Source: Kiritimatiellia bacterium
GTDB taxonomy: Bacteria; Verrucomicrobiota; Kiritimatiellia; RFP12; UBA1067
DNA length: 59,959 nt
Direction: 5' to 3'
Assembly: GCA_017542055.1 (NCBI GenBank)
Contig: JAFXXW010000001.1
Span: 1 to 59,959 of the forward strand
Shown here: positions 1 to 59,959 of the stretch, piece by piece
Layout of the letters: every line of letters starts with the position of its first letter
Position numbering within the stretch: the stretch's first letter is position 1
Program-made: the position numbers and the translations under genes
Notes under the pieces: model-generated
The model's database searches: none
What the model was told of the DNA's origin: nothing
What the model saw: only the letters and a program-made list of their open reading frames with translations

Positions 1-116
1 CCTTTTTCGACGCTCCCCGGCTCTGAAATGGTTCCGCTGGCATACAGCAGGCTTTCTGTCAGTGTCGTCTTGCCCGCATCTACATGGGCAAGAATCCCGA
101 TATTGATAATGTTCAT
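1..116 (-). CDS. tet(W): tet(W)-like ribosomal protection tetracycline resistance protein, 5' end only
   Basis: Only the first 38 codons lie in the window and the rest runs off the left edge. The N-terminus reads [18 protein letters not shown], followed by [10 protein letters not shown] and then [18 protein letters not shown] is the P-loop (G1) of EF-G-like translational GTPases. The combination with YASG and SEPGSVEKG matches my memory of Tet(W) better than Tet(M), Tet(O) or Tet(Q). Proteins of this family bind the ribosome and release tetracycline in a GTP-dependent way. The ATG at 116 has a GGGAG about 13 nt upstream. A promoter lies about 355 nt upstream, and an 85-nt remnant of a repeated element lies between. 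The exact allele cannot be decided from 38 residues. Confidence 0.85.
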
Positions 117-122
117 GTCTGA

Positions 123-344
123 TCATTCTCCCTCATTTGACAGCTGTTGAAATACCGATTCATGGCAAGTGGAATATACCCTTATCCCATTCTCGGACGA
201 AACGATGTCCTCATCGACAACCTCTATGTTCGTCAACTCCTCAGAGCCAACAGGGTCAGACCTGATTGCCACAGTAAATTGCCACAGTAGGTTTTCCTTG
301 TCATAGAGGCGCGACCCTTTCGATTCGCTGCTTGCCCCCTTCAA
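123..344 (-). other. possible short ORF in the tet leader
   Basis: This is a 73-codon open frame from TTG to a TGA that lies 6 nt before the tet(W)-like ATG. Its first half is the repeated element end also seen at 14941-15041. Its second half (EELTNIEVVDEDIV...) is unique here. It could be a leader peptide coupled to tet translation or merely open by chance; there is no good ribosome binding site before the TTG. Confidence 0.25.
252..343. repeat. copy of the 14.4-15.0 kb element end
   Basis: Positions 252-274 match the 23-bp inverted repeat at 14941-14963 with one mismatch. The following ~70 bp, including the string GGTTTTCCTTGTCATAG, match 14963-15035 closely. The extra segment AGTAAATTGCCACA after the 23-mer matches the other end of the 14.4 kb element, read from its opposite strand. 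It is probably a remnant or solo end of that element, next to the resistance gene. Confidence 0.7.
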
Positions 345-470
345 ACGCGCGGTGTGCCACTCGGCTGATCAGGCGCTGGCACCGATCTGGAAGATTTATC
401 CTGCACCGTCTCATGCCGAACAGTATATCATAAACTCCCACAACCTCCCTAACTCGTTTCATCAGCATAT

Positions 471-499
471 ATTATATCATATTTTGGGACAAAAGACAA
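471..499 (-). promoter_or_regulatory. sigma70-type promoter upstream of tet(W)-like gene
   Basis: On the minus strand TTGTCT (499-494) and TATAAT (476-471) are separated by 17 nt in the context AAATATGATATAATATA. This is the same architecture as the housekeeping promoters of the window. A second weaker extended -10, TGATATACT, ends at 422. Both point toward the tet(W)-like gene. Confidence 0.7.
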
Positions 500-588
500 G
501 GGTGTTTGCGTATGTTTTGGACAAACTCCAAGGTTGCCAGGCCGTCGATCGCAACAATATCCAAGGTTGTTTCGCGCCGCTCTGTCAA
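472..588 (-). other. possible 38-aa ORF with TTG start
   Basis: The array's standard ribosome-binding segment AAAGGAGCGGGAG is followed directly by TTG and 38 codons (TERRETTLDIVAIDG...). The ORF ends at a TAA that lies inside the -10 box of the promoter at 471-476. It occupies the place where the array has a full gene, so it may be a truncated cassette or a small protein. No homology is recognised. Confidence 0.3.
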
Positions 589-607
589 CTCCCGCTCCTT
601 TCATTGG

Positions 608-688
608 TCATTGGAATTGGCACTGGCAACATTTCCACATTGGCAACATTCTCCCCCAACCCGCGCTTGCCCTCATCCGCGTATTCAT
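608..688 (-). other. repeat-encoded leader ORF (MNTRM family, 26 aa)
   Basis: The leader begins MNTRMRASAG and continues through the spacer repeat that reads CCAATGTGG/ATGTTGCCA on the minus strand. It ends in TGA shortly before AAAGGAGCGGGAG and the TTG ORF at 588. It is the last leader of the array, 17 nt downstream of the giant thioredoxin-domain gene. Confidence 0.5.
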
Positions 689-705
689 TGCGACTTCTCC
701 GTGGT

Positions 706-3700
706 TCAATCTTCGGGCGGGGCGGCGACGGCTTTGATGAATATGCGGCGGAAGGGAACGGTCTTGGAGTTGGAGCGCGCGAAGGAGAACTTCTTGACGT
801 TCTGTGCGCCATCGCGCAACTGGCGGGTGTAGGCGAGGCGCCCGTTGTCGTAAACCTTCACATCCCGGCCTCTGAAGACGACTTTGACGACCTTGTTCGT
901 CTCGCCCTTCGGCCACGGGAGAATGGCGAAACGGTTGTCCTTCTCGTCGGTCTTGTTTGCGACGGCGAGCACGCTGAAGCGCTGGTAGAAGTCCTTGGCG
1001 CTCGAGCCAAACTCAAAATGCATCATTCCCTCGCCCTTCGTCTCGGGTCCGTCCACCGTCAACTCGAATTCGACCGTAATTTCCTCCAGCTTCTCGTCTA
1101 TATCCGCCCAGAGATTCTTTGGAAAGATGCCGGCAAGTTCGCAACCGTCCGGCGCCAGCGCCTTGGTGCCGATGCAGCATCCGGCGAGGTATCTCAAGAA
1201 TCCCCACTGCAAATCCGGCGTGTTGTCCTTCGACACCTCGCCGCGATATATGAGCGGCAGGATGAGTTTCTCGAACGGCTCGTAGTTGCGCGTCTCGTGG
1301 GTATGGTCGCGGCACGATTTGCGCATCGGCTCCCACTGTCCGAAAGCGTGGCGCAGCGCGTGCAGCAAGTCCCTACGATCCGTGTCCGGACGCGACCGGA
1401 CCCAGTCGGCGAGCGCGCGCATCCCCGCATTGCGCCATGTGGTCGTGTTTTTCACGGCCTTGATGTAAGTCAGTTTCTCTTCCTTCGCCTTGGCGCCGTC
1501 GTAGTTACGCCACGCATCGAACATCTCCATGTCGCCCATGCTCCAAGCCGCCGCAAGGAACGTATCGGCGACGAATCGGCGCGCCCCGATGGAAACGCCC
1601 TTGCGCTTGAGATAGCCGCCGTTCATGTAGATGTCGCTGAAGTGGCGTATCACTTCGGCGTTGTTCTCCGCCCATTCCTCGAAATTCCGCTCCTTGCCTC
1701 GATACGTCTCTTCCTTGAAGACGTCCCAATACACCTTGTCGATTGCCCAGGCGGGCATGAGCGTATCAGCGAAGTCGTCGGACAGGAACATCCTGAAGAA
1801 CGCCATCATATCGAGCGTCGAGCCACCCCAGCGCGGACGCATTCCCCACACGAACTGGTCGGCGGCGAGCGCATCGTCCTTGAAAAGCGCCGCCGCGCGC
1901 CGGTACCACTTCAGCGCCTCCGCCCTGTTGCCGTAGTTGGCCTTGAGGCCGACGAATGTCGGGGATGCCAGGTCCGGCCGCAGCGCGTAAGCTTTCTCCG
2001 CCCATTCGAGCGCCTTGGCGCGGTGCTCGCCGTAGCCCTTCCAGCCTTCCTCCGTGACGGTGCTGGAGAAACCGCTGCCGCGCGCATCCCATGCGCGGTC
2101 GATGTGCCAGTAAGCCATCGCCACCGCCTCCAGCCACGGATCGAACGCCGCGCCTTCCGCTTTCAGCTCCTCGAAAACCATTTTGTTGTTGCCGCGCTGA
2201 TGCGCAATCGTCCACCACGCGCAGACGATTTCCTCCGGCTTCCATTCGCCGGAGGCGATGAACTTCTTTTTCAGCGCGACGGAAATCTGCGTCAGCTCAT
2301 TTGCGTTTTTGCCGTCATGTTCGCGCCAGTCGGCGATGAATAAGATGCGCGAGGCAAGCGGCCAGCGCGGGTCGTCCTTCCACTTTCCCCAAGTCTCGCG
2401 GCGCACGGCGGCATTCTCCTCCGCGCCGATCTTTTTCGGGTGTTGCGCCGTATGCTCGATCACCACGAACGGCGTGCGAGCGCCGCGTTCCCACGCCGCC
2501 GTCGCGTCCGCCGCATAATCCTTGCGCAGCGACTTGCGGTTTACGTCTTTCGGCGCGCGGGAAATGGCGTATTCCCTGACTACTGCGGCCATATCCATAT
2601 CCGAGAACGCGGCGCCGAGCATCTCCTGCTCTGGCTTGGCAAGCAGCCGCTCCGCGAACGGCATGAACACCTCCTCCGTCCAGTCCAACGCAGCCCCGGC
2701 ACCCGCAAGCGGCAAAGCGAGCGGCGCGGCGGCTTCTTCGTCCTCTTCCTCATCATTATCTTCGGCGTCATCATCTTCGCCATCCGCCGCCGACTCGAGG
2801 ATTTCCTCGACACTCGCCTCGGCAATCTCCACTGAACGTTCCATGCCGTATGCCACACTTTTGAGTAGTTCGTCCTTCTCTTCCGCGAGTTCCTCCGGCA
2901 CCTCAAGCGCCTTGAGCCGAGACTCGACATCGCGCAAATCCTCCGCCCGCTTCGCGAACAGCGCCTTGATGCGTTCGGCCGTCTCGGCGTCCTTTGGTCT
3001 GCCTATCTTTTCAAGTTCGGCGGCAAACGCCATACTGCTTCGCTGCGACTCTTCGAAAAGCTCCTTGAAATATTTTCCCCTGAGCGGCGCAAGCCGCAAT
3101 TCCTTCTTGAAATTCTCCACCCATTTTTCCGCACCGCCGCGTTCGTAGCCGCCTTGGGACTTGATGCTTTCTTCCCACGCCGACACGATCAGCACCAATG
3201 GATAGCCCCTGACCTCGAACTTCTCCTGCAACTCGCGGTTGCGCCTGCGTTCCTTCGCCGACAACATGCTTGCGTCTTTCGGGAAATCAAGTACGACGCA
3301 CTCGAATTCATTTGTGGCATAGTCGAGAAATGCGCTCTTCGAGAGGACTTCCTTCTCAAGCTTCTTGCAATAAGTGCACCAGTCGCTACCGGTGAAAAGC
3401 AAGAACAAATCGCGCCCGTTCGCTTTCGCCCGCTCCCGCGCCGCATCGTAGTCCACCGTAAAACCCGCCGGCAATTTGCGATTGGCATTCGCCTCCGTCT
3501 CCTGCGCCACAGGAATAGCAACGCTGACCGCCGCAAGGCCATATCCCTGGCCATCTGCCGACGCCACCGCCTTCCAGTTGGCGTCGTCGCGGAAATCGTA
3601 ACCGAGCGCGTTTTTCTTGTAGCCGAGCGTGACGAACCCCGTGTAGTCGCAGACCGCCCGCACACCTTCCGGCGAATCCGTGAACACCGCGCGGACGCAT

Positions 3701-4683
3701 TTCACGTATTCCTTGCCGTCGCCCTTGTCGATGCACTGGAACTGCACGCGCAGCTTCTCTCCCGGCTGGTATTCCTTGTTATAGCCCTTCGCCTCAAGCC
3801 CCTCGCCTCCGTTCACCCACGCGCCGCCCATCATCCCGGAGAACTCGCCATCGGCAAGTTCTTCTATCGTCATGCCGGGGAAAACCAGCGTCGCCTCCCC
3901 TTCCCTCGCCGCAACATACCCGGCGTACGATTCTGTGCGAACTTCTGGCGGCGGCTCTGCCGTTTCTTCTTCCGCCTTTTCGTCCGCTTCCTTCTTCTCA
4001 ACTGGCTTCAGACTTTCCGCTCGCGCCACCGCCTCTTTAGAAAGAAACGCCTTGGCGTAGTCCGGCACTTCGCCGCCAAAGAAAGCGCGAACCTCGTCAT
4101 CGGTCGCCGTCCTGACGAATGTCTCCAGTTCCTCCTGGACTTGCTTGTGCTCCTTGGCAATCGACAGCGCCGACCATTGCGCCGCGCGTTGCGTCAAATC
4201 AATTGTCGCCTCCTCCGGAAACGTGAACGACCCTCGCTTGATGATGCGCCTCGGCGCCTCCCTGTCGCCCGTCGCGAAGAAATACCCCCACATGAAATCG
4301 AGATGCCCCGGTCCAAGCGCCTTGGGATCTTCGCCGACAATTTCGGCCAGCGACTTGCCATCAAGACCGAAGTCGATAGCGCCCTTCAGCCAGCGCGCCT
4401 TCGTCGCCTCTTTTGCCGCCACCCATTCGTCCTTGCGCTCCGGCGATATCTTCACCACGCCAAAATAGAATCCTGACATCGGGCTCACCGCGCTTCGCGA
4501 CTTCCTGACCGACTTCTCGACATACGGTATTTTCGCAATCGCCTCCACCGCGTCCGGCTTGAGGTAGTACGCTTGCAGAAACAAGTTGAACGCCTCCTCT
4601 TCGACGCTTGGTTTCCCGCCGCTCTTGCCGACCGCGACCATCGCCATCGCAACAATCGCAGCAAACATGATTTTCTTTTTCAT
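706..4683 (-). CDS. giant secreted thioredoxin-fold protein with repeat-like helical C-terminus
   Basis: The protein has 1325 residues. The ATG at 4683 was chosen because AAAGGAG lies 8 nt upstream and a signal peptide (MKKKIMFAAIVAMAMVAVG) follows directly. Around residue 434 a thioredoxin-like domain carries LFTGSDWCTYCKK, a CxxC active-site motif of the kind seen in secreted thioredoxin/DUF255-like proteins, so a periplasmic redox or folding role is likely. An acidic linker (EDDDAEDNDEEEDEE) follows near residue 655. The remaining ~650 residues are helical and rich in Trp and Ala, and resemble TPR-type repeats. The last ~100 residues look like a beta-rich binding domain (FEFGSSAKDFYQRFSVLAV). 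A truncated paralogue lies at 14945-15223 with an identical leader and signal peptide. The full-length architecture is not one I can name. Confidence 0.75.
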   Translation of the reverse strand: MKKKIMFAAIVAMAMVAVGKSGGKPSVEEEAFNLFLQAYYLKPDAVEAIAKIPYVEKSVRKSRSAVSPMSGFYFGVVKISPERKDEWVAAKEATKARWLKGAIDFGLDGKSLAEIVGEDPKALGPGHLDFMWGYFFATGDREAPRRIIKRGSFTFPEEATIDLTQRAAQWSALSIAKEHKQVQEELETFVRTATDDEVRAFFGGEVPDYAKAFLSKEAVARAESLKPVEKKEADEKAEEETAEPPPEVRTESYAGYVAAREGEATLVFPGMTIEELADGEFSGMMGGAWVNGGEGLEAKGYNKEYQPGEKLRVQFQCIDKGDGKEYVKCVRAVFTDSPEGVRAVCDYTGFVTLGYKKNALGYDFRDDANWKAVASADGQGYGLAAVSVAIPVAQETEANANRKLPAGFTVDYDAARERAKANGRDLFLLFTGSDWCTYCKKLEKEVLSKSAFLDYATNEFECVVLDFPKDASMLSAKERRRNRELQEKFEVRGYPLVLIVSAWEESIKSQGGYERGGAEKWVENFKKELRLAPLRGKYFKELFEESQRSSMAFAAELEKIGRPKDAETAERIKALFAKRAEDLRDVESRLKALEVPEELAEEKDELLKSVAYGMERSVEIAEASVEEILESAADGEDDDAEDNDEEEDEEAAAPLALPLAGAGAALDWTEEVFMPFAERLLAKPEQEMLGAAFSDMDMAAVVREYAISRAPKDVNRKSLRKDYAADATAAWERGARTPFVVIEHTAQHPKKIGAEENAAVRRETWGKWKDDPRWPLASRILFIADWREHDGKNANELTQISVALKKKFIASGEWKPEEIVCAWWTIAHQRGNNKMVFEELKAEGAAFDPWLEAVAMAYWHIDRAWDARGSGFSSTVTEEGWKGYGEHRAKALEWAEKAYALRPDLASPTFVGLKANYGNRAEALKWYRRAAALFKDDALAADQFVWGMRPRWGGSTLDMMAFFRMFLSDDFADTLMPAWAIDKVYWDVFKEETYRGKERNFEEWAENNAEVIRHFSDIYMNGGYLKRKGVSIGARRFVADTFLAAAWSMGDMEMFDAWRNYDGAKAKEEKLTYIKAVKNTTTWRNAGMRALADWVRSRPDTDRRDLLHALRHAFGQWEPMRKSCRDHTHETRNYEPFEKLILPLIYRGEVSKDNTPDLQWGFLRYLAGCCIGTKALAPDGCELAGIFPKNLWADIDEKLEEITVEFELTVDGPETKGEGMMHFEFGSSAKDFYQRFSVLAVANKTDEKDNRFAILPWPKGETNKVVKVVFRGRDVKVYDNGRLAYTRQLRDGAQNVKKFSFARSNSKTVPFRRIFIKAVAAPPED

Positions 4684-4697
4684 ATGTCTGTCTCCTT

Positions 4698-4757
4698 TCA
4701 TTGAAAATTGAGTTTGGTTTTAGTCACGTGAAAACGCATCATCATCCGCGTATTCAT
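4698..4757 (-). other. repeat-encoded leader ORF (MNTRMM family, 19 aa)
   Basis: The leader MNTRMMMRFHVTKTKLNFQ has GGAGG upstream of its ATG. It ends in TGA just before the AAAGGAG used by the downstream gene at 4683. An identical leader precedes the truncated paralogue at 15223, so leader and gene were duplicated together. Confidence 0.6.
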
Positions 4758-4788
4758 TTCGATTCCTCCGATATCATGGCTTGCATCT

Positions 4789-5211
4789 TCAATGACAATC
4801 TATTAAGGTTACGATTAAGCGATAGGCGGCATAGACAGCGCCACCAACAGCAACGCCTATGACAAGTAGCGACCGCGCAATCTCCGCGCAAACGGACAGT
4901 TTGGAAATCGCTTTCCATTGATAACGGTCCCTCCAACTGCTGTTGCCTTCAAGATATTCAAGCAACGCATCTTCCGCCTCGCGTCGCGAAACAAGCCTGT
5001 CGCAGCGATATGCCTTGCCGCCTTTCCCTTCTTGATAGCAAAGTCTGAAATTGTCCGGCGGATTCACAAACGACACATGTATAAAAGCATCCGCATCGTG
5101 CGCTTGCCGCAACAACAAGTTTGTGCCTCGCTTCTTGTCGTCAGACATAAATTCGCGCAATAAGCTCGCCGTTGCATCTTGCTCTAGCGTTCTCGATGTT
5201 TTGACTCTCAT
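4789..5211 (-). CDS. hypothetical protein with C-terminal membrane helix
   Basis: This 140-residue protein has a soluble N-terminal domain of ~105 residues and one C-terminal membrane helix (RSLLVIGVAVGGAVYAAYRLIVTLI). The soluble part resembles the N-terminus of the 400-residue protein at 6792-7994. Shared landmarks are RE(F/L)-DD/ND-(K/A)RRG, a Y-(Q/R)-(E/D)GK-G motif, CDRLVS/CSRRVS and a closing W-(D/R)-W/WE. The two form a cassette family with different C-termini. The start is fixed by the leader ORF at 5208-5267, whose TGA overlaps this ATG. Function unknown. Confidence 0.7.
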   Translation of the reverse strand: MRVKTSRTLEQDATASLLREFMSDDKKRGTNLLLRQAHDADAFIHVSFVNPPDNFRLCYQEGKGGKAYRCDRLVSRREAEDALLEYLEGNSSWRDRYQWKAISKLSVCAEIARSLLVIGVAVGGAVYAAYRLIVTLIDCH

Positions 5212-5267
5212 GCTCCCGCTCCTTTCGTCTTGTCCGCGACGGCCCGCATAAACATCCGCGTAGTCAT
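5208..5267 (-). other. repeat-encoded leader ORF (MTTRMF variant, 19 aa)
   Basis: The leader reads MTTRMFMRAVA then DKTKGAGA. Its TGA overlaps the downstream ATG (ATGA at 5211-5208). The GAAAGGAGCGGG before the junction lies inside the leader and serves as ribosome binding site for the next gene. Its start lies 4 nt after the preceding lipoprotein's stop. Confidence 0.65.
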
Positions 5268-5271
5268 TTCG

Positions 5272-5859
5272 TCAGTTCCTTTCATTGCGCAACTCACCTG
5301 TCAACGCTTTTGTAGTCACTTCTTTGACTGCAATTTCACAGAAGTCACGACTGCCGCATCTAGCAAGCGGGCCAGCATCCCAGTACCGGTGCTCGAACCA
5401 GCCGGGAATCGGCAGAAACCCAGTTGGCAACACCGAAACCAATCCATATCCATTAATGTCAACGCCTATTCCCATGTCACCTTCCGGGAAACCAAGTTCA
5501 ATCGTGAAGTGCTGTGATGTCTTCACATACATCGGCAATATCGTCAATGTTGCGAAGCTGGGAATTCTCGACCAAAGCGGACTGTCGCTCGTTTCAGGCT
5601 CTTGCTTTACCGCAACCTTGACTATTGGAAGCGCGTCGTCACCACTAGATTTTGGCAATCGTCTAATGGCATATAGTGCGACCATTTCATAATAGCCACA
5701 ACTGGAAGGTTCAATCAGCCTATAGTACTCACTTTGCGTATTGCCGGAAACCTTTAGCGACGTTACGCTGTAATTGTATCCGGCATTTACGCACCCTGCC
5801 AAGCACCCCGCCATCGCCGCTCCCGCTACGGCCCGCGCAAACATCATCCGCGTATTCAT
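5272..5859 (-). CDS. lipoprotein, unknown function
   Basis: The protein has 195 residues. The signal peptide MNTRMMFARAVAGAAMAG ends in the lipobox CLAGC, so the mature protein should be a lipid-anchored envelope protein with Cys near residue 23. The mature part is predicted beta-rich and contains KQEPETSDSPLW and a Gly/Tyr-rich stretch. Here the array's MNTRMMFARAVA peptide is fused in frame as a real signal peptide, whereas upstream of most neighbours it is a separate ORF. The RBS AAAGGAACGAACCC precedes ATG 5859. No named family is recognised. Confidence 0.75.
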   Translation of the reverse strand: MNTRMMFARAVAGAAMAGCLAGCVNAGYNYSVTSLKVSGNTQSEYYRLIEPSSCGYYEMVALYAIRRLPKSSGDDALPIVKVAVKQEPETSDSPLWSRIPSFATLTILPMYVKTSQHFTIELGFPEGDMGIGVDINGYGLVSVLPTGFLPIPGWFEHRYWDAGPLARCGSRDFCEIAVKEVTTKALTGELRNERN

Positions 5860-5877
5860 GGGTTCGTTCCTTTAGTT

Positions 5878-6654
5878 TTACCTCTCCTCTTTCGCGCGAG
5901 GGATACAGCAACCTTCAACAGCGCTGATAGTCAGGACGCGTTCTTCGTTGTCCCACGTCCATCTGCAACCCAAACTGGAGCAGAGCAAATAGATTAGCGA
6001 TTCTAGCCGTATATCGCGCGCCTCAAAAACTGGTGCAGGGGTCTGCGAAATATCGCCGCCTTCCATCGCATTCTTGTATTCGCGTATGATGCGCAATCTT
6101 CCTTTTCCATCGTGTCCCTCCGGACAAGAGCAATTCATGCATTGCTCGAGATAGTCAATTGCATCGTCAAGCGTTGCGGGCGGTCGTATCTTGAATAAGG
6201 GGACAACTATCTCATGCAGTAAATCTTTCTCCTGCGCAAAGCAACGAGAATCATAGCAAGCGACCATTTTCCCCTCAATTGGTGGGCGAAATTTATCTTT
6301 GTCCCGAATCAGCGAGCTCAAATGCATCGCATACATTCGCTGAAGCCTTGCGAACGCTCGCAAATCCTCGTCAAGCAACGAATACTTGTCGTCCAGCTTT
6401 TTGCGCAACCACTTAATCTGCTCATCCATCGGCATAGTCGTGCCACCAGGATAAATAGAATCCTCCAAACAAGCTATTTCTGCCGCATTTGTCAGTACGA
6501 CATGAAACAAAGCCTCTGCCGAGGAAATCCGAAACTTGCCGCATGTGTTATTATAACCCGCAAGGTCGTCTTTAATTAAATCGTTCTCGGGTAACCAGCC
6601 AAACGCCGTCGCGACCATTGCCGCGAGCCCCACCGCCATCATCATTTTCTTCAT
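5878..6654 (-). CDS. secreted hypothetical protein with possible secretin/TonB-short (STN)-like C-terminal motif
   Basis: The protein has 258 residues with a signal peptide (MKKMMMAVGLAAMVATAFG). The middle is helical with several Cys (CMNCSCPEG). The C-terminal ~40 residues (FEARDIRLESLIYLLCSSLGCRWTW, then a beta strand ERVLTISAV) resemble the short strand-helix unit of STN/secretin N-domains. That similarity is pattern-based and uncertain. The start ATG at 6654 overlaps the TGA of a 40-residue leader ORF of the MKPFAR family. The stop at 5878 lies 18 nt before the lipoprotein gene, whose RBS is in the gap. Confidence 0.7.
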   Translation of the reverse strand: MKKMMMAVGLAAMVATAFGWLPENDLIKDDLAGYNNTCGKFRISSAEALFHVVLTNAAEIACLEDSIYPGGTTMPMDEQIKWLRKKLDDKYSLLDEDLRAFARLQRMYAMHLSSLIRDKDKFRPPIEGKMVACYDSRCFAQEKDLLHEIVVPLFKIRPPATLDDAIDYLEQCMNCSCPEGHDGKGRLRIIREYKNAMEGGDISQTPAPVFEARDIRLESLIYLLCSSLGCRWTWDNEERVLTISAVEGCCIPRAKEER

Positions 6655-6773
6655 CGCCGTTTTCCTTTCATTGACAATTGGTTATTGGCATTGGATATTT
6701 GCACATTTTCACATTTCCCTCTCCCCCTACGCAGAGCTGCGGAGGACAAGTTGATTCGTGCAAATGGTTTCAT
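6651..6773 (-). other. repeat-encoded leader ORF (MKPFAR family, 40 aa)
   Basis: The leader begins MKPFARINLSSAALRRGRGK, runs through the CCAAT-type spacer repeat, and ends in TGA overlapping the next ATG (ATGA at 6654-6651). The N-terminus matches the signal peptide start of the lipocalin at 22332. AAAGGAGCAACCC precedes its ATG. Confidence 0.6.
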
Positions 6774-6791
6774 GGGTTGCTCCTTTCGGTT

Positions 6792-7994
6792 TCATTTCAG
6801 TGGGATGCGGTAGGATGATGAGACGACTAGGCCGCTCTTGAACACCACCGTGGCGCGGAAATAGTATCTGAAGGCAGTATGACAGTCTTTTGCGATTCGC
6901 GGCATTTCCAGCGTCACGCTGCCGGACGCGATCTCCAGCGAATGCGTAAACTTCTTTTCATCGTTAATATCTCCCGGTTGAGCGCCAACAATCCCGTGTC
7001 TTGCCTCGCAAGCCGCACATGCCGCCGTCGCAAGTGCAACGCTCTTTACCTCTTCCGCGTCGCCTTTGAAGCGGTATTCAAATGTAGCGCGTTCGCCCTC
7101 TTTCAGCAACCCACCCACAAGCCGCACCTCGTAGCTTGGCCGCAGATGTTTCCATAGAAGGCGGAAGAAATACACTGTCATCGCAACGCCAATGAGCGGG
7201 AAGACCACGCCTATAACAAGAATCGCATCGAATCCCTTTTCGGAATAGGCACGCACGGCATCTACAAACTTCGGAGCAAGGCCATAAAACGCGCCAGCAT
7301 CCCAGCCTATGCACCAAATCGCCATGAAGACAAGGCCATTGGGCAACATACGCCGCAGTCTTATTCCATCCATCGGTATCGACCGCTCATGAGCCTCCCG
7401 CGTCTTGCCGCGTGTCTTGAGCCATTTCACAAGCTGCATCACAGGGCCACCGATAAAGACGCAAGCGAAGAGCGCAAAGAATCCCGCATATATCCAATCG
7501 CCCTTGTCCGCATTCGGACGCAACGCCGTCTTAATCGCATCGTAAAGATTCAAGGAGATGAGTGGCACACCAATAGCGATGGCGATTGCCGCAGCCACAT
7601 AGCACAAAACCTTTTCGGCTGGCGGCATCCCGGCCGTCGGGGAAAATGTCCAACCGCTCGTACCGCCCCGCTCCAACTCCCAATCAAAGCAACTGCGCCA
7701 CTCGCCGCGCCCGGCCAGTTCATCGAGAAAGACGCGCTCCACCTCGTCCGTGCTAACGCGGCGCGAGCAGTGGTAGAGATAGCCGTTCTTGCCATCGCGG
7801 TATTCGAGGTCGAAAAGTCCGTCGCTTTTGCCGCCCACTTCGTCATAGTCGCAGGCGATCTGCACGAAGCGTGAGTCGTCCGCGTCGTCCGACATGATCA
7901 TGAACTCGCCGCGCCGCGCGTCATTCCGCACCAGCTCGCGCACAAGCTCTTCGGTGGCGACCCGCTCGCCCATCTTCTCCGCCTCAATCTTCAT
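6792..7994 (-). CDS. multi-pass membrane protein with soluble N-terminal cassette domain
   Basis: The protein has 400 residues. Residues 1-~110 form a soluble domain related to 4789-5211. Then come about four membrane helices (VLCYVAAAIAIAIGVPLI, WIYAGFFALFACVFIGG, GLVFMAIWCIGW, AILVIGVVFPLIGVAMTVYFF). The ~130-residue C-terminal region is beta-rich and begins YEVRLVGGLLKEGERATFEYRF. The C-terminal part looks like an extracytoplasmic beta-sandwich, but no family is recognised. ATG 7994 lies inside the end of the leader ORF 7984-8070. The preceding AAAGGAGAGCGGGAGC is the ribosome binding site. Confidence 0.75.
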   Translation of the reverse strand: MKIEAEKMGERVATEELVRELVRNDARRGEFMIMSDDADDSRFVQIACDYDEVGGKSDGLFDLEYRDGKNGYLYHCSRRVSTDEVERVFLDELAGRGEWRSCFDWELERGGTSGWTFSPTAGMPPAEKVLCYVAAAIAIAIGVPLISLNLYDAIKTALRPNADKGDWIYAGFFALFACVFIGGPVMQLVKWLKTRGKTREAHERSIPMDGIRLRRMLPNGLVFMAIWCIGWDAGAFYGLAPKFVDAVRAYSEKGFDAILVIGVVFPLIGVAMTVYFFRLLWKHLRPSYEVRLVGGLLKEGERATFEYRFKGDAEEVKSVALATAACAACEARHGIVGAQPGDINDEKKFTHSLEIASGSVTLEMPRIAKDCHTAFRYYFRATVVFKSGLVVSSSYRIPLK

Positions 7995-8070
7995 GCTCCC
8001 GCTCTCCTTTCTTAATCCTGTCTAAAAGCTTTCCCGCGACGGCCCGCGCAAACATCCTCCGCGTATTCAT
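7984..8070 (-). other. repeat-encoded leader ORF (MNTRRM variant, 28 aa)
   Basis: The leader reads MNTRRMFARAVAGKLLDRI then KKGEREHED. Its ATG overlaps the TGA of the upstream ATPase gene (ATGA at 8070-8067). It ends 11 nt inside the next gene, so both sides can be coupled. LDRIKK comes from the GACAGGATTAAG spacer repeat. Confidence 0.6.
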
Positions 8071-9404
8071 ACGGATCCCTTTCGCAAGAAGTCTTCATAT
8101 TCGCCAATGAAGTAAAGCGGCAGGATGCGAACGGCATCATCAATTAGACCAAAGTTCTCTTCGGAGGTTCGGATGGCAAGCTTCAGGTTCTTTTCCTCCA
8201 TAAGAATGCGCAGACTCTTCATGGAACCATTGACGCCGGATTTAACCTCGATCGGCAGCACATTGTCGCCGAACTGGACGACATAATCTACCTCGGCATT
8301 GGAATCTTTCGCCTCCCGATGCCAATAAAAGAGGCGGTTTTCGGCGAACGCCGAGCCCGCCTTTTTGAGTTCCAGCCCCGTGAACATCTCCGCCAGCTTG
8401 CCGCGATTGACGAACTTCCCCGGCGGCTCGTTCACCCATTCCGGCACGTTCAAGCCGCTTTCGCGCAGATAAAGCCCCGTATCGAGCAACATGAACTTCT
8501 GGCTTTTGGGATTGAGGTCCCCGCCCAACGGAACGCCACTGGCGTTGCAGCAATCAGTGCGTATTGTCAACTTGGCGCGTTCCAACAAATCGGTGGCGTT
8601 TTTCGACTGGACGTAACTGAGACCCAAAAGCGCGTCCGAATAGACGAACTTTTCGCAAGTCTGGCGCACGACCGATGTGAGCGCGTGCCGTATCACATCC
8701 GGACTCAGCCTCGTCTTGTATTTGCCGAAGTCTTCCTTGAGCGAGACGAGAATATCGTCCTGCTCCCGTTGCGCCGCGAGGAAGCTCCCGGTTTCGACAT
8801 AGCGCTCGACAGCGGCCGGCATGCCGCCGACGATGAGAAACGACTTGAGAATCTCTAGCAGCTTGCCATGCGCAATCCCGGGTAGAGGCTTGTCGAATGC
8901 CGCGCCCCTCGCCCGCTCCAGAGCCATATCCGTCCCAAGTGCCCCGGCGAATTCCGCGTATGAGAGCGGATACACGAACATGTTGCGTATCCGCCCCACC
9001 CCGAAGTCGCTCAAATCGTCGAACACGAACTCCAAGAGCGACCCCGCCGCAATCACATGGAGACTTTGCATATCCTCGTAGAAAAACCGCAAAGCGGAAA
9101 TGGCGCGGGGGCACTCCTGTATCTCGTCAAGGAAAATAAGCGTGCGCCCAGGGACGACAGGCTTGTCAAACTGGTATTCAATGAGCGATACGATGGTCTT
9201 TACGTCCAGATCGCCAGCAAAAGCCTCGCGTATCTTGCGGTTCTTCTCGAAATTGACCTCGATATAATAATCAAAGCCTTCCGCAAGATGCCGCACTGCT
9301 GTCGTTTTGCCAGTCTGCCTGGCACCTCTGAGCAGCAAAGGCTTGTGGCTAGAATCGTTTTTCCAGTCCTCAAGGGCAGAATCTATCTTTCTTTTAATGT
9401 ACAT
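8067..9404 (-). CDS. AAA ATPase with DUF4143-type C-terminal domain
   Basis: The protein has 445 residues, normal for this widespread family. The N-terminal AAA_14-type ATPase has the Walker A motif GARQTGKTT and the Walker B motif LIFLDEIQECP. The C-terminal DUF4143 region contains a nuclease-like core (NAEVDYVVQFGDNVLPIEVKSG). It is a cytoplasmic nucleoside-triphosphatase of unclear role, often found in accessory or defence-rich regions. It has its own promoter at 9434-9462 and lacks the leader repeat on its 5' side. This suggests independent insertion into the array, although its stop overlaps the next leader's start. Confidence 0.9.
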   Translation of the reverse strand: MYIKRKIDSALEDWKNDSSHKPLLLRGARQTGKTTAVRHLAEGFDYYIEVNFEKNRKIREAFAGDLDVKTIVSLIEYQFDKPVVPGRTLIFLDEIQECPRAISALRFFYEDMQSLHVIAAGSLLEFVFDDLSDFGVGRIRNMFVYPLSYAEFAGALGTDMALERARGAAFDKPLPGIAHGKLLEILKSFLIVGGMPAAVERYVETGSFLAAQREQDDILVSLKEDFGKYKTRLSPDVIRHALTSVVRQTCEKFVYSDALLGLSYVQSKNATDLLERAKLTIRTDCCNASGVPLGGDLNPKSQKFMLLDTGLYLRESGLNVPEWVNEPPGKFVNRGKLAEMFTGLELKKAGSAFAENRLFYWHREAKDSNAEVDYVVQFGDNVLPIEVKSGVNGSMKSLRILMEEKNLKLAIRTSEENFGLIDDAVRILPLYFIGEYEDFLRKGSV

Positions 9405-9433
9405 TTTGCGCCTTTCCCATGGTTACAAGGCAT

Positions 9434-9462
9434 ATTATAGCATATTTTGGGGCGCACCGCAA
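9434..9462 (-). promoter_or_regulatory. promoter of the AAA ATPase gene
   Basis: TTGCGG (9462-9457), a 17-nt spacer and TATAAT (9439-9434) lie in the context AAAATATGCTATAATATG. The gene's ATG is about 30 nt downstream, behind GGGAAAGGCGC. Confidence 0.7.
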
Positions 9463-9467
9463 TAGCC

Positions 9468-9488
9468 AAGTGCCGAAAATCGGCACTT
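9468..9488. promoter_or_regulatory. perfect 9-bp inverted repeat just upstream of the ATPase promoter
   Basis: AAGTGCCGA and TCGGCACTT flank a 3-nt loop and lie 5 bp upstream of the -35 box. No T-run follows on either strand, so it looks more like an operator or a transcript-end structure than a classic terminator. Confidence 0.4.
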
Positions 9489-9602
9489 ATAACCTCTGTC
9501 AAATAATCATATTCGGCGGACACTCACGCGATAAAGTAGCGAAAAACGGGGGATTAACTCCAATCGCCCTGCACAATGTCTCAATCTATCCTGCCTATTG
9601 AC

Positions 9603-9689
9603 TCAAGCACCAACCAACCGCCCTATATCGTTTTCCAACCCATTCGACACGCCCGCGACGGCCCGCGCAAACATCTTTCGAGTATTCAT
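9603..9689 (-). other. orphan repeat-encoded leader ORF (28 aa)
   Basis: The leader begins MNTRKMFARAVAGVSNGLEN and ends in TGA. Unlike the others it has no gene directly after it; the next start is the ATPase ATG 198 nt on, beyond a separate promoter. It probably marks where a cassette was lost or the ATPase inserted. The remaining sequence between 9490 and 9602 shows nothing recognisable. Confidence 0.5.
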
Positions 9690-9693
9690 TTCG

Positions 9694-10056
9694 TCAGTTC
9701 CTATCCTTTGTTGATTGGTCCAAACGCCGTAGTTTTCGCAGGAAGTAAGAAACCATACAAATAACAACAGCGGCGATAAGGCTATAGAGAAACATACCTA
9801 AAAAGATGACGAATAATCCAAGCAGAATATTCCCTTGCTGTTCGCCCATGACATTAAATATAAATCTCCGTGCGAGCATCAAATACGGTTCGTAAACCAA
9901 TACGAACGCGTTTGCAACCACCTTCTCGACATATCTAGGGAAAAGCGGTGCCGCAGCAAAAACAACAACCTGTATGCACAACAACACAGTGGTAATAGCG
10001 ACGATTTTACTCGCCGCTCCCGCGACGGCCCGCGCAAACATCATCTGCGTATTCAT
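9694..10056 (-). CDS. small two-helix membrane protein carrying the leader as its N-terminus
   Basis: The 120-residue protein begins MNTQMMFARAVAGAASKIVA, so the leader peptide is fused in frame. A first membrane helix (IVAITTVLLCIQVVVFAAAP) and a second (ILLGLFVIFLGMFLYSLIAAVVICMVSYF) flank a ~40-residue loop. Its ATG overlaps the TGA of the upstream gene (ATGA at 10056-10053), so translation is coupled. Function unknown. Confidence 0.65.
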   Translation of the reverse strand: MNTQMMFARAVAGAASKIVAITTVLLCIQVVVFAAAPLFPRYVEKVVANAFVLVYEPYLMLARRFIFNVMGEQQGNILLGLFVIFLGMFLYSLIAAVVICMVSYFLRKLRRLDQSTKDRN

Positions 10057-10532
10057 TTCGATTCCTCCCTTTCACGCGCCACCCGCCATGAACGTTTGTA
10101 CACATAGACAACCAACGACACAATTAATATGGCATAAGGAATTGGAGAAACCGTATCCACCTCTCTTGAAAACTTGCCTTTCCCTGCGATTGCGCTCTTG
10201 CATACTTTCTCGTCACTATGGGCCTCTTTCCACCAATTCGCCCCAATCCTGAACCCCGAATAATGTAATTCGTAGAAGACGCGTCCACTCTTATCTTTCA
10301 ACAAAAGTGGATCCAATTTACTACTCTTTCCCCACTTTGATATGTGTGTTACGCTCCCAATCAAAGATGACTCCATCGACTTCACCTCTCGTTTGTAAAA
10401 CCACCATGTTCGCCGACACAGGCGGACATAGCCGTCCTGCACCGTCAATGTGTCGCTCCGTTCGAAGAGGAACAGGAACGCCAACGCCGCCAACAGCAGC
10501 CATTTCATTTCCTTTTGCCATTTCAGCTTCAT
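10053..10532 (-). CDS. membrane protein, unknown function
   Basis: The protein has 159 residues. The N-terminus MKLKWQKEMKWLLLAALAFL is nearly identical to that of the lipoprotein at 18510-19055, but here it continues as a signal anchor without a lipobox. A soluble central region (DGYVRLCRRTWWFYKREV...) and a second membrane helix near the C-terminus (YAILIVSLVVYVYKRSW) follow. ATG 10532 overlaps the TGA of the leader 10529-10591. The shared N-terminus with an otherwise unrelated gene supports exchange of 5' modules. Confidence 0.65.
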   Translation of the reverse strand: MKLKWQKEMKWLLLAALAFLFLFERSDTLTVQDGYVRLCRRTWWFYKREVKSMESSLIGSVTHISKWGKSSKLDPLLLKDKSGRVFYELHYSGFRIGANWWKEAHSDEKVCKSAIAGKGKFSREVDTVSPIPYAILIVSLVVYVYKRSWRVAREREESK

Positions 10533-10591
10533 GCTCCCGCTCCTTTCGACTTGTCCGCGACGGCCAGCGCAAACATCATCCGCGTATTCAT
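10529..10591 (-). other. repeat-encoded leader ORF (MNTRMMF family, 20 aa)
   Basis: The leader reads MNTRMMFALAVA then DKSKGAGA. Its TGA overlaps ATG 10532. This is the canonical 63-nt module, also found at 11014-11076, 12433-12495 and 17731-17793. Confidence 0.7.
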
Positions 10592-10606
10592 GAGTTTGCC
10601 CCTTGC

Positions 10607-11017
10607 CTATAAATTCCCATTGCAAGCACGGCTTACAAACACGGCAACGACGACAACGACGACAACGATAATAAATGCCAAATACAAAAGACAGCCAACC
10701 TTGAATGCTTTTGCAAAATGCTTTCCTGCCAATTTCATGTCGCCGCGCTCCAGCGCATTGCGGACTGCTTGCGTGCCAAACAGGGACAACTGATATCCGC
10801 CCCTTGCGAACCCAAAACGTGCAAAAGCACTATTCTGACCATCTACCCCTGTCTCCACTTTCTTCCGCGCCAATTCACGCTCCAGTCTGCGGAACTTTTC
10901 TTCCGCCGTTTCCTCTGCGGCGAATCTTTCGCCCACTACTTCCGCCCCGCAGAAGGGACAGTTGAAGTGGTCTTCGCCGTTATCATACAGCTCTTTCCCG
11001 CAAGTCGGACACTTCAT
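10607..11017 (-). CDS. zinc-ribbon membrane-anchored protein
   Basis: The 136-residue protein starts with a four-Cys zinc ribbon (MKCPTCGKEL and NCPFCGAEV). A charged, probably helical region follows (EEKFRRLERELARKK), and the C-terminus is a strongly hydrophobic helix (LLYLAFIIVVVVVVVAVFV). It is likely cytoplasmic and anchored by its tail. ATG 11017 overlaps the leader's TGA. Similar zinc ribbons occur in the array at 12511, 13823, 19683 and 20029. Confidence 0.7.
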   Translation of the reverse strand: MKCPTCGKELYDNGEDHFNCPFCGAEVVGERFAAEETAEEKFRRLERELARKKVETGVDGQNSAFARFGFARGGYQLSLFGTQAVRNALERGDMKLAGKHFAKAFKVGCLLYLAFIIVVVVVVVAVFVSRACNGNL

Positions 11018-11076
11018 GCTCCCGCTCCTTTCGACTTGTCCGCGACGGCACGCACAAATATCATCCGCGTATTCAT
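11014..11076 (-). other. repeat-encoded leader ORF, coupled on both sides (20 aa)
   Basis: The leader reads MNTRMIFVRAVA then DKSKGAGA. Its ATG overlaps the TGA of the upstream gene (ATGA at 11076-11073) and its TGA overlaps the ATG of the downstream gene (ATGA at 11017-11014). It bridges the two genes with no untranslated base. Confidence 0.75.
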
Positions 11077-11618
11077 TTTGTCAGATCCTTTTGGTTTCGA
11101 TTACAGCTACGGCTATTAAACACTTCTTCCGCCGTCATTGCGGCAGGGTAATCGTCATATATAGGTCTCGTATTATACCACTCCAAGTCTATCGTCCGAA
11201 ACAGTTCACCACCAGACAAGACGCGGGCTTGCCCGCTGGAAAAATCCAACCGCCCGCCGTGTCGCCATGGCCACGTTTCCAAATCAACATAGTAAACCAT
11301 CCATTTGCCATCCATGTCGCGAACATACAGCATGACATTATACGCTTTGCCTTTACAGACCTGAAACAGAACGTATTCACGCCCTTCTGGCGTCGTGCCA
11401 TGATCAAGTATCCTCTCATGCCGTCCGCTGTGCTGATCCACATCAAAGGCCACAAGCGCACATGACAAGAAAATCCATATCGTCCCTGCCACTATGAGCC
11501 AACGCCGTTTCCTTTTTATTCCCACCCAAAGAAGCCAGGCGGGAATTACAAAAAGCAAAGACAACGCGGCACTCCGTAGAAGCCAGCACAGCAATACATC
11601 TGCCCACGGCATATTCAT
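11073..11618 (-). CDS. membrane protein with extracytoplasmic C-terminal domain, unknown
   Basis: The protein has 181 residues. Two N-terminal membrane helices (LLRSAALSLLFVIPAWLLWVGI and WLIVAGTIWIFLSCALVAF) precede a ~115-residue soluble domain with a Trp/Tyr-rich beta pattern (KAYNVMLYVRDMDGKWMVYYVDLETWPW). ATG 11618 overlaps the TGA of a 60-residue leader. Its own TGA overlaps the start of the next leader. No family is recognised. Confidence 0.65.
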   Translation of the reverse strand: MNMPWADVLLCWLLRSAALSLLFVIPAWLLWVGIKRKRRWLIVAGTIWIFLSCALVAFDVDQHSGRHERILDHGTTPEGREYVLFQVCKGKAYNVMLYVRDMDGKWMVYYVDLETWPWRHGGRLDFSSGQARVLSGGELFRTIDLEWYNTRPIYDDYPAAMTAEEVFNSRSCNRNQKDLTK

Positions 11619-11797
11619 TTTATAACTCCTTTTTTGTCAGCTATCGCCGCTCGGCGTGTTCGCGTCCCCATGGGTCGCGAACACGCCAAGCGAAGCGAGT
11701 GCCGAGTCCCCAATTGGTAATTGGATTTGGTATTGGCAACATTTCCACATTGGCAACATTCTCCCCCGGCCCGCGCAAACATCATCCGCGTATTCAT
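11615..11797 (-). other. extended repeat-encoded leader ORF (60 aa)
   Basis: The leader begins MNTRMMFARAGGECCQCGNV. About 110 nt of spacer repeat and a GAACACGCCGAGCG-type inverted repeat are inserted after codon 10, yet the frame stays open. Its TGA still overlaps the next ATG (ATGA at 11618-11615). AAAAAAGGAGTTATAAA precedes the junction. Confidence 0.6.
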
Positions 11798-11818
11798 GAG
11801 TTCGTTCCTTTCTGTGCT

Positions 11819-12436
11819 TCAGTTTCTTGCGGCAAATCTGCGCACAAGTTTGATGATTTCCATCCCAGCCACACAAAGGCTACCTAATACGATGAGCAGA
11901 TAGAAAAGTCGCAACCAACGTTCCCGCCATATATTCCTTTTGCGCGGCAGCGCTTTCTCGCGCCTCTCGCATGCGACTTTATCAAGGAACATCGCCACTT
12001 CGCCAACGGTTTTGAATGTGCCAATTGAATCTACTTCTTCAGGTGTCAGCTTACCATATCTCTGCTCAGCCGCCATCCAGAATTCGACTCCGCCAAAGTC
12101 GTCCACCGCATCATTTTCCAAGAGAGACACGACAGATGGCCAGGCATCGTCAGCTGCAATATGCAGAAACAATTCGCCGCGCTCCGGCAAACCATAATCT
12201 GCGTATTGTTGCGTGCAGATTGAGGCAACTGAGGACACTCGCCCGTCTTTAGGCATGTTCATCCTTTTACGCAGTTCAAGTTGCTCGATGGCAATCTTGT
12301 TGCGACGCACATACGCCCGATATGCCTTGCCGGGCCACACCCAGAAATGCTTGATTGCGACATCGACAAGCGGCGCGACTTCTCCCGCATTCGTCTTGCG
12401 CTGTAATTCAAGCAAAGACTCAAAATCCTTACTCAT
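11819..12436 (-). CDS. tail-anchored protein with an ACP-like helical domain lacking the carrier serine
   Basis: The protein has 205 residues. Residues ~98-155 (SLLENDAVDDFGGVEFWMAA, then EQRYGKLTPEEVDSIGTFKTVGEVAMFLDK) follow the helix pattern of acyl carrier proteins, including the helix II/III spacing and the closing TVGEV..FL. The DSL serine that carries phosphopantetheine is not present. A C-terminal membrane helix (LFYLLIVLGSLCVAGMEII) and a basic tail (RRFAARN) end the protein. The ACP resemblance is my inference. ATG 12436 overlaps the leader's TGA. A 43-bp copy of this gene's 3' end recurs at 14253-14295. Confidence 0.65.
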   Translation of the reverse strand: MSKDFESLLELQRKTNAGEVAPLVDVAIKHFWVWPGKAYRAYVRRNKIAIEQLELRKRMNMPKDGRVSSVASICTQQYADYGLPERGELFLHIAADDAWPSVVSLLENDAVDDFGGVEFWMAAEQRYGKLTPEEVDSIGTFKTVGEVAMFLDKVACERREKALPRKRNIWRERWLRLFYLLIVLGSLCVAGMEIIKLVRRFAARN

Positions 12437-12495
12437 TCTCCCGCTCCTTTCATTTTATCCACGACGCCCCGCGCAAACATTATCCGCGTATTCAT
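12433..12495 (-). other. repeat-encoded leader ORF (MNTRIMF variant, 20 aa)
   Basis: The leader reads MNTRIMFARGVV then DKMKGAGE. Its TGA overlaps ATG 12436. It starts 15 nt after the upstream gene's stop, with GGAGGCCGCGAA before its ATG. Confidence 0.65.
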
Positions 12496-12510
12496 TTCGC
12501 GGCCTCCATG

Positions 12511-13734
12511 CTACGCATCCCAGTAGTCCTTCTTTTGAACTGGCCGTGCGATTTCCAATCCGCTGCACGCAAAGGCCATAGGCATCAGAAGAAATATTCC
12601 CAACATAACAGTAGACAAGTTTGGCAGCCTTTCTCTGTCGAATGTAGCACCGGGACGGCGCCTTATAGCTTCCATAAGCCCTATCTGATATCCACTGACC
12701 TCCCTGCCATAGCCATACAGCCGCTTCAACACTTGCTTGCCCGCCCCTTGTATCTCCAATTCGTGTGAAGCGTGCTTGCCTCTTCCCATCACAAGTTCCA
12801 CGTAAGTTATATCCTTTACCGGAATCTCGGTCCTTTCAACCTTGCGGCCCCACCATCGCGACTCGGTTATGACGAGCTTGCCGCCTGAAACCACGATCCT
12901 CTCACTCTCGGAAAACGCATACGCAAAGCACAAAAGCACAGCCATCAAAAGCACTCCGAACGCAACTGGATGCTTTATCCCCAAGCCCCTCCTGCCGCCA
13001 TCGACCTTATTGAGAGAAAAACCTGCGGCGCGACGAGCAATGCATGCACAGAGATACTCTTGGACAGGCGCAGAAAGATATCGTCCGAATACTGCATTTG
13101 ACCTGTTCTTGGACTCCACGCATATTTCCCGGACAGGCGTACCTTGGTTGATAAGCCCTGTCTCTGGATGTTCATCGACAAATGCATAGGTTTCGGATGT
13201 AAGCGCAAATTCCGTCTCCCGACGAAAACGCCAAAGTCCGACCGTGTAGCATCCGTGCTCTGCAAAAAGACGCAAGACACGCTTTCCGAAAAGTTCGAAC
13301 ACAAGCCCTGCGACTCCCGACAGGAAAAATGGCGCGACAAGGATCGCCCATATCCAGTCACCATGCATCACGCAACTTACCATGCCGCATCCCGAGATCC
13401 CACACAGCCACAGGCAAAGAAGTATCATCGCAAGATTGCGCACAGGACATACAACCAAATCCGACCAAGCCCCTCCGCTTTCGGCGACAGCCGGTCTCAC
13501 CTCAATGCCTGCCGGTGCCTCGCCAAGATCGCGTTTCGCCGAATCGCGCTGGATTTGCCGCTTGAGGGAATACCGCTTACCGCATGACCGACAGCGCATC
13601 ATGTCCGTGCGAATGTCAATGTCTTCAAATGCTATCTCCGCACCACAATCTGGACAGTGATACACCTTTCGCCTTGCAGTAGGCCACCTGACGCCCCGCG
13701 CAAGCATCATCGGCAATTCTATTTTGTTTTTCAT
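12511..13734 (-). CDS. zinc-ribbon membrane protein with PH-like C-terminal region
   Basis: The protein has 407 residues. The N-terminus KNKIELPMMLARGVR is a degenerate in-frame copy of the array leader. It is followed by a four-Cys zinc ribbon (YHCPDCGAEI and MRCRSCGKRY). Two membrane helices (VRNLAMILLCLWLCGISGCGMVSCV and WIWAILVAPFFLSGVAGLVF) precede a cytoplasmic-looking stretch. Another helix (HPVAFGVLLMAVLLCFAYAF) leads to a beta-rich region (RIVVSGGKLVITESRWWGRK...ITYVEL) that resembles bacterial PH-like domains. ATG 13734 follows the leader's TGA by 2 nt. A GTG 6 nt upstream is an alternative start. Confidence 0.65.
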   Translation of the reverse strand: MKNKIELPMMLARGVRWPTARRKVYHCPDCGAEIAFEDIDIRTDMMRCRSCGKRYSLKRQIQRDSAKRDLGEAPAGIEVRPAVAESGGAWSDLVVCPVRNLAMILLCLWLCGISGCGMVSCVMHGDWIWAILVAPFFLSGVAGLVFELFGKRVLRLFAEHGCYTVGLWRFRRETEFALTSETYAFVDEHPETGLINQGTPVREICVESKNRSNAVFGRYLSAPVQEYLCACIARRAAGFSLNKVDGGRRGLGIKHPVAFGVLLMAVLLCFAYAFSESERIVVSGGKLVITESRWWGRKVERTEIPVKDITYVELVMGRGKHASHELEIQGAGKQVLKRLYGYGREVSGYQIGLMEAIRRRPGATFDRERLPNLSTVMLGIFLLMPMAFACSGLEIARPVQKKDYWDA

Positions 13735-13736
13735 CC

Positions 13737-13826
13737 TCACGCCCCTTTCTTAATCCTGTCAATCCTGTTAATCCTGTCTAAAAACCTTCCCGCGACGGCC
13801 CGCGCAAATGTCTTTCGCGTATTCAT
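13737..13826 (-). other. repeat-encoded leader ORF (MNTRKTF variant, 29 aa)
   Basis: The leader begins MNTRKTFARAVAGRFLDRI and continues NRIDRIKKGA. The repeated GACAGGATTAACAGGATT spacer is read in frame. Its ATG overlaps the upstream gene's TGA (ATGA at 13826-13823). Its own TGA lies 2 nt before ATG 13734. Confidence 0.65.
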
Positions 13827-14158
13827 TTCGTTTCAATCTCCTCCCCGCAATGCGCACAAACAATTGTCTGGCATTTTCGGATTTGCTTCAAGCGCCCATA
13901 GTTCCACCACTTTGACAAGACAGACTTGCCGCAATGAGGACATTTCGCATAATGCATCATAAACAGACCCAGCATAATACCCATTCCTGACATGCACAGA
14001 AACAACGCAAATACAGACAAGTTCAACACATGCAATCCAGCAATATGTTTGGCTACACACATGTGGCCACATGCAATCATCAAACAGACAACACAAATAA
14101 CATTAACCCAGCGCCAACATAGTCGGCACATGGCAAAGTTGGATTTTATAGTCTTCAT
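13823..14158 (-). CDS. membrane protein with C-terminal zinc ribbon (paralogue of 19683-20015)
   Basis: The protein has 111 residues. Two membrane helices (WVNVICVVCLMIACGHMCV and LNLSVFALFLCMSGMGIMLGLFMM) are followed by a zinc ribbon with CPHCGKSV and CAHCGEEIETK. The protein at 19683-20015 has the same order and the same CVHCGARIETK ending, so the two are paralogues within the array. ATG 14158 overlaps the leader TGA, and the stop overlaps the next leader's ATG. Confidence 0.65.
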   Translation of the reverse strand: MKTIKSNFAMCRLCWRWVNVICVVCLMIACGHMCVAKHIAGLHVLNLSVFALFLCMSGMGIMLGLFMMHYAKCPHCGKSVLSKWWNYGRLKQIRKCQTIVCAHCGEEIETK

Positions 14159-14250
14159 GCTCCCGCTCCTTTCTTAATCCTGTCAATCTTGTAAATCCTG
14201 TCTAAAAACCTTCCCGCGACGACCTGCGCAAACATCATCCGCATATTCAT
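14155..14250 (-). other. repeat-encoded leader ORF (MNMRMMF variant, 31 aa)
   Basis: The leader begins MNMRMMFAQVVAGRFLDRI and continues YKIDRIKKGAGA. Its TGA overlaps ATG 14158. Like 13737-13826 it carries the ACAGGATT spacer repeat in frame. Confidence 0.65.
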
Positions 14251-14252
14251 GG

Positions 14253-14295
14253 GTTCGTTCCTTTCTGTGCTTCAGTTTCTTGCGGCAAATCTGCG
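14253..14295. repeat. 43-bp duplicate of the 3' end of gene 11819-12436
   Basis: The sequence is identical to 11800-11842 and includes the codons for FAARN and the stop, followed by the same GAAAGGAACGAA ribosome-binding segment before a leader ATG. A second copy of that cassette once stood here. The rest of it is missing next to the inverted-repeat element. Between 14296 and 14364 nothing else is recognisable. Confidence 0.7.
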
Positions 14296-14364
14296 GCGCC
14301 GCCTCGACTCGCACCCGTCTTCATTCTGTTTGTTGTTGCCATGTTTCTTTAGTGTGGTAATTTA

Positions 14365-14387
14365 CTGTGGCAATCAAGTCTGACCCT
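14365..14387. repeat. left inverted repeat of ~0.6 kb element
   Basis: This 23-bp sequence, CTGTGGCAATCA followed by AGTCTGACCCT, is the exact inverse complement of 14941-14963. It extends outward as GTGTGGTAATTTA, which the copy near 274-286 also carries. Confidence 0.75.
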
Positions 14388-14874
14388 GTAGCCTCGTGTC
14401 ATGCCTCACAGGTCGAAGAATTCTCCCACAATTAAATTGAACTCCTTTCTTTTTCAATCTAACTCTGCGTTTAGCCTCTTTCTTTATCGCCCATGTACAA
14501 AAATACGGAAGCGCATCTGCCCCAATTCCGCATCCATATAATTCACGCAGTTTATACTTCCGGCGAACGACCGTCATGGCAATATCAAGACAGATGAAAT
14601 TATGCCAAAGATATTTCGACCATTTGGGCATGCCTACGGTCGATATTATGAAAATAGGCACGACCACCGACAATGGCCGCAACGTTTCTCGACAGTCTTT
14701 AAGAAGGGCGTATTTCAATTCAACAAAGGCTAAGACGCCCATGATAATCGGCAAAAACACCACGAGTAAGATAATAAAGCGTACAAACAACCAATCGTTT
14801 ACGCACCCAATAATAAACTGAATGCGATCCAAGGGGCTCATGTTCATCCTCTTCGTCCACGTCCTCAATGTCAT
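14374..14874 (-). CDS. hypothetical membrane protein inside the inverted-repeat element
   Basis: The protein has 166 residues. The ATG at 14874 has AGGAG 9 nt upstream. Two N-terminal membrane helices (FVRFIILLVVFLPIIMGVLAF and LSVVVPIFIISTVGMPKW) are followed by a basic C-terminal half (RRKYKLRELYG, KKEAKRRVRLKKKG). The last codons and the stop lie inside the left inverted repeat. It has no leader ORF, unlike all its neighbours, and is AT-richer. It resembles no transposase I know, so the element may move in trans or the gene may be a passenger. Confidence 0.5.
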   Translation of the reverse strand: MTLRTWTKRMNMSPLDRIQFIIGCVNDWLFVRFIILLVVFLPIIMGVLAFVELKYALLKDCRETLRPLSVVVPIFIISTVGMPKWSKYLWHNFICLDIAMTVVRRKYKLRELYGCGIGADALPYFCTWAIKKEAKRRVRLKKKGVQFNCGRILRPVRHDTRLQGQT

Positions 14875-14940
14875 TATAAATATCTCCTATAACCAAAAGA
14901 ACCTGTTGCACCAACCATAACATTCAGTCGGGGAACCAAT

Positions 14941-14963
14941 AGGGTCAGACTTGATTGCCACAG
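14941..14963. repeat. right inverted repeat of ~0.6 kb element
   Basis: This is a perfect 23-bp inverse complement of 14365-14387. The sequence continues to about 15041 as the block shared with 275-343. That block replaces the body of the truncated gene at 14945-15223. Confidence 0.75.
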
Positions 14964-15223
14964 CAGGTTTTCCTTGTCATAGCGGCGTGACCCTTTCGAT
15001 TCGCCGCCTGCCATCCTTCGTCATGGCGCGGTGGGCGCCGCGACTTCTTGACCGACTTCTCGAAATACGGAATCTTCGCAATCGCCTCCGCCGCATCCGG
15101 CGCCAGATAGTATCCTTCCAAGAACTTCACGAACACCTCGTCTTCCGCCGGCGCTCCTGTTCCCTTGCCGACCGCGACCATCGCCATCGCAACAATCGCA
15201 GCAAACATGATTTTCTTTTTCAT
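14945..15223 (-). pseudogene. truncated paralogue of the giant thioredoxin-fold gene
   Basis: The first ~62 codons (signal peptide MKKKIMFAAIVAMAMVAVG, then YYLAPDAAEAIAKIPYFEKS) are close to the start of the gene at 706-4683. After VKKSRR the frame enters the repeated element end and stops within the 23-bp inverted repeat after 92 codons. The RBS and the leader upstream are identical to those of the intact copy. Insertion or recombination at the element end removed about 1230 codons. A short secreted product could still be made. Confidence 0.8.
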
Positions 15224-15237
15224 ATGTCTGTCTCCTT

Positions 15238-15297
15238 TCATTGAAAATTGAGTTTGGTTTTAGTCACGTGAAAACGCATCATCATCCGCGTATTCAT
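15238..15297 (-). other. repeat-encoded leader ORF (identical to 4698-4757)
   Basis: The leader is MNTRMMMRFHVTKTKLNFQ with a TGA just before AAAGGAGACAGAC. It is preceded by AAAGGAACGAACTC. Confidence 0.6.
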
Positions 15298-15321
15298 GAG
15301 TTCGTTCCTTTCGGTTCTATT

Positions 15322-16581
15322 TCACTCAACTTTGCTTCCGTCAAGATTGACGACATACTTGCAATTGCGTCCATACGACTGTTTGCCGGGCTGCTTGTCG
15401 CCGTTGAAGGTTCTGTCAGCGCCGACAGTCCACACAATGCCGCGCACCGCGTCATATTTCAGCGCCGCGCCATGGTCGAATGGATCGGTTGGCACAGACG
15501 GCAGAAACTCCGGCACGAGCGCATCAAGCGACTCCGGACGATGCCCAGTCTTGCGCCTGTACAATTCCGCCGCGACAACAACCTTGGTAGCGAATAGCTC
15601 GAATTCTCCGCGAGCGACTTTCAGGGCAAAGCCATCTTTCCAAGCCGGCATGATACTTGATACCATCGTCCGCCCGCCATAATTGGGAGTAAGCTTGCCT
15701 AACGGGCTTGCTGTGGCCGCATTTATCTCTTTTTCGAAATTCTCCCATGCATCCTTGTCGTAATCGTGCAAAAGCAATTCTCTTGCTTTTGCGAACAACC
15801 CGGCGCCTAGCGACCTTGTGCGATCTGACTGGTATGAGTATCGCCGCAAGATTCCGTGCCTCCCGGCGCTATAAACCTCGGCTTCAAAGATTCGAAGCGC
15901 CTTGGTAAACCAATATGTAAATTCATTGTTGACGGCTTGCCGAATGCCCGCGCGTCGCGTCGCTGAATCGCTTGCGGAAAGCAAATCGAGTAACAGCCGC
16001 AATTCGTCGTCTGATGCCTTTCCCGATGCGACAATCTGCGCGGCAAGATGCGTAGCCATGCTACATGCTCCATCGGCGACAAGCCAGCAGACAAGCGATT
16101 CCGCGTCAGACTGTATTGTGCGGTTCAGCGCAAGGAAATCGCGCACACCATCAACCGTCGCGCCGATTTCGCCGCGCGCGATATGCCGCTCGGCCTTTGC
16201 ATTGTAAATCCTTATCATCTTGGCGAAGGCTTCAACTGGGAACAGGCAAAATCCACCTTCGCGCCGCGCCGTCTGATCATACCACTTCGTGCGATGTGTC
16301 GCGTTCTGAAAGATGGCAATCGCTTCGGCATTCTCTGCAACAACCGCATCGATTTCGTCGGGCGAAAGCTTTTTCCAATCCATTGGCTCAACCCATCGCT
16401 TGACGGCGTTCGTCGCCGCGATAAACCCGCACCATGCGTTGTCTTCATCCGCAGGAATCTCCGAAGTTGTCGTGAACGCCGAAACATCCGGTGGATCGGC
16501 GTCTATCGAGCTGCACCCGACACATAACACTCCAATACCCGCCACCACCGCAAGCGCGGCAAATACGATTTTCTTCTTCAT
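15322..16581 (-). CDS. large lipoprotein with C-terminal pseudopilin-like segment
   Basis: The protein has 419 residues. The signal peptide MKKKIVFAALAVVAGIGV ends in the lipobox LCVGC. The mature protein is mainly alpha-helical. The C-terminal ~100 residues (ALYRRKTGHRPESLDALVPE, then FLPSVPTDPFDHGAALKYD and GIVWTVGADRTFNGD) match the type II secretion G-like segment often found in PVC-group proteins, where PxDPF and a final beta hairpin are typical. An envelope-anchored role is likely, function unknown. ATG 16581 overlaps the leader TGA. Confidence 0.75.
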   Translation of the reverse strand: MKKKIVFAALAVVAGIGVLCVGCSSIDADPPDVSAFTTTSEIPADEDNAWCGFIAATNAVKRWVEPMDWKKLSPDEIDAVVAENAEAIAIFQNATHRTKWYDQTARREGGFCLFPVEAFAKMIRIYNAKAERHIARGEIGATVDGVRDFLALNRTIQSDAESLVCWLVADGACSMATHLAAQIVASGKASDDELRLLLDLLSASDSATRRAGIRQAVNNEFTYWFTKALRIFEAEVYSAGRHGILRRYSYQSDRTRSLGAGLFAKARELLLHDYDKDAWENFEKEINAATASPLGKLTPNYGGRTMVSSIMPAWKDGFALKVARGEFELFATKVVVAAELYRRKTGHRPESLDALVPEFLPSVPTDPFDHGAALKYDAVRGIVWTVGADRTFNGDKQPGKQSYGRNCKYVVNLDGSKVE

Positions 16582-16637
16582 GCTCCCGCTCCTTTCGACT
16601 TGTCCGCGACGACCCGCACAAACAGTTTTGTTTTCAT
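16578..16637 (-). other. repeat-encoded leader ORF with a divergent start (19 aa)
   Basis: The leader reads MKTKLFVRVVA then DKSKGAGA. Its N-terminus has diverged while the C-terminal half and the ATGA overlap with 16581 are kept. Its ATG overlaps the TGA of the small ORF at 16634. Confidence 0.65.
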
Positions 16638-16882
16638 GCTACGACATCCTTTCTAGGTTTCCACCGATATTTTACCATTTCCCGCGCCGGAGGTGGAGTC
16701 CGGCAACGGAGTTTGCAGCCGATATGGCCGCAGAAAACGTCCATGCAGATTGCAGAGGCGTTTTTGAAGTCCACCGGCCAAATTCTACATTTTTCCAAGA
16801 TGAAATCACAGCCAATCATACACTTTTCCAAAACCGCCTGCAATAATTTTTGGCGAAAGTCAGCACGAACAACTCCACTCAT
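16634..16882 (-). CDS. small Cys-rich hypothetical protein
   Basis: This 82-codon ORF runs from ATG 16882 (MSGVVRADFRQKLLQAVLEK) to a TGA overlapping the next leader ATG. The product has seven Cys and several Trp. A 12-codon mini-ORF whose TGA overlaps this ATG precedes it. The frame is open up to an ATG at 16951, which is an alternative start. The sequence looks unlike its neighbours and may be a decayed cassette. Confidence 0.4.
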   Translation of the reverse strand: MSGVVRADFRQKLLQAVLEKCMIGCDFILEKCRIWPVDFKNASAICMDVFCGHIGCKLRCRTPPPAREMVKYRWKPRKDVVA

Positions 16883-16917
16883 TTGGCTTTTTTGCCGATG
16901 AACATCATCCTGAACAT
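16879..16917 (-). other. mini leader ORF (MFRMMFIGKKAK)
   Basis: This 12-codon ORF contains the RMMF core of the leader family and ends ATGA with the start at 16882. GAGGAAAAGAGCC precedes it. Confidence 0.35.
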
Positions 16918-16947
16918 GGCTCTTTTCCTCACCAACTCTCGCTCCTT

Positions 16948-17127
16948 TCATTGGAAATTGGTATTGGTAATGGCAACATTCTTGACAGCCTTAGCGCAGA
17001 GCGCGGCGGCGGTTCCACATCTTGACCTCCAACTTGTCCGCCGTAGCCTTGGCGAAGGCGGAAGCCTCGGCGAAGGAGGCTGGCAACATTCTCCCCCGAC
17101 TCGCGCAAACATCATCCGCGTATTCAT
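16948..17127 (-). other. extended repeat-encoded leader ORF (59 aa)
   Basis: The leader begins MNTRMMFARVGGECCQ and continues through a degenerate CGAAGGCGG/CGCCAAGG-type repeat and the CCAAT-type spacer repeat with an open frame. Its TGA overlaps an ATG at 16951 that is followed by AAAGGAGCGAGAG. It fills the otherwise gene-free stretch 16918-17149. Confidence 0.5.
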
Positions 17128-17149
17128 GAGTTCGTTCCTTTCGATTGGG

Positions 17150-17734
17150 TCATTCCTCGGACGAGCGCAAGAGCATTGCGCAACGCAAAAAGTCAAACAA
17201 CTCTTCCGCGCCCTTCTGCGTTCCGCATTGGCAGATTCGCTCCGACCTGCGGCTTGCCTTGTTTCTCACCGACACCACCCATTCGTCGCACGACGACTCG
17301 CGCGTCCCGCGCGCTCCCATGGGCCTTGGCGCATCGATTGCACCGCTCGTAATGTGGACGAGTTGCGGATTGTCGATTTCTCCAAGATTCCAACGCCACT
17401 TCCTCAATGTCATACCAAAGAGAGTGGACTTGCTGGAAAGGTTCGCGCCGTCGGCAACCCATGTGTCGATGCCGAAGAACGCATAGAGGACAATCACACC
17501 AAAGAGAAGCCCAGCAGGGACAAATGCCACGCACAAATAAAATAGCACACGGTCGTCCCCTGTGAAAAGCAGACGAAGCGACTGTCCCTGCTCGACCAGT
17601 TCGCTGCACAGCATATACATGATCGCACATCCGAAGGAGAAAAGACCAATCGGTATCATCGCAATCGCCACCCTGACAATGCATGGTATTGTCGCCAAAT
17701 TGTCGTACTGCCGTTGAACAAGTTGCATCTTCAT
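17150..17734 (-). CDS. membrane protein, unknown function
   Basis: The protein has 194 residues. Two membrane helices (CIVRVAIAMIPIGLFSFGCAIMYML and VLFYLCVAFVPAGLLFGVIVLYAFFGI) precede a soluble C-terminal domain of ~105 residues (TLFGMTLRKWRWNLGEIDNP...DEWVVSVRNK...GAEELFDFL). That domain looks like a small beta-rich PH-like fold, but this is not certain. ATG 17734 overlaps the leader TGA. The bases beyond its stop toward 17127 hold only the RBS of the next leader. Confidence 0.65.
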   Translation of the reverse strand: MKMQLVQRQYDNLATIPCIVRVAIAMIPIGLFSFGCAIMYMLCSELVEQGQSLRLLFTGDDRVLFYLCVAFVPAGLLFGVIVLYAFFGIDTWVADGANLSSKSTLFGMTLRKWRWNLGEIDNPQLVHITSGAIDAPRPMGARGTRESSCDEWVVSVRNKASRRSERICQCGTQKGAEELFDFLRCAMLLRSSEE

Positions 17735-17793
17735 GCTCCCGCTCCTTGCGTTTTGTCCGCGCCGATCCGCGCAAACATCATCAGCGTATTCAT
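17731..17793 (-). other. repeat-encoded leader ORF, coupled on both sides (20 aa)
   Basis: The leader reads MNTLMMFARIGA then DKTQGAGA. Its ATG overlaps the lipoprotein's TGA (ATGA at 17793-17790) and its TGA overlaps ATG 17734. Confidence 0.7.
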
Positions 17794-18446
17794 TTCGATT
17801 CCTCGCCATCCGTAATCTTGTCCGCCGCCTTGGTTATCTTGTAGCATTCATACTCGCCGGTGTCGAGATCCTTTTGACAGAGGAACACCGAATCGGGGAA
17901 GCGCGGCGAAACAACTGCCCGCCAACGCCTCCCTGGAACATGCTCCATCTCCCATACGCAAGTAAACGACTGGTCGAAGATGTGTATAACCGATTCGTTG
18001 CGATAGGTCGCATTCGGCTTCACCACCAACAGCCGCTCGTTCTCCCCGCGCCCGAATGCCGCCGCGCATTGCAGGATGATGCTATGCCCCGCATCGTGGC
18101 GGCAGAGGATTTGCGAGCGGAATACGGCGTCCGCAATCTGGATAGGCGAGCCCTTGCGCCCCAACTTCGCGACCGCCACGCAAACCATGTTCGTGCCAAA
18201 GCGAATCGGCGTGGACTCGTACCAAACCGCCGCATTCTCCGCCGCGCGATCTCGATCTTTGTTGATGTTCCACACCCTGTCATCCGTGCCGCCACTAACC
18301 TTTGCAAGCCTCGCAATCTCGGCAGTCGTCGCGCCGTCGCACGGCACAAACGCAAACTCCTCAATGTTGGGTCTGCTCGCACAACCTGCCAAGCCGAGCA
18401 TCGCCGCTCCCGCGACGGCCCGCGCAATCATCATCCGCGTATTCAT
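17790..18446 (-). CDS. lipoprotein, unknown function
   Basis: The protein has 218 residues. The signal peptide MNTRMMIARAVAGAAMLG ends in the lipobox LAGC, making this the clearest example of the leader peptide acting as a genuine signal sequence. The mature part has paired Cys (SQILCRHDAG, ILQCAAAF) and strands such as TCVWEMEHVPG and RWRAVVSPRF. No family is recognised. ATG 18446 has only a weak upstream AAGGAAC. Confidence 0.7.
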   Translation of the reverse strand: MNTRMMIARAVAGAAMLGLAGCASRPNIEEFAFVPCDGATTAEIARLAKVSGGTDDRVWNINKDRDRAAENAAVWYESTPIRFGTNMVCVAVAKLGRKGSPIQIADAVFRSQILCRHDAGHSIILQCAAAFGRGENERLLVVKPNATYRNESVIHIFDQSFTCVWEMEHVPGRRWRAVVSPRFPDSVFLCQKDLDTGEYECYKITKAADKITDGEESK

Positions 18447-18509
18447 TTCATTAGTTCCTTAAGCTGAGTGGTATGGAGAAATAGAACGAATAGCGCAAAT
18501 TCAACGACA

Positions 18510-19055
18510 TCAATCTTCACGACATTCATGAATTGCAGCACATTTTATTAACGCCTCGTCACGACTCAAAATCTTAGCAGGACCATTCCATTGAATACGC
18601 TTATATTCCCGAACACTACTTATATACAATGGGATAGACATATCTATGGACCATAAAACTTGATCGCCGACTGAGACTCCTTTTATTTGCATCTGAGGCC
18701 GATTAAACGCTAGACTGATTGACGATCCTGGACCAAGACTGCAGCGCTCAGAATAGGGCTCGTACATTATGTCTTCATCATAAAAAACAGTTTCGAGCAA
18801 AATCCCAGTGGTGGCCATCTTATACAAACCATATTGAAACACAATACCAATATAAAAGTCGTCAAAGGCAACCGCCTTGTCGGTACAATTCGTTAATTGA
18901 ACCAAGAATATGCTTCCCTCGTCGTCAGATGCGATTTCAACCTGCGATGGGAGAACAACTGATGCATTTTGCATCTTGCAACCAGCGCAAGAAACCAGGA
19001 ACGCCAACGCCGCCAACAGCAGCCATTTCATTTCCTTTTGCCATTTCAGCTTCAT
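18510..19055 (-). CDS. lipoprotein, unknown function
   Basis: The protein has 181 residues. MKLKWQKEMKWLLLAALAFL continues to the lipobox SCAGC. The same first 20 residues occur in the gene at 10532, whose remainder is unrelated. The mature domain is beta-rich (EGSIFLVQLTNCTDKAVAFDD...SSISLAFNRPQM) and resembles an immunoglobulin-like fold. AAAGGAGCGGGAGC precedes ATG 19055. Confidence 0.7.
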   Translation of the reverse strand: MKLKWQKEMKWLLLAALAFLVSCAGCKMQNASVVLPSQVEIASDDEGSIFLVQLTNCTDKAVAFDDFYIGIVFQYGLYKMATTGILLETVFYDEDIMYEPYSERCSLGPGSSISLAFNRPQMQIKGVSVGDQVLWSIDMSIPLYISSVREYKRIQWNGPAKILSRDEALIKCAAIHECRED

Positions 19056-19068
19056 GCTCCCGCTCCTT

Positions 19069-19188
19069 TCATTGGTAATTGGATTTGGACTTGGCAACAT
19101 TTCCATATTGGCAACATTTCCCTCTCCCCCTACGCAGAGCGGCGGAGGACAAGGCGGAGGACAAGTTGATTCGTGCAAAGGGGTTCAT
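19069..19188 (-). other. repeat-encoded leader ORF (MNPFAR family, 39 aa)
   Basis: The leader begins MNPFARINLSSALSSAALRR, runs through the spacer repeat GTTGCCAA, and ends in TGA 13 nt before ATG 19055. An internal 15-bp duplication repeats SSAL. Confidence 0.55.
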
Positions 19189-19202
19189 GGGTTGCTCCTT
19201 TA

Positions 19203-19553
19203 TTATGTCCACTTGAAGTAACATAGCGCACCCATGCCGAGTAAAAGCCAGAGACAGGCCATTATGGCAAAGATAATCCGTATCGCGCGATTTCGCCATT
19301 TCACCCACAAAACGCCTGCGCCAAACAACACAAGTGGGGAAATGACATCCCAGAGCCATCCAAAATCAGAGGGCACGCAAGGCAGAATATGCCGCGCCCA
19401 AGGCCCTGTCACGGCGGCAAGATAGCACATCATACGGCTTGTTGCCGCCGTCATCCCATTGTGTTCTGGATGCATTGTCGCCGTCCAAAGGGAAAGCACA
19501 AGGCAAAAAGCAACAGGAACATACGACCGATGCAGTCTAACAGGAGTACGCAT
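19203..19553 (-). CDS. small multi-pass membrane protein
   Basis: The protein has 116 residues and three or four membrane helices (SYVPVAFCLVLSLWTA, VISPLVLFGAGVLWV, IRIIFAIMACLWLLLGMGALCYF). Its ATG at 19553 is preceded by GGAGGGGATCTAATC. It follows a MKHFAR leader but with a longer gap and no ATGA overlap. Function unknown. Confidence 0.6.
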   Translation of the reverse strand: MRTPVRLHRSYVPVAFCLVLSLWTATMHPEHNGMTAATSRMMCYLAAVTGPWARHILPCVPSDFGWLWDVISPLVLFGAGVLWVKWRNRAIRIIFAIMACLWLLLGMGALCYFKWT

Positions 19554-19573
19554 GATTAGATCCCCTCCATTGG

Positions 19574-19666
19574 TTATTGGATATTGGATATTTGCACATT
19601 TTCACATTTCCCTCTCCCCCTACGCAGAGCGGCGGAGGAAAAGTTGATTCGTGCAAAGTGTTTCAT
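19574..19666 (-). other. repeat-encoded leader ORF (MKHFAR family, 30 aa)
   Basis: The leader begins MKHFARINFSSAALRRGRGK and ends in TAA within the CCAATATCCAATAACC spacer repeat, 20 nt before ATG 19553. Confidence 0.5.
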
Positions 19667-19682
19667 GGGTTGCTCATTTCGG

Positions 19683-20015
19683 CTATTTCGTTTCGATTCG
19701 TGCGCCGCAATGGACGCAAACGACCGGTTCGCTTTTGGCAATGGCGCGATAGCGTGCGCGGTTCTCCTTGTCAAAGGAATCGCGGTGCGGTATTGCAACC
19801 CGCTGTCCGCATTTCGGGCAAAGCAGATTGTCATAGGCCGACCATTCAAAAACTGCCGCCACCGCGCCAACCACGATAAGCAATGTCACGGCAATTGCGG
19901 CACCAAGTGTACCGCCTATAAAAATATTGCAGCAATGAAATGCGACCATGGCAAGCACGATGAAGACAATACCCAATCTGCAATATAGCCTGAACTTCCT
20001 GAAATCCGATTTCAT
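19683..20015 (-). CDS. membrane protein with C-terminal zinc ribbon (paralogue of 13823-14158)
   Basis: The protein has 110 residues. Membrane helices LGIVFIVLAMVAFHCCNIFIGG and AIAVTLLIVVGAVAAVFEW are followed by a zinc ribbon with CPKCGQRV and CVHCGARIETK. ATG 20015 is preceded by GAAAGGAGAAGTTTG and lies 13 nt after the upstream gene's stop. It belongs to the same family as 13823-14158. Confidence 0.65.
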   Translation of the reverse strand: MKSDFRKFRLYCRLGIVFIVLAMVAFHCCNIFIGGTLGAAIAVTLLIVVGAVAAVFEWSAYDNLLCPKCGQRVAIPHRDSFDKENRARYRAIAKSEPVVCVHCGARIETK

Positions 20016-20028
20016 CAAACTTCTCCTT

Positions 20029-21201
20029 TCACTTCGTCTCCCGCAAGGCCGTGCAACGCAATTTCTTTGAGCGGCGGCCAAGTATCGCGCCGAGGGCGAG
20101 GCATGCCGCAATCGGACCCACACCACAAGAAAGAAAATCAAAGGCTAATGCGTTCAGCATAGGGAACGCGAGCAGAAACAGCCCGACGATGCCTGAATAC
20201 ACACTCATGAGTCCGATTCGATCCCTTATGCGCAAATCCGGCCACGCAAACGAAGTGTACGTAAGAAATCCAATTGCAATGGGAACAATGCCGCACAAAT
20301 ACCCCGTCGCAAGCCCAAGTGTCTCAAAAAACGCTTGCGCAAGGGACGAAACCGCAACAAACGCGAAAAAGAGACCAATGAATCTTGCATGTCCAATGCG
20401 CCGCTCGACAGCGGCAAGCGGAATGAAAAGCAGAAATGCGCAAAACAACGCCATTCTGCCCGATGTCTGCACAAACGGGAAAGTAAGCGCGTTCAGCGGC
20501 GCGGACAGGTCGAAGCCGTATTTCTCGGCCATGCTCGCGCTGATGTACCAGAAGTCGCGATATCTGGAGGGAAACCGTATTGCGTAACTTGCTGCATGCA
20601 AATCATGAAATCGATAGTATATGCAGACCTGCGCAACTGGCAAGGCAAGTGTCATCAGAATCGTGAAAATCGGCGACACTGGTTTAACCGCCCGCCATAG
20701 TGTAGGCACTCCGATAACGAGACGCGCTATGTCGCGCAAGACGTCCCCAATGTCGAAATCGGCAGGCGAGACTTCCTCCGGCAGGGATTCCAGCAGCGCG
20801 TCGGCGTAGCGTTCGCGCGCCTCCGGCGAAGCCTGCGCAACAAGTTCCCGCATGGACCTCTCGCCCGACTTCGGCAGGGGCGGCGCAAGCGTCTCGTATT
20901 CACCCTTGTCGCACCAAACGGAAAGACAGCGCCCGCAAACATCTATCTCCAGCTTGTTCTTCCCGTCGCCGACTTTCAAAAGGCTCATGCTACCTCCGCA
21001 ACCTGGGCATGTGCATCCGGCGTGTTCAGCGGCACGGGCCGAGCGCGTCAACGCGGCTATGCTTCTCGCATCCAGCGATTCGCGGAGCACGGGAAGCGTA
21101 ACGGCGACACCGCCACAGGATGCGCAACGAAAGCAAACCTTGCCGGTCGGTGTCGAGCTGCGCACGAGCTCGCGTCCGCATCTGGGGCAAATCCCCATCA
21201 T
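20029..21201 (-). CDS. zinc-ribbon/TFIIB-type finger fused to a rhomboid-like membrane domain
   Basis: The protein has 390 residues. Residues 1-~35 form one zinc ribbon (CPRCGREL, CFRCASCGG). Residues ~68-115 form a TFIIB-type zinc finger (CPGCGGSMSLL, then DVCGRCLSVWCDKGEYETL). The C-terminal ~220 residues contain at least six membrane helices in rhomboid-like order (WYISASMAEKYG, ALFCAFLLFIPLAAVERRIG, GYLCGIVPIAIGFLTY). No GxSG is seen where the catalytic serine would be, so it may be an inactive rhomboid-like protein. ATG 21201 overlaps the upstream TGA. Confidence 0.7.
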   Translation of the reverse strand: MMGICPRCGRELVRSSTPTGKVCFRCASCGGVAVTLPVLRESLDARSIAALTRSARAAEHAGCTCPGCGGSMSLLKVGDGKNKLEIDVCGRCLSVWCDKGEYETLAPPLPKSGERSMRELVAQASPEARERYADALLESLPEEVSPADFDIGDVLRDIARLVIGVPTLWRAVKPVSPIFTILMTLALPVAQVCIYYRFHDLHAASYAIRFPSRYRDFWYISASMAEKYGFDLSAPLNALTFPFVQTSGRMALFCAFLLFIPLAAVERRIGHARFIGLFFAFVAVSSLAQAFFETLGLATGYLCGIVPIAIGFLTYTSFAWPDLRIRDRIGLMSVYSGIVGLFLLAFPMLNALAFDFLSCGVGPIAACLALGAILGRRSKKLRCTALRETK

Positions 21202-21812
21202 TTGGCTGATTTCCTTTCTCTGCACAAGTATAGCCCCGAGGAGCAGATCGCGCCGAGGGTGTCGCAGAGGATGTCCTTCTGCGCGTCCCATACGTCGCCC
21301 TGCGAACCGAGGAACGCCGCCCCCGCCTCTCCTCCGTCGACAACCGCGTACCACCACTCGACGAGCTCCCATATCCCGGCCATTGCGACAGTAGACATGA
21401 CGGCAAAGAACGCAGCAAAGCCGGCGGACTTCGCCCAGCCCTTGCGGAAGAAGAGCTCGGCGAGCGGGAACGCAAACCATCCGACCGCAAAGTGCGCGAT
21501 GCGGTCGTAGGGATTGCGCACGAGCCCAAGCGGCTTCATCAGCCATTCCATCGGGACATGCTCGAACGTGTAGTGCGCGCCGACGAGCTGAAGGACCGTC
21601 CATACGAAGAAGCAGAGGTAGGCTGGCGTGGAGAAGCGGAACTTCCTGCGCGTCAGGAGAAGAATAGCCCACAGCCCGACCGCCCACACCATCTCGACGC
21701 ACCACACCGTCCTGTCGGCGGGGTAGATGCCCAGCACGACCGCCACGCACACAAGCGCGGCGACCATCCACAAATCCCGATAACTGTACAATATTGAATT
21801 GCCCATTTGCAT
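21198..21812 (-). CDS. yjdF: YjdF-like (DUF2238) integral membrane protein
   Basis: The protein has 204 residues and about six membrane helices. The family signature is clear: NPYDRIAHFAVGWFAFPLAE, WELVEWWYAVVDG, then FLGSQGDVWDAQKDILCDTL. The function of this inner-membrane family is unknown. The ATG at 21812 follows the lipocalin stop by 7 nt and an ATG at 21806 is an alternative. Neither has a strong ribosome binding site, so translation may depend on the upstream gene. Confidence 0.85.
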   Translation of the reverse strand: MQMGNSILYSYRDLWMVAALVCVAVVLGIYPADRTVWCVEMVWAVGLWAILLLTRRKFRFSTPAYLCFFVWTVLQLVGAHYTFEHVPMEWLMKPLGLVRNPYDRIAHFAVGWFAFPLAELFFRKGWAKSAGFAAFFAVMSTVAMAGIWELVEWWYAVVDGGEAGAAFLGSQGDVWDAQKDILCDTLGAICSSGLYLCRERKSAK

Positions 21813-21819
21813 TACAAGT

Positions 21820-22332
21820 TCATTTCTGCTCTACCCAAATCAACTTGCCCGTATCGTAGCCACGACGTTTGGCTTCGGATAGAAGTTCGGACTTCGCGGT
21901 TTCAGACAGTCCAGACGTGCGCGAGAGAATCCAGAGATAGTCCGCACTGCCGCTACCGACGAGTGCGCATGTGTAGTCCTTGTCGATCAGCATCACGCGG
22001 TAGTCGGCGTAGAACGGGCCGAAGAACGAGACGCGCAGGAGTCCGGGCGTGTCTGTCGTCTTGCCGTTCCCGATCGCCGTCTTCGGCTTGCTGTCCTTGA
22101 TGCCGGAGTTCACGACCTTGATCGTACCGTCCGCGTTCAGCGTATAGTTGGCCTTCGCCTGCTCCACGCCGCGCTCGAAGCTGTGGTCGAACCGTGCGAT
22201 CTCGTACCACTCGCCGAGATAGCGGTTCAGGTCAAGCGCCGCCACGGGCGTATTGTCAACTTTCAAAGTGCTCGCGCACCCCGCCGCTAGGGCGAGGGAT
22301 GTGACGAGGATCATTCGTGCAAATGGTTTCAT
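21820..22332 (-). CDS. blc: outer-membrane lipocalin lipoprotein (Blc-like)
   Basis: The protein has 170 residues, typical of bacterial lipocalins. The signal peptide MKPFARMILVTSLALAAGC has a lipobox. The lipocalin signature YLGEWYEIARFDHSFERG is followed by the barrel strands (NADGTIKVVNSG, PGLLRVSFFGPFYADYRV, DYLWILSRTSGLSE). It is expected to bind fatty acids or lysophospholipids at the outer membrane. This fits with the phosphodiesterase gene upstream. Its signal peptide start is the likely source of the MKPFAR leader repeats. AAAGGAGCAACCC precedes ATG 22332. Confidence 0.9.
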   Translation of the reverse strand: MKPFARMILVTSLALAAGCASTLKVDNTPVAALDLNRYLGEWYEIARFDHSFERGVEQAKANYTLNADGTIKVVNSGIKDSKPKTAIGNGKTTDTPGLLRVSFFGPFYADYRVMLIDKDYTCALVGSGSADYLWILSRTSGLSETAKSELLSEAKRRGYDTGKLIWVEQK

Positions 22333-22459
22333 GGGTTGCTCCTTTCTTGTTGAATGTGGAAATGTGCAAATATCCAACAGCCAGCAGCCAATATCCAATT
22401 TGCCCCGCCATCATTGAATAATGGATACTGGATATTGGATACTGGATATTTGCACATTT
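22333..22459. repeat. spacer-repeat tract (GGATATTGGATACT units)
   Basis: The gap between leader and lipocalin holds imperfect repeats of GGATACT/GGATATT and GTGCAAAT. The same units appear at 6672-6710 and 19566-19612 and next to leaders at 601-650, 11711-11760, 16956-16985 and 19072-19120. No gene is seen here. Confidence 0.6.
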
Positions 22460-22522
22460 TCACATTTCCCTCTCCTCTCGCGCGAGGGATGAGACGAGGA
22501 TCATTCGTGCAAATGGTTTCAT
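22460..22522 (-). other. repeat-encoded leader ORF (MKPFARM family, 20 aa)
   Basis: The leader reads MKPFARMILVSSLAREEREM and is a truncated copy of the lipocalin signal peptide. Its ATG overlaps the TGA of the GDPD gene (ATGA at 22522-22519). Confidence 0.6.
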
Positions 22523-24270
22523 GGATTGTTTCCTTTCTTGATTTCGCTATCCTTTAGCCACGACTTCATCTCGCGCGGGAAGTTGGTTTCGAGGATGGTG
22601 AAGCCGTGTTCGACTAGCCAGCCCCAGCCGTCCTCCGGCGAACCTGTGAGCGACGCGCGGTCGTCGTGTCCGGCCGTGTGGTTGTGCCAAGTTGCCGCCA
22701 CGAATGCACGAGAGCCGCTCTCAAGAATCCTCGGCAGCAACGCGAACGTGCACGTATCGGTAGAGGCGAAGCGGAACTGGAACGCGAAAGGCTTGAAGTT
22801 GGCAAGCCACTCGTCGACATACGTGTCGAGGTTCGCGATCTTGTCCTCGATTACCGGACAGTAAACCACCTTTTCAAGGTCGTCGCCAAACACCGCCCTC
22901 GCCTTTTCGTAGGGCCAATCGAGCACAAACAACGTCTCTTCCAGCGTTCCGCACTTCTTCGCGAGTTCGAGAATCTGCGGGACGAGCGCGCCACCGTCCT
23001 GTCCGGCCTTGTCGAGATAGAGCCGCACCCTGCCCTTGGCGGAGAGCATGTATTCCTCAAGCGTCGGAATCTTCTCCGCCGTCGTCTGGCCGAGCGCATC
23101 GCGCAGATTGAGCCGCTTTATCTCCTCCAGCGTCATGTCGGAGACATACCCCTGTCCGTTAGTCACCCGCGCGACATGCGGATCGTGCAGAATCACCAGC
23201 TGGCCGTCCTTCGTGCGCCGAACGTCCGTCTCGACGATATCGACCCCGTAGCGGATGGCGTTCTCAAGCGCGGCAAGCGAATTTTCCGGCGCAAGCTTCC
23301 AGTCCGCCCGATGGCTAGCCACCAGCACCTTATTTGCTGCCGGGCCAAGCGAGTGGCGACCGTTTCGCGTCAGATACAGTATGAGCTCGGCGCCGCAATC
23401 GGTCTGTATCAGCGTCGCGCCCTCACGGAGGCACCACCCCCAATTGGTGGCAGGGTCGAGCAAGGCGCGGCAATCGGAATGTGCCGCCGAGAGGTCATCC
23501 CACATCGCATTCAACCAAAGCCGGGGCGCATTCGGTGCCTTGCGCAGTTCGCCCAGCACGGACGCCACCCTGTCTGCATCGTCAAAGCATATCTCGTAAA
23601 CGGAAGCCTTGCGCGGTTCCTCTGCAAGCCATTTCGGAAATATCCCGGCGGCATGTGCATGGTGCGACCAGCAAAACTGCACGACCGGCATGAAGATGAG
23701 TTCCCCGCTTTCGGCAAGCGGCCAGTATTCTCCTAGAAGCGCTTTCGCCGCTTCCGGCGACTCGGTTGATTTGATGATCACTTCTTTTGTCGCGCCAGCC
23801 GCCGTTACAACAGCAAGAATCTCCTGCGGATGTTCTGCAAACCTGTCTATGTTGACGAGGATTCTGCCCTTCGTCAATTCGAGCGCGTCCTCAAGCGTAA
23901 GGATGCCTTCGTCTGTCGTCTTGCCGTCCTTCACGAACCGAAGCGACTGCAACTCCTCCAGCGTCATGTCTTCGACCGCGCCATGGCCGTTGGTGACTCG
24001 ATCTACATCCGCATCATGCATCAGCACAAACCGCCCGTCCTTCGTTCGCCGCGCATCAATCTCGACAATGTCCGCGCCGAGCGCGATAGCCGAAAGGATG
24101 GCCGAGCGGCTGTTTTCCGGGAAGTTGCGCCAGTCGCCGCGATGCATCGCCACGAACACATACTCGCGGTCGCCGGACAGGAACTTCGCCCGAAGCGCCT
24201 CCGTTCGCGTCGCACCAAACGACACGGCGGCAAGTGCCGCCGCCATTGCAACAAGTAAAAGTCTTTTCAA
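22519..24270 (-). CDS. secreted protein with two tandem glycerophosphodiester phosphodiesterase (GDPD) domains
   Basis: The protein has 583 residues, about twice a normal GDPD. A signal peptide (MKRLLLVAMAAALAAVSFG) is followed by domain 1 (AMHRGDWRNFPENS, DIVEIDARRTKDG, LMHDADVDRVTNG). Domain 2 starts near residue 315 (ASHRADWKLAPENS, DIVETDVRRTKDG, ILHDPHVARVTNG). Each keeps the HR, E.D and HD residues of the Ca-dependent active site. It should hydrolyse glycerophosphodiesters or similar phosphodiesters in the periplasm. The start is a TTG at 24270 with AAAGGA 8 nt upstream, read from the promoter at 24298-24326. It heads the transcript that enters the cassette array. Confidence 0.88.
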   Translation of the reverse strand: MKRLLLVAMAAALAAVSFGATRTEALRAKFLSGDREYVFVAMHRGDWRNFPENSRSAILSAIALGADIVEIDARRTKDGRFVLMHDADVDRVTNGHGAVEDMTLEELQSLRFVKDGKTTDEGILTLEDALELTKGRILVNIDRFAEHPQEILAVVTAAGATKEVIIKSTESPEAAKALLGEYWPLAESGELIFMPVVQFCWSHHAHAAGIFPKWLAEEPRKASVYEICFDDADRVASVLGELRKAPNAPRLWLNAMWDDLSAAHSDCRALLDPATNWGWCLREGATLIQTDCGAELILYLTRNGRHSLGPAANKVLVASHRADWKLAPENSLAALENAIRYGVDIVETDVRRTKDGQLVILHDPHVARVTNGQGYVSDMTLEEIKRLNLRDALGQTTAEKIPTLEEYMLSAKGRVRLYLDKAGQDGGALVPQILELAKKCGTLEETLFVLDWPYEKARAVFGDDLEKVVYCPVIEDKIANLDTYVDEWLANFKPFAFQFRFASTDTCTFALLPRILESGSRAFVAATWHNHTAGHDDRASLTGSPEDGWGWLVEHGFTILETNFPREMKSWLKDSEIKKGNNP

Positions 24271-24297
24271 TGCCGCAATCCTTTCGTTATAGTATAT

Positions 24298-24326
24298 ATT
24301 ATATCATATTTCCACCCGAAAAGCAA
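24298..24326 (-). promoter_or_regulatory. promoter of the GDPD gene and probably the array
   Basis: TTGCTT (24326-24321), 17 nt and TATAAT (24303-24298) lie in the context GGAAATATGATATAATATA. No other good promoter is seen down to the ATPase, so it may drive about 15 kb. Confidence 0.7.
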
Positions 24327-24370
24327 GGAGAAAGCGAAAGCAACCCCCCGCCCCTTCTTTACCCTTTCGG

Positions 24371-26611
24371 TCAAGCGATGCCGTCCAACCCGAGGAAGTC
24401 GGCGACGCGGGAGAGGAGCGAGGGGGCGTCGGCGGCGAGGTGCAATGTGGCGGGAATCGAGCGCTTGAAGGCGGCGCCGTAGCTCTTGGTGGCGATCCGG
24501 GGATCGGTGACCACCACCACTCCGCGATCTTTGCGCGTGCGGATGAGTCGACCGAAACCCTGGCGGAACTGGATGACGGCTTCGGGCAGGAGATACTCCC
24601 GGAAGGAACTCCCGCCCGACCGGTCGATGCGCTCGGCCCGCGCCTCCACGATGGGGTCGCCCACCTGGGCGAACGGCAGGCGCGTGAGCACCACGCAGGA
24701 GAGCGCCTCGCCCGCCACGTCCACGCCCTCCCAGAAACTCTTGGCCCCGAACAGCACCACCGGCGAGTCGGCCGTCTTGAGCCGTCGCGTCATGGCTTCG
24801 CGGCTCAACCCCTCGCCCTGCACGAACAGCCGTACGCCGTCTTGCGCCAGATCGTCCCGCACGAGCGAGGCGGCGAGCGCCATCATCTCGTAGCTCGTGA
24901 AGAGCACCAGCATCCGCCCCCGGGAAACCCGGACGAGCGAGCGCAGGAACCGGCACAGTCCGGCCGCGTATTCGCGCGGACGCACGGAGGGGTCGGGCAG
25001 GAAGTCGCCCGCCACCGTCAGACACTGGCGGAAGTAGTCGAAAGGACTTTGCGCGTAGACCATCCGGAAGCGTTCGTCGCAACCGAGCCGGCGCGCCATG
25101 TACTTGAAATCGTTGCCCGTCCGGAGCGTGGCCGAAGCGAGCACCACCGAGTCGCGCGGGCGATAGAGGAGTTCGGCCAGCTGCGGACCCACGTCCAGCG
25201 GCGCGCGCACGAGTCGCACGTAGGCGGGACGCTTTTCCGGGTGCATCTTCTCCACCCAGTAGACGTGGGTGTCGCGGTCGGCCAGAATGGCGGCCCACGC
25301 GCCCGTCATGAATTCCCGGAGACTCCCGGCCACGCCGGCGAGCTGGAGCCCGAGGTCGGTATCGGGTCCGGCGATTTCGCCCAGTTGCGACAGTCTCAGC
25401 TGCAGCTCCGCCCAGGTCTGTTCGAAGCGCCGGTACGCGGCGAGCATTTCCGCTTCGTTCCAGTCGTCGGGGTCGTAGTCCTTGAACACGCCCTTCACCG
25501 AAAAACCGCGCCGGCCCTGGTCCACCCGGTAGCGCAAGATGCCGTCGCCCTTGACGGGCTTGAGGAGTAGGGCGAAAATCTCCGCGAGACCCTCCGCCGC
25601 GTAGACGAGCCGGCCGCAGAAATCCTTGGCCTCGCCGGAGAGCCGGGCCGTCGTTTCGAAGTCCGCCCCGGGCGGCAGCCGGCCCGCGGCGAGCGACTGG
25701 TCCAGCTTGGCCAACGCGCCGCCCGGTCGCGCGTGGCGTCCCTTGCCGGTGCGGACGAGCCGGTTGAGGATGCGGGCGAGTTCCGGCACCGAAAACTCCG
25801 TGCTGAAATATTCGGTGGCCACCTGCTCCAGGTTGTGCGCCTCGTCGAGGACGATCCGGCCGTAGGGCGGGAGCGTGTCCGACATGACGAGCGCGTGGTT
25901 GGCCACCAGGAGATGCGCCTTGGCCGCCCGCTCGCGCGCCCGGTAGACGAAACACTTGCGGTAGTAGGGACAGTGCCGGACGCTGCAGTCCTCGCCGGGA
26001 CAGCTGATGAGCGTGCGGTCGTAGCCTTCGTACTGGTCGAGGTCGCCGTCGGGCGTGGACTTGAGCCACTCGATGAAATGGGGGAGTTCCGCCTGGTCCT
26101 CCTTGGACATCGTCCAGTAGCCGGACGCGAAAAAATCCCCGATGGCGCGCAGACACGCGTAGTTGGCGCGGCCCTTCAAAATGGCCACCTTGAAGTCCGG
26201 CCGGTTCACCGTCTGGAGCGCGCGCGGGATGTCCTCGTTCAACAGCTGGCTCTGGAGATTGCGCGTCACGGTGGAAACCACCACGGTGGTGTCGTTGCGC
26301 GCCGCCCACTGCACCGCCGGAATCAGATACGCCAGACTCTTCCCCACGCCGGTGCCCGCCTCCACCATCAGATGTTCGCGCTCGTTGAAGGCGTTGGCCA
26401 CCGCCTTGAGCATCGCGAGCTGGCCGGGGCGCTCTTCGTAGCCGGGCATGCGGCCCAGCGTGCCGCCTTGCATGAGATGGGTGGCGGAGGCGGCGAGGTC
26501 CAACCGCTCGCAGTCCTCGTGCGCCGGCACGATGTGGCACCGGACGCCCTCCTGGAGGTCGGGCAGGAACTGGAACCAGTCGGGACGGTCGATGAATTCG
26601 GCCGGACTCAC
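24371..26611 (-). CDS. dinG: DinG/XPD-type ATP-dependent DNA helicase
   Basis: The protein has 746 residues. Helicase motifs include MVEAGTGVGKSLAYLIPAV (Walker A) and VLDEAHNL (DEAH box). Motif VI is QGFGRLIRTRKDRGVV. Four Cys (CLRA, CPGEDCSVRHC, CPYYRKC) form the likely iron-sulfur cluster of the XPD/DinG family. It should unwind DNA with 5'-3' polarity in repair of R-loops or G-quadruplex DNA. The start is a GTG that overlaps the TGA of the HIT gene (GTGA at 26611-26608), with weak SD. The frame is open further upstream but that part would overlap the HIT gene. Confidence 0.88.
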   Translation of the reverse strand: MSPAEFIDRPDWFQFLPDLQEGVRCHIVPAHEDCERLDLAASATHLMQGGTLGRMPGYEERPGQLAMLKAVANAFNEREHLMVEAGTGVGKSLAYLIPAVQWAARNDTTVVVSTVTRNLQSQLLNEDIPRALQTVNRPDFKVAILKGRANYACLRAIGDFFASGYWTMSKEDQAELPHFIEWLKSTPDGDLDQYEGYDRTLISCPGEDCSVRHCPYYRKCFVYRARERAAKAHLLVANHALVMSDTLPPYGRIVLDEAHNLEQVATEYFSTEFSVPELARILNRLVRTGKGRHARPGGALAKLDQSLAAGRLPPGADFETTARLSGEAKDFCGRLVYAAEGLAEIFALLLKPVKGDGILRYRVDQGRRGFSVKGVFKDYDPDDWNEAEMLAAYRRFEQTWAELQLRLSQLGEIAGPDTDLGLQLAGVAGSLREFMTGAWAAILADRDTHVYWVEKMHPEKRPAYVRLVRAPLDVGPQLAELLYRPRDSVVLASATLRTGNDFKYMARRLGCDERFRMVYAQSPFDYFRQCLTVAGDFLPDPSVRPREYAAGLCRFLRSLVRVSRGRMLVLFTSYEMMALAASLVRDDLAQDGVRLFVQGEGLSREAMTRRLKTADSPVVLFGAKSFWEGVDVAGEALSCVVLTRLPFAQVGDPIVEARAERIDRSGGSSFREYLLPEAVIQFRQGFGRLIRTRKDRGVVVVTDPRIATKSYGAAFKRSIPATLHLAADAPSLLSRVADFLGLDGIA

Positions 26612-27009
26612 TGGAATCTCAGCCGATCCGCCAGCGCCGCCAGTTCCGCCATGTCGCCCGGATGCGGCACGAAGTCGAGCGCGCCCCCTTGGTACCGGGG
26701 AATGATGTGGAAATGGAGATGCTTCACGGTTTGGCCGGCGGCCTCGCCGTTGTTCTGGAGAATGTTGAAGCCGTCGCAGGGGAGCGCGGTCTTGAGGTGC
26801 GCGGCCACTTTCCGGACGGCCGCCATCACTGTCGCGAGCGTATCCGCGCCCGTGTCGAGGAGACACGAAGAATGGACCTTGGGGATGACGAGCGTGTGGC
26901 CCGGCGAGAACGGATTGATGTCCAGATACGCGAGAACCTTGTCGTCCTCGTAGACCTTGAAGGAAGGAATTTCGCCGGCGGCGATTTTGCAGAAGATGCA
27001 GTCGTTCAT
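26608..27009 (-). CDS. hinT: HIT family protein (HinT-like nucleotide phosphoramidase)
   Basis: The protein has 133 residues. The N-terminus CIFCKIAAGEIPS and the histidine triad HLHFHIIPR are diagnostic. Members hydrolyse adenosine phosphoramidates or related nucleotides. The ATG overlaps the upstream stop by one base (TAATG). It is coupled to rluA upstream and dinG downstream. Confidence 0.93.
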   Translation of the reverse strand: MNDCIFCKIAAGEIPSFKVYEDDKVLAYLDINPFSPGHTLVIPKVHSSCLLDTGADTLATVMAAVRKVAAHLKTALPCDGFNILQNNGEAAGQTVKHLHFHIIPRYQGGALDFVPHPGDMAELAALADRLRFQ

Positions 27010-27929
27010 TATTTGCCCATCCCGAAGAGTTTGAGGGTTTTCCGGAAATCGGCCGGCAAGGGCGAATGCACCTTGACCGGATTTTTGGGGTCTAGCGGAT
27101 TGGGGAGCTGCAGCGTGGAGGCGTGCAGCATCTGGCGCGGCACCTCCATGAGCCGCAGATCGCGCGCGTTCTTGAGTCCGAACACCCGGTCCCCCACGAT
27201 CGGGAAGCGGACCGACGCCAGGTGCCGGCGGATCTGGTTGGTGCGTCCGGTATCGATGCGCACGCGCAGGAAACTGGCGCCCTGCCCCACGCTCTCGCGC
27301 GCCACATGGCTAGAGGCCGGCTGGTTGTCGAGCGGGCTGTCGATTTCGAGGTGGGCGAACTTGAACTCGCCCGCCACGATCGCGTGGTACGTCTTCTGCA
27401 CCTTGCGCGACTTGAAAACTTCGATGGCGGCAGTGAGCGCGGCGTGGTTTTTGGCGAACATGAGGCAGCCGGTGGTGTCGCGGTCGAGTCGATGCACCGC
27501 CTCCAGGGTGGGAACGTTTTCCTGTTCCCGCAAGAGCGTCTCCACCGACTTCACGTCGTCGCACGAGACGAGTCCGGCGGGCTTGTCGCACACGAGATAG
27601 GCCTCGTCCTGCCAGAGTACGCGAACGTGGCGCTTCTGCGGGGCGGGGGCCGCCTCGCCGCCCTTGCCCGTCCGCGCGCTCTGGGCCTTGGCGCCCTTGA
27701 CCGTCTGCACCGGCACGGCCACCGTGTCGCCGGTGGCGAGGGCGTACCGCGCCATCCACACGCACTTGCGGTTGACCCACACGTTGCGACCGTCGATCAT
27801 CGCCTTGGCGGTGCGGCGCGAAAGACCGAACCGCGCGGCGAGAAAATCCTGCAGCAGTTTGGGATCGTTTTTGCCGACGGCGAGTTCCGTGATGCCGGCG
27901 GCGTGCTGGGGAGCTTTGCGCACGGCCAT
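27009..27929 (-). CDS. RluA-family pseudouridine synthase
   Basis: The protein has 306 residues. An N-terminal S4 RNA-binding domain (LLQDFLAARFGLSRRTAKAM, then NVWVNRK) precedes the catalytic domain with HRLDRDTTGCLMFAK, in which the second Asp is catalytic, and RTNQIRRHLA. It isomerises uridines in rRNA or tRNA; which of RluC, RluD or TruC applies cannot be told. ATG 27929 lies 1 nt after the PAS gene stop. Confidence 0.9.
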   Translation of the reverse strand: MAVRKAPQHAAGITELAVGKNDPKLLQDFLAARFGLSRRTAKAMIDGRNVWVNRKCVWMARYALATGDTVAVPVQTVKGAKAQSARTGKGGEAAPAPQKRHVRVLWQDEAYLVCDKPAGLVSCDDVKSVETLLREQENVPTLEAVHRLDRDTTGCLMFAKNHAALTAAIEVFKSRKVQKTYHAIVAGEFKFAHLEIDSPLDNQPASSHVARESVGQGASFLRVRIDTGRTNQIRRHLASVRFPIVGDRVFGLKNARDLRLMEVPRQMLHASTLQLPNPLDPKNPVKVHSPLPADFRKTLKLFGMGK

Positions 27930-27930
27930 C

Positions 27931-28647
27931 CTACTTGACCTTCTGGACCGACCCCACCACGCCCTTGATCTTGCGGCCTTGCCGGTTGGGCGCCAGGATG
28001 ACTTCGATCTCCGAGGTTACGCCCGACTCGTCCTCCGCCACCACTCCGGTGACGCTCTTCTCTCCCTCGCGGGCCTTGACGAACTGCTGGGGCAGCGGCT
28101 CGTCGTCGAGATATTCGCCGATGTTGTGCTTGCGCGCCTCTTCCTCGCTCGCGACGTCCATCATCTCCAGGAACGCCTGGTTGCATTCGGTGATCTTGCC
28201 GTCCATGTCGCAGGCGAAAAGCGCGACGGGGCAGATGGAAAACGCCGACTCCTTGGCGCGGAGCATGTCGTTGACCTGGCGGCGACGCTCCACGTTGCGG
28301 ATGGTGAAAACGAGGTCGTCCGGGTCCATGAGGTCGATATCGGAAATCGTCACTTCGCTCTGGAACTTGTTGCCCAGCTTGGACTTGCAGTTGGCGTCGA
28401 TCACGATGTGGCGCTGCTCGGCGAGACCCTGGCGGATGCGCTGCACCAGCTCCGCGCTGAGGCCGGGAATGAGATTGCCGATGGGCTTGTCGATGACTTC
28501 GTCGATGATGTAGCCGAAGTATTCCTCCGCGCGCGGATTGATCTCCAGGATGTAGCCGTTGGGATCGGTGATGACTACGGCATCGTACATGCCCGTCAGG
28601 AACTGGCGGAACAGCGACTTGCGGTCTTTAGGGATGAATAGTGCCAT
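27931..28647 (-). CDS. PAS-domain protein without output domain
   Basis: The protein has 238 residues. PAS 1 (residues ~12-110) has DAVVITDPNGYILEINPRAE and YFGYIIDEVIDKP. PAS 2 (~135-235) has VALFACDMDGKITECNQAFL. No kinase, GGDEF or DNA-binding domain is present, so it probably senses a signal and acts through a partner. The ATG lies 11 nt from the -10 box, so the mRNA has almost no leader and no Shine-Dalgarno. It heads the operon with rluA, hinT and dinG. Confidence 0.85.
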   Translation of the reverse strand: MALFIPKDRKSLFRQFLTGMYDAVVITDPNGYILEINPRAEEYFGYIIDEVIDKPIGNLIPGLSAELVQRIRQGLAEQRHIVIDANCKSKLGNKFQSEVTISDIDLMDPDDLVFTIRNVERRRQVNDMLRAKESAFSICPVALFACDMDGKITECNQAFLEMMDVASEEEARKHNIGEYLDDEPLPQQFVKAREGEKSVTGVVAEDESGVTSEIEVILAPNRQGRKIKGVVGSVQKVK

Positions 28648-28658
28648 ACTTGCCGTAT

Positions 28659-28688
28659 ATTATATCATTTTTTGGCCCGGTTTGGCAA
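28659..28688 (-). promoter_or_regulatory. promoter of the PAS-rluA-hinT-dinG operon
   Basis: TTGCCA (28688-28683), 18 nt and TATAAT (28664-28659) are present. The TAA inside the -10 box is also the stop codon of tcdA upstream. Confidence 0.75.
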
Positions 28689-29382
28689 GCGATTTTTTCA
28701 AATCCGACAAAACAAGCTCGGCCAACTTGAGCCCGAAAGCGGCGGTTACCGTCATCACCGACCCCCGGCCGGCCTGCTCGCCGACGAGCGGGGCTTCGGC
28801 GGAATATACGCAAACGAACGGCTTTTCCGGCATTCCGCCCGTTTGGCGGAAGCGATTCCGGAGCGCCTTGGCGAGTCCGTCCCCCGCCACCTGGCGGAAT
28901 TCGGCCGACCGGACCGAAGCGGGATCGAGCCGGAGCGCCGCCCCCATGGAGGAAAAAAGCGTCACGCCCGGGCAGGCCGTAGCGCCCGCGATGAGCGCCG
29001 CCTTGTCCGCCACGCTGTCGATGGCGTCGATGACGTAGTCGAACCGGTCCAGCCCGAATTCCGGCAGGCTCGCCGCATCCACCCGGCGCGCCAGCGCGTC
29101 GATTTCCGCATCGGGGCCGAAGGACAGGAGGCGACGCTTCATGGCCTCCACCTTGAGTTCGCCCAGCGTGCCGGTTTCCGCCATCGCCTGGCGGTTGAAA
29201 TTGGAGGGGGCCACCCGGTCGAAATCGACGAGCGTCAGATGTTTGAGTCCGGTCCGGACGAGCGCCTCGGCGCACCAGCTGCCCACGCCGCCCGTGCCGA
29301 ACACGATCACCCGCGTTCGCGCGAGCGCGTCGATTGTCGCCTGGCCCAGCACCAAAGCCGAGCGCGAAAGCCTTTCGTCCAT
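28660..29382 (-). CDS. tcdA: tRNA threonylcarbamoyladenosine dehydratase (TcdA/CsdL)
   Basis: The protein has 240 residues. It is an E1/ThiF-type adenylating enzyme with RVIVFGTGGVGSWCAEAL as ATP-binding loop, LTLVDFDRVAPSNFNRQ and YVIDAIDSVADK. The N-terminus (RLSRSALVLGQ) and the size fit TcdA, which cyclises t6A37 to ct6A in ANN-decoding tRNAs. It lies 27 nt downstream of rnpB. Its stop is inside the next promoter's -10. Confidence 0.9.
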   Translation of the reverse strand: MDERLSRSALVLGQATIDALARTRVIVFGTGGVGSWCAEALVRTGLKHLTLVDFDRVAPSNFNRQAMAETGTLGELKVEAMKRRLLSFGPDAEIDALARRVDAASLPEFGLDRFDYVIDAIDSVADKAALIAGATACPGVTLFSSMGAALRLDPASVRSAEFRQVAGDGLAKALRNRFRQTGGMPEKPFVCVYSAEAPLVGEQAGRGSVMTVTAAFGLKLAELVLSDLKKSLAKPGQKMI

Positions 29383-29408
29383 GTGGTATCGTCCTTATTG
29401 GTTTCGGC

Positions 29409-29780
29409 GCGGAAATGCGGAGACGGAGTAAGCCGGATTCTGTTCTAACCGGTCATTCATCTGCGCAATCAACCCGGGGTCTCAAGCCGTTCCTTGCGGT
29501 CCGGCGCCGGACGGGCAGCCCGTCGACCCCCTATTTGATCTTGCTCCGAGGAGGGTTTGCCTGTTGCGGGCCTCCCTCGCGGGCGACCCCGGTGGGCTCT
29601 TGCCCCACCCCTTTCACCTATCGCCGGATCTCGCGAACCGGCTGTCTGATCTCTGCGGCACTTTCCGTCAACCGGGTTTGCCCCGGTTCCCGAGGCCATT
29701 ACAGCCTCGCCCTCCGCCCTGTGGAGTCCGGACTTTCCTCAGCCTTGCGGCCGCGATCGGTCCCGCCCCCGCATTTCCGC
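29409..29780 (-). ncRNA. rnpB: RNase P RNA, bacterial type A
   Basis: On the minus strand the conserved GAGGAAAGTCCGGACTCC is followed by ACAGGGC. The 3' universal segment AGAACAGAATCCGGCTTAC is also present, and GGAACCGGGGCAAACCC is typical of the core. The ends pair perfectly as P1: GCGGAAATGCGG at 29780-29769 with CCGCATTTCCGC at 29420-29409. The 372-nt length is normal. It is the catalytic subunit for tRNA 5' maturation. No promoter of its own is evident and it sits between two coding genes on the same strand. Confidence 0.96.
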
Positions 29781-29793
29781 GTCAAAAACTGCT

Positions 29794-30504
29794 TCAGTCG
29801 CGATACAGAATGCGGCCGCACATCGTGCACGCCACCATGTCGGTATTGCGATCGACCATCTGCGCCACGTGGGGCGGCTGCACCAGATGGCACCCGCCGC
29901 ACACGCCCTCGCCGGTGAGCGGCACCACCACCGGCCACCGCTTGGTCTTGATGCGCTCGTAGTAGAGGCGCATCTTGGAAAATTCCGGACCCTGCAGCTC
30001 GCGCACCTTCTCCGCGCGCTCCGCCTGGGCCTCCTTGAGCATGCCCTCCACCAGCGCGATGCGATCGGTTATCACCTGGCACGAGGCGTCCACGCCCGTC
30101 TTTTCCGCATCGTACTTTTCCTGCGCCACCTTGATGTTGTTGTCGGCGGTGGGGATGTCGTCCATCACCGCCAGCTGACGGTTTTCCGTGGCCTCCAGAT
30201 CGTGCGAAACGAGATCGATCTGCATGGAGTACTGCGCATATTCCTTGTTGGACTTGAGCCCCGCCTGGGTGGTCCGGAGCCCCGAAATCTTCTCCTTGAG
30301 CGCGGCCGCCTCCGCTTCCAGATTGGCGATTTGGTTCTGCACGTATTCGCGCGATGCCTTGGCTGCCTTGAGATCCGCCTCGAGTCCTTTCAGCCGCGCC
30401 TCTTCCAGGGCCTTGCGCCGGGGAAGATCCTTGAGCTCCAACTCGAGCTCGCGAATCCGTCCATCGATTTCCTGCAACTCTATCAGCGGCTGTACTTTAG
30501 TCAC
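29794..30504 (-). CDS. coiled-coil C4 zinc-ribbon protein (CdsZ-like)
   Basis: The protein has 236 residues. A long antiparallel coiled coil (residues ~5-185, with RIRELELELKDLPRRK and EAEAAALKEKIS) is followed by a C4 zinc ribbon with CGGCHLVQPP and CTMCGRILY. Chlamydial CdsZ and its homologues share this plan. Genes of this family are often found beside rnpB, as here. The protein probably binds nucleic acid or a secretion partner. The start ATG has AAAAGGAG upstream and follows tRNA-His. Confidence 0.85.
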   Translation of the reverse strand: MTKVQPLIELQEIDGRIRELELELKDLPRRKALEEARLKGLEADLKAAKASREYVQNQIANLEAEAAALKEKISGLRTTQAGLKSNKEYAQYSMQIDLVSHDLEATENRQLAVMDDIPTADNNIKVAQEKYDAEKTGVDASCQVITDRIALVEGMLKEAQAERAEKVRELQGPEFSKMRLYYERIKTKRWPVVVPLTGEGVCGGCHLVQPPHVAQMVDRNTDMVACTMCGRILYRD

Positions 30505-30534
30505 GTTTCAACTCCTTTTCAAATGCACCGAACT

Positions 30535-30612
30535 TGGGGCAGGAGACGGGACTCGAACCCGCAACCCACAGAATCACAATCTGTTGATCTAACCAATTGA
30601 TCTACTCCCGCC
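30535..30612 (-). tRNA. tRNA-His (GTG)
   Basis: The anticodon loop TTGTGAT between ACAGA and TCTGT gives GTG. The extra G-1 opposite C73, the identity mark of tRNA-His, is encoded, and so is CCA. The acceptor stem is GCGGGAG with CTCCTGC. Confidence 0.95.
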
Positions 30613-30615
30613 ATC

Positions 30616-30691
30616 TGGAGCCAGGTAAGGGACTCGAACCCCCGACCTGCTCATTACGAATGAGCCGCACTACCAACTGTGCTAACCTGGC
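30616..30691 (-). tRNA. tRNA-Thr (CGT)
   Basis: The anticodon loop TTCGTAA between GCTCA and TGAGC gives CGT. The acceptor stem GCCAGGT pairs with ACCTGGC, T73 is present and CCA is encoded. It lies 3 nt upstream of tRNA-His. Confidence 0.95.
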
Positions 30692-30709
30692 CTGTGTGAT
30701 TGAGTATAT

Positions 30710-30739
30710 ATTATATCATATTTACGCCCTAAAAGTCAA
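30710..30739 (-). promoter_or_regulatory. promoter of tRNA-Thr/tRNA-His/cdsZ-like/rnpB/tcdA unit
   Basis: TTGACT (30739-30734), 18 nt and TATAAT (30715-30710) lie in the context GTAAATATGATATAATATA. Confidence 0.8.
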
Positions 30740-30761
30740 GGGGGTAAATGAAAATTCTTTC

Positions 30762-31835
30762 TCAGGCCGGGCGCGGCAAGGCCACGCGATTGCCGGGCAG
30801 GAAGCGCAAACGGCCCTTGAGCCGGAGCGCCATGCAGAGCGACGCCACCTTGGACGCGTCCAGATGCGCCAACGCCGCCAGCCGGTCCATCGCGATGCCC
30901 TCCAGGTCCACCTGCCGCATGATCAGCGACTCTTCCAGCGAGAACGCGGGCGCGGCGTTTTCCGGCTTGGCCGCCGTCTCCGCCGGAGCCGCCTCAATCC
31001 CCAGTTCCGCGCAGACGTCGTCCGCGTTCCGGATCATCCGGGCTCCATCGGCGATGAGATTTAGACATCCTTGGCTGGTGCGTGAATCCACCCGGCCGGG
31101 CAAGGCCATCACAGAACGCCCCAGATCGAGCGCGTCCCGGCAGGTCAGGAGCGTACCGGACCTGACCGGCGCCTCCACCGCCACCACTCCCAGCGACAGT
31201 CCCGCCACCACTTGGTTGCGGATGGGAAAGGTGGTGGTGTCGCATTCGCGGCCGAACGGGAACTGGCTGACCACCGCCCCGCCCCGCTTGATGATGTCGC
31301 GGGCGAGCGGACGGTTCTGTTCGGGATAGAATCGATCCAATGCCGACCCGATCACGCCGATCGTCACGCCCTCGCCCGCCAGCGCCCCCTGATGCGAGGC
31401 CGCATCGATGCCGAGCGCCAGCCCCGACACCACCGCCACGCCGCGCGCTGCGAGTCCCTTGGCGATGAGAAACGCCTGATCGGCGCCGTAGGCGGTGGCC
31501 TTGCGCGTGCCCACCATCGCCACGCAGGGGAGGGAAAGCGCCGCCACCGAGCCTTTGACGTAGAGGCAGAGGGGATGGCTGGGGCACTTGGCGAGGAGCG
31601 GAGGATATTCGGGATCGAGCGGGGTCAAGAGTCTCACGCCGTAGCGCTTGGCCAACGCTTCCTCCTCCGCCACGTCGATCGGCCGGCCGCTGCGCGAAAC
31701 GCGCTTTTCCTCCGGCATGTTCTCCCAGGCCGCCGCCGCCGAACCGAATTCCGTTTCGAGCCGGGCCAGCGTGGCGCTGCCGATCTTGTCGGTCAGGTTG
31801 AAGGCGATGCAGGCTTGGCGTTCGGTCATGCTCAT
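30762..31835 (-). CDS. dprA: DNA processing protein DprA
   Basis: The protein has 357 residues, normal for the family. The Rossmann-like core has MVGTRKATAYG, VVSGLALGIDAASH and VSQFPFGRECDTTTFPIRNQ, and PVRSGTLLTCRDALDLGRSV precedes the C-terminal winged helix (residues ~290-357). DprA loads RecA on incoming single-stranded DNA during natural transformation. ATG 31835 overlaps the stop of the ABC permease (ATGA). Confidence 0.94.
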   Translation of the reverse strand: MSMTERQACIAFNLTDKIGSATLARLETEFGSAAAAWENMPEEKRVSRSGRPIDVAEEEALAKRYGVRLLTPLDPEYPPLLAKCPSHPLCLYVKGSVAALSLPCVAMVGTRKATAYGADQAFLIAKGLAARGVAVVSGLALGIDAASHQGALAGEGVTIGVIGSALDRFYPEQNRPLARDIIKRGGAVVSQFPFGRECDTTTFPIRNQVVAGLSLGVVAVEAPVRSGTLLTCRDALDLGRSVMALPGRVDSRTSQGCLNLIADGARMIRNADDVCAELGIEAAPAETAAKPENAAPAFSLEESLIMRQVDLEGIAMDRLAALAHLDASKVASLCMALRLKGRLRFLPGNRVALPRPA

Positions 31836-33079
31836 TGTTTGCGCGGGAGGCTGTAGGCGGCGAACAGCGTCAGGAGCAGCGGCAGGAGCATGGCGTCCAA
31901 GGCGACGAACTTGATCGCTTCGCGCCACTCGACGCATTCCTTTTCCGCCAGTTTTTCGACGGGATTGACGGCGCTCGCGGGATGCGTGGCCTCCATCGCG
32001 AGGCGAGACAGGAAAAGTCCGACGGCGTCGATGCGGTCGCGCTCCAGCTCGTCGGGGTATTGCTCGATGACGCTGGGGCTCATCTCCGCCAGCACCAAAG
32101 CCACTACCGCCACGAAAACCGCCACCGGCCGGCCCAAAAACGCCGAAAGCGTCACCGAAAACGCCGCCAGCAGCATCAACAACGCCGCCAGCTCCACCCA
32201 GGCGCGCAGCAGATTGGCCCCGAAGCCGCCGGCCGGCACCAGCAGTTCGATATCCTTGCGGGGCCGGAGCAGCACCGACTCCTTGCCGGTATTGGCGAAA
32301 GCCAGAGTGTCGCCTCCGGGGTTGCCCGCGAGATCGAACACGCACACGGCCTGGGTGATGTTGTCCACCGGAGCCGCCGCCTGGCCCAGCGTCAACCGTC
32401 CGGCGATGCGCCGGCGCTGGTCGTAGAGATTGGCGAACCTAAGACGCACCGCCACCGACTCCGGATCCGCCGGCAGCTTGAAGCGCCACGATTCCGTCTC
32501 GCCGGCCGCCACCACCTGGTAGCGATCGATCGCGCGCTGCGCCAGGAGTCGCAAAATCACCGCTTTGGGCGCGCGACGGATTTCCGGCGGGGTTTCCGGT
32601 TCGTTGATGAAGGCGTCGTAGACGGCGGCAGCCTCTTCGCGGGGACTGGGCATCGCGGGTCTCAGCACGTGCGAGCACCCCCCGGCCGCCAGCGTGGCGT
32701 GCGGCACCGCGACCAGATAGACCAGAAACGCCACCGCCAGCACGAACGAAAACACCGCGCCCAAGGCCAGAATGCGACCCGCCACCACCGTGAACGACCC
32801 CACCGGACGCACGAGCGTCAACTGCAGGCGATGCGTTTCGCGTTCGCGGGCGAGGGACCCGGCGCCGGTTATCAGCATGGTCAGCGAGAGAATGGCCGCC
32901 GCGCCGCCCAGGGCGTATTTGAGCATCAGTGCCTCGGCGCCCTCCGTAGTGCCGTCGCCCCGCACCAGCTGCGGCGCCAGCAGCACCCAGGCGTTGACCG
33001 CCAGCATCAGCAAGGCGAACGTCTTGCCGCGCAGCAGTCCCAGCACCTCAAGCGAGAAAATCCGCCAGCCTGAACTCAT
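31832..33079 (-). CDS. ABC transporter permease (Nat/Cop type)
   Basis: The protein has 415 residues. Membrane helices near the N-terminus (FALLMLAVNAWVLLAPQ, GGAAAILSLTMLITGAG, RILALGAVFSFVLAVAFLVYLV) flank a 150-residue periplasmic domain (residues ~135-290). Further helices follow. The RERETHRLQLTLVRPV loop is typical of ABC-2 permeases and contacts the ATPase. It overlaps the ATPase gene by 32 nt and pairs with the permease at 33781. Confidence 0.8.
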   Translation of the reverse strand: MSSGWRIFSLEVLGLLRGKTFALLMLAVNAWVLLAPQLVRGDGTTEGAEALMLKYALGGAAAILSLTMLITGAGSLARERETHRLQLTLVRPVGSFTVVAGRILALGAVFSFVLAVAFLVYLVAVPHATLAAGGCSHVLRPAMPSPREEAAAVYDAFINEPETPPEIRRAPKAVILRLLAQRAIDRYQVVAAGETESWRFKLPADPESVAVRLRFANLYDQRRRIAGRLTLGQAAAPVDNITQAVCVFDLAGNPGGDTLAFANTGKESVLLRPRKDIELLVPAGGFGANLLRAWVELAALLMLLAAFSVTLSAFLGRPVAVFVAVVALVLAEMSPSVIEQYPDELERDRIDAVGLFLSRLAMEATHPASAVNPVEKLAEKECVEWREAIKFVALDAMLLPLLLTLFAAYSLPRKQ

Positions 33080-33800
33080 CCGCGTCTCCCACCTTGGCCA
33101 GGAAAAATTCTTCCAGACTCGACCCCAATTCGCTCACTTTGCCTTCCGCCACCGCCTTGCCCCGGTCGAGAATCATCACCCGGTCGCAAATGTCCTCGGC
33201 GTCCGACAGCAGATGCGAAGTGGTAAGGACGGTCATGCCGTTTTTCGCCAGCGCCTTGACGAGCGTCTTCACCTCCTTGGTCGACACGGGGTCGAGCCCC
33301 GACGTTGGCTCGTCCAGCACCAGCAGTTCCGGCTTGCCGATGAGCGCGGAGGCCAGCGCCACGCGTCGGGCCATGCCTTTGGAAAATCCGCCCACCGGCC
33401 GGTTGGACACCTCTTCCAGCTTGACCATTGCGAGGAGTTCCCGGGCGCGCGCGGCGGCCTCGCGGCGATCGAGTCCGCACAGTCCCGCATAATACTTGAG
33501 CGTTTCCGTGGGCGTGAGGAACGGATGGAGATAGCTCAATTCCGGCAGATATCCCAGCTTGCGCCGGGCCTCGACGGAACGCGGGGAGAGTCCGAACAGG
33601 CTCACCTTGCCGGCGGTGGGCTTGAGCAGCCCCAAAATCATTTTTATGGTGGTGGACTTGCCGGATCCGTTGGGTCCCAACAGTCCGAACACCTCGCCCT
33701 TCTCCACCTCGAGGTCGAGTCCCGCCACCGCCTCCACCGTAGGCCGCAGCCAGAAGTCGCGGAACGTCTTGCGCACCGATTCAAGCGATATCACATTCAT
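33048..33800 (-). CDS. ABC transporter ATP-binding protein
   Basis: The protein has 250 residues. Walker A is GLLGPNGSGKSTTIK, the Q-loop region is GYLPELSYL, the signature GGFSKGMARRVALA stands for LSGGQ, and Walker B is ELLVLDEPTSGLD. It energises the two flanking permeases, probably an exporter. It overlaps the upstream permease by 20 nt. Confidence 0.93.
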   Translation of the reverse strand: MNVISLESVRKTFRDFWLRPTVEAVAGLDLEVEKGEVFGLLGPNGSGKSTTIKMILGLLKPTAGKVSLFGLSPRSVEARRKLGYLPELSYLHPFLTPTETLKYYAGLCGLDRREAAARARELLAMVKLEEVSNRPVGGFSKGMARRVALASALIGKPELLVLDEPTSGLDPVSTKEVKTLVKALAKNGMTVLTTSHLLSDAEDICDRVMILDRGKAVAEGKVSELGSSLEEFFLAKVGDADEFRLADFLA

Positions 33801-34617
33801 CGAAAAAGACCACTCCGAGATATACGAACAACAACACGGCAGGCAACACCGCCCACAGTTTGAGAAAAGGAAACTGCACCAGCACCACCAGCGCCGCCAG
33901 CGATCCGGCCACGTTGGTCCGGAAACGCGCGGCGAAGGCGCAAGCGGCCGACAGATACGCCAAGGCCGGCAGCGCAGCGGCCAACATATCCCCGGCGTGG
34001 TCGAGATAGAGCGGAAAGTCCGGCCGGTAGCCGAGTCCGGCGATCGAAATCGCCAGCGCCAGCAGATTGGCGGTGAGCACGAACCGGAAGCGGAAAAACC
34101 GGTTGAGCACCGCCCCGGCCACGAGCGGAATCACCGTTCCCGCCAGCCCCAAGGCAACCGAGGGGCCCCAAATCCGCATAAGCGCCCCCGTACCCTCCAC
34201 GATGCGACCGCCGATGGCCGCGCCGTTGACCATGACGAGCGAAACCGACGAAACCGTCAAGGCGAACACGCCGTACGCCAACGCCACCCCGGCCGTCTTG
34301 GCCGCGAAAAACGCCGCCCGGCCGACGCCATGGCTAAGACAGACCGTCGCCGTGCCCGATTCGATCTCGCGGCGAAAGGTTTTGACGGCTGCGAACACGG
34401 CCAGAATCGCCCCGAGCGCCATCAACGCGGAGATGCCGGCGTCGCGCGCCATGCGCGTGGGCTCGCCGAACTGGTGATAGTGGAAAGTGGGCGCCAACAC
34501 GGCCAGCAGCTGCGCCACCAAGGTCATCAATAAAGCAAGCGGCTCTGAAAGAACTTCCAGAGCCGTCACTTTGATTATGGCAAGCTTGTCAGAACCAAAT
34601 GCGCTGGCAAGCTTCAT
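33781..34617 (-). CDS. ABC-2 type transporter permease
   Basis: The protein has 278 residues and about six membrane helices (ALLMTLVAQLLAVLAP, ALMALGAILAVFAAVKTF, VALAYGVFALTVSSVSLVMV, VALGLAGTVIPLVAGAVL, LLALAISIAGLGY, ALVVLVQFPFLKLWAVLPAVLLFVYL). The loop TFRREIESGTATVCLSHGV is typical of ABC-2 permeases. It overlaps the Pro/Ala-rich gene by 29 nt. Confidence 0.8.
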   Translation of the reverse strand: MKLASAFGSDKLAIIKVTALEVLSEPLALLMTLVAQLLAVLAPTFHYHQFGEPTRMARDAGISALMALGAILAVFAAVKTFRREIESGTATVCLSHGVGRAAFFAAKTAGVALAYGVFALTVSSVSLVMVNGAAIGGRIVEGTGALMRIWGPSVALGLAGTVIPLVAGAVLNRFFRFRFVLTANLLALAISIAGLGYRPDFPLYLDHAGDMLAAALPALAYLSAACAFAARFRTNVAGSLAALVVLVQFPFLKLWAVLPAVLLFVYLGVVFFDECDIA

Positions 34618-35797
34618 AAAGCAGATACCCGAGCGCGCCCATCGCCACGCAAGCGGCCGCCTGGACGACCGTGCTCACGGTAACCAGCGCCGAAGACACG
34701 TCCGCAGCAGCAGCCGGAGCCGCCGGCAAAGGCGGAATGTCCGGAATGTCGGCGATGTCCGGAATGTCGGCCACCGCGCCACCCGCCGGTGCCGCCACCG
34801 GAGTCGGACGCTTGAGCGTGGTGGCGTTGTCGGACGCACCGGGCTTCTTGATGGCGAACTTGGTGTTGGCCGGGCGGGCTCCGCCGGGAGCCGGCCGGGT
34901 GATTTTCAAAGTCTTGCGCTGGGTGAGCGTGGGGTCTTCCGCGACCGCGGGAGCAGCCGGGGCAGCGGCCGGAGCGGCAGGCGCGGGAGCCGGCGCGGGG
35001 GCGGCGGAGGCCGCCGGCGACGGCGCCAGATTGACCGGCCGCTTGATGCGGATGGTCTTCATGGGCGTCGGTTCCTTGACCGGCGCCACACCCATCGCGT
35101 CCGAAAGCGAAATGCGCGCCGTCTTGGACTTGGCGGCCTGCTTCTGGGCGTTGGTGGGCTCGGCGGCGGAACCGTCGGCCGCGATGATACCCGTCTTGTG
35201 CAAAATAGCTTGCTGGGGAACCTGCTGGGTGATTCCCTTCAGCTTCTGCGTAACGCTCTTCAAAGCCTCCATCGGCTTGGGCGCGTCGGCCACGCTTTCG
35301 CGGGCGGGTGCCGCCGCAGCAGCCGGCGCCGGAGTAGGCGCGGGAGCGGGTGTTGCCGCAGGGGCCGGAGCGACAGGTGCGGGCGCGGGAGCCGGCGCCG
35401 GAGCGGCGGCCACCGGCGCGGCAGGAGCCACCGGCGAAGAAGGCCTCACCACCGGAGTGGCGGGAATCGCACCCGGCTTGCGGATGACCGGCTTGGCCGG
35501 GATGTTGGGACGCAACGCCGCGCCCACCGCCGGACCTCTGACCGTGTTGATGGGACGAGGCGCGGCCTGAGTGGCAGCGGCCGCAGGTGCGGCAGGCGCA
35601 CCCGGCTTGGGCGGGAGCTTGATTCCAGCCGCCAATCCCGGCTTGGGCGGGAGTTTCAGCCCCGCGGCCAGCCCCGGCTTGGGCGGGAGCTTGAGCCCCG
35701 CGGCCAATCCCGGCTTGGGAGGAAGTTTGAGTCCCGGCTTAATGAGCGGGCTTACTTTAGGCGGCACATTAGCCGCAGCAGGAGTTTCATCGGCCAT
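34589..35797 (-). CDS. Pro/Ala-rich repeat protein with C-terminal membrane anchor
   Basis: The protein has 402 residues. Residues ~20-70 hold four repeats of GLKLPPKPGLAA. Long Pro/Ala tracts (residues ~110-175 and ~275-300) follow, broken by short basic motifs ending in RKTLKITRP or KTIRIKRP. The C-terminus is a hydrophobic helix (VVQAAACVAMGALGYLLYEA). The protein is mostly disordered and probably spans the periplasm or cytoplasm from a tail anchor. ATG 35797 is behind GGAGGTTTGAT, 1 nt after the frr stop. Function unknown. Confidence 0.75.
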   Translation of the reverse strand: MADETPAAANVPPKVSPLIKPGLKLPPKPGLAAGLKLPPKPGLAAGLKLPPKPGLAAGIKLPPKPGAPAAPAAAATQAAPRPINTVRGPAVGAALRPNIPAKPVIRKPGAIPATPVVRPSSPVAPAAPVAAAPAPAPAPAPVAPAPAATPAPAPTPAPAAAAAPARESVADAPKPMEALKSVTQKLKGITQQVPQQAILHKTGIIAADGSAAEPTNAQKQAAKSKTARISLSDAMGVAPVKEPTPMKTIRIKRPVNLAPSPAASAAPAPAPAPAAPAAAPAAPAVAEDPTLTQRKTLKITRPAPGGARPANTKFAIKKPGASDNATTLKRPTPVAAPAGGAVADIPDIADIPDIPPLPAAPAAAADVSSALVTVSTVVQAAACVAMGALGYLLYEACQRIWF

Positions 35798-35798
35798 A

Positions 35799-36362
35799 TC
35801 AAACCTCCATAACTTCCTTTTCCTTGGATTTGAGTTCGGCATCGATTTTGGCGATGCCCTCGTCCGTAGCTTTCTGGATGCGATCCAGTCCCTGTTTCAT
35901 GTCGTCCTCGGAAATCTTCTTGTCCTTCTCCAGCTTCTTGACCGCTTCGTTGGCGTCGCGCCGCACGTTACGCATGGCCACCTTCTGGGCCTCGGCCTGG
36001 GTCTTGGCCACCTTGACGATCTCTTTGCGGCGCTGCTCGTTGAGTTCCGGCACCGTGATGCGCAACACCTTGCCGTCGGTCTGGGGCGTCACCCCGATGT
36101 TGGCCGCGAGGATGGCCTTGTTCATGGCGTCGAGCACGGTGGGGTCGAACGGCGTGATCTTGATTTGGCGGGCTTCCGGCGTGGAGATCGTGCCCAGGTT
36201 CTTGATGGGTGTGGGCATGCCGTAGTAGTCGACCTTGATGCTGTCGACCATTGCGGGCGAGGCCTTGCCGGTTCTGAGGCCGGAAAACTGGTTCTTGAGC
36301 GCCTCGAAACTCTTCTGGATCTTGACGTTGGTGTCGTTCAGTACTTCTGCTACGGTTTCCAT
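35799..36362 (-). CDS. frr: ribosome recycling factor
   Basis: The protein has 187 residues. FSGLRTGKASPAMVDSIKVDYYG and the three-helix bundle ending (NVRRDANEAVKKLEKDKKIS, EDDMKQGLDRIQKATD) are typical. With EF-G it splits the post-termination ribosome. It is cotranscribed with pyrH, the usual arrangement. Confidence 0.97.
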   Translation of the reverse strand: METVAEVLNDTNVKIQKSFEALKNQFSGLRTGKASPAMVDSIKVDYYGMPTPIKNLGTISTPEARQIKITPFDPTVLDAMNKAILAANIGVTPQTDGKVLRITVPELNEQRRKEIVKVAKTQAEAQKVAMRNVRRDANEAVKKLEKDKKISEDDMKQGLDRIQKATDEGIAKIDAELKSKEKEVMEV

Positions 36363-36368
36363 GGTGGT

Positions 36369-37103
36369 TTACTCTCCGGTTACAAGCGTGCCGACGGTTT
36401 CGCCTTTGACCACGCGTTCAAGCGCGTCGCCGTCGAAGAAATCGAAAACGATGATGGGGATGTCGTTGTCCATGCACAGCGCGAACGCCGCGCTGTCCAT
36501 CACCTTGAGCCGCTTTTCGAGCGCGGTCTCGTACTTGAGCGTGGCGTACTTCTTGGCCTTGGGATCCTTCTTGGGGTCGGCCGTGTAGATGCCGTCCACC
36601 TTGGTCGCCTTGAGGAGCGCGTCCGCGCCGATTTCGCTGGCCCTGAGCGCCGCGGCGGAATCGGTGGAGAAATACGGGTTGCCGGTGCCGCCCGCGAAGA
36701 TGCACACCACGCCCTTCTCGAGGTGCGAGATGGCCTTGCGATGGATGAACGGCTCGGCCAGCTTGTCGATGGAGATGGACGTCATCACCCGCGTGGGCAC
36801 GCCGATGGACTCCAGCGCGTTCATCATGGCGAGACCGTTGATGACCGTGGCCAGCATGCCCATCGAATCGCCGGTGACGCGATTGACGCCCTTGTTGGCG
36901 CCTTGCAGACCGCGAAAGATGTTGCCGCCTCCGAGGACGATCCCCACCTGCACGCCGAGCTTGTGGATTTTCTTCACGCGCTCGGCCATGAACGCAAGAT
37001 TGTCGGGGTCGATGCACTCCCCGGTTTCCTTGTTGCCCAGCACCTCTCCCGAAAGTTTCAGGAGGATGCGCTTGTACTTCAAACGGGTACTTTTAGATTT
37101 CAC
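36369..37103 (-). CDS. pyrH: UMP kinase
   Basis: The protein has 244 residues. KRILLKLSGEVLG, VGIVLGGGNIFRG, RVTGDSMGMLATVINGLAM and AFPF-type middle residues (CIFAGGTGNPYFSTDSAA) define the family. It phosphorylates UMP to UDP. The start taken is the GTG at 37103, 7 nt from the -10 box, which would make the mRNA leaderless. A TTG eight codons on (KYKRILLK) is the alternative and also lacks a Shine-Dalgarno. Confidence 0.93.
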   Translation of the reverse strand: MKSKSTRLKYKRILLKLSGEVLGNKETGECIDPDNLAFMAERVKKIHKLGVQVGIVLGGGNIFRGLQGANKGVNRVTGDSMGMLATVINGLAMMNALESIGVPTRVMTSISIDKLAEPFIHRKAISHLEKGVVCIFAGGTGNPYFSTDSAAALRASEIGADALLKATKVDGIYTADPKKDPKAKKYATLKYETALEKRLKVMDSAAFALCMDNDIPIIVFDFFDGDALERVVKGETVGTLVTGE

Positions 37104-37110
37104 GGTATAT

Positions 37111-37139
37111 ATTATACTAAATTTTGGCGAGTTTGGCAA
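37111..37139 (-). promoter_or_regulatory. promoter of pyrH-frr-ABC-dprA operon
   Basis: TTGCCA (37139-37134), 17 nt and TATAAT (37116-37111) are present. It overlaps the end of prfA, whose TAG abuts the -10 box. Confidence 0.75.
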
Positions 37140-38088
37140 GAGTAAAATGTTGCCGGAGCGCGGAAATTATTTCGTCGAGTTCCCCGTCGATGATGCGATC
37201 CAACGCATATAAAGTAAGGTTTATCCGGTGGTCCGTAAGCCGGTTCTGCGGGAAATTGTAGGTGCGGATCTTCTCGCTGCGATCACCCGATCCCACCATC
37301 TCCAGACGGTCCGCGCCCAATCTGGCCGCCTCCTCCCGGCGCTGCTTGTCGAGTATGCGCGCCTTGAGCGTGGCGAAGCATTTCTCGCGGTTGCGCTGTT
37401 GCGAGCGCTCGTCCTGGCATACGGCCACGAGGCCCGTCGGGATATGCGTCATGCGAACCGCGCTCTCCGTCTTGTTCACATGCTGCCCGCCGGCCCCGCC
37501 GGCGCAAAAGAGATCGATGCGCACGTCCTTTTCGGGGATCTCCAGCGTGTCGTCCTCGTCAGCCTCCGGGAAAACCACCACGGTGGCGGCGCTGGTGTGG
37601 ATGCGTCCCTGCGCCTCGGTTTCGGGCACGCGCTGCACCCGGTGGGTGCCGCCCTCGAACCGCAGCTCGCCGTACGCGCCTTCGCCCAGCACGGTGAAGA
37701 AGCCTTCGCTCATCCGGCTCACCCGCCAGCCGCGACGCTCGGCGTAGCGCAGATACATGCGCTCCAGATCCGCCGCGAAGAGTCCCGCCTCCTCGCCGCC
37801 GGTGCCCGCGCGGATCTCCACCACCGCGTTGCGCAGATCCAGCGGATCCGGCGGCACGAGCGCTTCCATGAGCTCGCGCTCGCTTTGGGCGACGAGCGCC
37901 TCGTCGGTTCCGTCCTCCCGCGCCAGCTCGTACATCACGTAGGCCGACTCCAGTTTCTTGAGGAAGGCGTATTCCCGCGCCAGCTCCCGGTAGCGCTTGC
38001 GGTCGCCCAAAACGACCGGGTCGCTCAGGTCCGCTTCCACGGAACCCAAACGACCCAGGATTTGCTTGATTTGTTGCTCGGAGATCAA
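37117..38088 (-). CDS. prfA: peptide chain release factor 1
   Basis: The protein has 323 residues. The GGQ loop (FCAGGAGGQHVNKTESAVRMTH), IRAGTGGEEAGLFAADLERMY and VPETEAQGRIHTSAATVVV are conserved. RF1 ends translation at UAA and UAG. The protein is ~35 residues shorter than usual at the N-terminus, since the frame begins at a TTG 3 nt after the rpmE stop. That start has only a weak ribosome binding site, so coupling to rpmE is likely. Confidence 0.93.
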   Translation of the reverse strand: MISEQQIKQILGRLGSVEADLSDPVVLGDRKRYRELAREYAFLKKLESAYVMYELAREDGTDEALVAQSERELMEALVPPDPLDLRNAVVEIRAGTGGEEAGLFAADLERMYLRYAERRGWRVSRMSEGFFTVLGEGAYGELRFEGGTHRVQRVPETEAQGRIHTSAATVVVFPEADEDDTLEIPEKDVRIDLFCAGGAGGQHVNKTESAVRMTHIPTGLVAVCQDERSQQRNREKCFATLKARILDKQRREEAARLGADRLEMVGSGDRSEKIRTYNFPQNRLTDHRINLTLYALDRIIDGELDEIISALRQHFTLAKLAKI

Positions 38089-38091
38089 GGC

Positions 38092-38298
38092 TTACTTCGC
38101 GAACTTCGCGTAGCGCTTCTTGAACGAGTCAACGCGACCTTCGGTGTCCACCATGGTCTTCTGACCCGTGAAGTACGGGTGGCACGCGCTGCAGGTGTTG
38201 ACCGTCATTTCCTTCTTGGTGGAACGGGTCTTGATCACGTTGCCGCACGCGCAGGTGATGGTGGCCTCGCCGTAGGCCGGATGGATGTTGCTCTTCAT
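38092..38298 (-). CDS. rpmE: 50S ribosomal protein bL31
   Basis: The protein has 68 residues. It is the zinc-binding form with CACG and CSACHPYFTGQ, ending RVDSFKKRYAKF. ATG 38298 is preceded by AGAAAGGCAAACAACC. Confidence 0.96.
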   Translation of the reverse strand: MKSNIHPAYGEATITCACGNVIKTRSTKKEMTVNTCSACHPYFTGQKTMVDTEGRVDSFKKRYAKFAK

Positions 38299-38332
38299 TG
38301 GTTGTTTGCCTTTCTTGCCAAATTGAGGTGGT

Positions 38333-38362
38333 ATTATATCATAAATCGCGGGGAAAAGTCAA
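38333..38362 (-). promoter_or_regulatory. promoter of rpmE-prfA
   Basis: TTGACT (38362-38357), 18 nt and TATAAT (38338-38333) precede rpmE by about 35 nt. Confidence 0.8.
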
Positions 38363-38368
38363 TAGGTT

Positions 38369-39202
38369 TTAGTAGATTTTGATGTAGGCCTCGCTCCGCA
38401 GGCGCTTGATCCATTCGCCGTAGAGCCGCTCGGCCGTGGCCATCTTGACCGCCGCTTCCACTTCCTCGAACGCCTCCTCGAACGTCTTCTGCCGGGCAAT
38501 CTCCTCGCCGTCCTTGCGCACCCGGAACCAGTGGCCCTTCACCTCCAGCCAGTCCGAAATTCCGCCGGTTTCCAGGGTTTCCAGCACTTCGCACACTTCC
38601 GGCAGGAACACCTCCTCCGGGCGCACATTCTCGTACACGTCGGCGTCCTCCTCGAAGCTGGCGGTGGCCATTTCGTTCTCCTCTTCGGGCGCGAGCAGAA
38701 TGATGGAAACCGTGACCCGTCCGCTCTTCTCGGCGTAGCGCTCGGGGTGGCCGGCGAATTCCTCGCGCAAGGCCTTGGGGGTGGCCACGACGTTTTTCTC
38801 GATCATCTGGTAGCGCATGGCCGACACGATCAGATCCTCGCGGATGCGGGCGTACCACTCCGGATACGACACCCGGTCGCGCGCCAGCTGGTCCATCAAC
38901 CGGTTGCGGTCGCCGCCGAAGGAGCGCTTGATGATTTCGCGCACTCGGTTTTCCACCACCCAATCCTGCATGGTCATCTTCTGGTCGCGCGAAGCCTTGA
39001 GGATGAGCTTGCGGTTGATGAGCTCGTTGACCACCAGCTCCGCCGCCTGCCGGTCGCTCCGGCCCAGCCGCGCCATCTCGCCCACGACTTCGCTCATCAG
39101 GATGCTCTCGTTGTTAACGGTGGCCACGATGCCGTCCACCTCCACCGCCTCGAGCGCCAGCGTCGACGCCAATATCGCCAATACGGTTGCCATCTTCTTC
39201 AT
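38369..39202 (-). CDS. SurA-like periplasmic chaperone/PPIase-type protein
   Basis: The protein has 277 residues. A signal peptide (MKKMATVLAILASTLALEA) is followed by a SurA N-terminal domain (VDGIVATVNNESILMSEVV, VVNELINRKLILKASRDQ). The C-terminal part (RYAEKSGRVTVSIILLAPEE, SDWLEVKGHWFRVRKDGEE) resembles a parvulin domain but is degenerate. It likely assists outer-membrane protein folding. It ends the tRNA-Leu/Glu operon. Confidence 0.82.
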   Translation of the reverse strand: MKKMATVLAILASTLALEAVEVDGIVATVNNESILMSEVVGEMARLGRSDRQAAELVVNELINRKLILKASRDQKMTMQDWVVENRVREIIKRSFGGDRNRLMDQLARDRVSYPEWYARIREDLIVSAMRYQMIEKNVVATPKALREEFAGHPERYAEKSGRVTVSIILLAPEEENEMATASFEEDADVYENVRPEEVFLPEVCEVLETLETGGISDWLEVKGHWFRVRKDGEEIARQKTFEEAFEEVEAAVKMATAERLYGEWIKRLRSEAYIKIY

Positions 39203-39227
39203 GATGTCTCTCCTTGTTGCCGGTAAA

Positions 39228-40451
39228 TCAAATCATCGCGGCGATGGCCGCCCCGATCATCGGCGCGTCCTCCACCTTGGGTACTATTTCGTAATGCACG
39301 TTGCGCCGCCGCACGAGAATTTCGTCCAGTTCGCGCTTGACCGCCTTGGGGAAATCGATCGCCTGCGTCTTGTAGTAGGTGGAGCCGTCGATGCAGATCG
39401 CCACCGGCTCGTCCTCCTGGATGCCCTCGCCGGACTGGATCACGAACGCCGCCAGCTCCACCGCCGCCAGAATGGCCGCGCGCTCGAACACCGGTAGCGT
39501 AAACCGCCGCGCCGTCTTGGCGTCGGCCGGCGGCAGATTGAGGTCGCGCTGGCCGGCGCAGAACTCGCTCAGGTCCTTGGTGGAGATGCCGCCCATCCCC
39601 AAAAGGATTCCGGCCGACCGGGGCGAAAAATAGCCCGCCTTGGCCGCCGCCTTGAGGATTTCGCAGCCGATCGCCCCCAGATAGGCGCCCGCGATCATCT
39701 TCTCCAGCTTCTGCTTGCCGGGATTGTTGCTCTTCTGGTCCACCGCCACGTCGAACGCGGACTGCGGCACCTTGTCGAACGCGCCGCTTTCGGCGTTGAC
39801 GATCATCTGCAATTCCGGATCCACGTAAGCCGTGTTGGTGCCGGTGCCGAGGATGAACCCGATATAGGACGAATACGTCTTGTCGCCCTCCATCGCCTTG
39901 GCGGCAAGGAGCGTGGCCACCGTGTCGTTGACCACCGCGATCGCTTCCGCCCCCGAGCGCCGCTTCAGTTCCGACCCCACGTACTGCCCCACGATGGCCG
40001 GCGCCTTGATGTTCTTGGTCCACATCAAAAGCCGCGCGTCCAGATCCGGCGTGGCCTCGGCGGGATAGCTGAAGCACCAGCCCACTTTGGCCACGTTGGC
40101 GTAAGGCATGAGCCGGCGCACCTCGCCCGCGAAAGTCTCGTAGAACTCCTCCTCGCCCACTTCGCGCGACACGCCCGGCATCGGACGATTCTCCTTACGT
40201 TCGATGGCCGGCGGCACCGACACCACCGCCCCGCGGAAATTGGTTCCGCCCGCGTCCAGCACCACCGCCTTCCGGCCCGCCAGGTTGGCGCGCGTGGGCG
40301 CGACGTAAGCCTTGAGCATCGCGAGCGACGACGGCCGTCCCTCAAGCCCTGCCTTCATCTCGGCGGCGAACAGCGCGATCAACTTGCTGCGGTCGATGTC
40401 GTCCGCCAGCGCAAACCCGTTTTCCGTCAAAAAAGCTTCCGGCGATTTCAT
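39228..40451 (-). CDS. hexokinase-family sugar kinase
   Basis: The protein has 407 residues and belongs to the eukaryotic-type hexokinase family. AVVLDAGGTNFRGAVV is phosphate loop 1, VGWCFSYPAEATPD the sugar-binding segment and VVNDTVATLLA carries the catalytic Asp. GFILGTGTNTAYV is also typical. It phosphorylates a hexose, probably glucose, in the cytoplasm. ATG 40451 overlaps the rsmA stop (ATGA). Confidence 0.88.
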   Translation of the reverse strand: MKSPEAFLTENGFALADDIDRSKLIALFAAEMKAGLEGRPSSLAMLKAYVAPTRANLAGRKAVVLDAGGTNFRGAVVSVPPAIERKENRPMPGVSREVGEEEFYETFAGEVRRLMPYANVAKVGWCFSYPAEATPDLDARLLMWTKNIKAPAIVGQYVGSELKRRSGAEAIAVVNDTVATLLAAKAMEGDKTYSSYIGFILGTGTNTAYVDPELQMIVNAESGAFDKVPQSAFDVAVDQKSNNPGKQKLEKMIAGAYLGAIGCEILKAAAKAGYFSPRSAGILLGMGGISTKDLSEFCAGQRDLNLPPADAKTARRFTLPVFERAAILAAVELAAFVIQSGEGIQEDEPVAICIDGSTYYKTQAIDFPKAVKRELDEILVRRRNVHYEIVPKVEDAPMIGAAIAAMI

Positions 40452-41227
40452 TGTCCCGACAGTCCTTTCGCTAGCGCAACCCACTCCTCGTTGGAGAGTT
40501 CCTCCGCCCTCAGAGCGGACTGGATGTAGTCCTTGAAAATGCTCCCGAGCTGCTTGCGCCGGTGCTCGAACGCCTGTTTGGTGATGCGATGGAACAGCTT
40601 GCGCGCCGCCTCGTCCATATCCCAGTTGCGGTCGTGCCGCTTGAGCGTGACTACGCTCGACCCCACCTCCGGCCGCGGCCAGAAACAGCTGGCCGCCACT
40701 TTCCGGACGATTTTCACGTCATAGTCGAGCTGCGCCCACACCCCGGCGAGACCCCGCGTCTTGCCGCCCTCCTTGGCCGCCAGCCGCTCCGCCACCTCCG
40801 TCTGCACCAGCACCGTCATGTGCCGGATGTCGCGCCGCAGCACCAGCTCCAGCAAAATCCGCGTGCCGGCCTGGTACGGCAGATTGGACACCATCGCATC
40901 CGCCGGCGGCAACTCCGCCTCCAGCGCGTCGCCCTTGATAACGACAAGGTTTTCCGGATCGCCCAGCGCCGGCTTCAGGCGATCGGCCAGCACCGGATCC
41001 TTCTCGACCGCCGTCACGCTCGCGCCGCGCTTCAGCATCTCCTCCGTCAGCACCCCCAGCCCCGGACCGATCTCCAGCACCGAGGCAGGATTTTCCTCCA
41101 GCCCCGCGTCCACGATGGCCTCCAGCGCGTTGCGGTCGATGAGAAAATTCTGCCCCAGCACCTTGTTGGGATGGAACTCGTGCTCGATGCACCACGCCTT
41201 GACCTGGCTCGGACTCGTAAGATTCAT
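40448..41227 (-). CDS. rsmA: 16S rRNA dimethyladenosine transferase
   Basis: The protein has 259 residues. FHPNKVLGQNFLID, VLEIGPGLGVLTEEML (SAM motif I), VEKDPVLADRL and the catalytic VSNLPYQ are all present. It dimethylates A1518/A1519 of 16S rRNA. The ATG overlaps the upstream TGA by one base. Confidence 0.95.
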   Translation of the reverse strand: MNLTSPSQVKAWCIEHEFHPNKVLGQNFLIDRNALEAIVDAGLEENPASVLEIGPGLGVLTEEMLKRGASVTAVEKDPVLADRLKPALGDPENLVVIKGDALEAELPPADAMVSNLPYQAGTRILLELVLRRDIRHMTVLVQTEVAERLAAKEGGKTRGLAGVWAQLDYDVKIVRKVAASCFWPRPEVGSSVVTLKRHDRNWDMDEAARKLFHRITKQAFEHRRKQLGSIFKDYIQSALRAEELSNEEWVALAKGLSGQ

Positions 41228-43128
41228 CACAGCCCCACCTTGTCCAGTATTCCCTGATAGTCCCACTCCGCGTCGTCGATGGGACCTCGCACCTTGAACT
41301 CCAGCAGCAGCTTGGCGAACGGCAGCAGGATCGGCCGCACCACGTAACGCCCCAGCATCGAATCCTTGCGCGTGAACTCCATGCGCACCAGGAAGTCCAG
41401 ATCGTCCTCCGGAATGTTGTACGTGCCCGCCGCGGAAATGGAAAAGAGCCCGCCCTCGATGAGGATGTCGTCCGTCTTGAATACGCCGTTCTCCAGCGTG
41501 AACGTGCAAGAGCCGGTATTCTGGTTGACGATCGTCGCCACGCCCGGCACATACTCGGCCAGCGCCGCGGTCATCCCGGCGAAGAGTTTCATCTGCGCCA
41601 GATGCCCATCCTCGATCCGCACCCGACCGAAGCCGTCCATCTCGTTCACCATATTGGTGGTCAGCGGCCCCGAAAAATGGAACGTACCCTCCAGCTTGCC
41701 CTTCTTGTCGCCGAGGTCGAAATCGAAATAGTCGGCCACTTCCTCCACCGACCCCCGCGTGTAGGCGATATCGACATCCGCCGTGGCGCTTTCGGGCTCG
41801 CCCGCCGGGACCTTCAGCGCCGCCCACATCTTGATGTCGCCGCCGCGCATGCCCCGCGCCGTTACGTTGGTGAAGGTCACGGTGTCGCCCACGTACGCGT
41901 AGTCGGCCTTGGCGTCGATCATGGGAATGTCGAACAGCGTGCAGCGGGCTGTCTCTACCGTCCCGTGCAGATCGTTCTCGCCCTGGCGCTCGGGCTCCGC
42001 CGCCAAAAGCCCTTTGACCGTGATCCGGGGCGGCGCGTCGCACTTGAAATCGTCCAGCGTGCCGTCGTTGAGGCAGTCGATGATCGACAGCACGTCCTTG
42101 AACGGCAAATCGCTCTTGGCGTCGAAATCGAGCGTTATCGCGTCTTCCGCGTTGCGCCGGTGCACCACGAAGCCGCCTTCCAATTGCCGGCCTTCGGCGT
42201 CGTAGGCGGTGACGGGGCCGATCGTCACGTCCGATTCCATAAAACCGTCGCGATACCATACCTCTATCTTGATCTTGCCGTCCGCACGCTTCATCGGCAC
42301 CCGGTTGTACTCGCCCAGCACCGGATGCACGCCCACCTCCAGCACCGTATGGCCCGTGTCCAGATTGACGTCCCACGAAAAATACGCCGGAATCGGACCC
42401 TTGACGCCGGTGAAACCGTCCATGTACGGCAAGCTCACGGGAATGTCCAGAATCACCAGATGCGGCCGGATGAACGGCTGCGTGGCCAACCCGGCGCACT
42501 CGCCCTTGAGCCTCTTGTCCGAGATGTCGAAAAATATGTAGCCCGCCACCACCATCGGCAACGCGGCTTGGCGCGGCCACTCCACCTTGATGTTGTTGAT
42601 CTCCGCGCGCAGGGGACGCACTTTCACCTCGCCCTCCACCGACTGCGGCCGCAAGCCCAGGATACAAGGACGCTCCGCGATCAGTTTGAACGTGGGCAGT
42701 TTGGGCAGGCGGAAATCCCACGGCGGCGGCGGAACCGCCATTTGCGACCGCGGACCGTAGGCGTAGCCACCCGGTTCGTAATAGCTGTCGGGCAGTTTGT
42801 CGTAGAACGCGCCCACCGCCCTGACCTTGCGCGCGATGAAGTCGATATAAAGCTCTTCCGCCGCCACCAAGGGCGTCGTCGCGTCCTTGCGCGCAAGATC
42901 GAACAACTTGAGATCGCCCAGATACAGACCTTGCTTGAACCCGAAGGACGCTTCGCCCAAAGTGAACCGGAGCGTGTCCGGCAACCGCTCCTGCACGCAA
43001 CGCTCCACCCACTCGGCGGGCAGACTCTGCTGGCGGAAGAAGAGCGAACCGGCAAAAATGCAAAAAGCGATGAAGACCAGCTTCATCGCCTTGACCGTCC
43101 AACGCAAGCCCTTGCCGAACCTTTTCAT
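41227..43128 (-). CDS. AsmA/YhdP-like envelope protein
   Basis: The protein has 633 residues. A single N-terminal membrane helix (AMKLVFIAFCIFAGSLFF) is followed by a large beta-rich region. Near the C-terminus the AsmA-like pattern appears (KGKLEGTFHFSGPLTTNM, GFGRVRIEDGHLAQMKLFAG, ISAAGTYNIPEDDLDFLVRM). Such proteins bridge the periplasm and help lipid transport or membrane assembly. It starts 5 nt after tRNA-Glu. Confidence 0.75.
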   Translation of the reverse strand: MKRFGKGLRWTVKAMKLVFIAFCIFAGSLFFRQQSLPAEWVERCVQERLPDTLRFTLGEASFGFKQGLYLGDLKLFDLARKDATTPLVAAEELYIDFIARKVRAVGAFYDKLPDSYYEPGGYAYGPRSQMAVPPPPWDFRLPKLPTFKLIAERPCILGLRPQSVEGEVKVRPLRAEINNIKVEWPRQAALPMVVAGYIFFDISDKRLKGECAGLATQPFIRPHLVILDIPVSLPYMDGFTGVKGPIPAYFSWDVNLDTGHTVLEVGVHPVLGEYNRVPMKRADGKIKIEVWYRDGFMESDVTIGPVTAYDAEGRQLEGGFVVHRRNAEDAITLDFDAKSDLPFKDVLSIIDCLNDGTLDDFKCDAPPRITVKGLLAAEPERQGENDLHGTVETARCTLFDIPMIDAKADYAYVGDTVTFTNVTARGMRGGDIKMWAALKVPAGEPESATADVDIAYTRGSVEEVADYFDFDLGDKKGKLEGTFHFSGPLTTNMVNEMDGFGRVRIEDGHLAQMKLFAGMTAALAEYVPGVATIVNQNTGSCTFTLENGVFKTDDILIEGGLFSISAAGTYNIPEDDLDFLVRMEFTRKDSMLGRYVVRPILLPFAKLLLEFKVRGPIDDAEWDYQGILDKVGL

Positions 43129-43132
43129 CGAT

Positions 43133-43207
43133 TGGCAGCCCCTAGGAGAGTCGAACTCCTCTTACCTGGATGAGAACCAGATGTCCTAGCCGATAGACGA
43201 AGGGGCC
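43133..43207 (-). tRNA. tRNA-Glu (CTC)
   Basis: The anticodon loop TTCTCAT gives CTC. GGCCCCT pairs with AGGGGCT, G73 is present and CCA is encoded. The T arm is AGGAG-TTCGACT-CTCCT. Confidence 0.95.
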
Positions 43208-43210
43208 AAG

Positions 43211-43295
43211 TGGTGCACCCGGTGGGATTTGAACCCACACACCTTGCGGCACTAGAACCTGAATCTAGCGTGTATGCCAATTTCACCACGGGTGC
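43211..43295 (-). tRNA. tRNA-Leu (CAG)
   Basis: The anticodon loop TTCAGGT between CTAGA and TCTAG gives CAG. The long variable arm, the acceptor GCACCCG with CGGGTGC, A73 and an encoded CCA fit tRNA-Leu. Confidence 0.95.
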
Positions 43296-43316
43296 TTTTC
43301 CTTGCTAGTGCTGTAT

Positions 43317-43346
43317 ATTATATCATATTTCCCCCCTGCTTGGCAA
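43317..43346 (-). promoter_or_regulatory. promoter of tRNA-Leu/tRNA-Glu/asmA-like/rsmA operon
   Basis: TTGCCA (43346-43341), 18 nt and TATAAT (43322-43317) lie in the context GGAAATATGATATAATATA. The -35 lies in the loop of a TTTTCCCCC/GGGGGGAAA inverted repeat that could also end pnp transcripts. Confidence 0.8.
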
Positions 43347-43370
43347 GGGGGAAAATGAACTTTTTTACTT

Positions 43371-45476
43371 TCAGCCATGAGCGTCGAGTTCCGCCATCGC
43401 AGCCTTGCGCGACAGCTTGATGCGTCCGCGATCGTCGACATCGAGGCATTTCACCTTGATCTTGTCGCCCACCTTGCAGACGCCTTCCATCGACTTCAGG
43501 AACTTGTCGGAGAACTCGCTGATGTGGCAGAGGCCGTCCATGCCGGGCAGAATCTGCACGAAAGCGCCGAAATCCTTGATTCCGGTGACGACGCCATCGT
43601 ATATCTTGCCGGGTTCGGCCACGGCGCTCACCGCGCCCACCGCGTTCTTCGCCGCTTCCATCGACTCCTTGCTGGTCGCGAAAATCGAAACCTTGCCGTC
43701 GTCGTCGATGTCGATCTGCGCACCCGTCGTCTCCACGATCGAACGGATGTTCGAACCGCCGGGGCCGATCAGCGCGCCGATCTTGTCCACGGGGATCTGC
43801 ATCTCTTCGATCCGCGGCGCGTACTTGTTGAGTTCCGCGCGAGGAGCGGGGATGACCGTCTCCATGAAGTCGATGATCTTGAGCCGCGCATCGTGCGCCG
43901 CCTTGACCGCGCCCTCCACGAGATCCCAGGTAAGGCCGCGCAGTTTCAGGTCAACCTGGAAGCCGGTGATGCCCTTGCGGGTGCCGCCCACCTTGAAGTC
44001 CATGTCGCCGCAGTGGTCTTCGGCGCCCAGTATATCGGTCACGAGCACCTTCTGGCTCTGGTCGGCGTTGGTAAAGAGGCCGATCGAGATTCCGGCCACC
44101 GTCCGCTTGAGCGGCACGCCGGCGTCCATGAGCGCGAGGCAGCCGTTGCAGATGGAAGCCATCGACGAAGACCCGTTGGAGCCCATGATTTCGCTGACCA
44201 CGCGGATCGAATAGGGGAAATCGTCCGGCAGCACCTCGGCGATCGAACGTTCGGCCAACGCGCCGTGTCCGATCTCGCGGCGGCCGGTGGAACCGAGCCT
44301 GCCCACTTCGCCCGTGCAGTAGGGCGGAAAGTTGTAGTGGAGCATGAAGCGCTTGGAAGGATCGCCGCCGGTGACGGAATCGAGTTCCTGCGCGTCCTTC
44401 TTGGTGCCCAGCGTCACCGTAGCGAAGCTCTGCGTCTCGCCGCGGCTGAAGATGGCGCTGCCGTGCAGACGCGGCAATACGCCCACCTGCGCCGCCAAAG
44501 GACGGATTTCGTGCTGCGCGCGGCCGTCGATGCGAAGGCCCTTCTCCAGCACGTTCTTGCGCACGGTTTCGATTTCGAGCGCGTCGAAGAGGTGCACGAA
44601 GCCGACCGCGTCAACTTCCGGCCACTTCTCGCTGACCTTCTTGAGGAGGTCTTCCTTGATGGCCGAAACCTTGCCCTGGCGCTCCAGCTTGCCCTTGATC
44701 AGAAGCGCCGAAGCCAACGCTTCGCCGCCCTCGGCGCGCATGAAGTCCATCTTGTCGGCGGGCTGCGGCACGTCCACGATCACCTTGTCGGGCTTGCCCA
44801 GCGCGCGGCGCATTTCGATCTGGAGATCGATGATCTTCTCCACTTCCTCGTGGGCGCGCTTGAGCGCCGCGATGAAGTCCTCGTCGCTGATTTCGGAGGC
44901 CGAACCTTCCATCATCAGGAACTTGCCCCTAAGACCCGCGTACAGGAGGTCGATGTCGCTCTTGGCCTTCTGCTCGTGCGTGGGGTTGATCACCCACTGG
45001 CCGTCGACCCGGCCGATGCGCACGCAACCGATGGGCCCCATAAAGGGAATCTCGCTGATGTGCAGCGCCGCGGACGCCGCGTTGACGGCCAGGAAGTCGG
45101 CCTCGCGCGTACCGTCGCACTGGATGAGCGTGCCGTTAACCTGCACGTCGTTGTAGTAGCCGTCGGGGAACAAGGGACGGATGGGACGGTCGCACATGCG
45201 AGCCGTCAGGATCTCCTTGCTCGTGGGACGCGCCTCGCGCTTGAAAAACCCGCCCGGGAACTTGCCGGCCGCGTAGAACTTCTCGCGATACTCGCACTGC
45301 AGAGGGAAAAAGTCGATGCCTTCCCGGGGAGTATCGGTATTGGTGACCGCGGTGAACACGGTCGTGTCGCCGTACGAAACGGTGACCGCCCCCGCCGCCT
45401 GCTGCGCCAGGAGCCCGGTTTCGATCACGAGGTCCGTCCCCGCGATGTCGACCCTGAATTGTTTTGCGTTTTCCAT
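43371..45476 (-). CDS. pnp: polyribonucleotide nucleotidyltransferase (PNPase)
   Basis: The protein has 701 residues. Two RNase PH domains (AAGKFPGGFFKREARPTSKE, GSTGRREIGHGALAERS) are followed by a KH domain (DKIGALIGPGGSNIRSIVE) and an S1 domain (GVVTGIKDFGAFVQILPGMD). It degrades RNA 3'-5' by phosphorolysis in the degradosome. It lies 16 nt downstream of rpsO, the classic rpsO-pnp pair. Confidence 0.97.
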   Translation of the reverse strand: MENAKQFRVDIAGTDLVIETGLLAQQAAGAVTVSYGDTTVFTAVTNTDTPREGIDFFPLQCEYREKFYAAGKFPGGFFKREARPTSKEILTARMCDRPIRPLFPDGYYNDVQVNGTLIQCDGTREADFLAVNAASAALHISEIPFMGPIGCVRIGRVDGQWVINPTHEQKAKSDIDLLYAGLRGKFLMMEGSASEISDEDFIAALKRAHEEVEKIIDLQIEMRRALGKPDKVIVDVPQPADKMDFMRAEGGEALASALLIKGKLERQGKVSAIKEDLLKKVSEKWPEVDAVGFVHLFDALEIETVRKNVLEKGLRIDGRAQHEIRPLAAQVGVLPRLHGSAIFSRGETQSFATVTLGTKKDAQELDSVTGGDPSKRFMLHYNFPPYCTGEVGRLGSTGRREIGHGALAERSIAEVLPDDFPYSIRVVSEIMGSNGSSSMASICNGCLALMDAGVPLKRTVAGISIGLFTNADQSQKVLVTDILGAEDHCGDMDFKVGGTRKGITGFQVDLKLRGLTWDLVEGAVKAAHDARLKIIDFMETVIPAPRAELNKYAPRIEEMQIPVDKIGALIGPGGSNIRSIVETTGAQIDIDDDGKVSIFATSKESMEAAKNAVGAVSAVAEPGKIYDGVVTGIKDFGAFVQILPGMDGLCHISEFSDKFLKSMEGVCKVGDKIKVKCLDVDDRGRIKLSRKAAMAELDAHG

Positions 45477-45492
45477 TGTTTCGTTTCTTTGC

Positions 45493-45753
45493 TTAGCGGC
45501 GGATGCCCAGCTTCTTGATGAGTTCGCGGTATCCGGCCTCGTTCTCGCGCTTCAGATAATCCAGCAGGTTGCGACGGTTCTGGACCTTGCGGAGCAGCCC
45601 GTAACGCGAGCTGTGGTCCTTGTGGTTCGCCTTGAGGTGGGCGGTGAGCGCCTCGATTTCCTTGGTGAGGATGGCTATCTGCACCTCGCTCGATCCCGTG
45701 TCGTTCGCATGACGCTGGAATTCGGCCTTGATGGCCGCTTTATCGATCTTCAT
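45493..45753 (-). CDS. rpsO: 30S ribosomal protein uS15
   Basis: The protein has 86 residues. [35 protein letters not shown] and [19 protein letters not shown] are the family core. ATG 45753 is preceded by GAAAGAACAGTGCT. Confidence 0.97.
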
Positions 45754-45785
45754 AGCACTGTTCTTTCTTGAATGACCACAAACCG

Positions 45786-45805
45786 GGAAGTTGAGCCCAA
45801 CCTCC
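45786..45805 (-). promoter_or_regulatory. rpsO leader hairpin, possible S15 autoregulatory site
   Basis: In the ~75-nt 5' UTR GGAGGTTG pairs with CAACTTCC around a GGCT loop, with one G-T pair. S15 controls its own mRNA in several phyla through unrelated leader structures, so this is a candidate. Confidence 0.4.
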
Positions 45806-45829
45806 AGAAACGGAATGTAGATTATGTAT

Positions 45830-45858
45830 ATTATATCATATTCCCGGCGCGATTTCAA
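45830..45858 (-). promoter_or_regulatory. promoter of rpsO-pnp
   Basis: TTGAAA (45858-45853), 17 nt and TATAAT (45835-45830) are in the context GGAATATGATATAATATA. Confidence 0.8.
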
Positions 45859-45912
45859 TAGGAAAATGCAACTTTTTTACATTTCCCGCCGGGCGCCGGC
45901 CGACCGCTCCGG

Positions 45913-46770
45913 TCAGTTGATCCAGGTCCAGAGCGGCGTGTGGCCGTTGACGGTGCCGCCTCCGGTCTTGAGGAAAAACGTGCCCTCGCCCCGACGTCCG
46001 GCGTCGATGTTGGTGGAGGGGGTGTCGTCGGCGGTAAAGACCGCCTGCGTCACCTTGGTCCACTCCGCGCTGCCGGCGGGCTTGACCGCCACGTCGTAAA
46101 ACTCCGCCTCGCGCGACACCTTGGCCGACTGGTAGTCGCGCCGGAAATCCTCCACGAAGGAGGCGATGAATCCCAGCCCCTTCACCTTGGCGTCGCGAAT
46201 GGTGGAAATGGTGGCGATCTTCGTCCACTCCTCGCTGCCTTCCAACTTGGCGGAACAGGTGAAGGCGATGCGGTCTTTGCCGTCGGGCTCGCATTCGATC
46301 CTGGCGGTGACGCCCTCGCCCTCCTTCCAGGCGAGCCCGGTCAAGGTCTTGGCGCCGCTGCCCTCGCCGCCGAAGCGCGAAACCGACACCATGGGGTCGT
46401 GATACAGCACCTTGGCGCGCAGTTCCTCCTTCATGTCCTCGGCCTTGATTTCGTAGTCGTGGGGGTCGGTGGGATCCCAGACCGAAAAGATGAACACGCG
46501 TTCGCCCCCCCAATCCTGGATGCCGCAATAGCCCTGATGCCAGCCAAGAATGGAAAAGTAGGTCTTCGGCTGGGTCTCCACCACTTTCACGGTGGCCTGC
46601 GCGCCGGTGAACTCGCCGCCGATGCCATAAAGCAGATGCACCGAACGGGCCTGGCGCTTGACGAGATCGGCCTGCCGGGCGTCCTCGGGCTTGGCCGTCT
46701 GGGCCGGTTTGTCGGCGACGCAAGCGAGCACGGAAAAGCAAATCGAGGCGGCGAGTAGCAGTTTTTTCAT
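45913..46770 (-). CDS. DUF3472-type secreted lipoprotein
   Basis: The protein has 285 residues. The signal peptide MKKLLLAASICFSVLAC ends in a lipobox-like VLAC. The domain contains VHLLYGIGGEFTGAQATVKV, YCGIQDWGGERVFIFSVWDP and later beta strands. This pattern of GG..., G.Q and FSVWD is that of DUF3472 proteins, which accompany carbohydrate-active enzymes. It could bind glycans at the cell surface. The ATG overlaps the HAD gene's TGA (ATGA). Confidence 0.75.
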   Translation of the reverse strand: MKKLLLAASICFSVLACVADKPAQTAKPEDARQADLVKRQARSVHLLYGIGGEFTGAQATVKVVETQPKTYFSILGWHQGYCGIQDWGGERVFIFSVWDPTDPHDYEIKAEDMKEELRAKVLYHDPMVSVSRFGGEGSGAKTLTGLAWKEGEGVTARIECEPDGKDRIAFTCSAKLEGSEEWTKIATISTIRDAKVKGLGFIASFVEDFRRDYQSAKVSREAEFYDVAVKPAGSAEWTKVTQAVFTADDTPSTNIDAGRRGEGTFFLKTGGGTVNGHTPLWTWIN

Positions 46771-47384
46771 AAGTCGTCAATCCTTTCGATCATGCGGTCT
46801 GCGGCACGAAGTTCGTCGGGGGTGCCATACCCCCACGCGACTCCGACGGAAGAAACTTGGTTGGCGCGGGCGGCCGTAAAATCGTTGAGCGTGTCGCCCA
46901 CCATCACGCAAGACTCCGGCTGAAGCCCCTGCTCCCGGAGGACGATGGCGATCAGTTCCGGCTTTTTCACCCCGTACATGTCGCCCGTGTAGAGCTTTTC
47001 GAACACTTTGTCCCAGCCGAACTTGCGCCCCATGATGGCCGCGCCGGCATGACGCTTGTTGGTGACGATGAACACGCGATCGCCCGCCGCCTTAAGCCGG
47101 CGCACCCTGTCGAGCACGCCCGGATACTCGCGGGTGTTGGGGAAGCCGTCGTGGTCGTAGTGACGCCCGAACGCTTCGCGCATCTTGGCCACCAGCTCCG
47201 GGGTGTATTCGGCCGGGAAGAGATTCTGGAGCATCACGTCGATGGGCGGTCCGGCCACGAACACCGCGTCGAAATCGTCCCGCTTTAGACCCAAATCGGA
47301 CATGGCCGCCTTCCACGCCTCGCGAATATCGCGGTCGGTATCGGCCAAAGTGCCGTCCAAGTCGAAAAACCAAGCCTTGCTCAC
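46767..47384 (-). CDS. HAD-family phosphatase (phosphoglycolate phosphatase-like)
   Basis: The protein has 205 residues. The catalytic loop FFDLDGTLADTDRDI carries the nucleophile Asp. VFIVTNKRHAG, GVKKPELI and MVGDTLNDFTAARAN are motifs II-IV. The substrate is uncertain. The GTG start overlaps the upstream TGA (GTGA). Confidence 0.9.
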   Translation of the reverse strand: MSKAWFFDLDGTLADTDRDIREAWKAAMSDLGLKRDDFDAVFVAGPPIDVMLQNLFPAEYTPELVAKMREAFGRHYDHDGFPNTREYPGVLDRVRRLKAAGDRVFIVTNKRHAGAAIMGRKFGWDKVFEKLYTGDMYGVKKPELIAIVLREQGLQPESCVMVGDTLNDFTAARANQVSSVGVAWGYGTPDELRAADRMIERIDDL

Positions 47385-48097
47385 AGTCTCAAAAGTCCTT
47401 CCTCGGCGGCGTAGATCACGCTCATGGTGTCTTCGGGGGTGGTCACGTTGTCCAGAATCTGCAGGAACTCGGTGGCGTGCGCCATCACCGACAGCCGCGC
47501 GAGCATGTGCAGATGGATTTCGTGGTCGGTGGCGGCCACCAGGAAAAAGTGGCGGGTGGGCTCGCCGTTCTGCGACCCGAAAAACACGGGACGCAACGCC
47601 CGGCCGTACACGATGAACGGCTCCTCGAAAAGATACGGATCGTGATAGCGCGGGTGCAGAAAGGCCGCCCCTTCGCCTACGGCGGTCGAGGCCGACTCCT
47701 CGCGCGCCATCAGCTCTTTAAACAGGATTTCGGGGTCGTAGACGAGACCGGTCGAAATGGCGAGGTCCGCCATATCGCGCACGATCCCGGCTTTGGTTTT
47801 GCCGGGCAGGGACAAGTTGATGCCGGAAATGGGGAACTGGTCCTTGAGCCGCCAGTCGCTCTTATGCTCGCGCCGGCGCTTGAGCCGCATCGAATCGTGT
47901 TGCCGCCTCTGCTCCTTGTGGCCGGACGACAACAGGTAGCGCTGCGCCCATTCGTCCAGTTGCGCATGATCGAAATACCACTCCTCTCCCCGCTCGATGG
48001 CGGAGATTTCGCCGCGTTGCGCAACGTGCTTGAGCTCGTTGGGCGCAATGCAGATATGCTCGGCCGCTTGGGCCAGCGATAGTATTTCGTGGGACAT
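47381..48097 (-). CDS. helix-turn-helix protein fused to a PTS EIIA (PtsN-like) domain
   Basis: The protein has 238 residues. Residues 1-55 are an excisionase-type DNA-binding domain (LSLAQAAEHICIAPNELKHV, ISAIERGEEWYFDHAQLDEW). Residues ~90-238 form a fructose/nitrogen-type EIIA domain (MAREESASTAVGEGAAFLHP, where His is the phospho-site). It probably links phosphorelay status to gene control. The ATG lies 9 nt from the -10 box with no Shine-Dalgarno, so the mRNA looks leaderless. Confidence 0.85.
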   Translation of the reverse strand: MSHEILSLAQAAEHICIAPNELKHVAQRGEISAIERGEEWYFDHAQLDEWAQRYLLSSGHKEQRRQHDSMRLKRRREHKSDWRLKDQFPISGINLSLPGKTKAGIVRDMADLAISTGLVYDPEILFKELMAREESASTAVGEGAAFLHPRYHDPYLFEEPFIVYGRALRPVFFGSQNGEPTRHFFLVAATDHEIHLHMLARLSVMAHATEFLQILDNVTTPEDTMSVIYAAEEGLLRL

Positions 48098-48106
48098 TTG
48101 TTATAT

Positions 48107-48135
48107 ATTATAGCATATTTCGGCGGAAATTTCAA
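48107..48135 (-). promoter_or_regulatory. promoter of the HTH-EIIA/HAD/DUF3472 operon
   Basis: TTGAAA (48135-48130), 17 nt and TATAAT (48112-48107) lie in the context GAAATATGCTATAATATA. It lies right behind the tetR stop. Confidence 0.78.
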
Positions 48136-48728
48136 GCCCTAAGCGAGAATATAATTCCGTCGAGCTGATCGATGGATTCCGACAGCTCCGCATTGCCGGT
48201 AATGACGATGCGCAGCGCCGCCGCCTCGAATTGGGAGTAAAGTACGGTCGTAAGGCGGTCGGGGTCGACATCCGGACGGTACTCGCCGTTGCGGATGGCC
48301 TCGATGATAAGCGAATGGATTATGCGCCTAAGCCCGAAAGTATGGCGAATTATGTGCGTCTGGGGAACCGGCGTACCCTGCCGGCGCAACTCGGCCAGAT
48401 AGTCGCTGATAACGCAGACGAAGTCGCGGTTGTCGAAGAGCATCGCGAACACCGTGATGCAGATCTGGCGCAGTTTGGCGTCGGCGCTGTGCCGGGAGTG
48501 GATGACCTCGTGATACTTGGCCGCCACGCGACGGGTGACCCCGGCGATGGCCTCGTTGAAGATGGCGCGTTTGTCTTTGAAATACGTGTAAAGGAGCGTG
48601 CGTGAGATCTTGCAGGCCTCGGCGATCATGCCGTAGCTGACCCCGCTATAACCATGGACGGCGAACAATTTGATGCTCGCCGCCACGATTTCGCTTTTGC
48701 GCGTCTTGTGATCGATCTTCCGCGCCAT
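48132..48728 (-). CDS. TetR-family transcriptional regulator
   Basis: The protein has 198 residues. The N-terminal HTH reads ASIKLFAVHGYSGVSYGMIA and EACKISRTLLYTYFKDKRAI. The ligand domain is not assignable. Its ATG overlaps the fadL stop by one base (TGATG), so it is produced with the porin and may control it in response to a fatty-acid-like ligand. Confidence 0.92.
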   Translation of the reverse strand: MARKIDHKTRKSEIVAASIKLFAVHGYSGVSYGMIAEACKISRTLLYTYFKDKRAIFNEAIAGVTRRVAAKYHEVIHSRHSADAKLRQICITVFAMLFDNRDFVCVISDYLAELRRQGTPVPQTHIIRHTFGLRRIIHSLIIEAIRNGEYRPDVDPDRLTTVLYSQFEAAALRIVITGNAELSESIDQLDGIIFSLRA

Positions 48729-49969
48729 CAGAAGTCGTAGCTGATGCCCGCCGACACGAGATACGAGAACGAGTTGCGGCAGCGCCAGGTGCTGGTCGGC
48801 GCAAAGGCGGGGGGGATGCTAGGCTTGTGGTTGGCTATCGTACGCTCCGACCGCTCCATGCAGATGAAGCTGAGACCCACGTCGAACTTGAGGTGTTCGG
48901 TCAACTTGAACCCAAGGCCCGAAGTGATGATATGGCGATCGCCCGCCGGTAGCATGGTGGTGCCGCGGTTTTCGTGGCTGGGGTCCAAATCGTACACGTA
49001 GCCCAGACGCCCCTGCAACCAATCGGTAAAATCGTATTCCGTACCCATGCCGTACCGGAAAGCGTTCCGGAAATCGAGCCGCTGACGATAGCTGTTGCCG
49101 CCCGGCAAAATAAAGTCGATATTGTCGACCGTGCTCCACTCCGTCCAGATGATGGTAGCGCCCACGCGCCAATCGTCGGTGACATCCCAGTTGACACCGG
49201 TGGTGATGGATGAAGGCAGCGTCAACTTGGCCGAGGCATCGCCGCTCACAGCCCCGCTGACCGCGGTTGCCGGCATGTTGAAATCGCCCTCGATATTGTG
49301 CTTGATGCGCGAACGGTAGACGATACCGGCATGAACGGTGTCGGTAATCTTGAACTTGGTGCCGATGGAATATCCGAGGCCCCAGTCGTCGCCCTTCAAA
49401 TGGCTCTTGGCCGCCAGCGTCGGACCAAAAAACGGCATGCCGCCAACTAGCGGCTGGGCATAGTTCTCGAATATGAGATAGCTGACCCTGAGACCAGCCG
49501 AAACCGACCACCAGTCGGTGATCTTGTAGGCGATGTTGGGGTTCAAGGTATACTGCTCGATCGTCGTTTCGGTGGTGTCCCACGCGAGCGCCCAACCATC
49601 CTCATACTTGGTGCCGAGACCATACTCCGCGTAGTTGCCCCAGCCGAGCACCCAGTCGTCGGAAACCGGCACCGAGAGATAGAAAGTGGGCGCCACGAAC
49701 CAGCCCGAATTCATCTTGTTCTGCTGGATGGAGTTGACCCGGTGGTCGCAGAACGGATTGATGAGCGTCATGCCGGCGTAAACTGACACATTGGTCGTAT
49801 CTGTCAACCCGGCCGGGTTGAAGTAGTTGGCGGTAGCGTCGCCCGTCTTGCCGATGAGCGCTCCACCCATCGCGTTTCCGCGCGAAGAAGCCTCGTAAAG
49901 CCCGAATCCGGCGCCGAAAGACGTCAGGACGGATACGACCGCGAACGAGAGGACCAATAGCTTTTTCAT
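48728..49969 (-). CDS. fadL: OmpP1/FadL-family outer-membrane porin
   Basis: The protein has 413 residues. The signal peptide (MKKLLVLSFAVVSVLTSFG) precedes the hatch domain AGFGLYEASSRGNAMGGALI then TANYFNPAGL, diagnostic for FadL. A 14-strand barrel pattern ends with SYLVSAGISYDF, a C-terminal aromatic residue as in outer-membrane proteins. It takes up long-chain fatty acids or other hydrophobic compounds. Confidence 0.92.
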   Translation of the reverse strand: MKKLLVLSFAVVSVLTSFGAGFGLYEASSRGNAMGGALIGKTGDATANYFNPAGLTDTTNVSVYAGMTLINPFCDHRVNSIQQNKMNSGWFVAPTFYLSVPVSDDWVLGWGNYAEYGLGTKYEDGWALAWDTTETTIEQYTLNPNIAYKITDWWSVSAGLRVSYLIFENYAQPLVGGMPFFGPTLAAKSHLKGDDWGLGYSIGTKFKITDTVHAGIVYRSRIKHNIEGDFNMPATAVSGAVSGDASAKLTLPSSITTGVNWDVTDDWRVGATIIWTEWSTVDNIDFILPGGNSYRQRLDFRNAFRYGMGTEYDFTDWLQGRLGYVYDLDPSHENRGTTMLPAGDRHIITSGLGFKLTEHLKFDVGLSFICMERSERTIANHKPSIPPAFAPTSTWRCRNSFSYLVSAGISYDF

Positions 49970-50007
49970 GTTGACAGAATCCTTGTTTTTGTCAAGTGTT
50001 AGCGGAT

Positions 50008-50037
50008 ATTATATCATATTTCCCGCCCGCTTGTCAA
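50008..50037 (-). promoter_or_regulatory. promoter of fadL-tetR
   Basis: Consensus TTGACA (50037-50032), 18 nt and TATAAT (50013-50008) are present. A direct-repeat-like TTGACAA recurs near 49990, 46 nt upstream of the TTGACA by sequence but downstream in transcription, and could be part of an operator. Confidence 0.82.
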
Positions 50038-50055
50038 GGGGGTATTTGACAATTT

Positions 50056-50658
50056 TTAAGTTTCTGTCAAAGCGCGGTCGATTCGCTCGGGGATCGTCAG
50101 CGGCAATGTATGCTCCGCGCCCGGCACCATTTCCACGCGCGCCCAGGGACAAACGTCCCGGATAACTTGCGCATTGTTGGATCTGGCGATAATATCCCCT
50201 TCGGAATGGAACACGGTTATCGGCAGATCGGGCGACAGCCGGGCGAGACAAGGCCGCACGTCGCTATCGTGCAGATAATCGATGCCGACCATCAACTCGT
50301 CGTGGCTGAAGTTGCCGTAAGGATCGACCGGGTATTCGTGTCCGCCCAGTCCCGCGCCGCCGAACATTTCGAACGCGGCAAGAAACGCATTGAGCCGCCC
50401 TTCGCCCATGCCCTGCCAGCCCTCGTCCTTCATCATCCGCACCACGGGGCTGACCAAGACGAGCGCCTTCACTTGAGTAGGATGCTCGGCCGCCAACCGG
50501 ATGGCCCGGTTGCCGCCAAGCGACCAGCCTACTAGTACGACGGGACCGTCGAGCACGGGATCCGGCTCCAGATAGGACACTATCCGGTCGCGCCGGAACC
50601 GGCAAAGGTCCCATGCGTGCGGCGAGGCCGCCCATCCGTTCATGACTATCGTCTGCAT
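50056..50658 (-). CDS. alpha/beta hydrolase (BioH-like)
   Basis: The protein has 200 residues. The nucleophile elbow GWSLGG lies in VVLVGWSLGGNRAIRLA. The catalytic Asp lies near FHSEGDIIARS and the His in PGAEHTLPL. The N-terminus TIVMNGWAASPHAWDL fits BioH-like carboxylesterases. ATG 50658 was chosen as the first good start after queE; a GTG 15 nt upstream is possible. Confidence 0.82.
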   Translation of the reverse strand: MQTIVMNGWAASPHAWDLCRFRRDRIVSYLEPDPVLDGPVVLVGWSLGGNRAIRLAAEHPTQVKALVLVSPVVRMMKDEGWQGMGEGRLNAFLAAFEMFGGAGLGGHEYPVDPYGNFSHDELMVGIDYLHDSDVRPCLARLSPDLPITVFHSEGDIIARSNNAQVIRDVCPWARVEMVPGAEHTLPLTIPERIDRALTET

Positions 50659-50675
50659 CGCCCGGCCATGCACGT

Positions 50676-51266
50676 TCAGCGAAAACCCAAAACCTTGTGG
50701 AGCTGCACCGACAGCGACCAGCCGTCCAGCAACGCCAGCGTTTCTTTGACGGTGGCGAAATCGATGGTGCCATCGCGATCGCACGGACTCACATAATAGT
50801 CGGTGGCGGCGATCTTGCCGGCCACCTCGAGGCAAAAGGCTGCCGTCTCCGCCGCGCTGCGACTGGCCACCACGCGCACTTCGTCGGCCTGCGCGAGCTT
50901 GAGGCGGTCCGGAAACTCCTGCTTGGGCGAACAGGCCACATAGTCCGCAAACTGGAGCCACGCCGGGTCGTTGGTGCCGTTGGTCTCCACCCCGATCCAA
51001 TATCCCGACGCTTTAAGCGCGGCCATCAACGTTTCCATTCCCTCCACCAAGGTGGGTTCGCCGCCGGTCAAAATCACCGACTTCACCTTGGAGCGCCCGA
51101 TTTCTTCCATCAGCTCGGTCTGATCCAACTGAAAACGCATCTTGACGTTGGTGTCGCACCAGGGACAGGACAGATTGCACCCGGCAAAGCGCACGAACAC
51201 GCAGGGTCGACCCGTGTTGCGACCCTCCCCCTGGAGGCTTTCGAAAATCTCAACCAGCTTGAACAT
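50676..51266 (-). CDS. queE: 7-carboxy-7-deazaguanine synthase (radical SAM)
   Basis: The protein has 196 residues. EIFESLQGEGRNTGRPCVFV precedes the radical SAM motif CNLSCPWCDT, and SVILTGGEPTL follows. It makes CDG in the queuosine pathway. It overlaps rsmE by 17 nt. Confidence 0.94.
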   Translation of the reverse strand: MFKLVEIFESLQGEGRNTGRPCVFVRFAGCNLSCPWCDTNVKMRFQLDQTELMEEIGRSKVKSVILTGGEPTLVEGMETLMAALKASGYWIGVETNGTNDPAWLQFADYVACSPKQEFPDRLKLAQADEVRVVASRSAAETAAFCLEVAGKIAATDYYVSPCDRDGTIDFATVKETLALLDGWSLSVQLHKVLGFR

Positions 51267-51969
51267 CCGCCACTCCTTTGATCACGCTCAAGGCGAAGAT
51301 TGCCGCCGTTTCCGCCCGGAGCACGTTGGCGCCGAAACTTACCGGCACCGCCAAATCGTAGAGCTGCTCCAGTTCGCGCGGGGAGAAATCCCCTTCCGGC
51401 CCCACATAGACGGCCAGCGGCCGCTCGCCACGGGCCAGTTCCGCCGCCACTTGGCCGATCATCCGCGTCTTTTCGGTAAGCGCCCCCACCATACAGGCGG
51501 TGGCGCGAACTTTCTCCAGCGAGACGGGAAAATCGACGGCCTCGTGGACCAAAGGAATGAATTTGGTGTCGCATTGGCGGGCGGCGTCTTTGGTTATCCG
51601 CTCCCAGCGCTCGCGCTTCACCGCCCGCTCGGTCTTGGGGATCCGCACGATGGTGCGGTCGGAAACGACCGGCACTATTTCGGTGGCCCCGAGCTCCGTG
51701 GCTTTTTCGAGCGTCCAATCCCAGCGCGACCCCTTGGTGATGCAGGCAAAGAGGATAAGCGGCCGCGGTGCGGGTGCGATCGCCACGTCCCCCGCCGCCT
51801 GAAGCCGCGACCCGTCATAGACGTACTTGCGGTAACGCCCCGCCCCGTCGAAGAGCTCGAACTCCTCGTCCGTTTCCGGGCGCAACACCTTGAGATGGTT
51901 GAGATTCTCCCGCGAAAGCACGGGACTATCCATTTCCAAATCGCCGGATGCTACCAACAGCCGATTCAT
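51250..51969 (-). CDS. rsmE: 16S rRNA (uracil1498-N3)-methyltransferase
   Basis: The protein has 239 residues. HLKVLRPETDEEFELFDGAG is the PUA-like N-terminus. KATELGATEIVPVVSDRTIV, VYVGPEGDFSPRELEQL and GANVLRAETAAIFAL form the SPOUT knot. ATG 51969 overlaps the upstream stop (ATGA). Confidence 0.94.
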   Translation of the reverse strand: MNRLLVASGDLEMDSPVLSRENLNHLKVLRPETDEEFELFDGAGRYRKYVYDGSRLQAAGDVAIAPAPRPLILFACITKGSRWDWTLEKATELGATEIVPVVSDRTIVRIPKTERAVKRERWERITKDAARQCDTKFIPLVHEAVDFPVSLEKVRATACMVGALTEKTRMIGQVAAELARGERPLAVYVGPEGDFSPRELEQLYDLAVPVSFGANVLRAETAAIFALSVIKGVADVQAG

Positions 51970-53501
51970 TTGCCCTCTTTCTCGAGTGCTTCGATCGCCA
52001 ATTCCGCAAAGGGAATCTTGTTGCGCGGATGGACATCGTTCTCCTCGCCGAGACCCGCCGCGAACGTATCCACGAAAATACAACCAGTTTCCCTTGCCAC
52101 TTTGGCCTGCGCAGCGCGATATGGCGCCCAAGGACGGTTCATTTTGGGCAACCCCATCATGATGAAAGGAATCTGGCGCTCTCCGCGCAGCTCCTCCACC
52201 ACCGCCCGCAACGTCTCCTCCATATAAACGGAATCGAGCGGCTCGTCGGGACTGCCCACGCACAAGGTGGCATTCGATTCGCCCTGGTACCACAGGATTC
52301 CGTCCAACTTGAGATCCTTGACCTTGCTTATTCCCTCGTCGTACATGAGCGACACGGGCCACCAGTGACCCTCCTCCATGTTGCCGGACCTGCGCGGATA
52401 CTCCCGAGCCACCCACTTGCAGGGGAAGTCGGCGTTGGCGTCCAGACGATGGCGGTTGGTGGCGATCGCCATCAAATGCGGATACACCGCGCTGCCGCCC
52501 CGGTCCACCCGGCACATGGTCGATTCGCTCAGAAAACTTTCCGTCGGCGCACCGCCCGCCGCCACGTAGATCATATTGACCGGTTCCCCCGTCGCCAACG
52601 CGCGGCGAATGGCGAAGCTGACGCCGAAAGCCGACTTGCGCCCCCCGTTCTGCGGCGTAAGCCGCTCCCACTTGCCGGTGTTGAAATCCCAGAAGTTCAC
52701 CCGGACCTTGGCAAGTTGCGCCAATTCCCGGTCGTGACGCTCATGCTCTTCGCCGGGGCGATCGTACTCGTCCCAGCCCTGCTGCATGTTGCTCTGCCCG
52801 GCGCATAGCCAAACTTCGCCCTCTCCGTGCGGCGCGCAATTCGGCTTGGGGCTCCGGCCCAGCAAGGCTTGGGCGGTAGCTTCGGCGATGATCCGGGCGC
52901 CCTTGGCGTTGGGGTGGATCTTGTCCTTCGCCAGAATTTCGTCCATCTCCGACCGTAGCGGCTCCTGCATATCGATTCCTGTCGCCCCCATCTTAGCCGC
53001 CACCGCCTCCAGATCGCGCTGCATCAGGAACGGCTCGGGCGACCGGTAGAACTTCTGCCCGGGCGCGAGCGGCGCCAATTTAGTCCAGATATATAACTTG
53101 ACCTCGGGGTTGGCCTGCCGGTAATCCGCCAAAAGCCTCGCGTAATCGGCCGCCCAGCTGCCGCGCTCGCGTCCGCCGGCATACTCCTTCAGGTACTCGC
53201 CGTTGTCGTTGATCCCGAGATTGCAGACGACCACGTCCGGTTTCCAGTCGAGCGCCGCTCGGTGCTCCTTCATCCACCGGAACCCGCGCTTCTCGTCGCC
53301 GCGCATGGAATCGAGGTAGATGCCGCGACCGGAGTTGCCGAAGTTCCTGACCTCGTATTCGCCCGGGGCCGCATCGTCCAGGATGAGCTGGAGCTGGGCG
53401 GGGTAGCTGGTGCGGTCGCGATTCTCGAGCCCCAACCCGTAAGTGATGGAGTCGCCCACGCAGGCCACCTTGAGGGCGGCGGCAAGAATAAGACCCGTCA
53501 T
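51966..53501 (-). CDS. SGNH hydrolase fused to sialate O-acetylesterase-like domain
   Basis: The protein has 511 residues. After a short hydrophobic start (MTGLILAAALKVA) the first SGNH domain has VACVGDSITYGLG, NFGNSGRG, NLGINDNGEYL and DKIHPNAKGA. The second, from residue ~250, has WLCAGQSNMQQGW and ILWYQGESNAT, as in sialate O-acetylesterases. Two esterase active sites in one chain suggest removal of O-acetyl groups from host glycans. The ATG overlaps the kinase stop. Confidence 0.85.
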   Translation of the reverse strand: MTGLILAAALKVACVGDSITYGLGLENRDRTSYPAQLQLILDDAAPGEYEVRNFGNSGRGIYLDSMRGDEKRGFRWMKEHRAALDWKPDVVVCNLGINDNGEYLKEYAGGRERGSWAADYARLLADYRQANPEVKLYIWTKLAPLAPGQKFYRSPEPFLMQRDLEAVAAKMGATGIDMQEPLRSEMDEILAKDKIHPNAKGARIIAEATAQALLGRSPKPNCAPHGEGEVWLCAGQSNMQQGWDEYDRPGEEHERHDRELAQLAKVRVNFWDFNTGKWERLTPQNGGRKSAFGVSFAIRRALATGEPVNMIYVAAGGAPTESFLSESTMCRVDRGGSAVYPHLMAIATNRHRLDANADFPCKWVAREYPRRSGNMEEGHWWPVSLMYDEGISKVKDLKLDGILWYQGESNATLCVGSPDEPLDSVYMEETLRAVVEELRGERQIPFIMMGLPKMNRPWAPYRAAQAKVARETGCIFVDTFAAGLGEENDVHPRNKIPFAELAIEALEKEGK

Positions 53502-54610
53502 AGTTTCTTCAGCACGTTGCGGATCGAGCGTTCGCGCGCCTCGATGGATTCGCACAAACGGAACTGCACGCGGGCGCGGTTGAGATTCTGCTCCGGCTTG
53601 CTCGTCTTGAAGTAGACGTTGCCGGCCAAGTAGTCCTGGAAGAACCTAAGCCCCAACTCGAACGGCAACAGCCGGATCGAGTCGAAGAGATATTCGCGGT
53701 CGGCGTCGGTCAGGAAGCTTCCCGCCTCCCGCATGTAGCCCTTGCAGAAGGCCATCGCCAGATCCTCGTCGAACACCACCTTGGCAAGGTTGGTTTCCTC
53801 TTCGCCGGCGGGGTTGCAGATGGACCGGAGCGCGTCGCCGAAATCGATATGGACGAGACCGGGACTGACCGTGTCGAGGTCGATCATAGCCGTGCCCTTG
53901 CCGGTCACGTCGTCGATCATGATGTTGTTTACCTTGGGGTCGCCGTGGAACATGCGCTTCTTGAGCTCCCCGCGCTTCTCCGCCTTTTCCAGGCAAAGCG
54001 CGAGACCTCGCCGTTCCTCCACGAACTTCAAGAGCCGCTTGGCCTCCATGCTGGCCCCGATAAGCGCCTTGGCGCCCTTCGTCTTGAGCGTCTTGTCGTA
54101 GGCCTTGAGGTAGCCGCTGGTGATGTGGAAGCCGGGCAGCGGATCCTTGACGAGCTTGGGATCCATGTCGGAAATGAGATAATGGAAGTGACCCAGGGCC
54201 GCGCCGCATTCGAGCGCGTGCTCGGGCCCCTGCGCCAGCTCGAAGGCGTGCGCCGACATGATGCGGGTGATGACGCGCCACACCTCGCCCTGGTCGTCCG
54301 TCACGTAATCCTTGGAGTCCTTGGCCTTGATGATGCGCGGCATCTGCCACACGCGATCGTCCCGGCCGTGGATGGCGTCGTCTTCCAGCTTGTCGTGGCA
54401 GTGGCGCGTAACCTCGTGCATGTTCTCCATGATCACTTCCGGCTCGGGGAAGACCTTCTTGTTCACCTTCTGCAGCACCACCTGGGTTTCGGTGAAAGTG
54501 TTGCGGTAGATGGCCAGGAACGTATCGTTGATGTTGCCGTTGCCGAAAGGTTGCAACGCCACCAGCCGTCCCTTGATGTTGAACTTGTTGATCAGCAGCG
54601 ACAGTTCCAT
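53498..54610 (-). CDS. aminoglycoside phosphotransferase-fold sugar kinase (NahK-like)
   Basis: The protein has 370 residues. FHGDPKVNNIMID is the catalytic (Brenner) loop and AMIDLDTVSPGLVHIDFGD supplies the Mg ligand. The size and the HITSGYLKAYDKTL region match N-acetylhexosamine 1-kinase-like proteins of gut bacteria. It may phosphorylate GlcNAc, GalNAc or a similar sugar, in line with the downstream esterase. Confidence 0.8.
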   Translation of the reverse strand: MELSLLINKFNIKGRLVALQPFGNGNINDTFLAIYRNTFTETQVVLQKVNKKVFPEPEVIMENMHEVTRHCHDKLEDDAIHGRDDRVWQMPRIIKAKDSKDYVTDDQGEVWRVITRIMSAHAFELAQGPEHALECGAALGHFHYLISDMDPKLVKDPLPGFHITSGYLKAYDKTLKTKGAKALIGASMEAKRLLKFVEERRGLALCLEKAEKRGELKKRMFHGDPKVNNIMIDDVTGKGTAMIDLDTVSPGLVHIDFGDALRSICNPAGEEETNLAKVVFDEDLAMAFCKGYMREAGSFLTDADREYLFDSIRLLPFELGLRFFQDYLAGNVYFKTSKPEQNLNRARVQFRLCESIEARERSIRNVLKKL

Positions 54611-54612
54611 CT

Positions 54613-56025
54613 TTAGCGTCTCCTCCGTTTGCCCTTGCCGGGCCTGAAATCGTTTTCCCTGACCGGGACGAAATCGATCTTGCGTTCGGTCCGGTTGACC
54701 CCGGCCACCGTGACCTTGAGCTTGTCTCCCGCTTTCCAGCCGCCCAGCGTCTGGTCGTACTGGTTGAAGCGCAGAAAACGATGGCTCAGCGACCGCACGT
54801 GCACGAGCCCGCTCACCGCCAGCTCCGGGATCTGCACGAAACAACCGAACGGCATGCACTTTTCCACCACCGCCTCGTATTCGATAAGACAGCGCGACGC
54901 CAGTTCGCGCTCCAGGAGCTCGTACTTCTTGTCGTCCACCGACTCGCGCTCGGCTTCCGCCGCCTCCTGTTCCTTCTCGCTCAGATGTTTGGCCCAGCGC
55001 TTCAAGGTAGGCGCGGGGATGCGCGCGTTGCCGCCCTCCAGATAGGCCGCCAGCTGGCGATGGAGCGTCAAATCCGGGTAGCGGCGGATGGGCGAGGTGA
55101 AGTGCGCGTAGTAACGCTTGGCAAGTCCGAAGTGCCCCATCCTTTCGCCGTCGTACACCGCCTTCTTCATGGACCGGAGCACCATCGTCGCGATGGTGGA
55201 GTAGAGCGGATGGCGCTTGATGGTCTGGAGGAACTGCGTAAACACCTTGGGGTGTTCGAGATTGCCGGGCCGCACCCCCAGTCCCCGCAGTTCCGCCCGC
55301 AGCATTTCCAGTTTTTCCGGATCCGGGCTTTCGTGGTAGCGCGCCAATATCTTGACGCCGTGCGTCCACAATTCCTTGGCCACCGCCTCGTTGGCCGCCA
55401 CCATGCACTCTTCGATCATCTGGTGGCTTTCGTCGTAAGGCGTCACTTTGAGCCCCGCCATGTTGCCGGCCTCGTCCAGTTCCACCTGCACGTCAGGCAC
55501 TTCCAGGTCCAGCGCGCCGGCGGCGAAGCGTTTGGCCCGCAACTGCTGCGCCAGCTCGCTGATGGCGCGGATGGTTTTCTGTTCGCGCCGGCCCAGCTTG
55601 AGCGAGCTGTCGCTCCCGCCCTTGATCACCTTCATCACCTGTTCATAGGTGAACCGGGCCTGCGAATGGATGACCGACTTGGCGAACTCGCGTTTGGTCA
55701 TTTCGCCGTTGCGGTCGAACGTCATGAACACGCTGAACGCGAGCCGGTCCTGCCCCGGCAAAAGCGAACACTCGCCGTTGCAAAGCTTTTCCGGCAACAT
55801 AGGGATCACCCGGTCGCACAGGTACACGCTGGTGCCGCGCTTGTAGGCTTCGCGGTCGATGGCGCTGCCGGGCTTGACGAAATGGCTCACGTCGGCGATA
55901 TGCACGCCCAATATCCGGTTGCCCCGGCGATCCCTCTCCAGACTGAGCGCGTCGTCGTAATCCCGCGCCGACACCGGATCGCAAGTGAAAATAAACTTCT
56001 TCCTTAAGTCCAGCCGCGCTTTCAT
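54613..56025 (-). CDS. rnr: RNase II/R-family exoribonuclease lacking N-terminal cold-shock domains
   Basis: The protein has 470 residues, compared with 640-800 usually. It begins directly at the RNB domain (FIFTCDPVSARDYDDALSLE, ILGVHIADVSHFVKPGS) and ends in an S1 domain (MPFGCFVQIPELAVSGLVHV) with a basic tail (KGKRRRR). The upstream frame is closed by the Na/Pi cotransporter gene, so the missing cold-shock domains are not nearby. It should degrade RNA 3'-5'. Confidence 0.88.
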   Translation of the reverse strand: MKARLDLRKKFIFTCDPVSARDYDDALSLERDRRGNRILGVHIADVSHFVKPGSAIDREAYKRGTSVYLCDRVIPMLPEKLCNGECSLLPGQDRLAFSVFMTFDRNGEMTKREFAKSVIHSQARFTYEQVMKVIKGGSDSSLKLGRREQKTIRAISELAQQLRAKRFAAGALDLEVPDVQVELDEAGNMAGLKVTPYDESHQMIEECMVAANEAVAKELWTHGVKILARYHESPDPEKLEMLRAELRGLGVRPGNLEHPKVFTQFLQTIKRHPLYSTIATMVLRSMKKAVYDGERMGHFGLAKRYYAHFTSPIRRYPDLTLHRQLAAYLEGGNARIPAPTLKRWAKHLSEKEQEAAEAERESVDDKKYELLERELASRCLIEYEAVVEKCMPFGCFVQIPELAVSGLVHVRSLSHRFLRFNQYDQTLGGWKAGDKLKVTVAGVNRTERKIDFVPVRENDFRPGKGKRRRR

Positions 56026-56031
56026 TCCGCC

Positions 56032-57729
56032 TTACTGCTTGATTTTCCCGCCCACCAGCGTTTCCACGATATTCATGTAGTAGGACCGCACCCGCTCGTA
56101 GGCGTTGATGATGTCCAACTCGCCCAGCACCCGCAAGGGGCTTTCCGGATCGTCCACGCTCACGCGCGAAAGCTGCAGACTGCGCTTCGTCCGGATGAAC
56201 TCGTGGATCTCGCTCGACTCCTTGGCGGCCCAGACCGGGTCGATGAACGCCAGGGGACGCGGCGAACGGATCCAGGGGCTGATCTTTTCGGCAAAGGCGA
56301 ACACCCGCTCGTGCACGGCCAGCAGCGTGCCGGCCGAAACCTCGGAAATCTGCTGCTTCTGCTTGCGGAGGCGACGGATGACGCGCACGATGGCGGCCGC
56401 CTCGTCGCTGACCGACTCCAGCTCGTCCGTCAACCGCAACAGCCGGCGCGCGCGCTCCGACACGTCGAACGCGAGCCGCTTGGTCATCACGCTGCCGAGG
56501 AACTCCGTCACTTCGCGCTGGACGTTGTCCAAAATCGCCTCGCGGTGGAGAATGTGGTTCTCCACGCTCTCGTCCTCGGCCTCGCCCGCGATCACCTTCC
56601 GGACGGACTCCAACACGTCCAAACCGCTGTCGCGCATGAACGAAACTTCCTGCAACGCCTGGTCGCAGGCGATGACCGGCGAAAGCCGCGCGCCGAACTT
56701 GAGCGCCGAAAGATGCGGCTTTTCGTTCTCCGGCTGGGGAATGATCCACTCGATCAGCCGCACGAAGGGCTTGACCACCGGGAACGTCAGCACGCCGCGC
56801 AAAACCGAGAAGATGGTGTCGGTTACCGCGATCGGCGCCATGATGCCGTACAGCACCGGACCCTTGGCCGTTTCGGTCGCCACGTTCCAGTTGGGGAAGA
56901 GCGCCTTCCCCAACGGAACCAGCACCGGCAAGGCCAGCGGCATGAGCACGAGCGATCCCACCACGTTGCTCATCGTATGCGCCAGCGCCGTGCGCTTGGC
57001 GTCGGCCGTGCCGCCCACCGCGGCCATCCAGGCCGTAATGGTGGTGCCGATGTTGGCGCCGAACAGCGTGGCGATGGCCGTCTCGTAGGTGATGAGCCCC
57101 TGCGAGGCGAGCGTCATGGCGATGGCGATGGTGGCGGCCGAATGCACCATCGCCGAAAGCACCATCGCCGCCGCCGCCACCAGCGCCACGTCCAAGAGCG
57201 AGTTGACGTCGATCTTCTGGAAGGCCACGCGGATGGCGTCGTTGTTGCGGATGGGCAACACGCCCTTGTGCATGAAATAGAGTCCCAACAGCGCCAGCCC
57301 GATGCCCAACACCGCCAGTCCCGTGTTGTGCAGTTTTTCCTTGCGGATGAAGAAGTAGAGGATGCCGCCGATCGCGAGCCCGATCATGCCCAGCATTTCC
57401 GGCGACGGCGCAAACGCCACCAGCCACACCGTGCCCGTGGTGCCGATGTTGGCGCCGATAATCACGTTGATCGCCTGCGAAAGCGTCATCATGCCGGACG
57501 ACACGAAGCCCACCAGCATGGCCGTGATGATGGCCGACGACTGCGCGATCAGCGTGGAAACGATGCCCGTGCCCACGCCCGCCACCTTGTTGGTGGTGGC
57601 CAGCCCCATGAATTTGCGGAGCCCGTCGCCCCCTACCGCCTGCAGGCCTTCGGACAGATGCTTCATCCCCAAGAGGAAGAGCCCGAGACCTCCTCCAACC
57701 GTGAAGAGCACCAATACCATGTCTTTCAT
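56032..57729 (-). CDS. Na+/phosphate cotransporter with C-terminal PhoU-like domain
   Basis: The protein has 565 residues. The membrane part contains two inverted repeats with GTGIVSTLIAQSSAIITAML and VLSAMVHSAATIAIAMTLAS, and GANIGTTGT/GANIGTTIT. Residues ~340-560 are helical and PhoU-like (SERARRLLRLTDELESVSDE). It probably takes up or exports phosphate in the inner membrane. ATG 57729 overlaps the upstream TGA. Confidence 0.9.
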   Translation of the reverse strand: MKDMVLVLFTVGGGLGLFLLGMKHLSEGLQAVGGDGLRKFMGLATTNKVAGVGTGIVSTLIAQSSAIITAMLVGFVSSGMMTLSQAINVIIGANIGTTGTVWLVAFAPSPEMLGMIGLAIGGILYFFIRKEKLHNTGLAVLGIGLALLGLYFMHKGVLPIRNNDAIRVAFQKIDVNSLLDVALVAAAAMVLSAMVHSAATIAIAMTLASQGLITYETAIATLFGANIGTTITAWMAAVGGTADAKRTALAHTMSNVVGSLVLMPLALPVLVPLGKALFPNWNVATETAKGPVLYGIMAPIAVTDTIFSVLRGVLTFPVVKPFVRLIEWIIPQPENEKPHLSALKFGARLSPVIACDQALQEVSFMRDSGLDVLESVRKVIAGEAEDESVENHILHREAILDNVQREVTEFLGSVMTKRLAFDVSERARRLLRLTDELESVSDEAAAIVRVIRRLRKQKQQISEVSAGTLLAVHERVFAFAEKISPWIRSPRPLAFIDPVWAAKESSEIHEFIRTKRSLQLSRVSVDDPESPLRVLGELDIINAYERVRSYYMNIVETLVGGKIKQ

Positions 57730-58283
57730 ATCGCGATTCCCGCCGTCAATACGGCCGCGCCCCAAGCCATCAAAACCCAACCCAGCGCCTGGCGGAGCTT
57801 AGGGCGGGCCGCCACCAGATCGTATGCCTTTTCGTAGCGCCAGGGATAGAACATGCCGTACATGCCGATCACCGCCGCCACATATCCCGTAACCACCAGG
57901 ATATGCACCATCGCAAAACCGGAATCGGGCGTCAAGAGCCGCGTCGTCCGGAACAGCGAGGCCGGGAAAAGCATCAAAATCGCCGTCAGGGCCCGGACGC
58001 TCAAGTGGTCCGGCATCCAGATGACGGTAAGATACGATAGACCCGCCGCCATCAGCCACAACTGTCCGGGGAAGATTTTGAGCAGCATGTCGAAAACGTC
58101 GATGCCGATGGTGTGGCACTCGTAGGCCGTCCAGAACCAGGCGACCACGGTGAGCACGCCGGCCACCCGGCGCGAAACTTCGAACTTGCGGATGATGCGA
58201 TCGGTCGCCTTCCCGGCAAACACAATTCCGCCGCCCGTTACGAGGAGCGGCAACGCCAATATTAATCCCCAAAATACAGTCAT
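57726..58283 (-). CDS. multi-pass membrane protein, unknown
   Basis: The protein has 185 residues and about five membrane helices (FWGLILALPLLVTGGGIVFAG, LWLMAAGLSYLTVIW, ALTAILMLFPASLF, MVHILVVTGYVAAVIGMYGMF, LGWVLMAWGAAVLTAGI). It follows tRNA-Cys by about 10 nt and is coupled to the phosphate transporter. Confidence 0.7.
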   Translation of the reverse strand: MTVFWGLILALPLLVTGGGIVFAGKATDRIIRKFEVSRRVAGVLTVVAWFWTAYECHTIGIDVFDMLLKIFPGQLWLMAAGLSYLTVIWMPDHLSVRALTAILMLFPASLFRTTRLLTPDSGFAMVHILVVTGYVAAVIGMYGMFYPWRYEKAYDLVAARPKLRQALGWVLMAWGAAVLTAGIAI

Positions 58284-58292
58284 ATGCGAAAA

Positions 58293-58366
58293 TGGAGGTG
58301 GGAAGCGGAGTTGAACCGCTGTAAGCGGATTTGCAGTCCGCGACCTAACCGCTCGGCCATCCCACC
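58293..58366 (-). tRNA. tRNA-Cys (GCA)
   Basis: The anticodon loop CTGCAAA between GCGGA and TCCGC gives GCA. The acceptor GGTGGGA pairs with TCCCACC, and T73 and CCA are encoded. Confidence 0.94.
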
Positions 58367-58381
58367 GGTCAAGATATGTGT

Positions 58382-58411
58382 ATTATACCATATTTGACGG
58401 CCAAAAGTCAA
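58382..58411 (-). promoter_or_regulatory. promoter of the tRNA-Cys operon
   Basis: TTGACT (58411-58406), 18 nt and TATAAT (58387-58382) lie in the context CAAATATGGTATAATACA. Confidence 0.8.
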
Positions 58412-58438
58412 TAGGTTAAATGAAAAAAGTAAAACGCG

Positions 58439-58461
58439 CAGTTCGTTATAATAGAAGACAC
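58439..58461 (+). repeat. IS left terminal inverted repeat
   Basis: CAGTTCGT followed by AGACAC 7-8 nt later matches the right end in inverse orientation. It includes a TATAAT that could act as an outward or inward -10. Confidence 0.6.
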
Positions 58462-58550
58462 CATTGGCGAAAACTGGCAAGGGGGGAGCAAGTTTGTTCG
58501 TCAAATGAATGGACACCAACGAGAAAAAAGAGTATAATGGAGGAATGAAC

Positions 58551-59942
58551 ATGTCATTCGGAGCAACCAAGGAGTATCTTGGTCTTATGCGCAAGTCATA
58601 CGACCAGGCAAAACGAAAGCGACACAAGTCGATAATCGACGAGTTCTGTCGCGTAACGGGGTACGAGCGCAAATACGCCATCAAGCTCTTGTCCGGCAAC
58701 CGCAAGCACAAGAAGCGCAAGGGACGCAAAGCCTCCTATGGCGCCGAGGTGCGCTCGGCATTGATCGCCGTTTGGCGCGAGACTGGATGCATGTGCAGCA
58801 CGTATCTGGCAGCAGACATGCCTTACTGGGTGGAGGACTACGAAAAGCATGTAGCGCTGATAACGAGCGATAAAGTGCGTTCGCAACTCCTGTCCATGAG
58901 CCCTTCCACTATGGACAGGTTGCTCAGGGGCGTCGAGCGGATCAAAACGGGATCGCTGCCGCGAAAGCGCAGAAACAGCGCGGAATACCTGCTCAAGCAG
59001 GCTATTCCATGCAAGTCGGGAGAGGAGACAATGGCCGCTTTGGTTCGCCCGGGCGACATCCAGACCGATACATTCGCGCTTGGCGGGGGCGATGCGTCCG
59101 GCAACTTCTTCTGGATACTGGACGGCACCGATCGCAAGACCCAATGGACTTGGCTGTCTCCTACCTGGAACAATGGCGAGGTCGCCACCGTAAAGGCTCT
59201 AAGGCACATACTCAAAAACCTCCCGTTCGTCATCTACTCCATGCACCACGACAATGGCAGCGAGATCATCAATTACCACTTGGCGAAAAACTTTCCGCAT
59301 CTTTGTCCACATGCGGTCTTGTCGCGCTCAAGGCCGCGAAAATGCAACGACAATGCACATGTCGAACAGAAGAACCGGTCGGTCGGCAGAGAACTCTTCG
59401 GCGAGCGAAGGATCGACTGCCGGGATTTGGAGGAGGATTTGAAACGACTATGCGACGAGTGGTCGTTTTTCTGCAATTTCTTCCGTCCGTCCAAAATGCT
59501 CGTGAGCAAGGAAAAGCGGCCGGACGGCAAAGGATTCACCCGGAAGTACGATCGGCCAAGTACGCCATTTAAGCGCATTTTGAACGAGTCCTGCATCCCC
59601 CAAAAGCAGAAACAGAAACTCATCGAGGCAAAAGCGAAAGTGAGCGGAATCGACCTGCGCTACAGGATCGTCAAACGGCTGAAACGGATCCTCCGAAAGC
59701 AAGAGGAGTACAATAGCGCGCAAGCCCGGAAAGCCAGCATTATCCGAGGTGTCGACGCTTCCGGCTCGTCGCTTTGCGACGCCCCTTCGGGGACGCCTTC
59801 AGCTTTCGACACCTCGATTCTGCAAGGTGCCATAACCCTCGGCCCCAAACCCATATCCAAAAAGAAATCCAACCTCGAAAGTGTCCGAATTCTGACGAAC
59901 AACAATCAGCGCAACTCAAACAAAAGTGTCTTTTCTACTTGA
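58551..59942 (+). CDS. transposase with rve/integrase catalytic domain
   Basis: The protein has 463 residues. The N-terminal HTH region (IDEFCRVTGYERKYAIKLLS) is typical of the IS481-like 'integrase core' group. DDE candidates are Asp in GDIQTDTFALGG, Asp in SMHHDNGSEIIN and Glu in NDNAHVEQKNRSVG. It catalyses cut-and-paste transposition of this element. ATG 58551 has GGAGGA 6 nt upstream; in-frame ATGs at 58509 and 58545 are less likely. It is the only clear plus-strand gene. Confidence 0.88.
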   Translation: MSFGATKEYLGLMRKSYDQAKRKRHKSIIDEFCRVTGYERKYAIKLLSGNRKHKKRKGRKASYGAEVRSALIAVWRETGCMCSTYLAADMPYWVEDYEKHVALITSDKVRSQLLSMSPSTMDRLLRGVERIKTGSLPRKRRNSAEYLLKQAIPCKSGEETMAALVRPGDIQTDTFALGGGDASGNFFWILDGTDRKTQWTWLSPTWNNGEVATVKALRHILKNLPFVIYSMHHDNGSEIINYHLAKNFPHLCPHAVLSRSRPRKCNDNAHVEQKNRSVGRELFGERRIDCRDLEEDLKRLCDEWSFFCNFFRPSKMLVSKEKRPDGKGFTRKYDRPSTPFKRILNESCIPQKQKQKLIEAKAKVSGIDLRYRIVKRLKRILRKQEEYNSAQARKASIIRGVDASGSSLCDAPSGTPSAFDTSILQGAITLGPKPISKKKSNLESVRILTNNNQRNSNKSVFST

Positions 59943-59949
59943 CGAACTG
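59926..59949 (+). repeat. IS right terminal inverted repeat
   Basis: GTGTCTTTTCTACTTGACGA followed by ACTG is the inverse of the left end. The inner copy GTGTCC...TGACGAAC is at 59881-59900, overlapping the 3' coding end. Confidence 0.6.
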
Positions 59950-59959
59950 GGATTTCCCC

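Follow-up and report, generated by a model that had tools for sequence, protein, structure and literature searches.

The MIRUs of mycobacteria are short intergenic repeats that encode a small ORF with a 4-nt overlap with the next gene (PMC12548453), and integrons have ORF-11/17/18 of attI1 and short ORFs inside attC, by which ribosomes reach the following cassette (PMC8876359). The rAID arrays of Bacteroidales are defined by a tyrosine recombinase together with orphan immunity genes (PMC12247911). At the mycoplasma vpma/vsp loci, DNA is inverted by Xer1 and one gene is expressed from one promoter (PMC2268961); in the esaG/tipC immunity gene arrays, short common blocks, 5' ends included, guide recombination between neighbours (PMC9484751). 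The bicistronic design (BCD) of synthetic biology uses a short leader cistron that brings ribosomes to a chosen gene (PMC12548453, PMC5995908). The original prediction for the array described here, that no described system has its layout, was too strong, MIRUs and the short ORFs of integron attI1/attC being partial precedents (PMC12548453, PMC8876359). Among the papers searched, none describes arrays of this kind in Kiritimatiellae.

The window, i.e. the whole stretch analysed (59,959 nt), comprises positions 1-59,959 of contig JAFXXW010000001.1 of a Kiritimatiellia bacterium (GCA_017542055.1), and the array was studied at 4698-22522. All genomes used for comparison were draft metagenome assemblies, and comparisons were made between species. 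Copies and reading frames, checked in the sequence, bore out the description of an array of small, mostly unrecognised genes, all on the minus strand and each placed behind a repeat-encoded short ORF. A 37-nt core occurs in 17 copies between 4757 and 18446, and a diverged copy lies at 13690-13713, within the 5' end of the gene starting at 13734. A second module (MKPFAR type) is present in five copies (at 6773, 19188, 19666, 22332 and 22522); the genes behind both modules are small and mostly unannotated. The array occupies the predicted interval 4698-22522 but goes on past 4698 toward the contig end, with a leader that carries an eighteenth core copy at 688, and is cut off by the contig end at base 1. 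Its parts are, in coordinate order:

608-688 (-), leader copy of 26 codons with frame-shifted core allele ATGAATACGCGGATGAGGGCAAGCGCGGG; array continues toward contig end
706-4701 (-), 1331-aa thioredoxin-like secreted protein; cassette 673-4778
4698-4757 (-), leader ORF MNTRMMMRFHVTKTKLNFQ, core 3 nt shorter, allele equal to that at 15238-15297
4789-5211 (-), 140-aa protein, no family match; paralogue of 6792-7994
5208-5267 (-), leader MTTRMFMRAVADKTKGAGA, overlapping 5211 as ATGA
5272-5859 (-), lipoprotein with the core (5823-5859) as signal peptide (MNTRMMFARAVAGAAMAGCLAGC)
5878-6654 (-), 258-aa secreted protein, no family match
6651-6773 (-), second-type leader MKPFARINLSSAALRRGRG..., overlapping 6654 as ATGA
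6792-7994 (-), 400-aa membrane protein, no family match
7984-8070 (-), leader MNTRRMFARAVAGKLLDRIKKGEREHED, shortened type-c linker, overlapping the next gene by 11 nt
8067-9404 (-), AAA_14/DUF4143 ATPase (PADLOC PDC-S01); cassette 8042-9693
9603-9689 (-), leader MNTRKMFARAVAGVSNGLENDIGRLVGA, uncoupled by a 198-nt gap to the ATPase
9694-10056 (-), 120-aa membrane protein with the core (10020-10056) as N-terminus
10053-10532 (-), 159-aa protein; 75-nt 5' end with Shine-Dalgarno sequence (SD) identical to gene 18510-19055
10529-10591 (-), leader MNTRMMFALAVADKSKGAGA, type b, ATGA overlap
10607-11017 (-), 136-aa zinc-ribbon membrane protein
11014-11076 (-), leader MNTRMIFVRAVADKSKGAGA, type b, ATGA overlap
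11073-11618 (-), 181-aa membrane protein, no family match
11615-11797 (-), leader MNTRMMFARAGGECCQ..., type d, GGCAACATT palindrome, ATGA overlap
11819-12436 (-), 205-aa protein; cassette 11767-12517
12433-12495 (-), leader MNTRIMFARGVVDKMKGAGE, ATGA overlap
12511-13734 (-), 407-aa zinc-ribbon membrane protein, diverged core in N-terminus (13690-13713)
13737-13826 (-), leader MNTRKTFARAVAGRFLDRINRIDRIKKGA, type c, half of GACAGGATT palindrome
13823-14158 (-), 111-aa zinc-ribbon membrane protein
14155-14250 (-), leader MNMRMMFAQVVAGRFLDRIYKIDRIKKGAGA, type c, ATGA overlap
15238-15297 (-), leader MNTRMMMRFHVTKTKLNFQ, inside a 134-nt perfect duplicate of 4624-4757
15322-16581 (-), 419-aa lipoprotein; orthologues in G030/G035
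16578-16637 (-), leader MKTKLFVRVVADKSKGAGA, core 3 nt shorter, ATGA overlap
16948-17127 (-), leader MNTRMMFARVGGECCQ..., type d, 59 aa
17150-17734 (-), 194-aa membrane protein, no family match
17731-17793 (-), leader MNTLMMFARIGADKTQGAGA, ATGA overlap at each end
17790-18446 (-), 218-aa lipoprotein with the core as signal peptide; cassette 17757-18460
19069-19188 (-), second-type leader MNPFARINLSSALSSAALRRGRGKCCQ...
19574-19666 (-), second-type leader MKHFARINFSSAALRRGRGKCENVQISNIQ
21820-22332 (-), lipocalin (Blc-like) lipoprotein with the second module as signal peptide (MKPFARMILVTSLALAAGC)
22460-22522 (-), second-type leader MKPFARMILVSSLAREEREM, shortened copy of the lipocalin start

Within this genome the core is confined to this array, with core model E-values down to 4.6e-13, and a reversed core pattern, used as a chance control, gave 0 matches. 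When the modules were sought across the family genomes, the core was found in 27/115 genomes (5/19 genera) and the MKPFAR module in 39/115. The repeat copies thus go beyond chance.

Most cassette proteins have no match in PADLOC or Pfam, the matches being only DUF4143 ATPases and a few Fic, PD-(D/E)XK or HTH proteins. A defence island was rejected on these results, and no immunity family is among the Pfam or PADLOC matches, most array proteins being without any match. An origin from phages or viruses (IMG/VR gave 0 exact matches), a known RNA element (RNase P as the sole match in 30 kb) and a promoter or terminator for each cassette (counts no higher than in shuffled sequence) were likewise rejected. 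The downstream genes, described as unrelated to each other, are mostly so, but 4789-5211 and 6792-7994 encode paralogues (30% identity), and the genes starting at 10532 and 19055 have an identical 75-nt 5' end.

The module is the start of a lipoprotein signal peptide, reused as a leader. The first 23-26 aa are common to unrelated lipoproteins, and the core has two uses, forming the N-terminus of a secreted protein in some copies and a free leader ORF in others. The lipocalin at 21820-22332 carries the second module as its signal peptide, and 22460-22522 is its truncated free copy. The original prediction treated the repeat as a leader ORF, which is true of most copies, but those at 5859, 10056 and 18446 form the N-termini of full-length proteins; the use of one signal-peptide start in both ways had been missed.

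Between species, cassettes that are 96.7-99% identical stand beside different neighbours, and the change-over falls within the leader; in housekeeping DNA, identity of this contig is mostly 64-82% with genome G009 and 64-80% with G056. The ATPase cassette (8042-9693) is 98.6% and the lipoprotein cassette (17757-18460) 98.3% identical in G009, where the two are adjacent, as against 8 kb apart here. Different neighbours also flank cassette 11767-12517 in G009 (96.7% identity) and cassette 673-4778 in G056 (98.1%). Matching ends of shared cassettes fall at -22 to +37 relative to a leader ATG. The cassette of the 218-aa lipoprotein, 99% identical in G000, G009 and RGIG7794, leads in these three MAGs into three different linkers and genes, the split lying at nt 31-40 of the core. 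In G050 and G058, a cassette for a 151-aa protein (95.5% identical) extends up to nt 38 of the following leader; one genome has this leader as the start of a 617-aa secreted protein, the other as a free leader. Orthologues of the 419-aa lipoprotein (15322-16581) in G030/G035 are 77-79% identical, and in G035 the upstream region differs. Of the 12 ends of homology in the window, nine are inside leaders (leader footprint 6.6%, permutation p<5e-6), and a breakpoint is carried by 81% of leaders vs 31% of repeat-free gene starts (OR 9.6, p 9e-8). Breakpoints were enriched 8-10-fold at both modules and 0.5-1.9-fold at control words; ordinary gene ends are also often breakpoints (58%). Palindromic elements lie within some module copies. 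The predicted function as a portable 5' module, or junction for cassette gain, is supported by near-identical cassettes whose different neighbours switch within the module; as judged from these alignments, gene swaps occur there.

We propose that a 5' module consisting of an SD, a start codon and the first 12-13 codons of a lipoprotein signal peptide acts as the joint at which rumen Kiritimatiellae exchange accessory gene cassettes from an integrase-free pool. Crossover would fall within the module or within its attached palindromic repeats, with DNA exchange most likely proceeding by homology, through RecA-type or short-homology recombination. The downstream part would be replaced whole, while the tail of the upstream gene, the SD and the leader start would remain. 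The incoming piece would either continue in frame as a secreted protein, with the module as its signal peptide, or bring a linker with a second SD; the leader would then stop at the incoming gene's start codon or close to it, frequently as ATGA, and ribosomes finishing the leader could start that gene. That an integrase-free cassette pool recombines at short 5' modules, which may double as translational adaptors, is in our judgement probable. The broader idea of integrase-free shuffling, in which one module unites recombination joint, signal-peptide donor and leader cistron, any crossover yields a translatable gene, secreted or not, and the gene pool is common to the bacteria of one habitat, is put forward tentatively.

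The ribosome binding site of the downstream gene, predicted to lie inside the leader, was located there (SD AAAGGAGCGGGAGC). Start codon, frame and SD are usually retained across copies: an in-frame start is present in 92/96 copies, which were collected without requiring one, and an SD in 57 of 66 free leaders. In free leaders the start-codon bases are 97.5% conserved vs 86.9% for codons 2-4 (p 3.5e-6), and their start codon and SD are about as well preserved as those of real genes. Exact ATGA occurs in 26/65 leaders. Nine of the ten ATGA junctions originally listed for the window are exact (5211, 6654, 10532, 11017, 11618, 12436, 14158, 16581 and 17734), but 16882 is no repeat junction: there, a weak ORF (16634-16951) has an internal Met, or else a separate ORF of 12 codons ends. 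Much of the ATGA excess goes back to inheritance, with most junctions descending from two linker alleles (59 and 92 nt), and ATGA is broken in some relatives; a hand count by distinct linker length puts about 7/11 in coupling frame (p about 0.04). In G056, the 1331-aa gene's leader has lost its ATG, which is ATA there, and the frame of the leader before the 13734 orthologue is broken in G046, G006 and G030. Comparison of synonymous and non-synonymous change gave an N/S of about 0.68 for the leader peptide vs 0.52 in real genes, a weak hint of peptide constraint; TTTGCGCGG is conserved even at third codon positions. We favour, from these signals, the reading that the leader is translated. Its translation may promote that of the next gene, with the modules as translational adaptors; the uniform translation dose originally suggested is a conceivable role, and coupling may be dispensable because the downstream SD is strong.

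The same leaders might be passive remnants, dead signal-peptide ends with no role under selection, left as truncated gene starts between genes by short-homology recombination in a repeat-rich, highly exchanging lineage, with frame and ATGA as by-products of copying. The core is plainly the start of lipoprotein genes, the non-coding palindromes GACAGGATT and GGCAACATT are as enriched in breakpoints as the leaders, some leaders have lost start or frame, and N/S is only mildly below 1. We nevertheless regard this explanation as unlikely, though it deserves serious weight, given that free leaders retain start codon and SD about as well as real genes do and better than the neighbouring codons, and that the in-frame start is so widely present. 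Core-length variants include several 3-nt steps, but frame-preserving indels were rejected as evidence, since independent events are too few and +1 and -4 alleles exist.

A site-specific recombinase with the core as its target, on the model of integrons or the mycoplasma vpma/vsp loci, would suit breakpoints confined to a short conserved sequence and the kept third codon positions of TTTGCGCGG, but is improbable in view of the searches. No integron integrase scored above the TIGR02249 cut-off in the 59 genus genomes, attC motif pairs (RYYYAAC ... GTTRRRY) were found in 0/17 modules (background 0.65% of windows), and the single-stranded DNA hairpin fold of the modules was nothing unusual (z-scores -1.2 to +0.7); an integron or CALIN was rejected, with integrase, attC motif and fold all negative. 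There is no tyrosine recombinase beside the array on contig C27, on which the array is cut by the contig end; the only two in this genome lie on contigs C21 and C25, and the genome carries no serine resolvase. Unrelated repeats also hold breakpoints. A mobile repeat of the MIRU kind, self-inserting at start codons and sustaining translation of the host gene by means of a coupled ORF of its own, would match the architecture (repeat-encoded short ORF, ATGA at one or both ends) and the palindromic elements inside some copies; it is very improbable, as orthologues with different leaders also differ in their upstream genes, no collinear pair with and without the repeat was seen, and the core also runs in frame as the N-terminus of real proteins. 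Misjoining of metagenome assemblies at short repeats is hardly credible even though all genomes are draft MAGs and array contigs often end near modules, as the same cassettes turned up in separate projects and in several hosts (roe deer, water buffalo, goat, cow, UBA) and the junction modules are not one shared k-mer because their alleles differ between the two arrangements.

Bacteria usually gain cassettes through an integrase acting at its own sites. In this array the same seems to be achieved by homology alone, at a 5' coding module that lies within the reading frame and leaves the products translatable. If true, the proposed cassette pool would explain how membrane proteins and lipoproteins unrelated to each other come to be arrayed in a poorly studied rumen lineage, and engineered bicistronic leaders would have a natural counterpart in it.

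The locus shares with the rAID arrays of gut bacteria a series of short genes in one orientation with conserved motifs between them (PMC12247911), but the array contig has no tyrosine recombinase and no immunity family appears among the Pfam/PADLOC matches, which cover a minority of the array proteins. With vpma/vsp loci it has in common a 5' UTR and signal peptide conserved before otherwise differing genes, and recombination in the 5' region (PMC2268961), whereas here the genes are co-oriented, the pool is spread over species and the contig carries no recombinase. The esaG/tipC genes are paralogues of one family; those studied here are mostly unrelated. A short leader cistron before an exchangeable gene recalls BCD by its sequence signs (SD, start, frame, ATGA), although BCD was engineered for reliable expression. 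Integrons likewise consist of co-oriented, exchangeable cassettes bounded by repeats, with short ORFs, but the present array has no integron integrase, attC core-site pair or fold, and its site lies at the 5' end of the gene and may belong to its coding sequence. Compared by architecture, it resembles MIRUs in its repeat-encoded short ORF coupled at -4 nt (exact in the proportion of leaders given above); MIRUs, however, are described as self-inserting at start codons, whereas here whole cassettes change at the repeat, which also serves as a signal-peptide start.

The original prediction placed a conserved repeat ahead of small minus-strand genes, and this was borne out on C27, a complete contig of 59,959 bases from a Kiritimatiellae draft genome of 1.35 Mb (88.7% complete). 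About 20 co-oriented genes run along its minus strand from 22522 to 688, with the following modules and linkers:

18446 to 4757, minus strand: 17 copies of the 37-nt first core (ATGAATACGCGGATGATGTTTGCGCGGGCCGTCGCGG, MNTRMMFARAVAG)
688, minus strand: an additional core copy
22522 to 6773, minus strand: 5 copies of the second module (AAAGGAGCAACCCATGAAACCATTTGCACGAAT, MKPFAR)
5859 and 18446: core as start of a lipoprotein signal peptide, in frame to the lipobox Cys (MNTRMMFARAVAGAAMLGLAGC)
10056: core as start of a small membrane protein
22332: second module as start of a Blc-type lipocalin
Linker type b: ACAAGTCGAAAGGAGCGGGAGC (DKSKGAGA)
Linker type c: half of a palindromic GACAGGATTAACAGGATT element
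Linker type d: GGCAACATT palindrome element

In unrelated lipoproteins of other genomes, the common sequence is limited to these first 23–26 residues. The remaining core copies continue into a linker with a second SD. The MAG contig RGIG7794 carries an entire type-d palindrome between two core copies, with the frame open through to the ATGA (leader TGA overlapping the next gene's ATG). The first core has no copy in the rest of the study genome, and the second module has one, on contig C3. Cassette products are mostly without recognisable function (small membrane proteins, lipoproteins, zinc ribbons); recognisable ones include four different DUF4143 ATPases among the arrays, Fic, PD-(D/E)XK_3 and HTH proteins, hydrolases and Sel1 repeats. 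Both leader modules have FAR / TTTGC(A/G)CG(A/G) after the start and, judged by this resemblance, may be of one origin. Two otherwise different genes have a perfectly identical 75-nt 5' end (10473-10547, 18996-19070; SD plus MKLKWQKEMKWLLLAALAFL), which may be a third signal-peptide module.

The proposed role of the module as a portable joint for cassette exchange was upheld by near-identical cassettes that have different neighbours in different species, with the switch inside the core. The ATPase (8042-9693) and lipoprotein (17757-18460) cassettes, 8 kb apart in the window, are neighbours on contig C344 of the relative G009 (98.6% and 98.3% identical). In G009, cassette 11767-12517 has a 96.7% identical counterpart, and the 1331-aa gene plus leader (673-4778) is 98.1% identical in the relative G056. 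Over 20 kb of C27, housekeeping DNA mostly shows identities of 64-82% with G009 and of 64-80% with G056, with the exception of one ~165-nt block at 96-97%; cassette identities of 96.7-98.6% against mostly 64-82% therefore indicate recent movement. The clearest, three-way case is the lipoprotein cassette, 99% identical across the study genome, G009 (roe deer) and RGIG7794 (water buffalo). Past nt 31-40 of the next core, each continues into a linker and gene of its own (a 194-aa membrane protein, the ATPase and a 287-aa protein). Similarly, the cassette of a 151-aa protein is 95.5% identical between the relatives G050 and G058 and is followed in both by a core; in one of them this core begins a 617-aa secreted protein, in the other it is a free leader.

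A 134-nt perfect direct repeat (4624-4757, 15164-15297) covers the 5' end of the 1331-aa gene together with the leader; the repeat's second copy belongs to a truncated pseudogene (14945-15241). Within a truncated copy of the 1331-aa gene, a 166-aa ORF is flanked by a 23-nt perfect inverted repeat (CTGTGGCAATCAAGTCTGACCCT, 14365-14963), which looks like a small inserted element; a fetched locus, L073, has a similar end sequence. A 477-aa ORF at the contig end (58509-59942) reads like a DDE integrase/transposase, with no Pfam match at 0.001.

In the window, 9 of 12 homology-segment ends fall within a leader (leader footprint 6.6%; permutation p<5e-6), and across all fetched arrays breakpoints are enriched 7.9-fold at the first core and 9.7-fold at the second module, compared with 0.5-1.9-fold at control words. 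Since the loci were chosen for containing the module, the comparison with other gene starts of the same loci matters: within homologous segments, 81% of leaders carry a breakpoint, compared with 31% of the gene starts that lack a repeat (OR 9.6, p 9e-8) and 58% of such gene ends, the breakpoint p-values being guides only because segments overlap. At the two palindrome words, breakpoints are enriched 7.5- and 10-fold. The intergenic GACAGGATTAACAGGATT ... AATCCTGTCAATCCTGTAAATCCTGTC elements and GGCAACATT palindromes (13760-13800, 14170-14210; L054, L058, L061, L062 and other loci) are REP- or MITE-like families with strong breakpoint enrichment. A third palindrome type (AATATCCAATATCC / TTTGCACATTTTCACATT, 45-nt arms, 22353-22466) adjoins a second-type leader.

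A dedicated recombination site fits less well than homology because breakpoints occur in unrelated repeats too. Two tyrosine recombinases occur in the study genome, each on a contig other than C27, and no serine resolvase was found in it; no searched genus genome reaches the cut-off for an integron integrase, attC motifs are absent from the modules, and the modules do not fold. Exchange driven by homology or short homology, with the module as joint and, we infer, translational adaptor, is the favoured and reasonably probable explanation. The core has a single frame as signal-peptide or leader start, so that a crossover within it would keep SD and start intact and the incoming gene reachable.

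The predicted leader frame was largely retained. Among 96 distinct copies collected by nt 13-34 alone, the start codon not being a criterion, 92 have a start in frame, and every copy stays open for another 8 codons or more; in free leaders, start-codon bases are conserved at 193/198 vs 516/594 for codons 2-4 (p 3.5e-6), and 57/66 are preceded by an SD-like motif, although related copies are not independent in these counts. Synonymous versus non-synonymous change showed a weakly constrained peptide (N/S 0.68 vs 0.52 in full genes). In TTTGCGCGG, third codon positions are kept as well, suggesting DNA-level constraint or homogenisation. The ATGA junctions held up less well: nine of the ten listed overlaps are exact but 16882 has no such junction, and among 65 leaders 26 overlap exactly and 38 have a permitting frame, most of these falling in two linker alleles. 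Counted by hand over distinct linker lengths, ~7/11 are in a permitting frame (p ~0.04). As counter-examples, the 1331-aa gene's leader begins with ATA in place of ATG in G056, and a short deletion breaks the one of the 13734 orthologue in three relatives (G046, G006, G030).

By sequence model R1, the first core occurs in 24/61 genus genomes and in 27/115 family genomes from 5/19 genera, often clustered, and by model R2 the second module occurs in 39/115 family genomes from 7/19 genera. When 84,980 species were scanned for exact matches, no more than a dozen contigs came up; almost all of them bear a Kiritimatiellae or Verrucomicrobia label, and several are named for ruminant foregut samples. 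IMG/VR gave no hit. The 3.5-kb RGIG7794 contig is labelled Victivallales, yet these cassettes occur on it with protein identities of 93-99%, reflecting either a wrong label or transfer past Kiritimatiellae.

To our knowledge, no known system combines all these features, but every single one has precedent, and the original statement that no system of this layout is described goes too far. A coupled, repeat-encoded ORF is also found in MIRUs, although these are described as elements that insert at start codons (PMC12548453). Short ORFs of integron attI1 and attC aid the next cassette through termination-reinitiation (PMC8876359). Arrays of the rAID type share co-oriented genes and intergenic motifs, but come with a recombinase (PMC12247911), and in vpma/vsp loci both the 5' region and the signal peptide are conserved, but the mechanism is Xer inversion (PMC2268961). 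Recombination in homology blocks is found in esaG arrays, which consist of a single gene family (PMC9484751).
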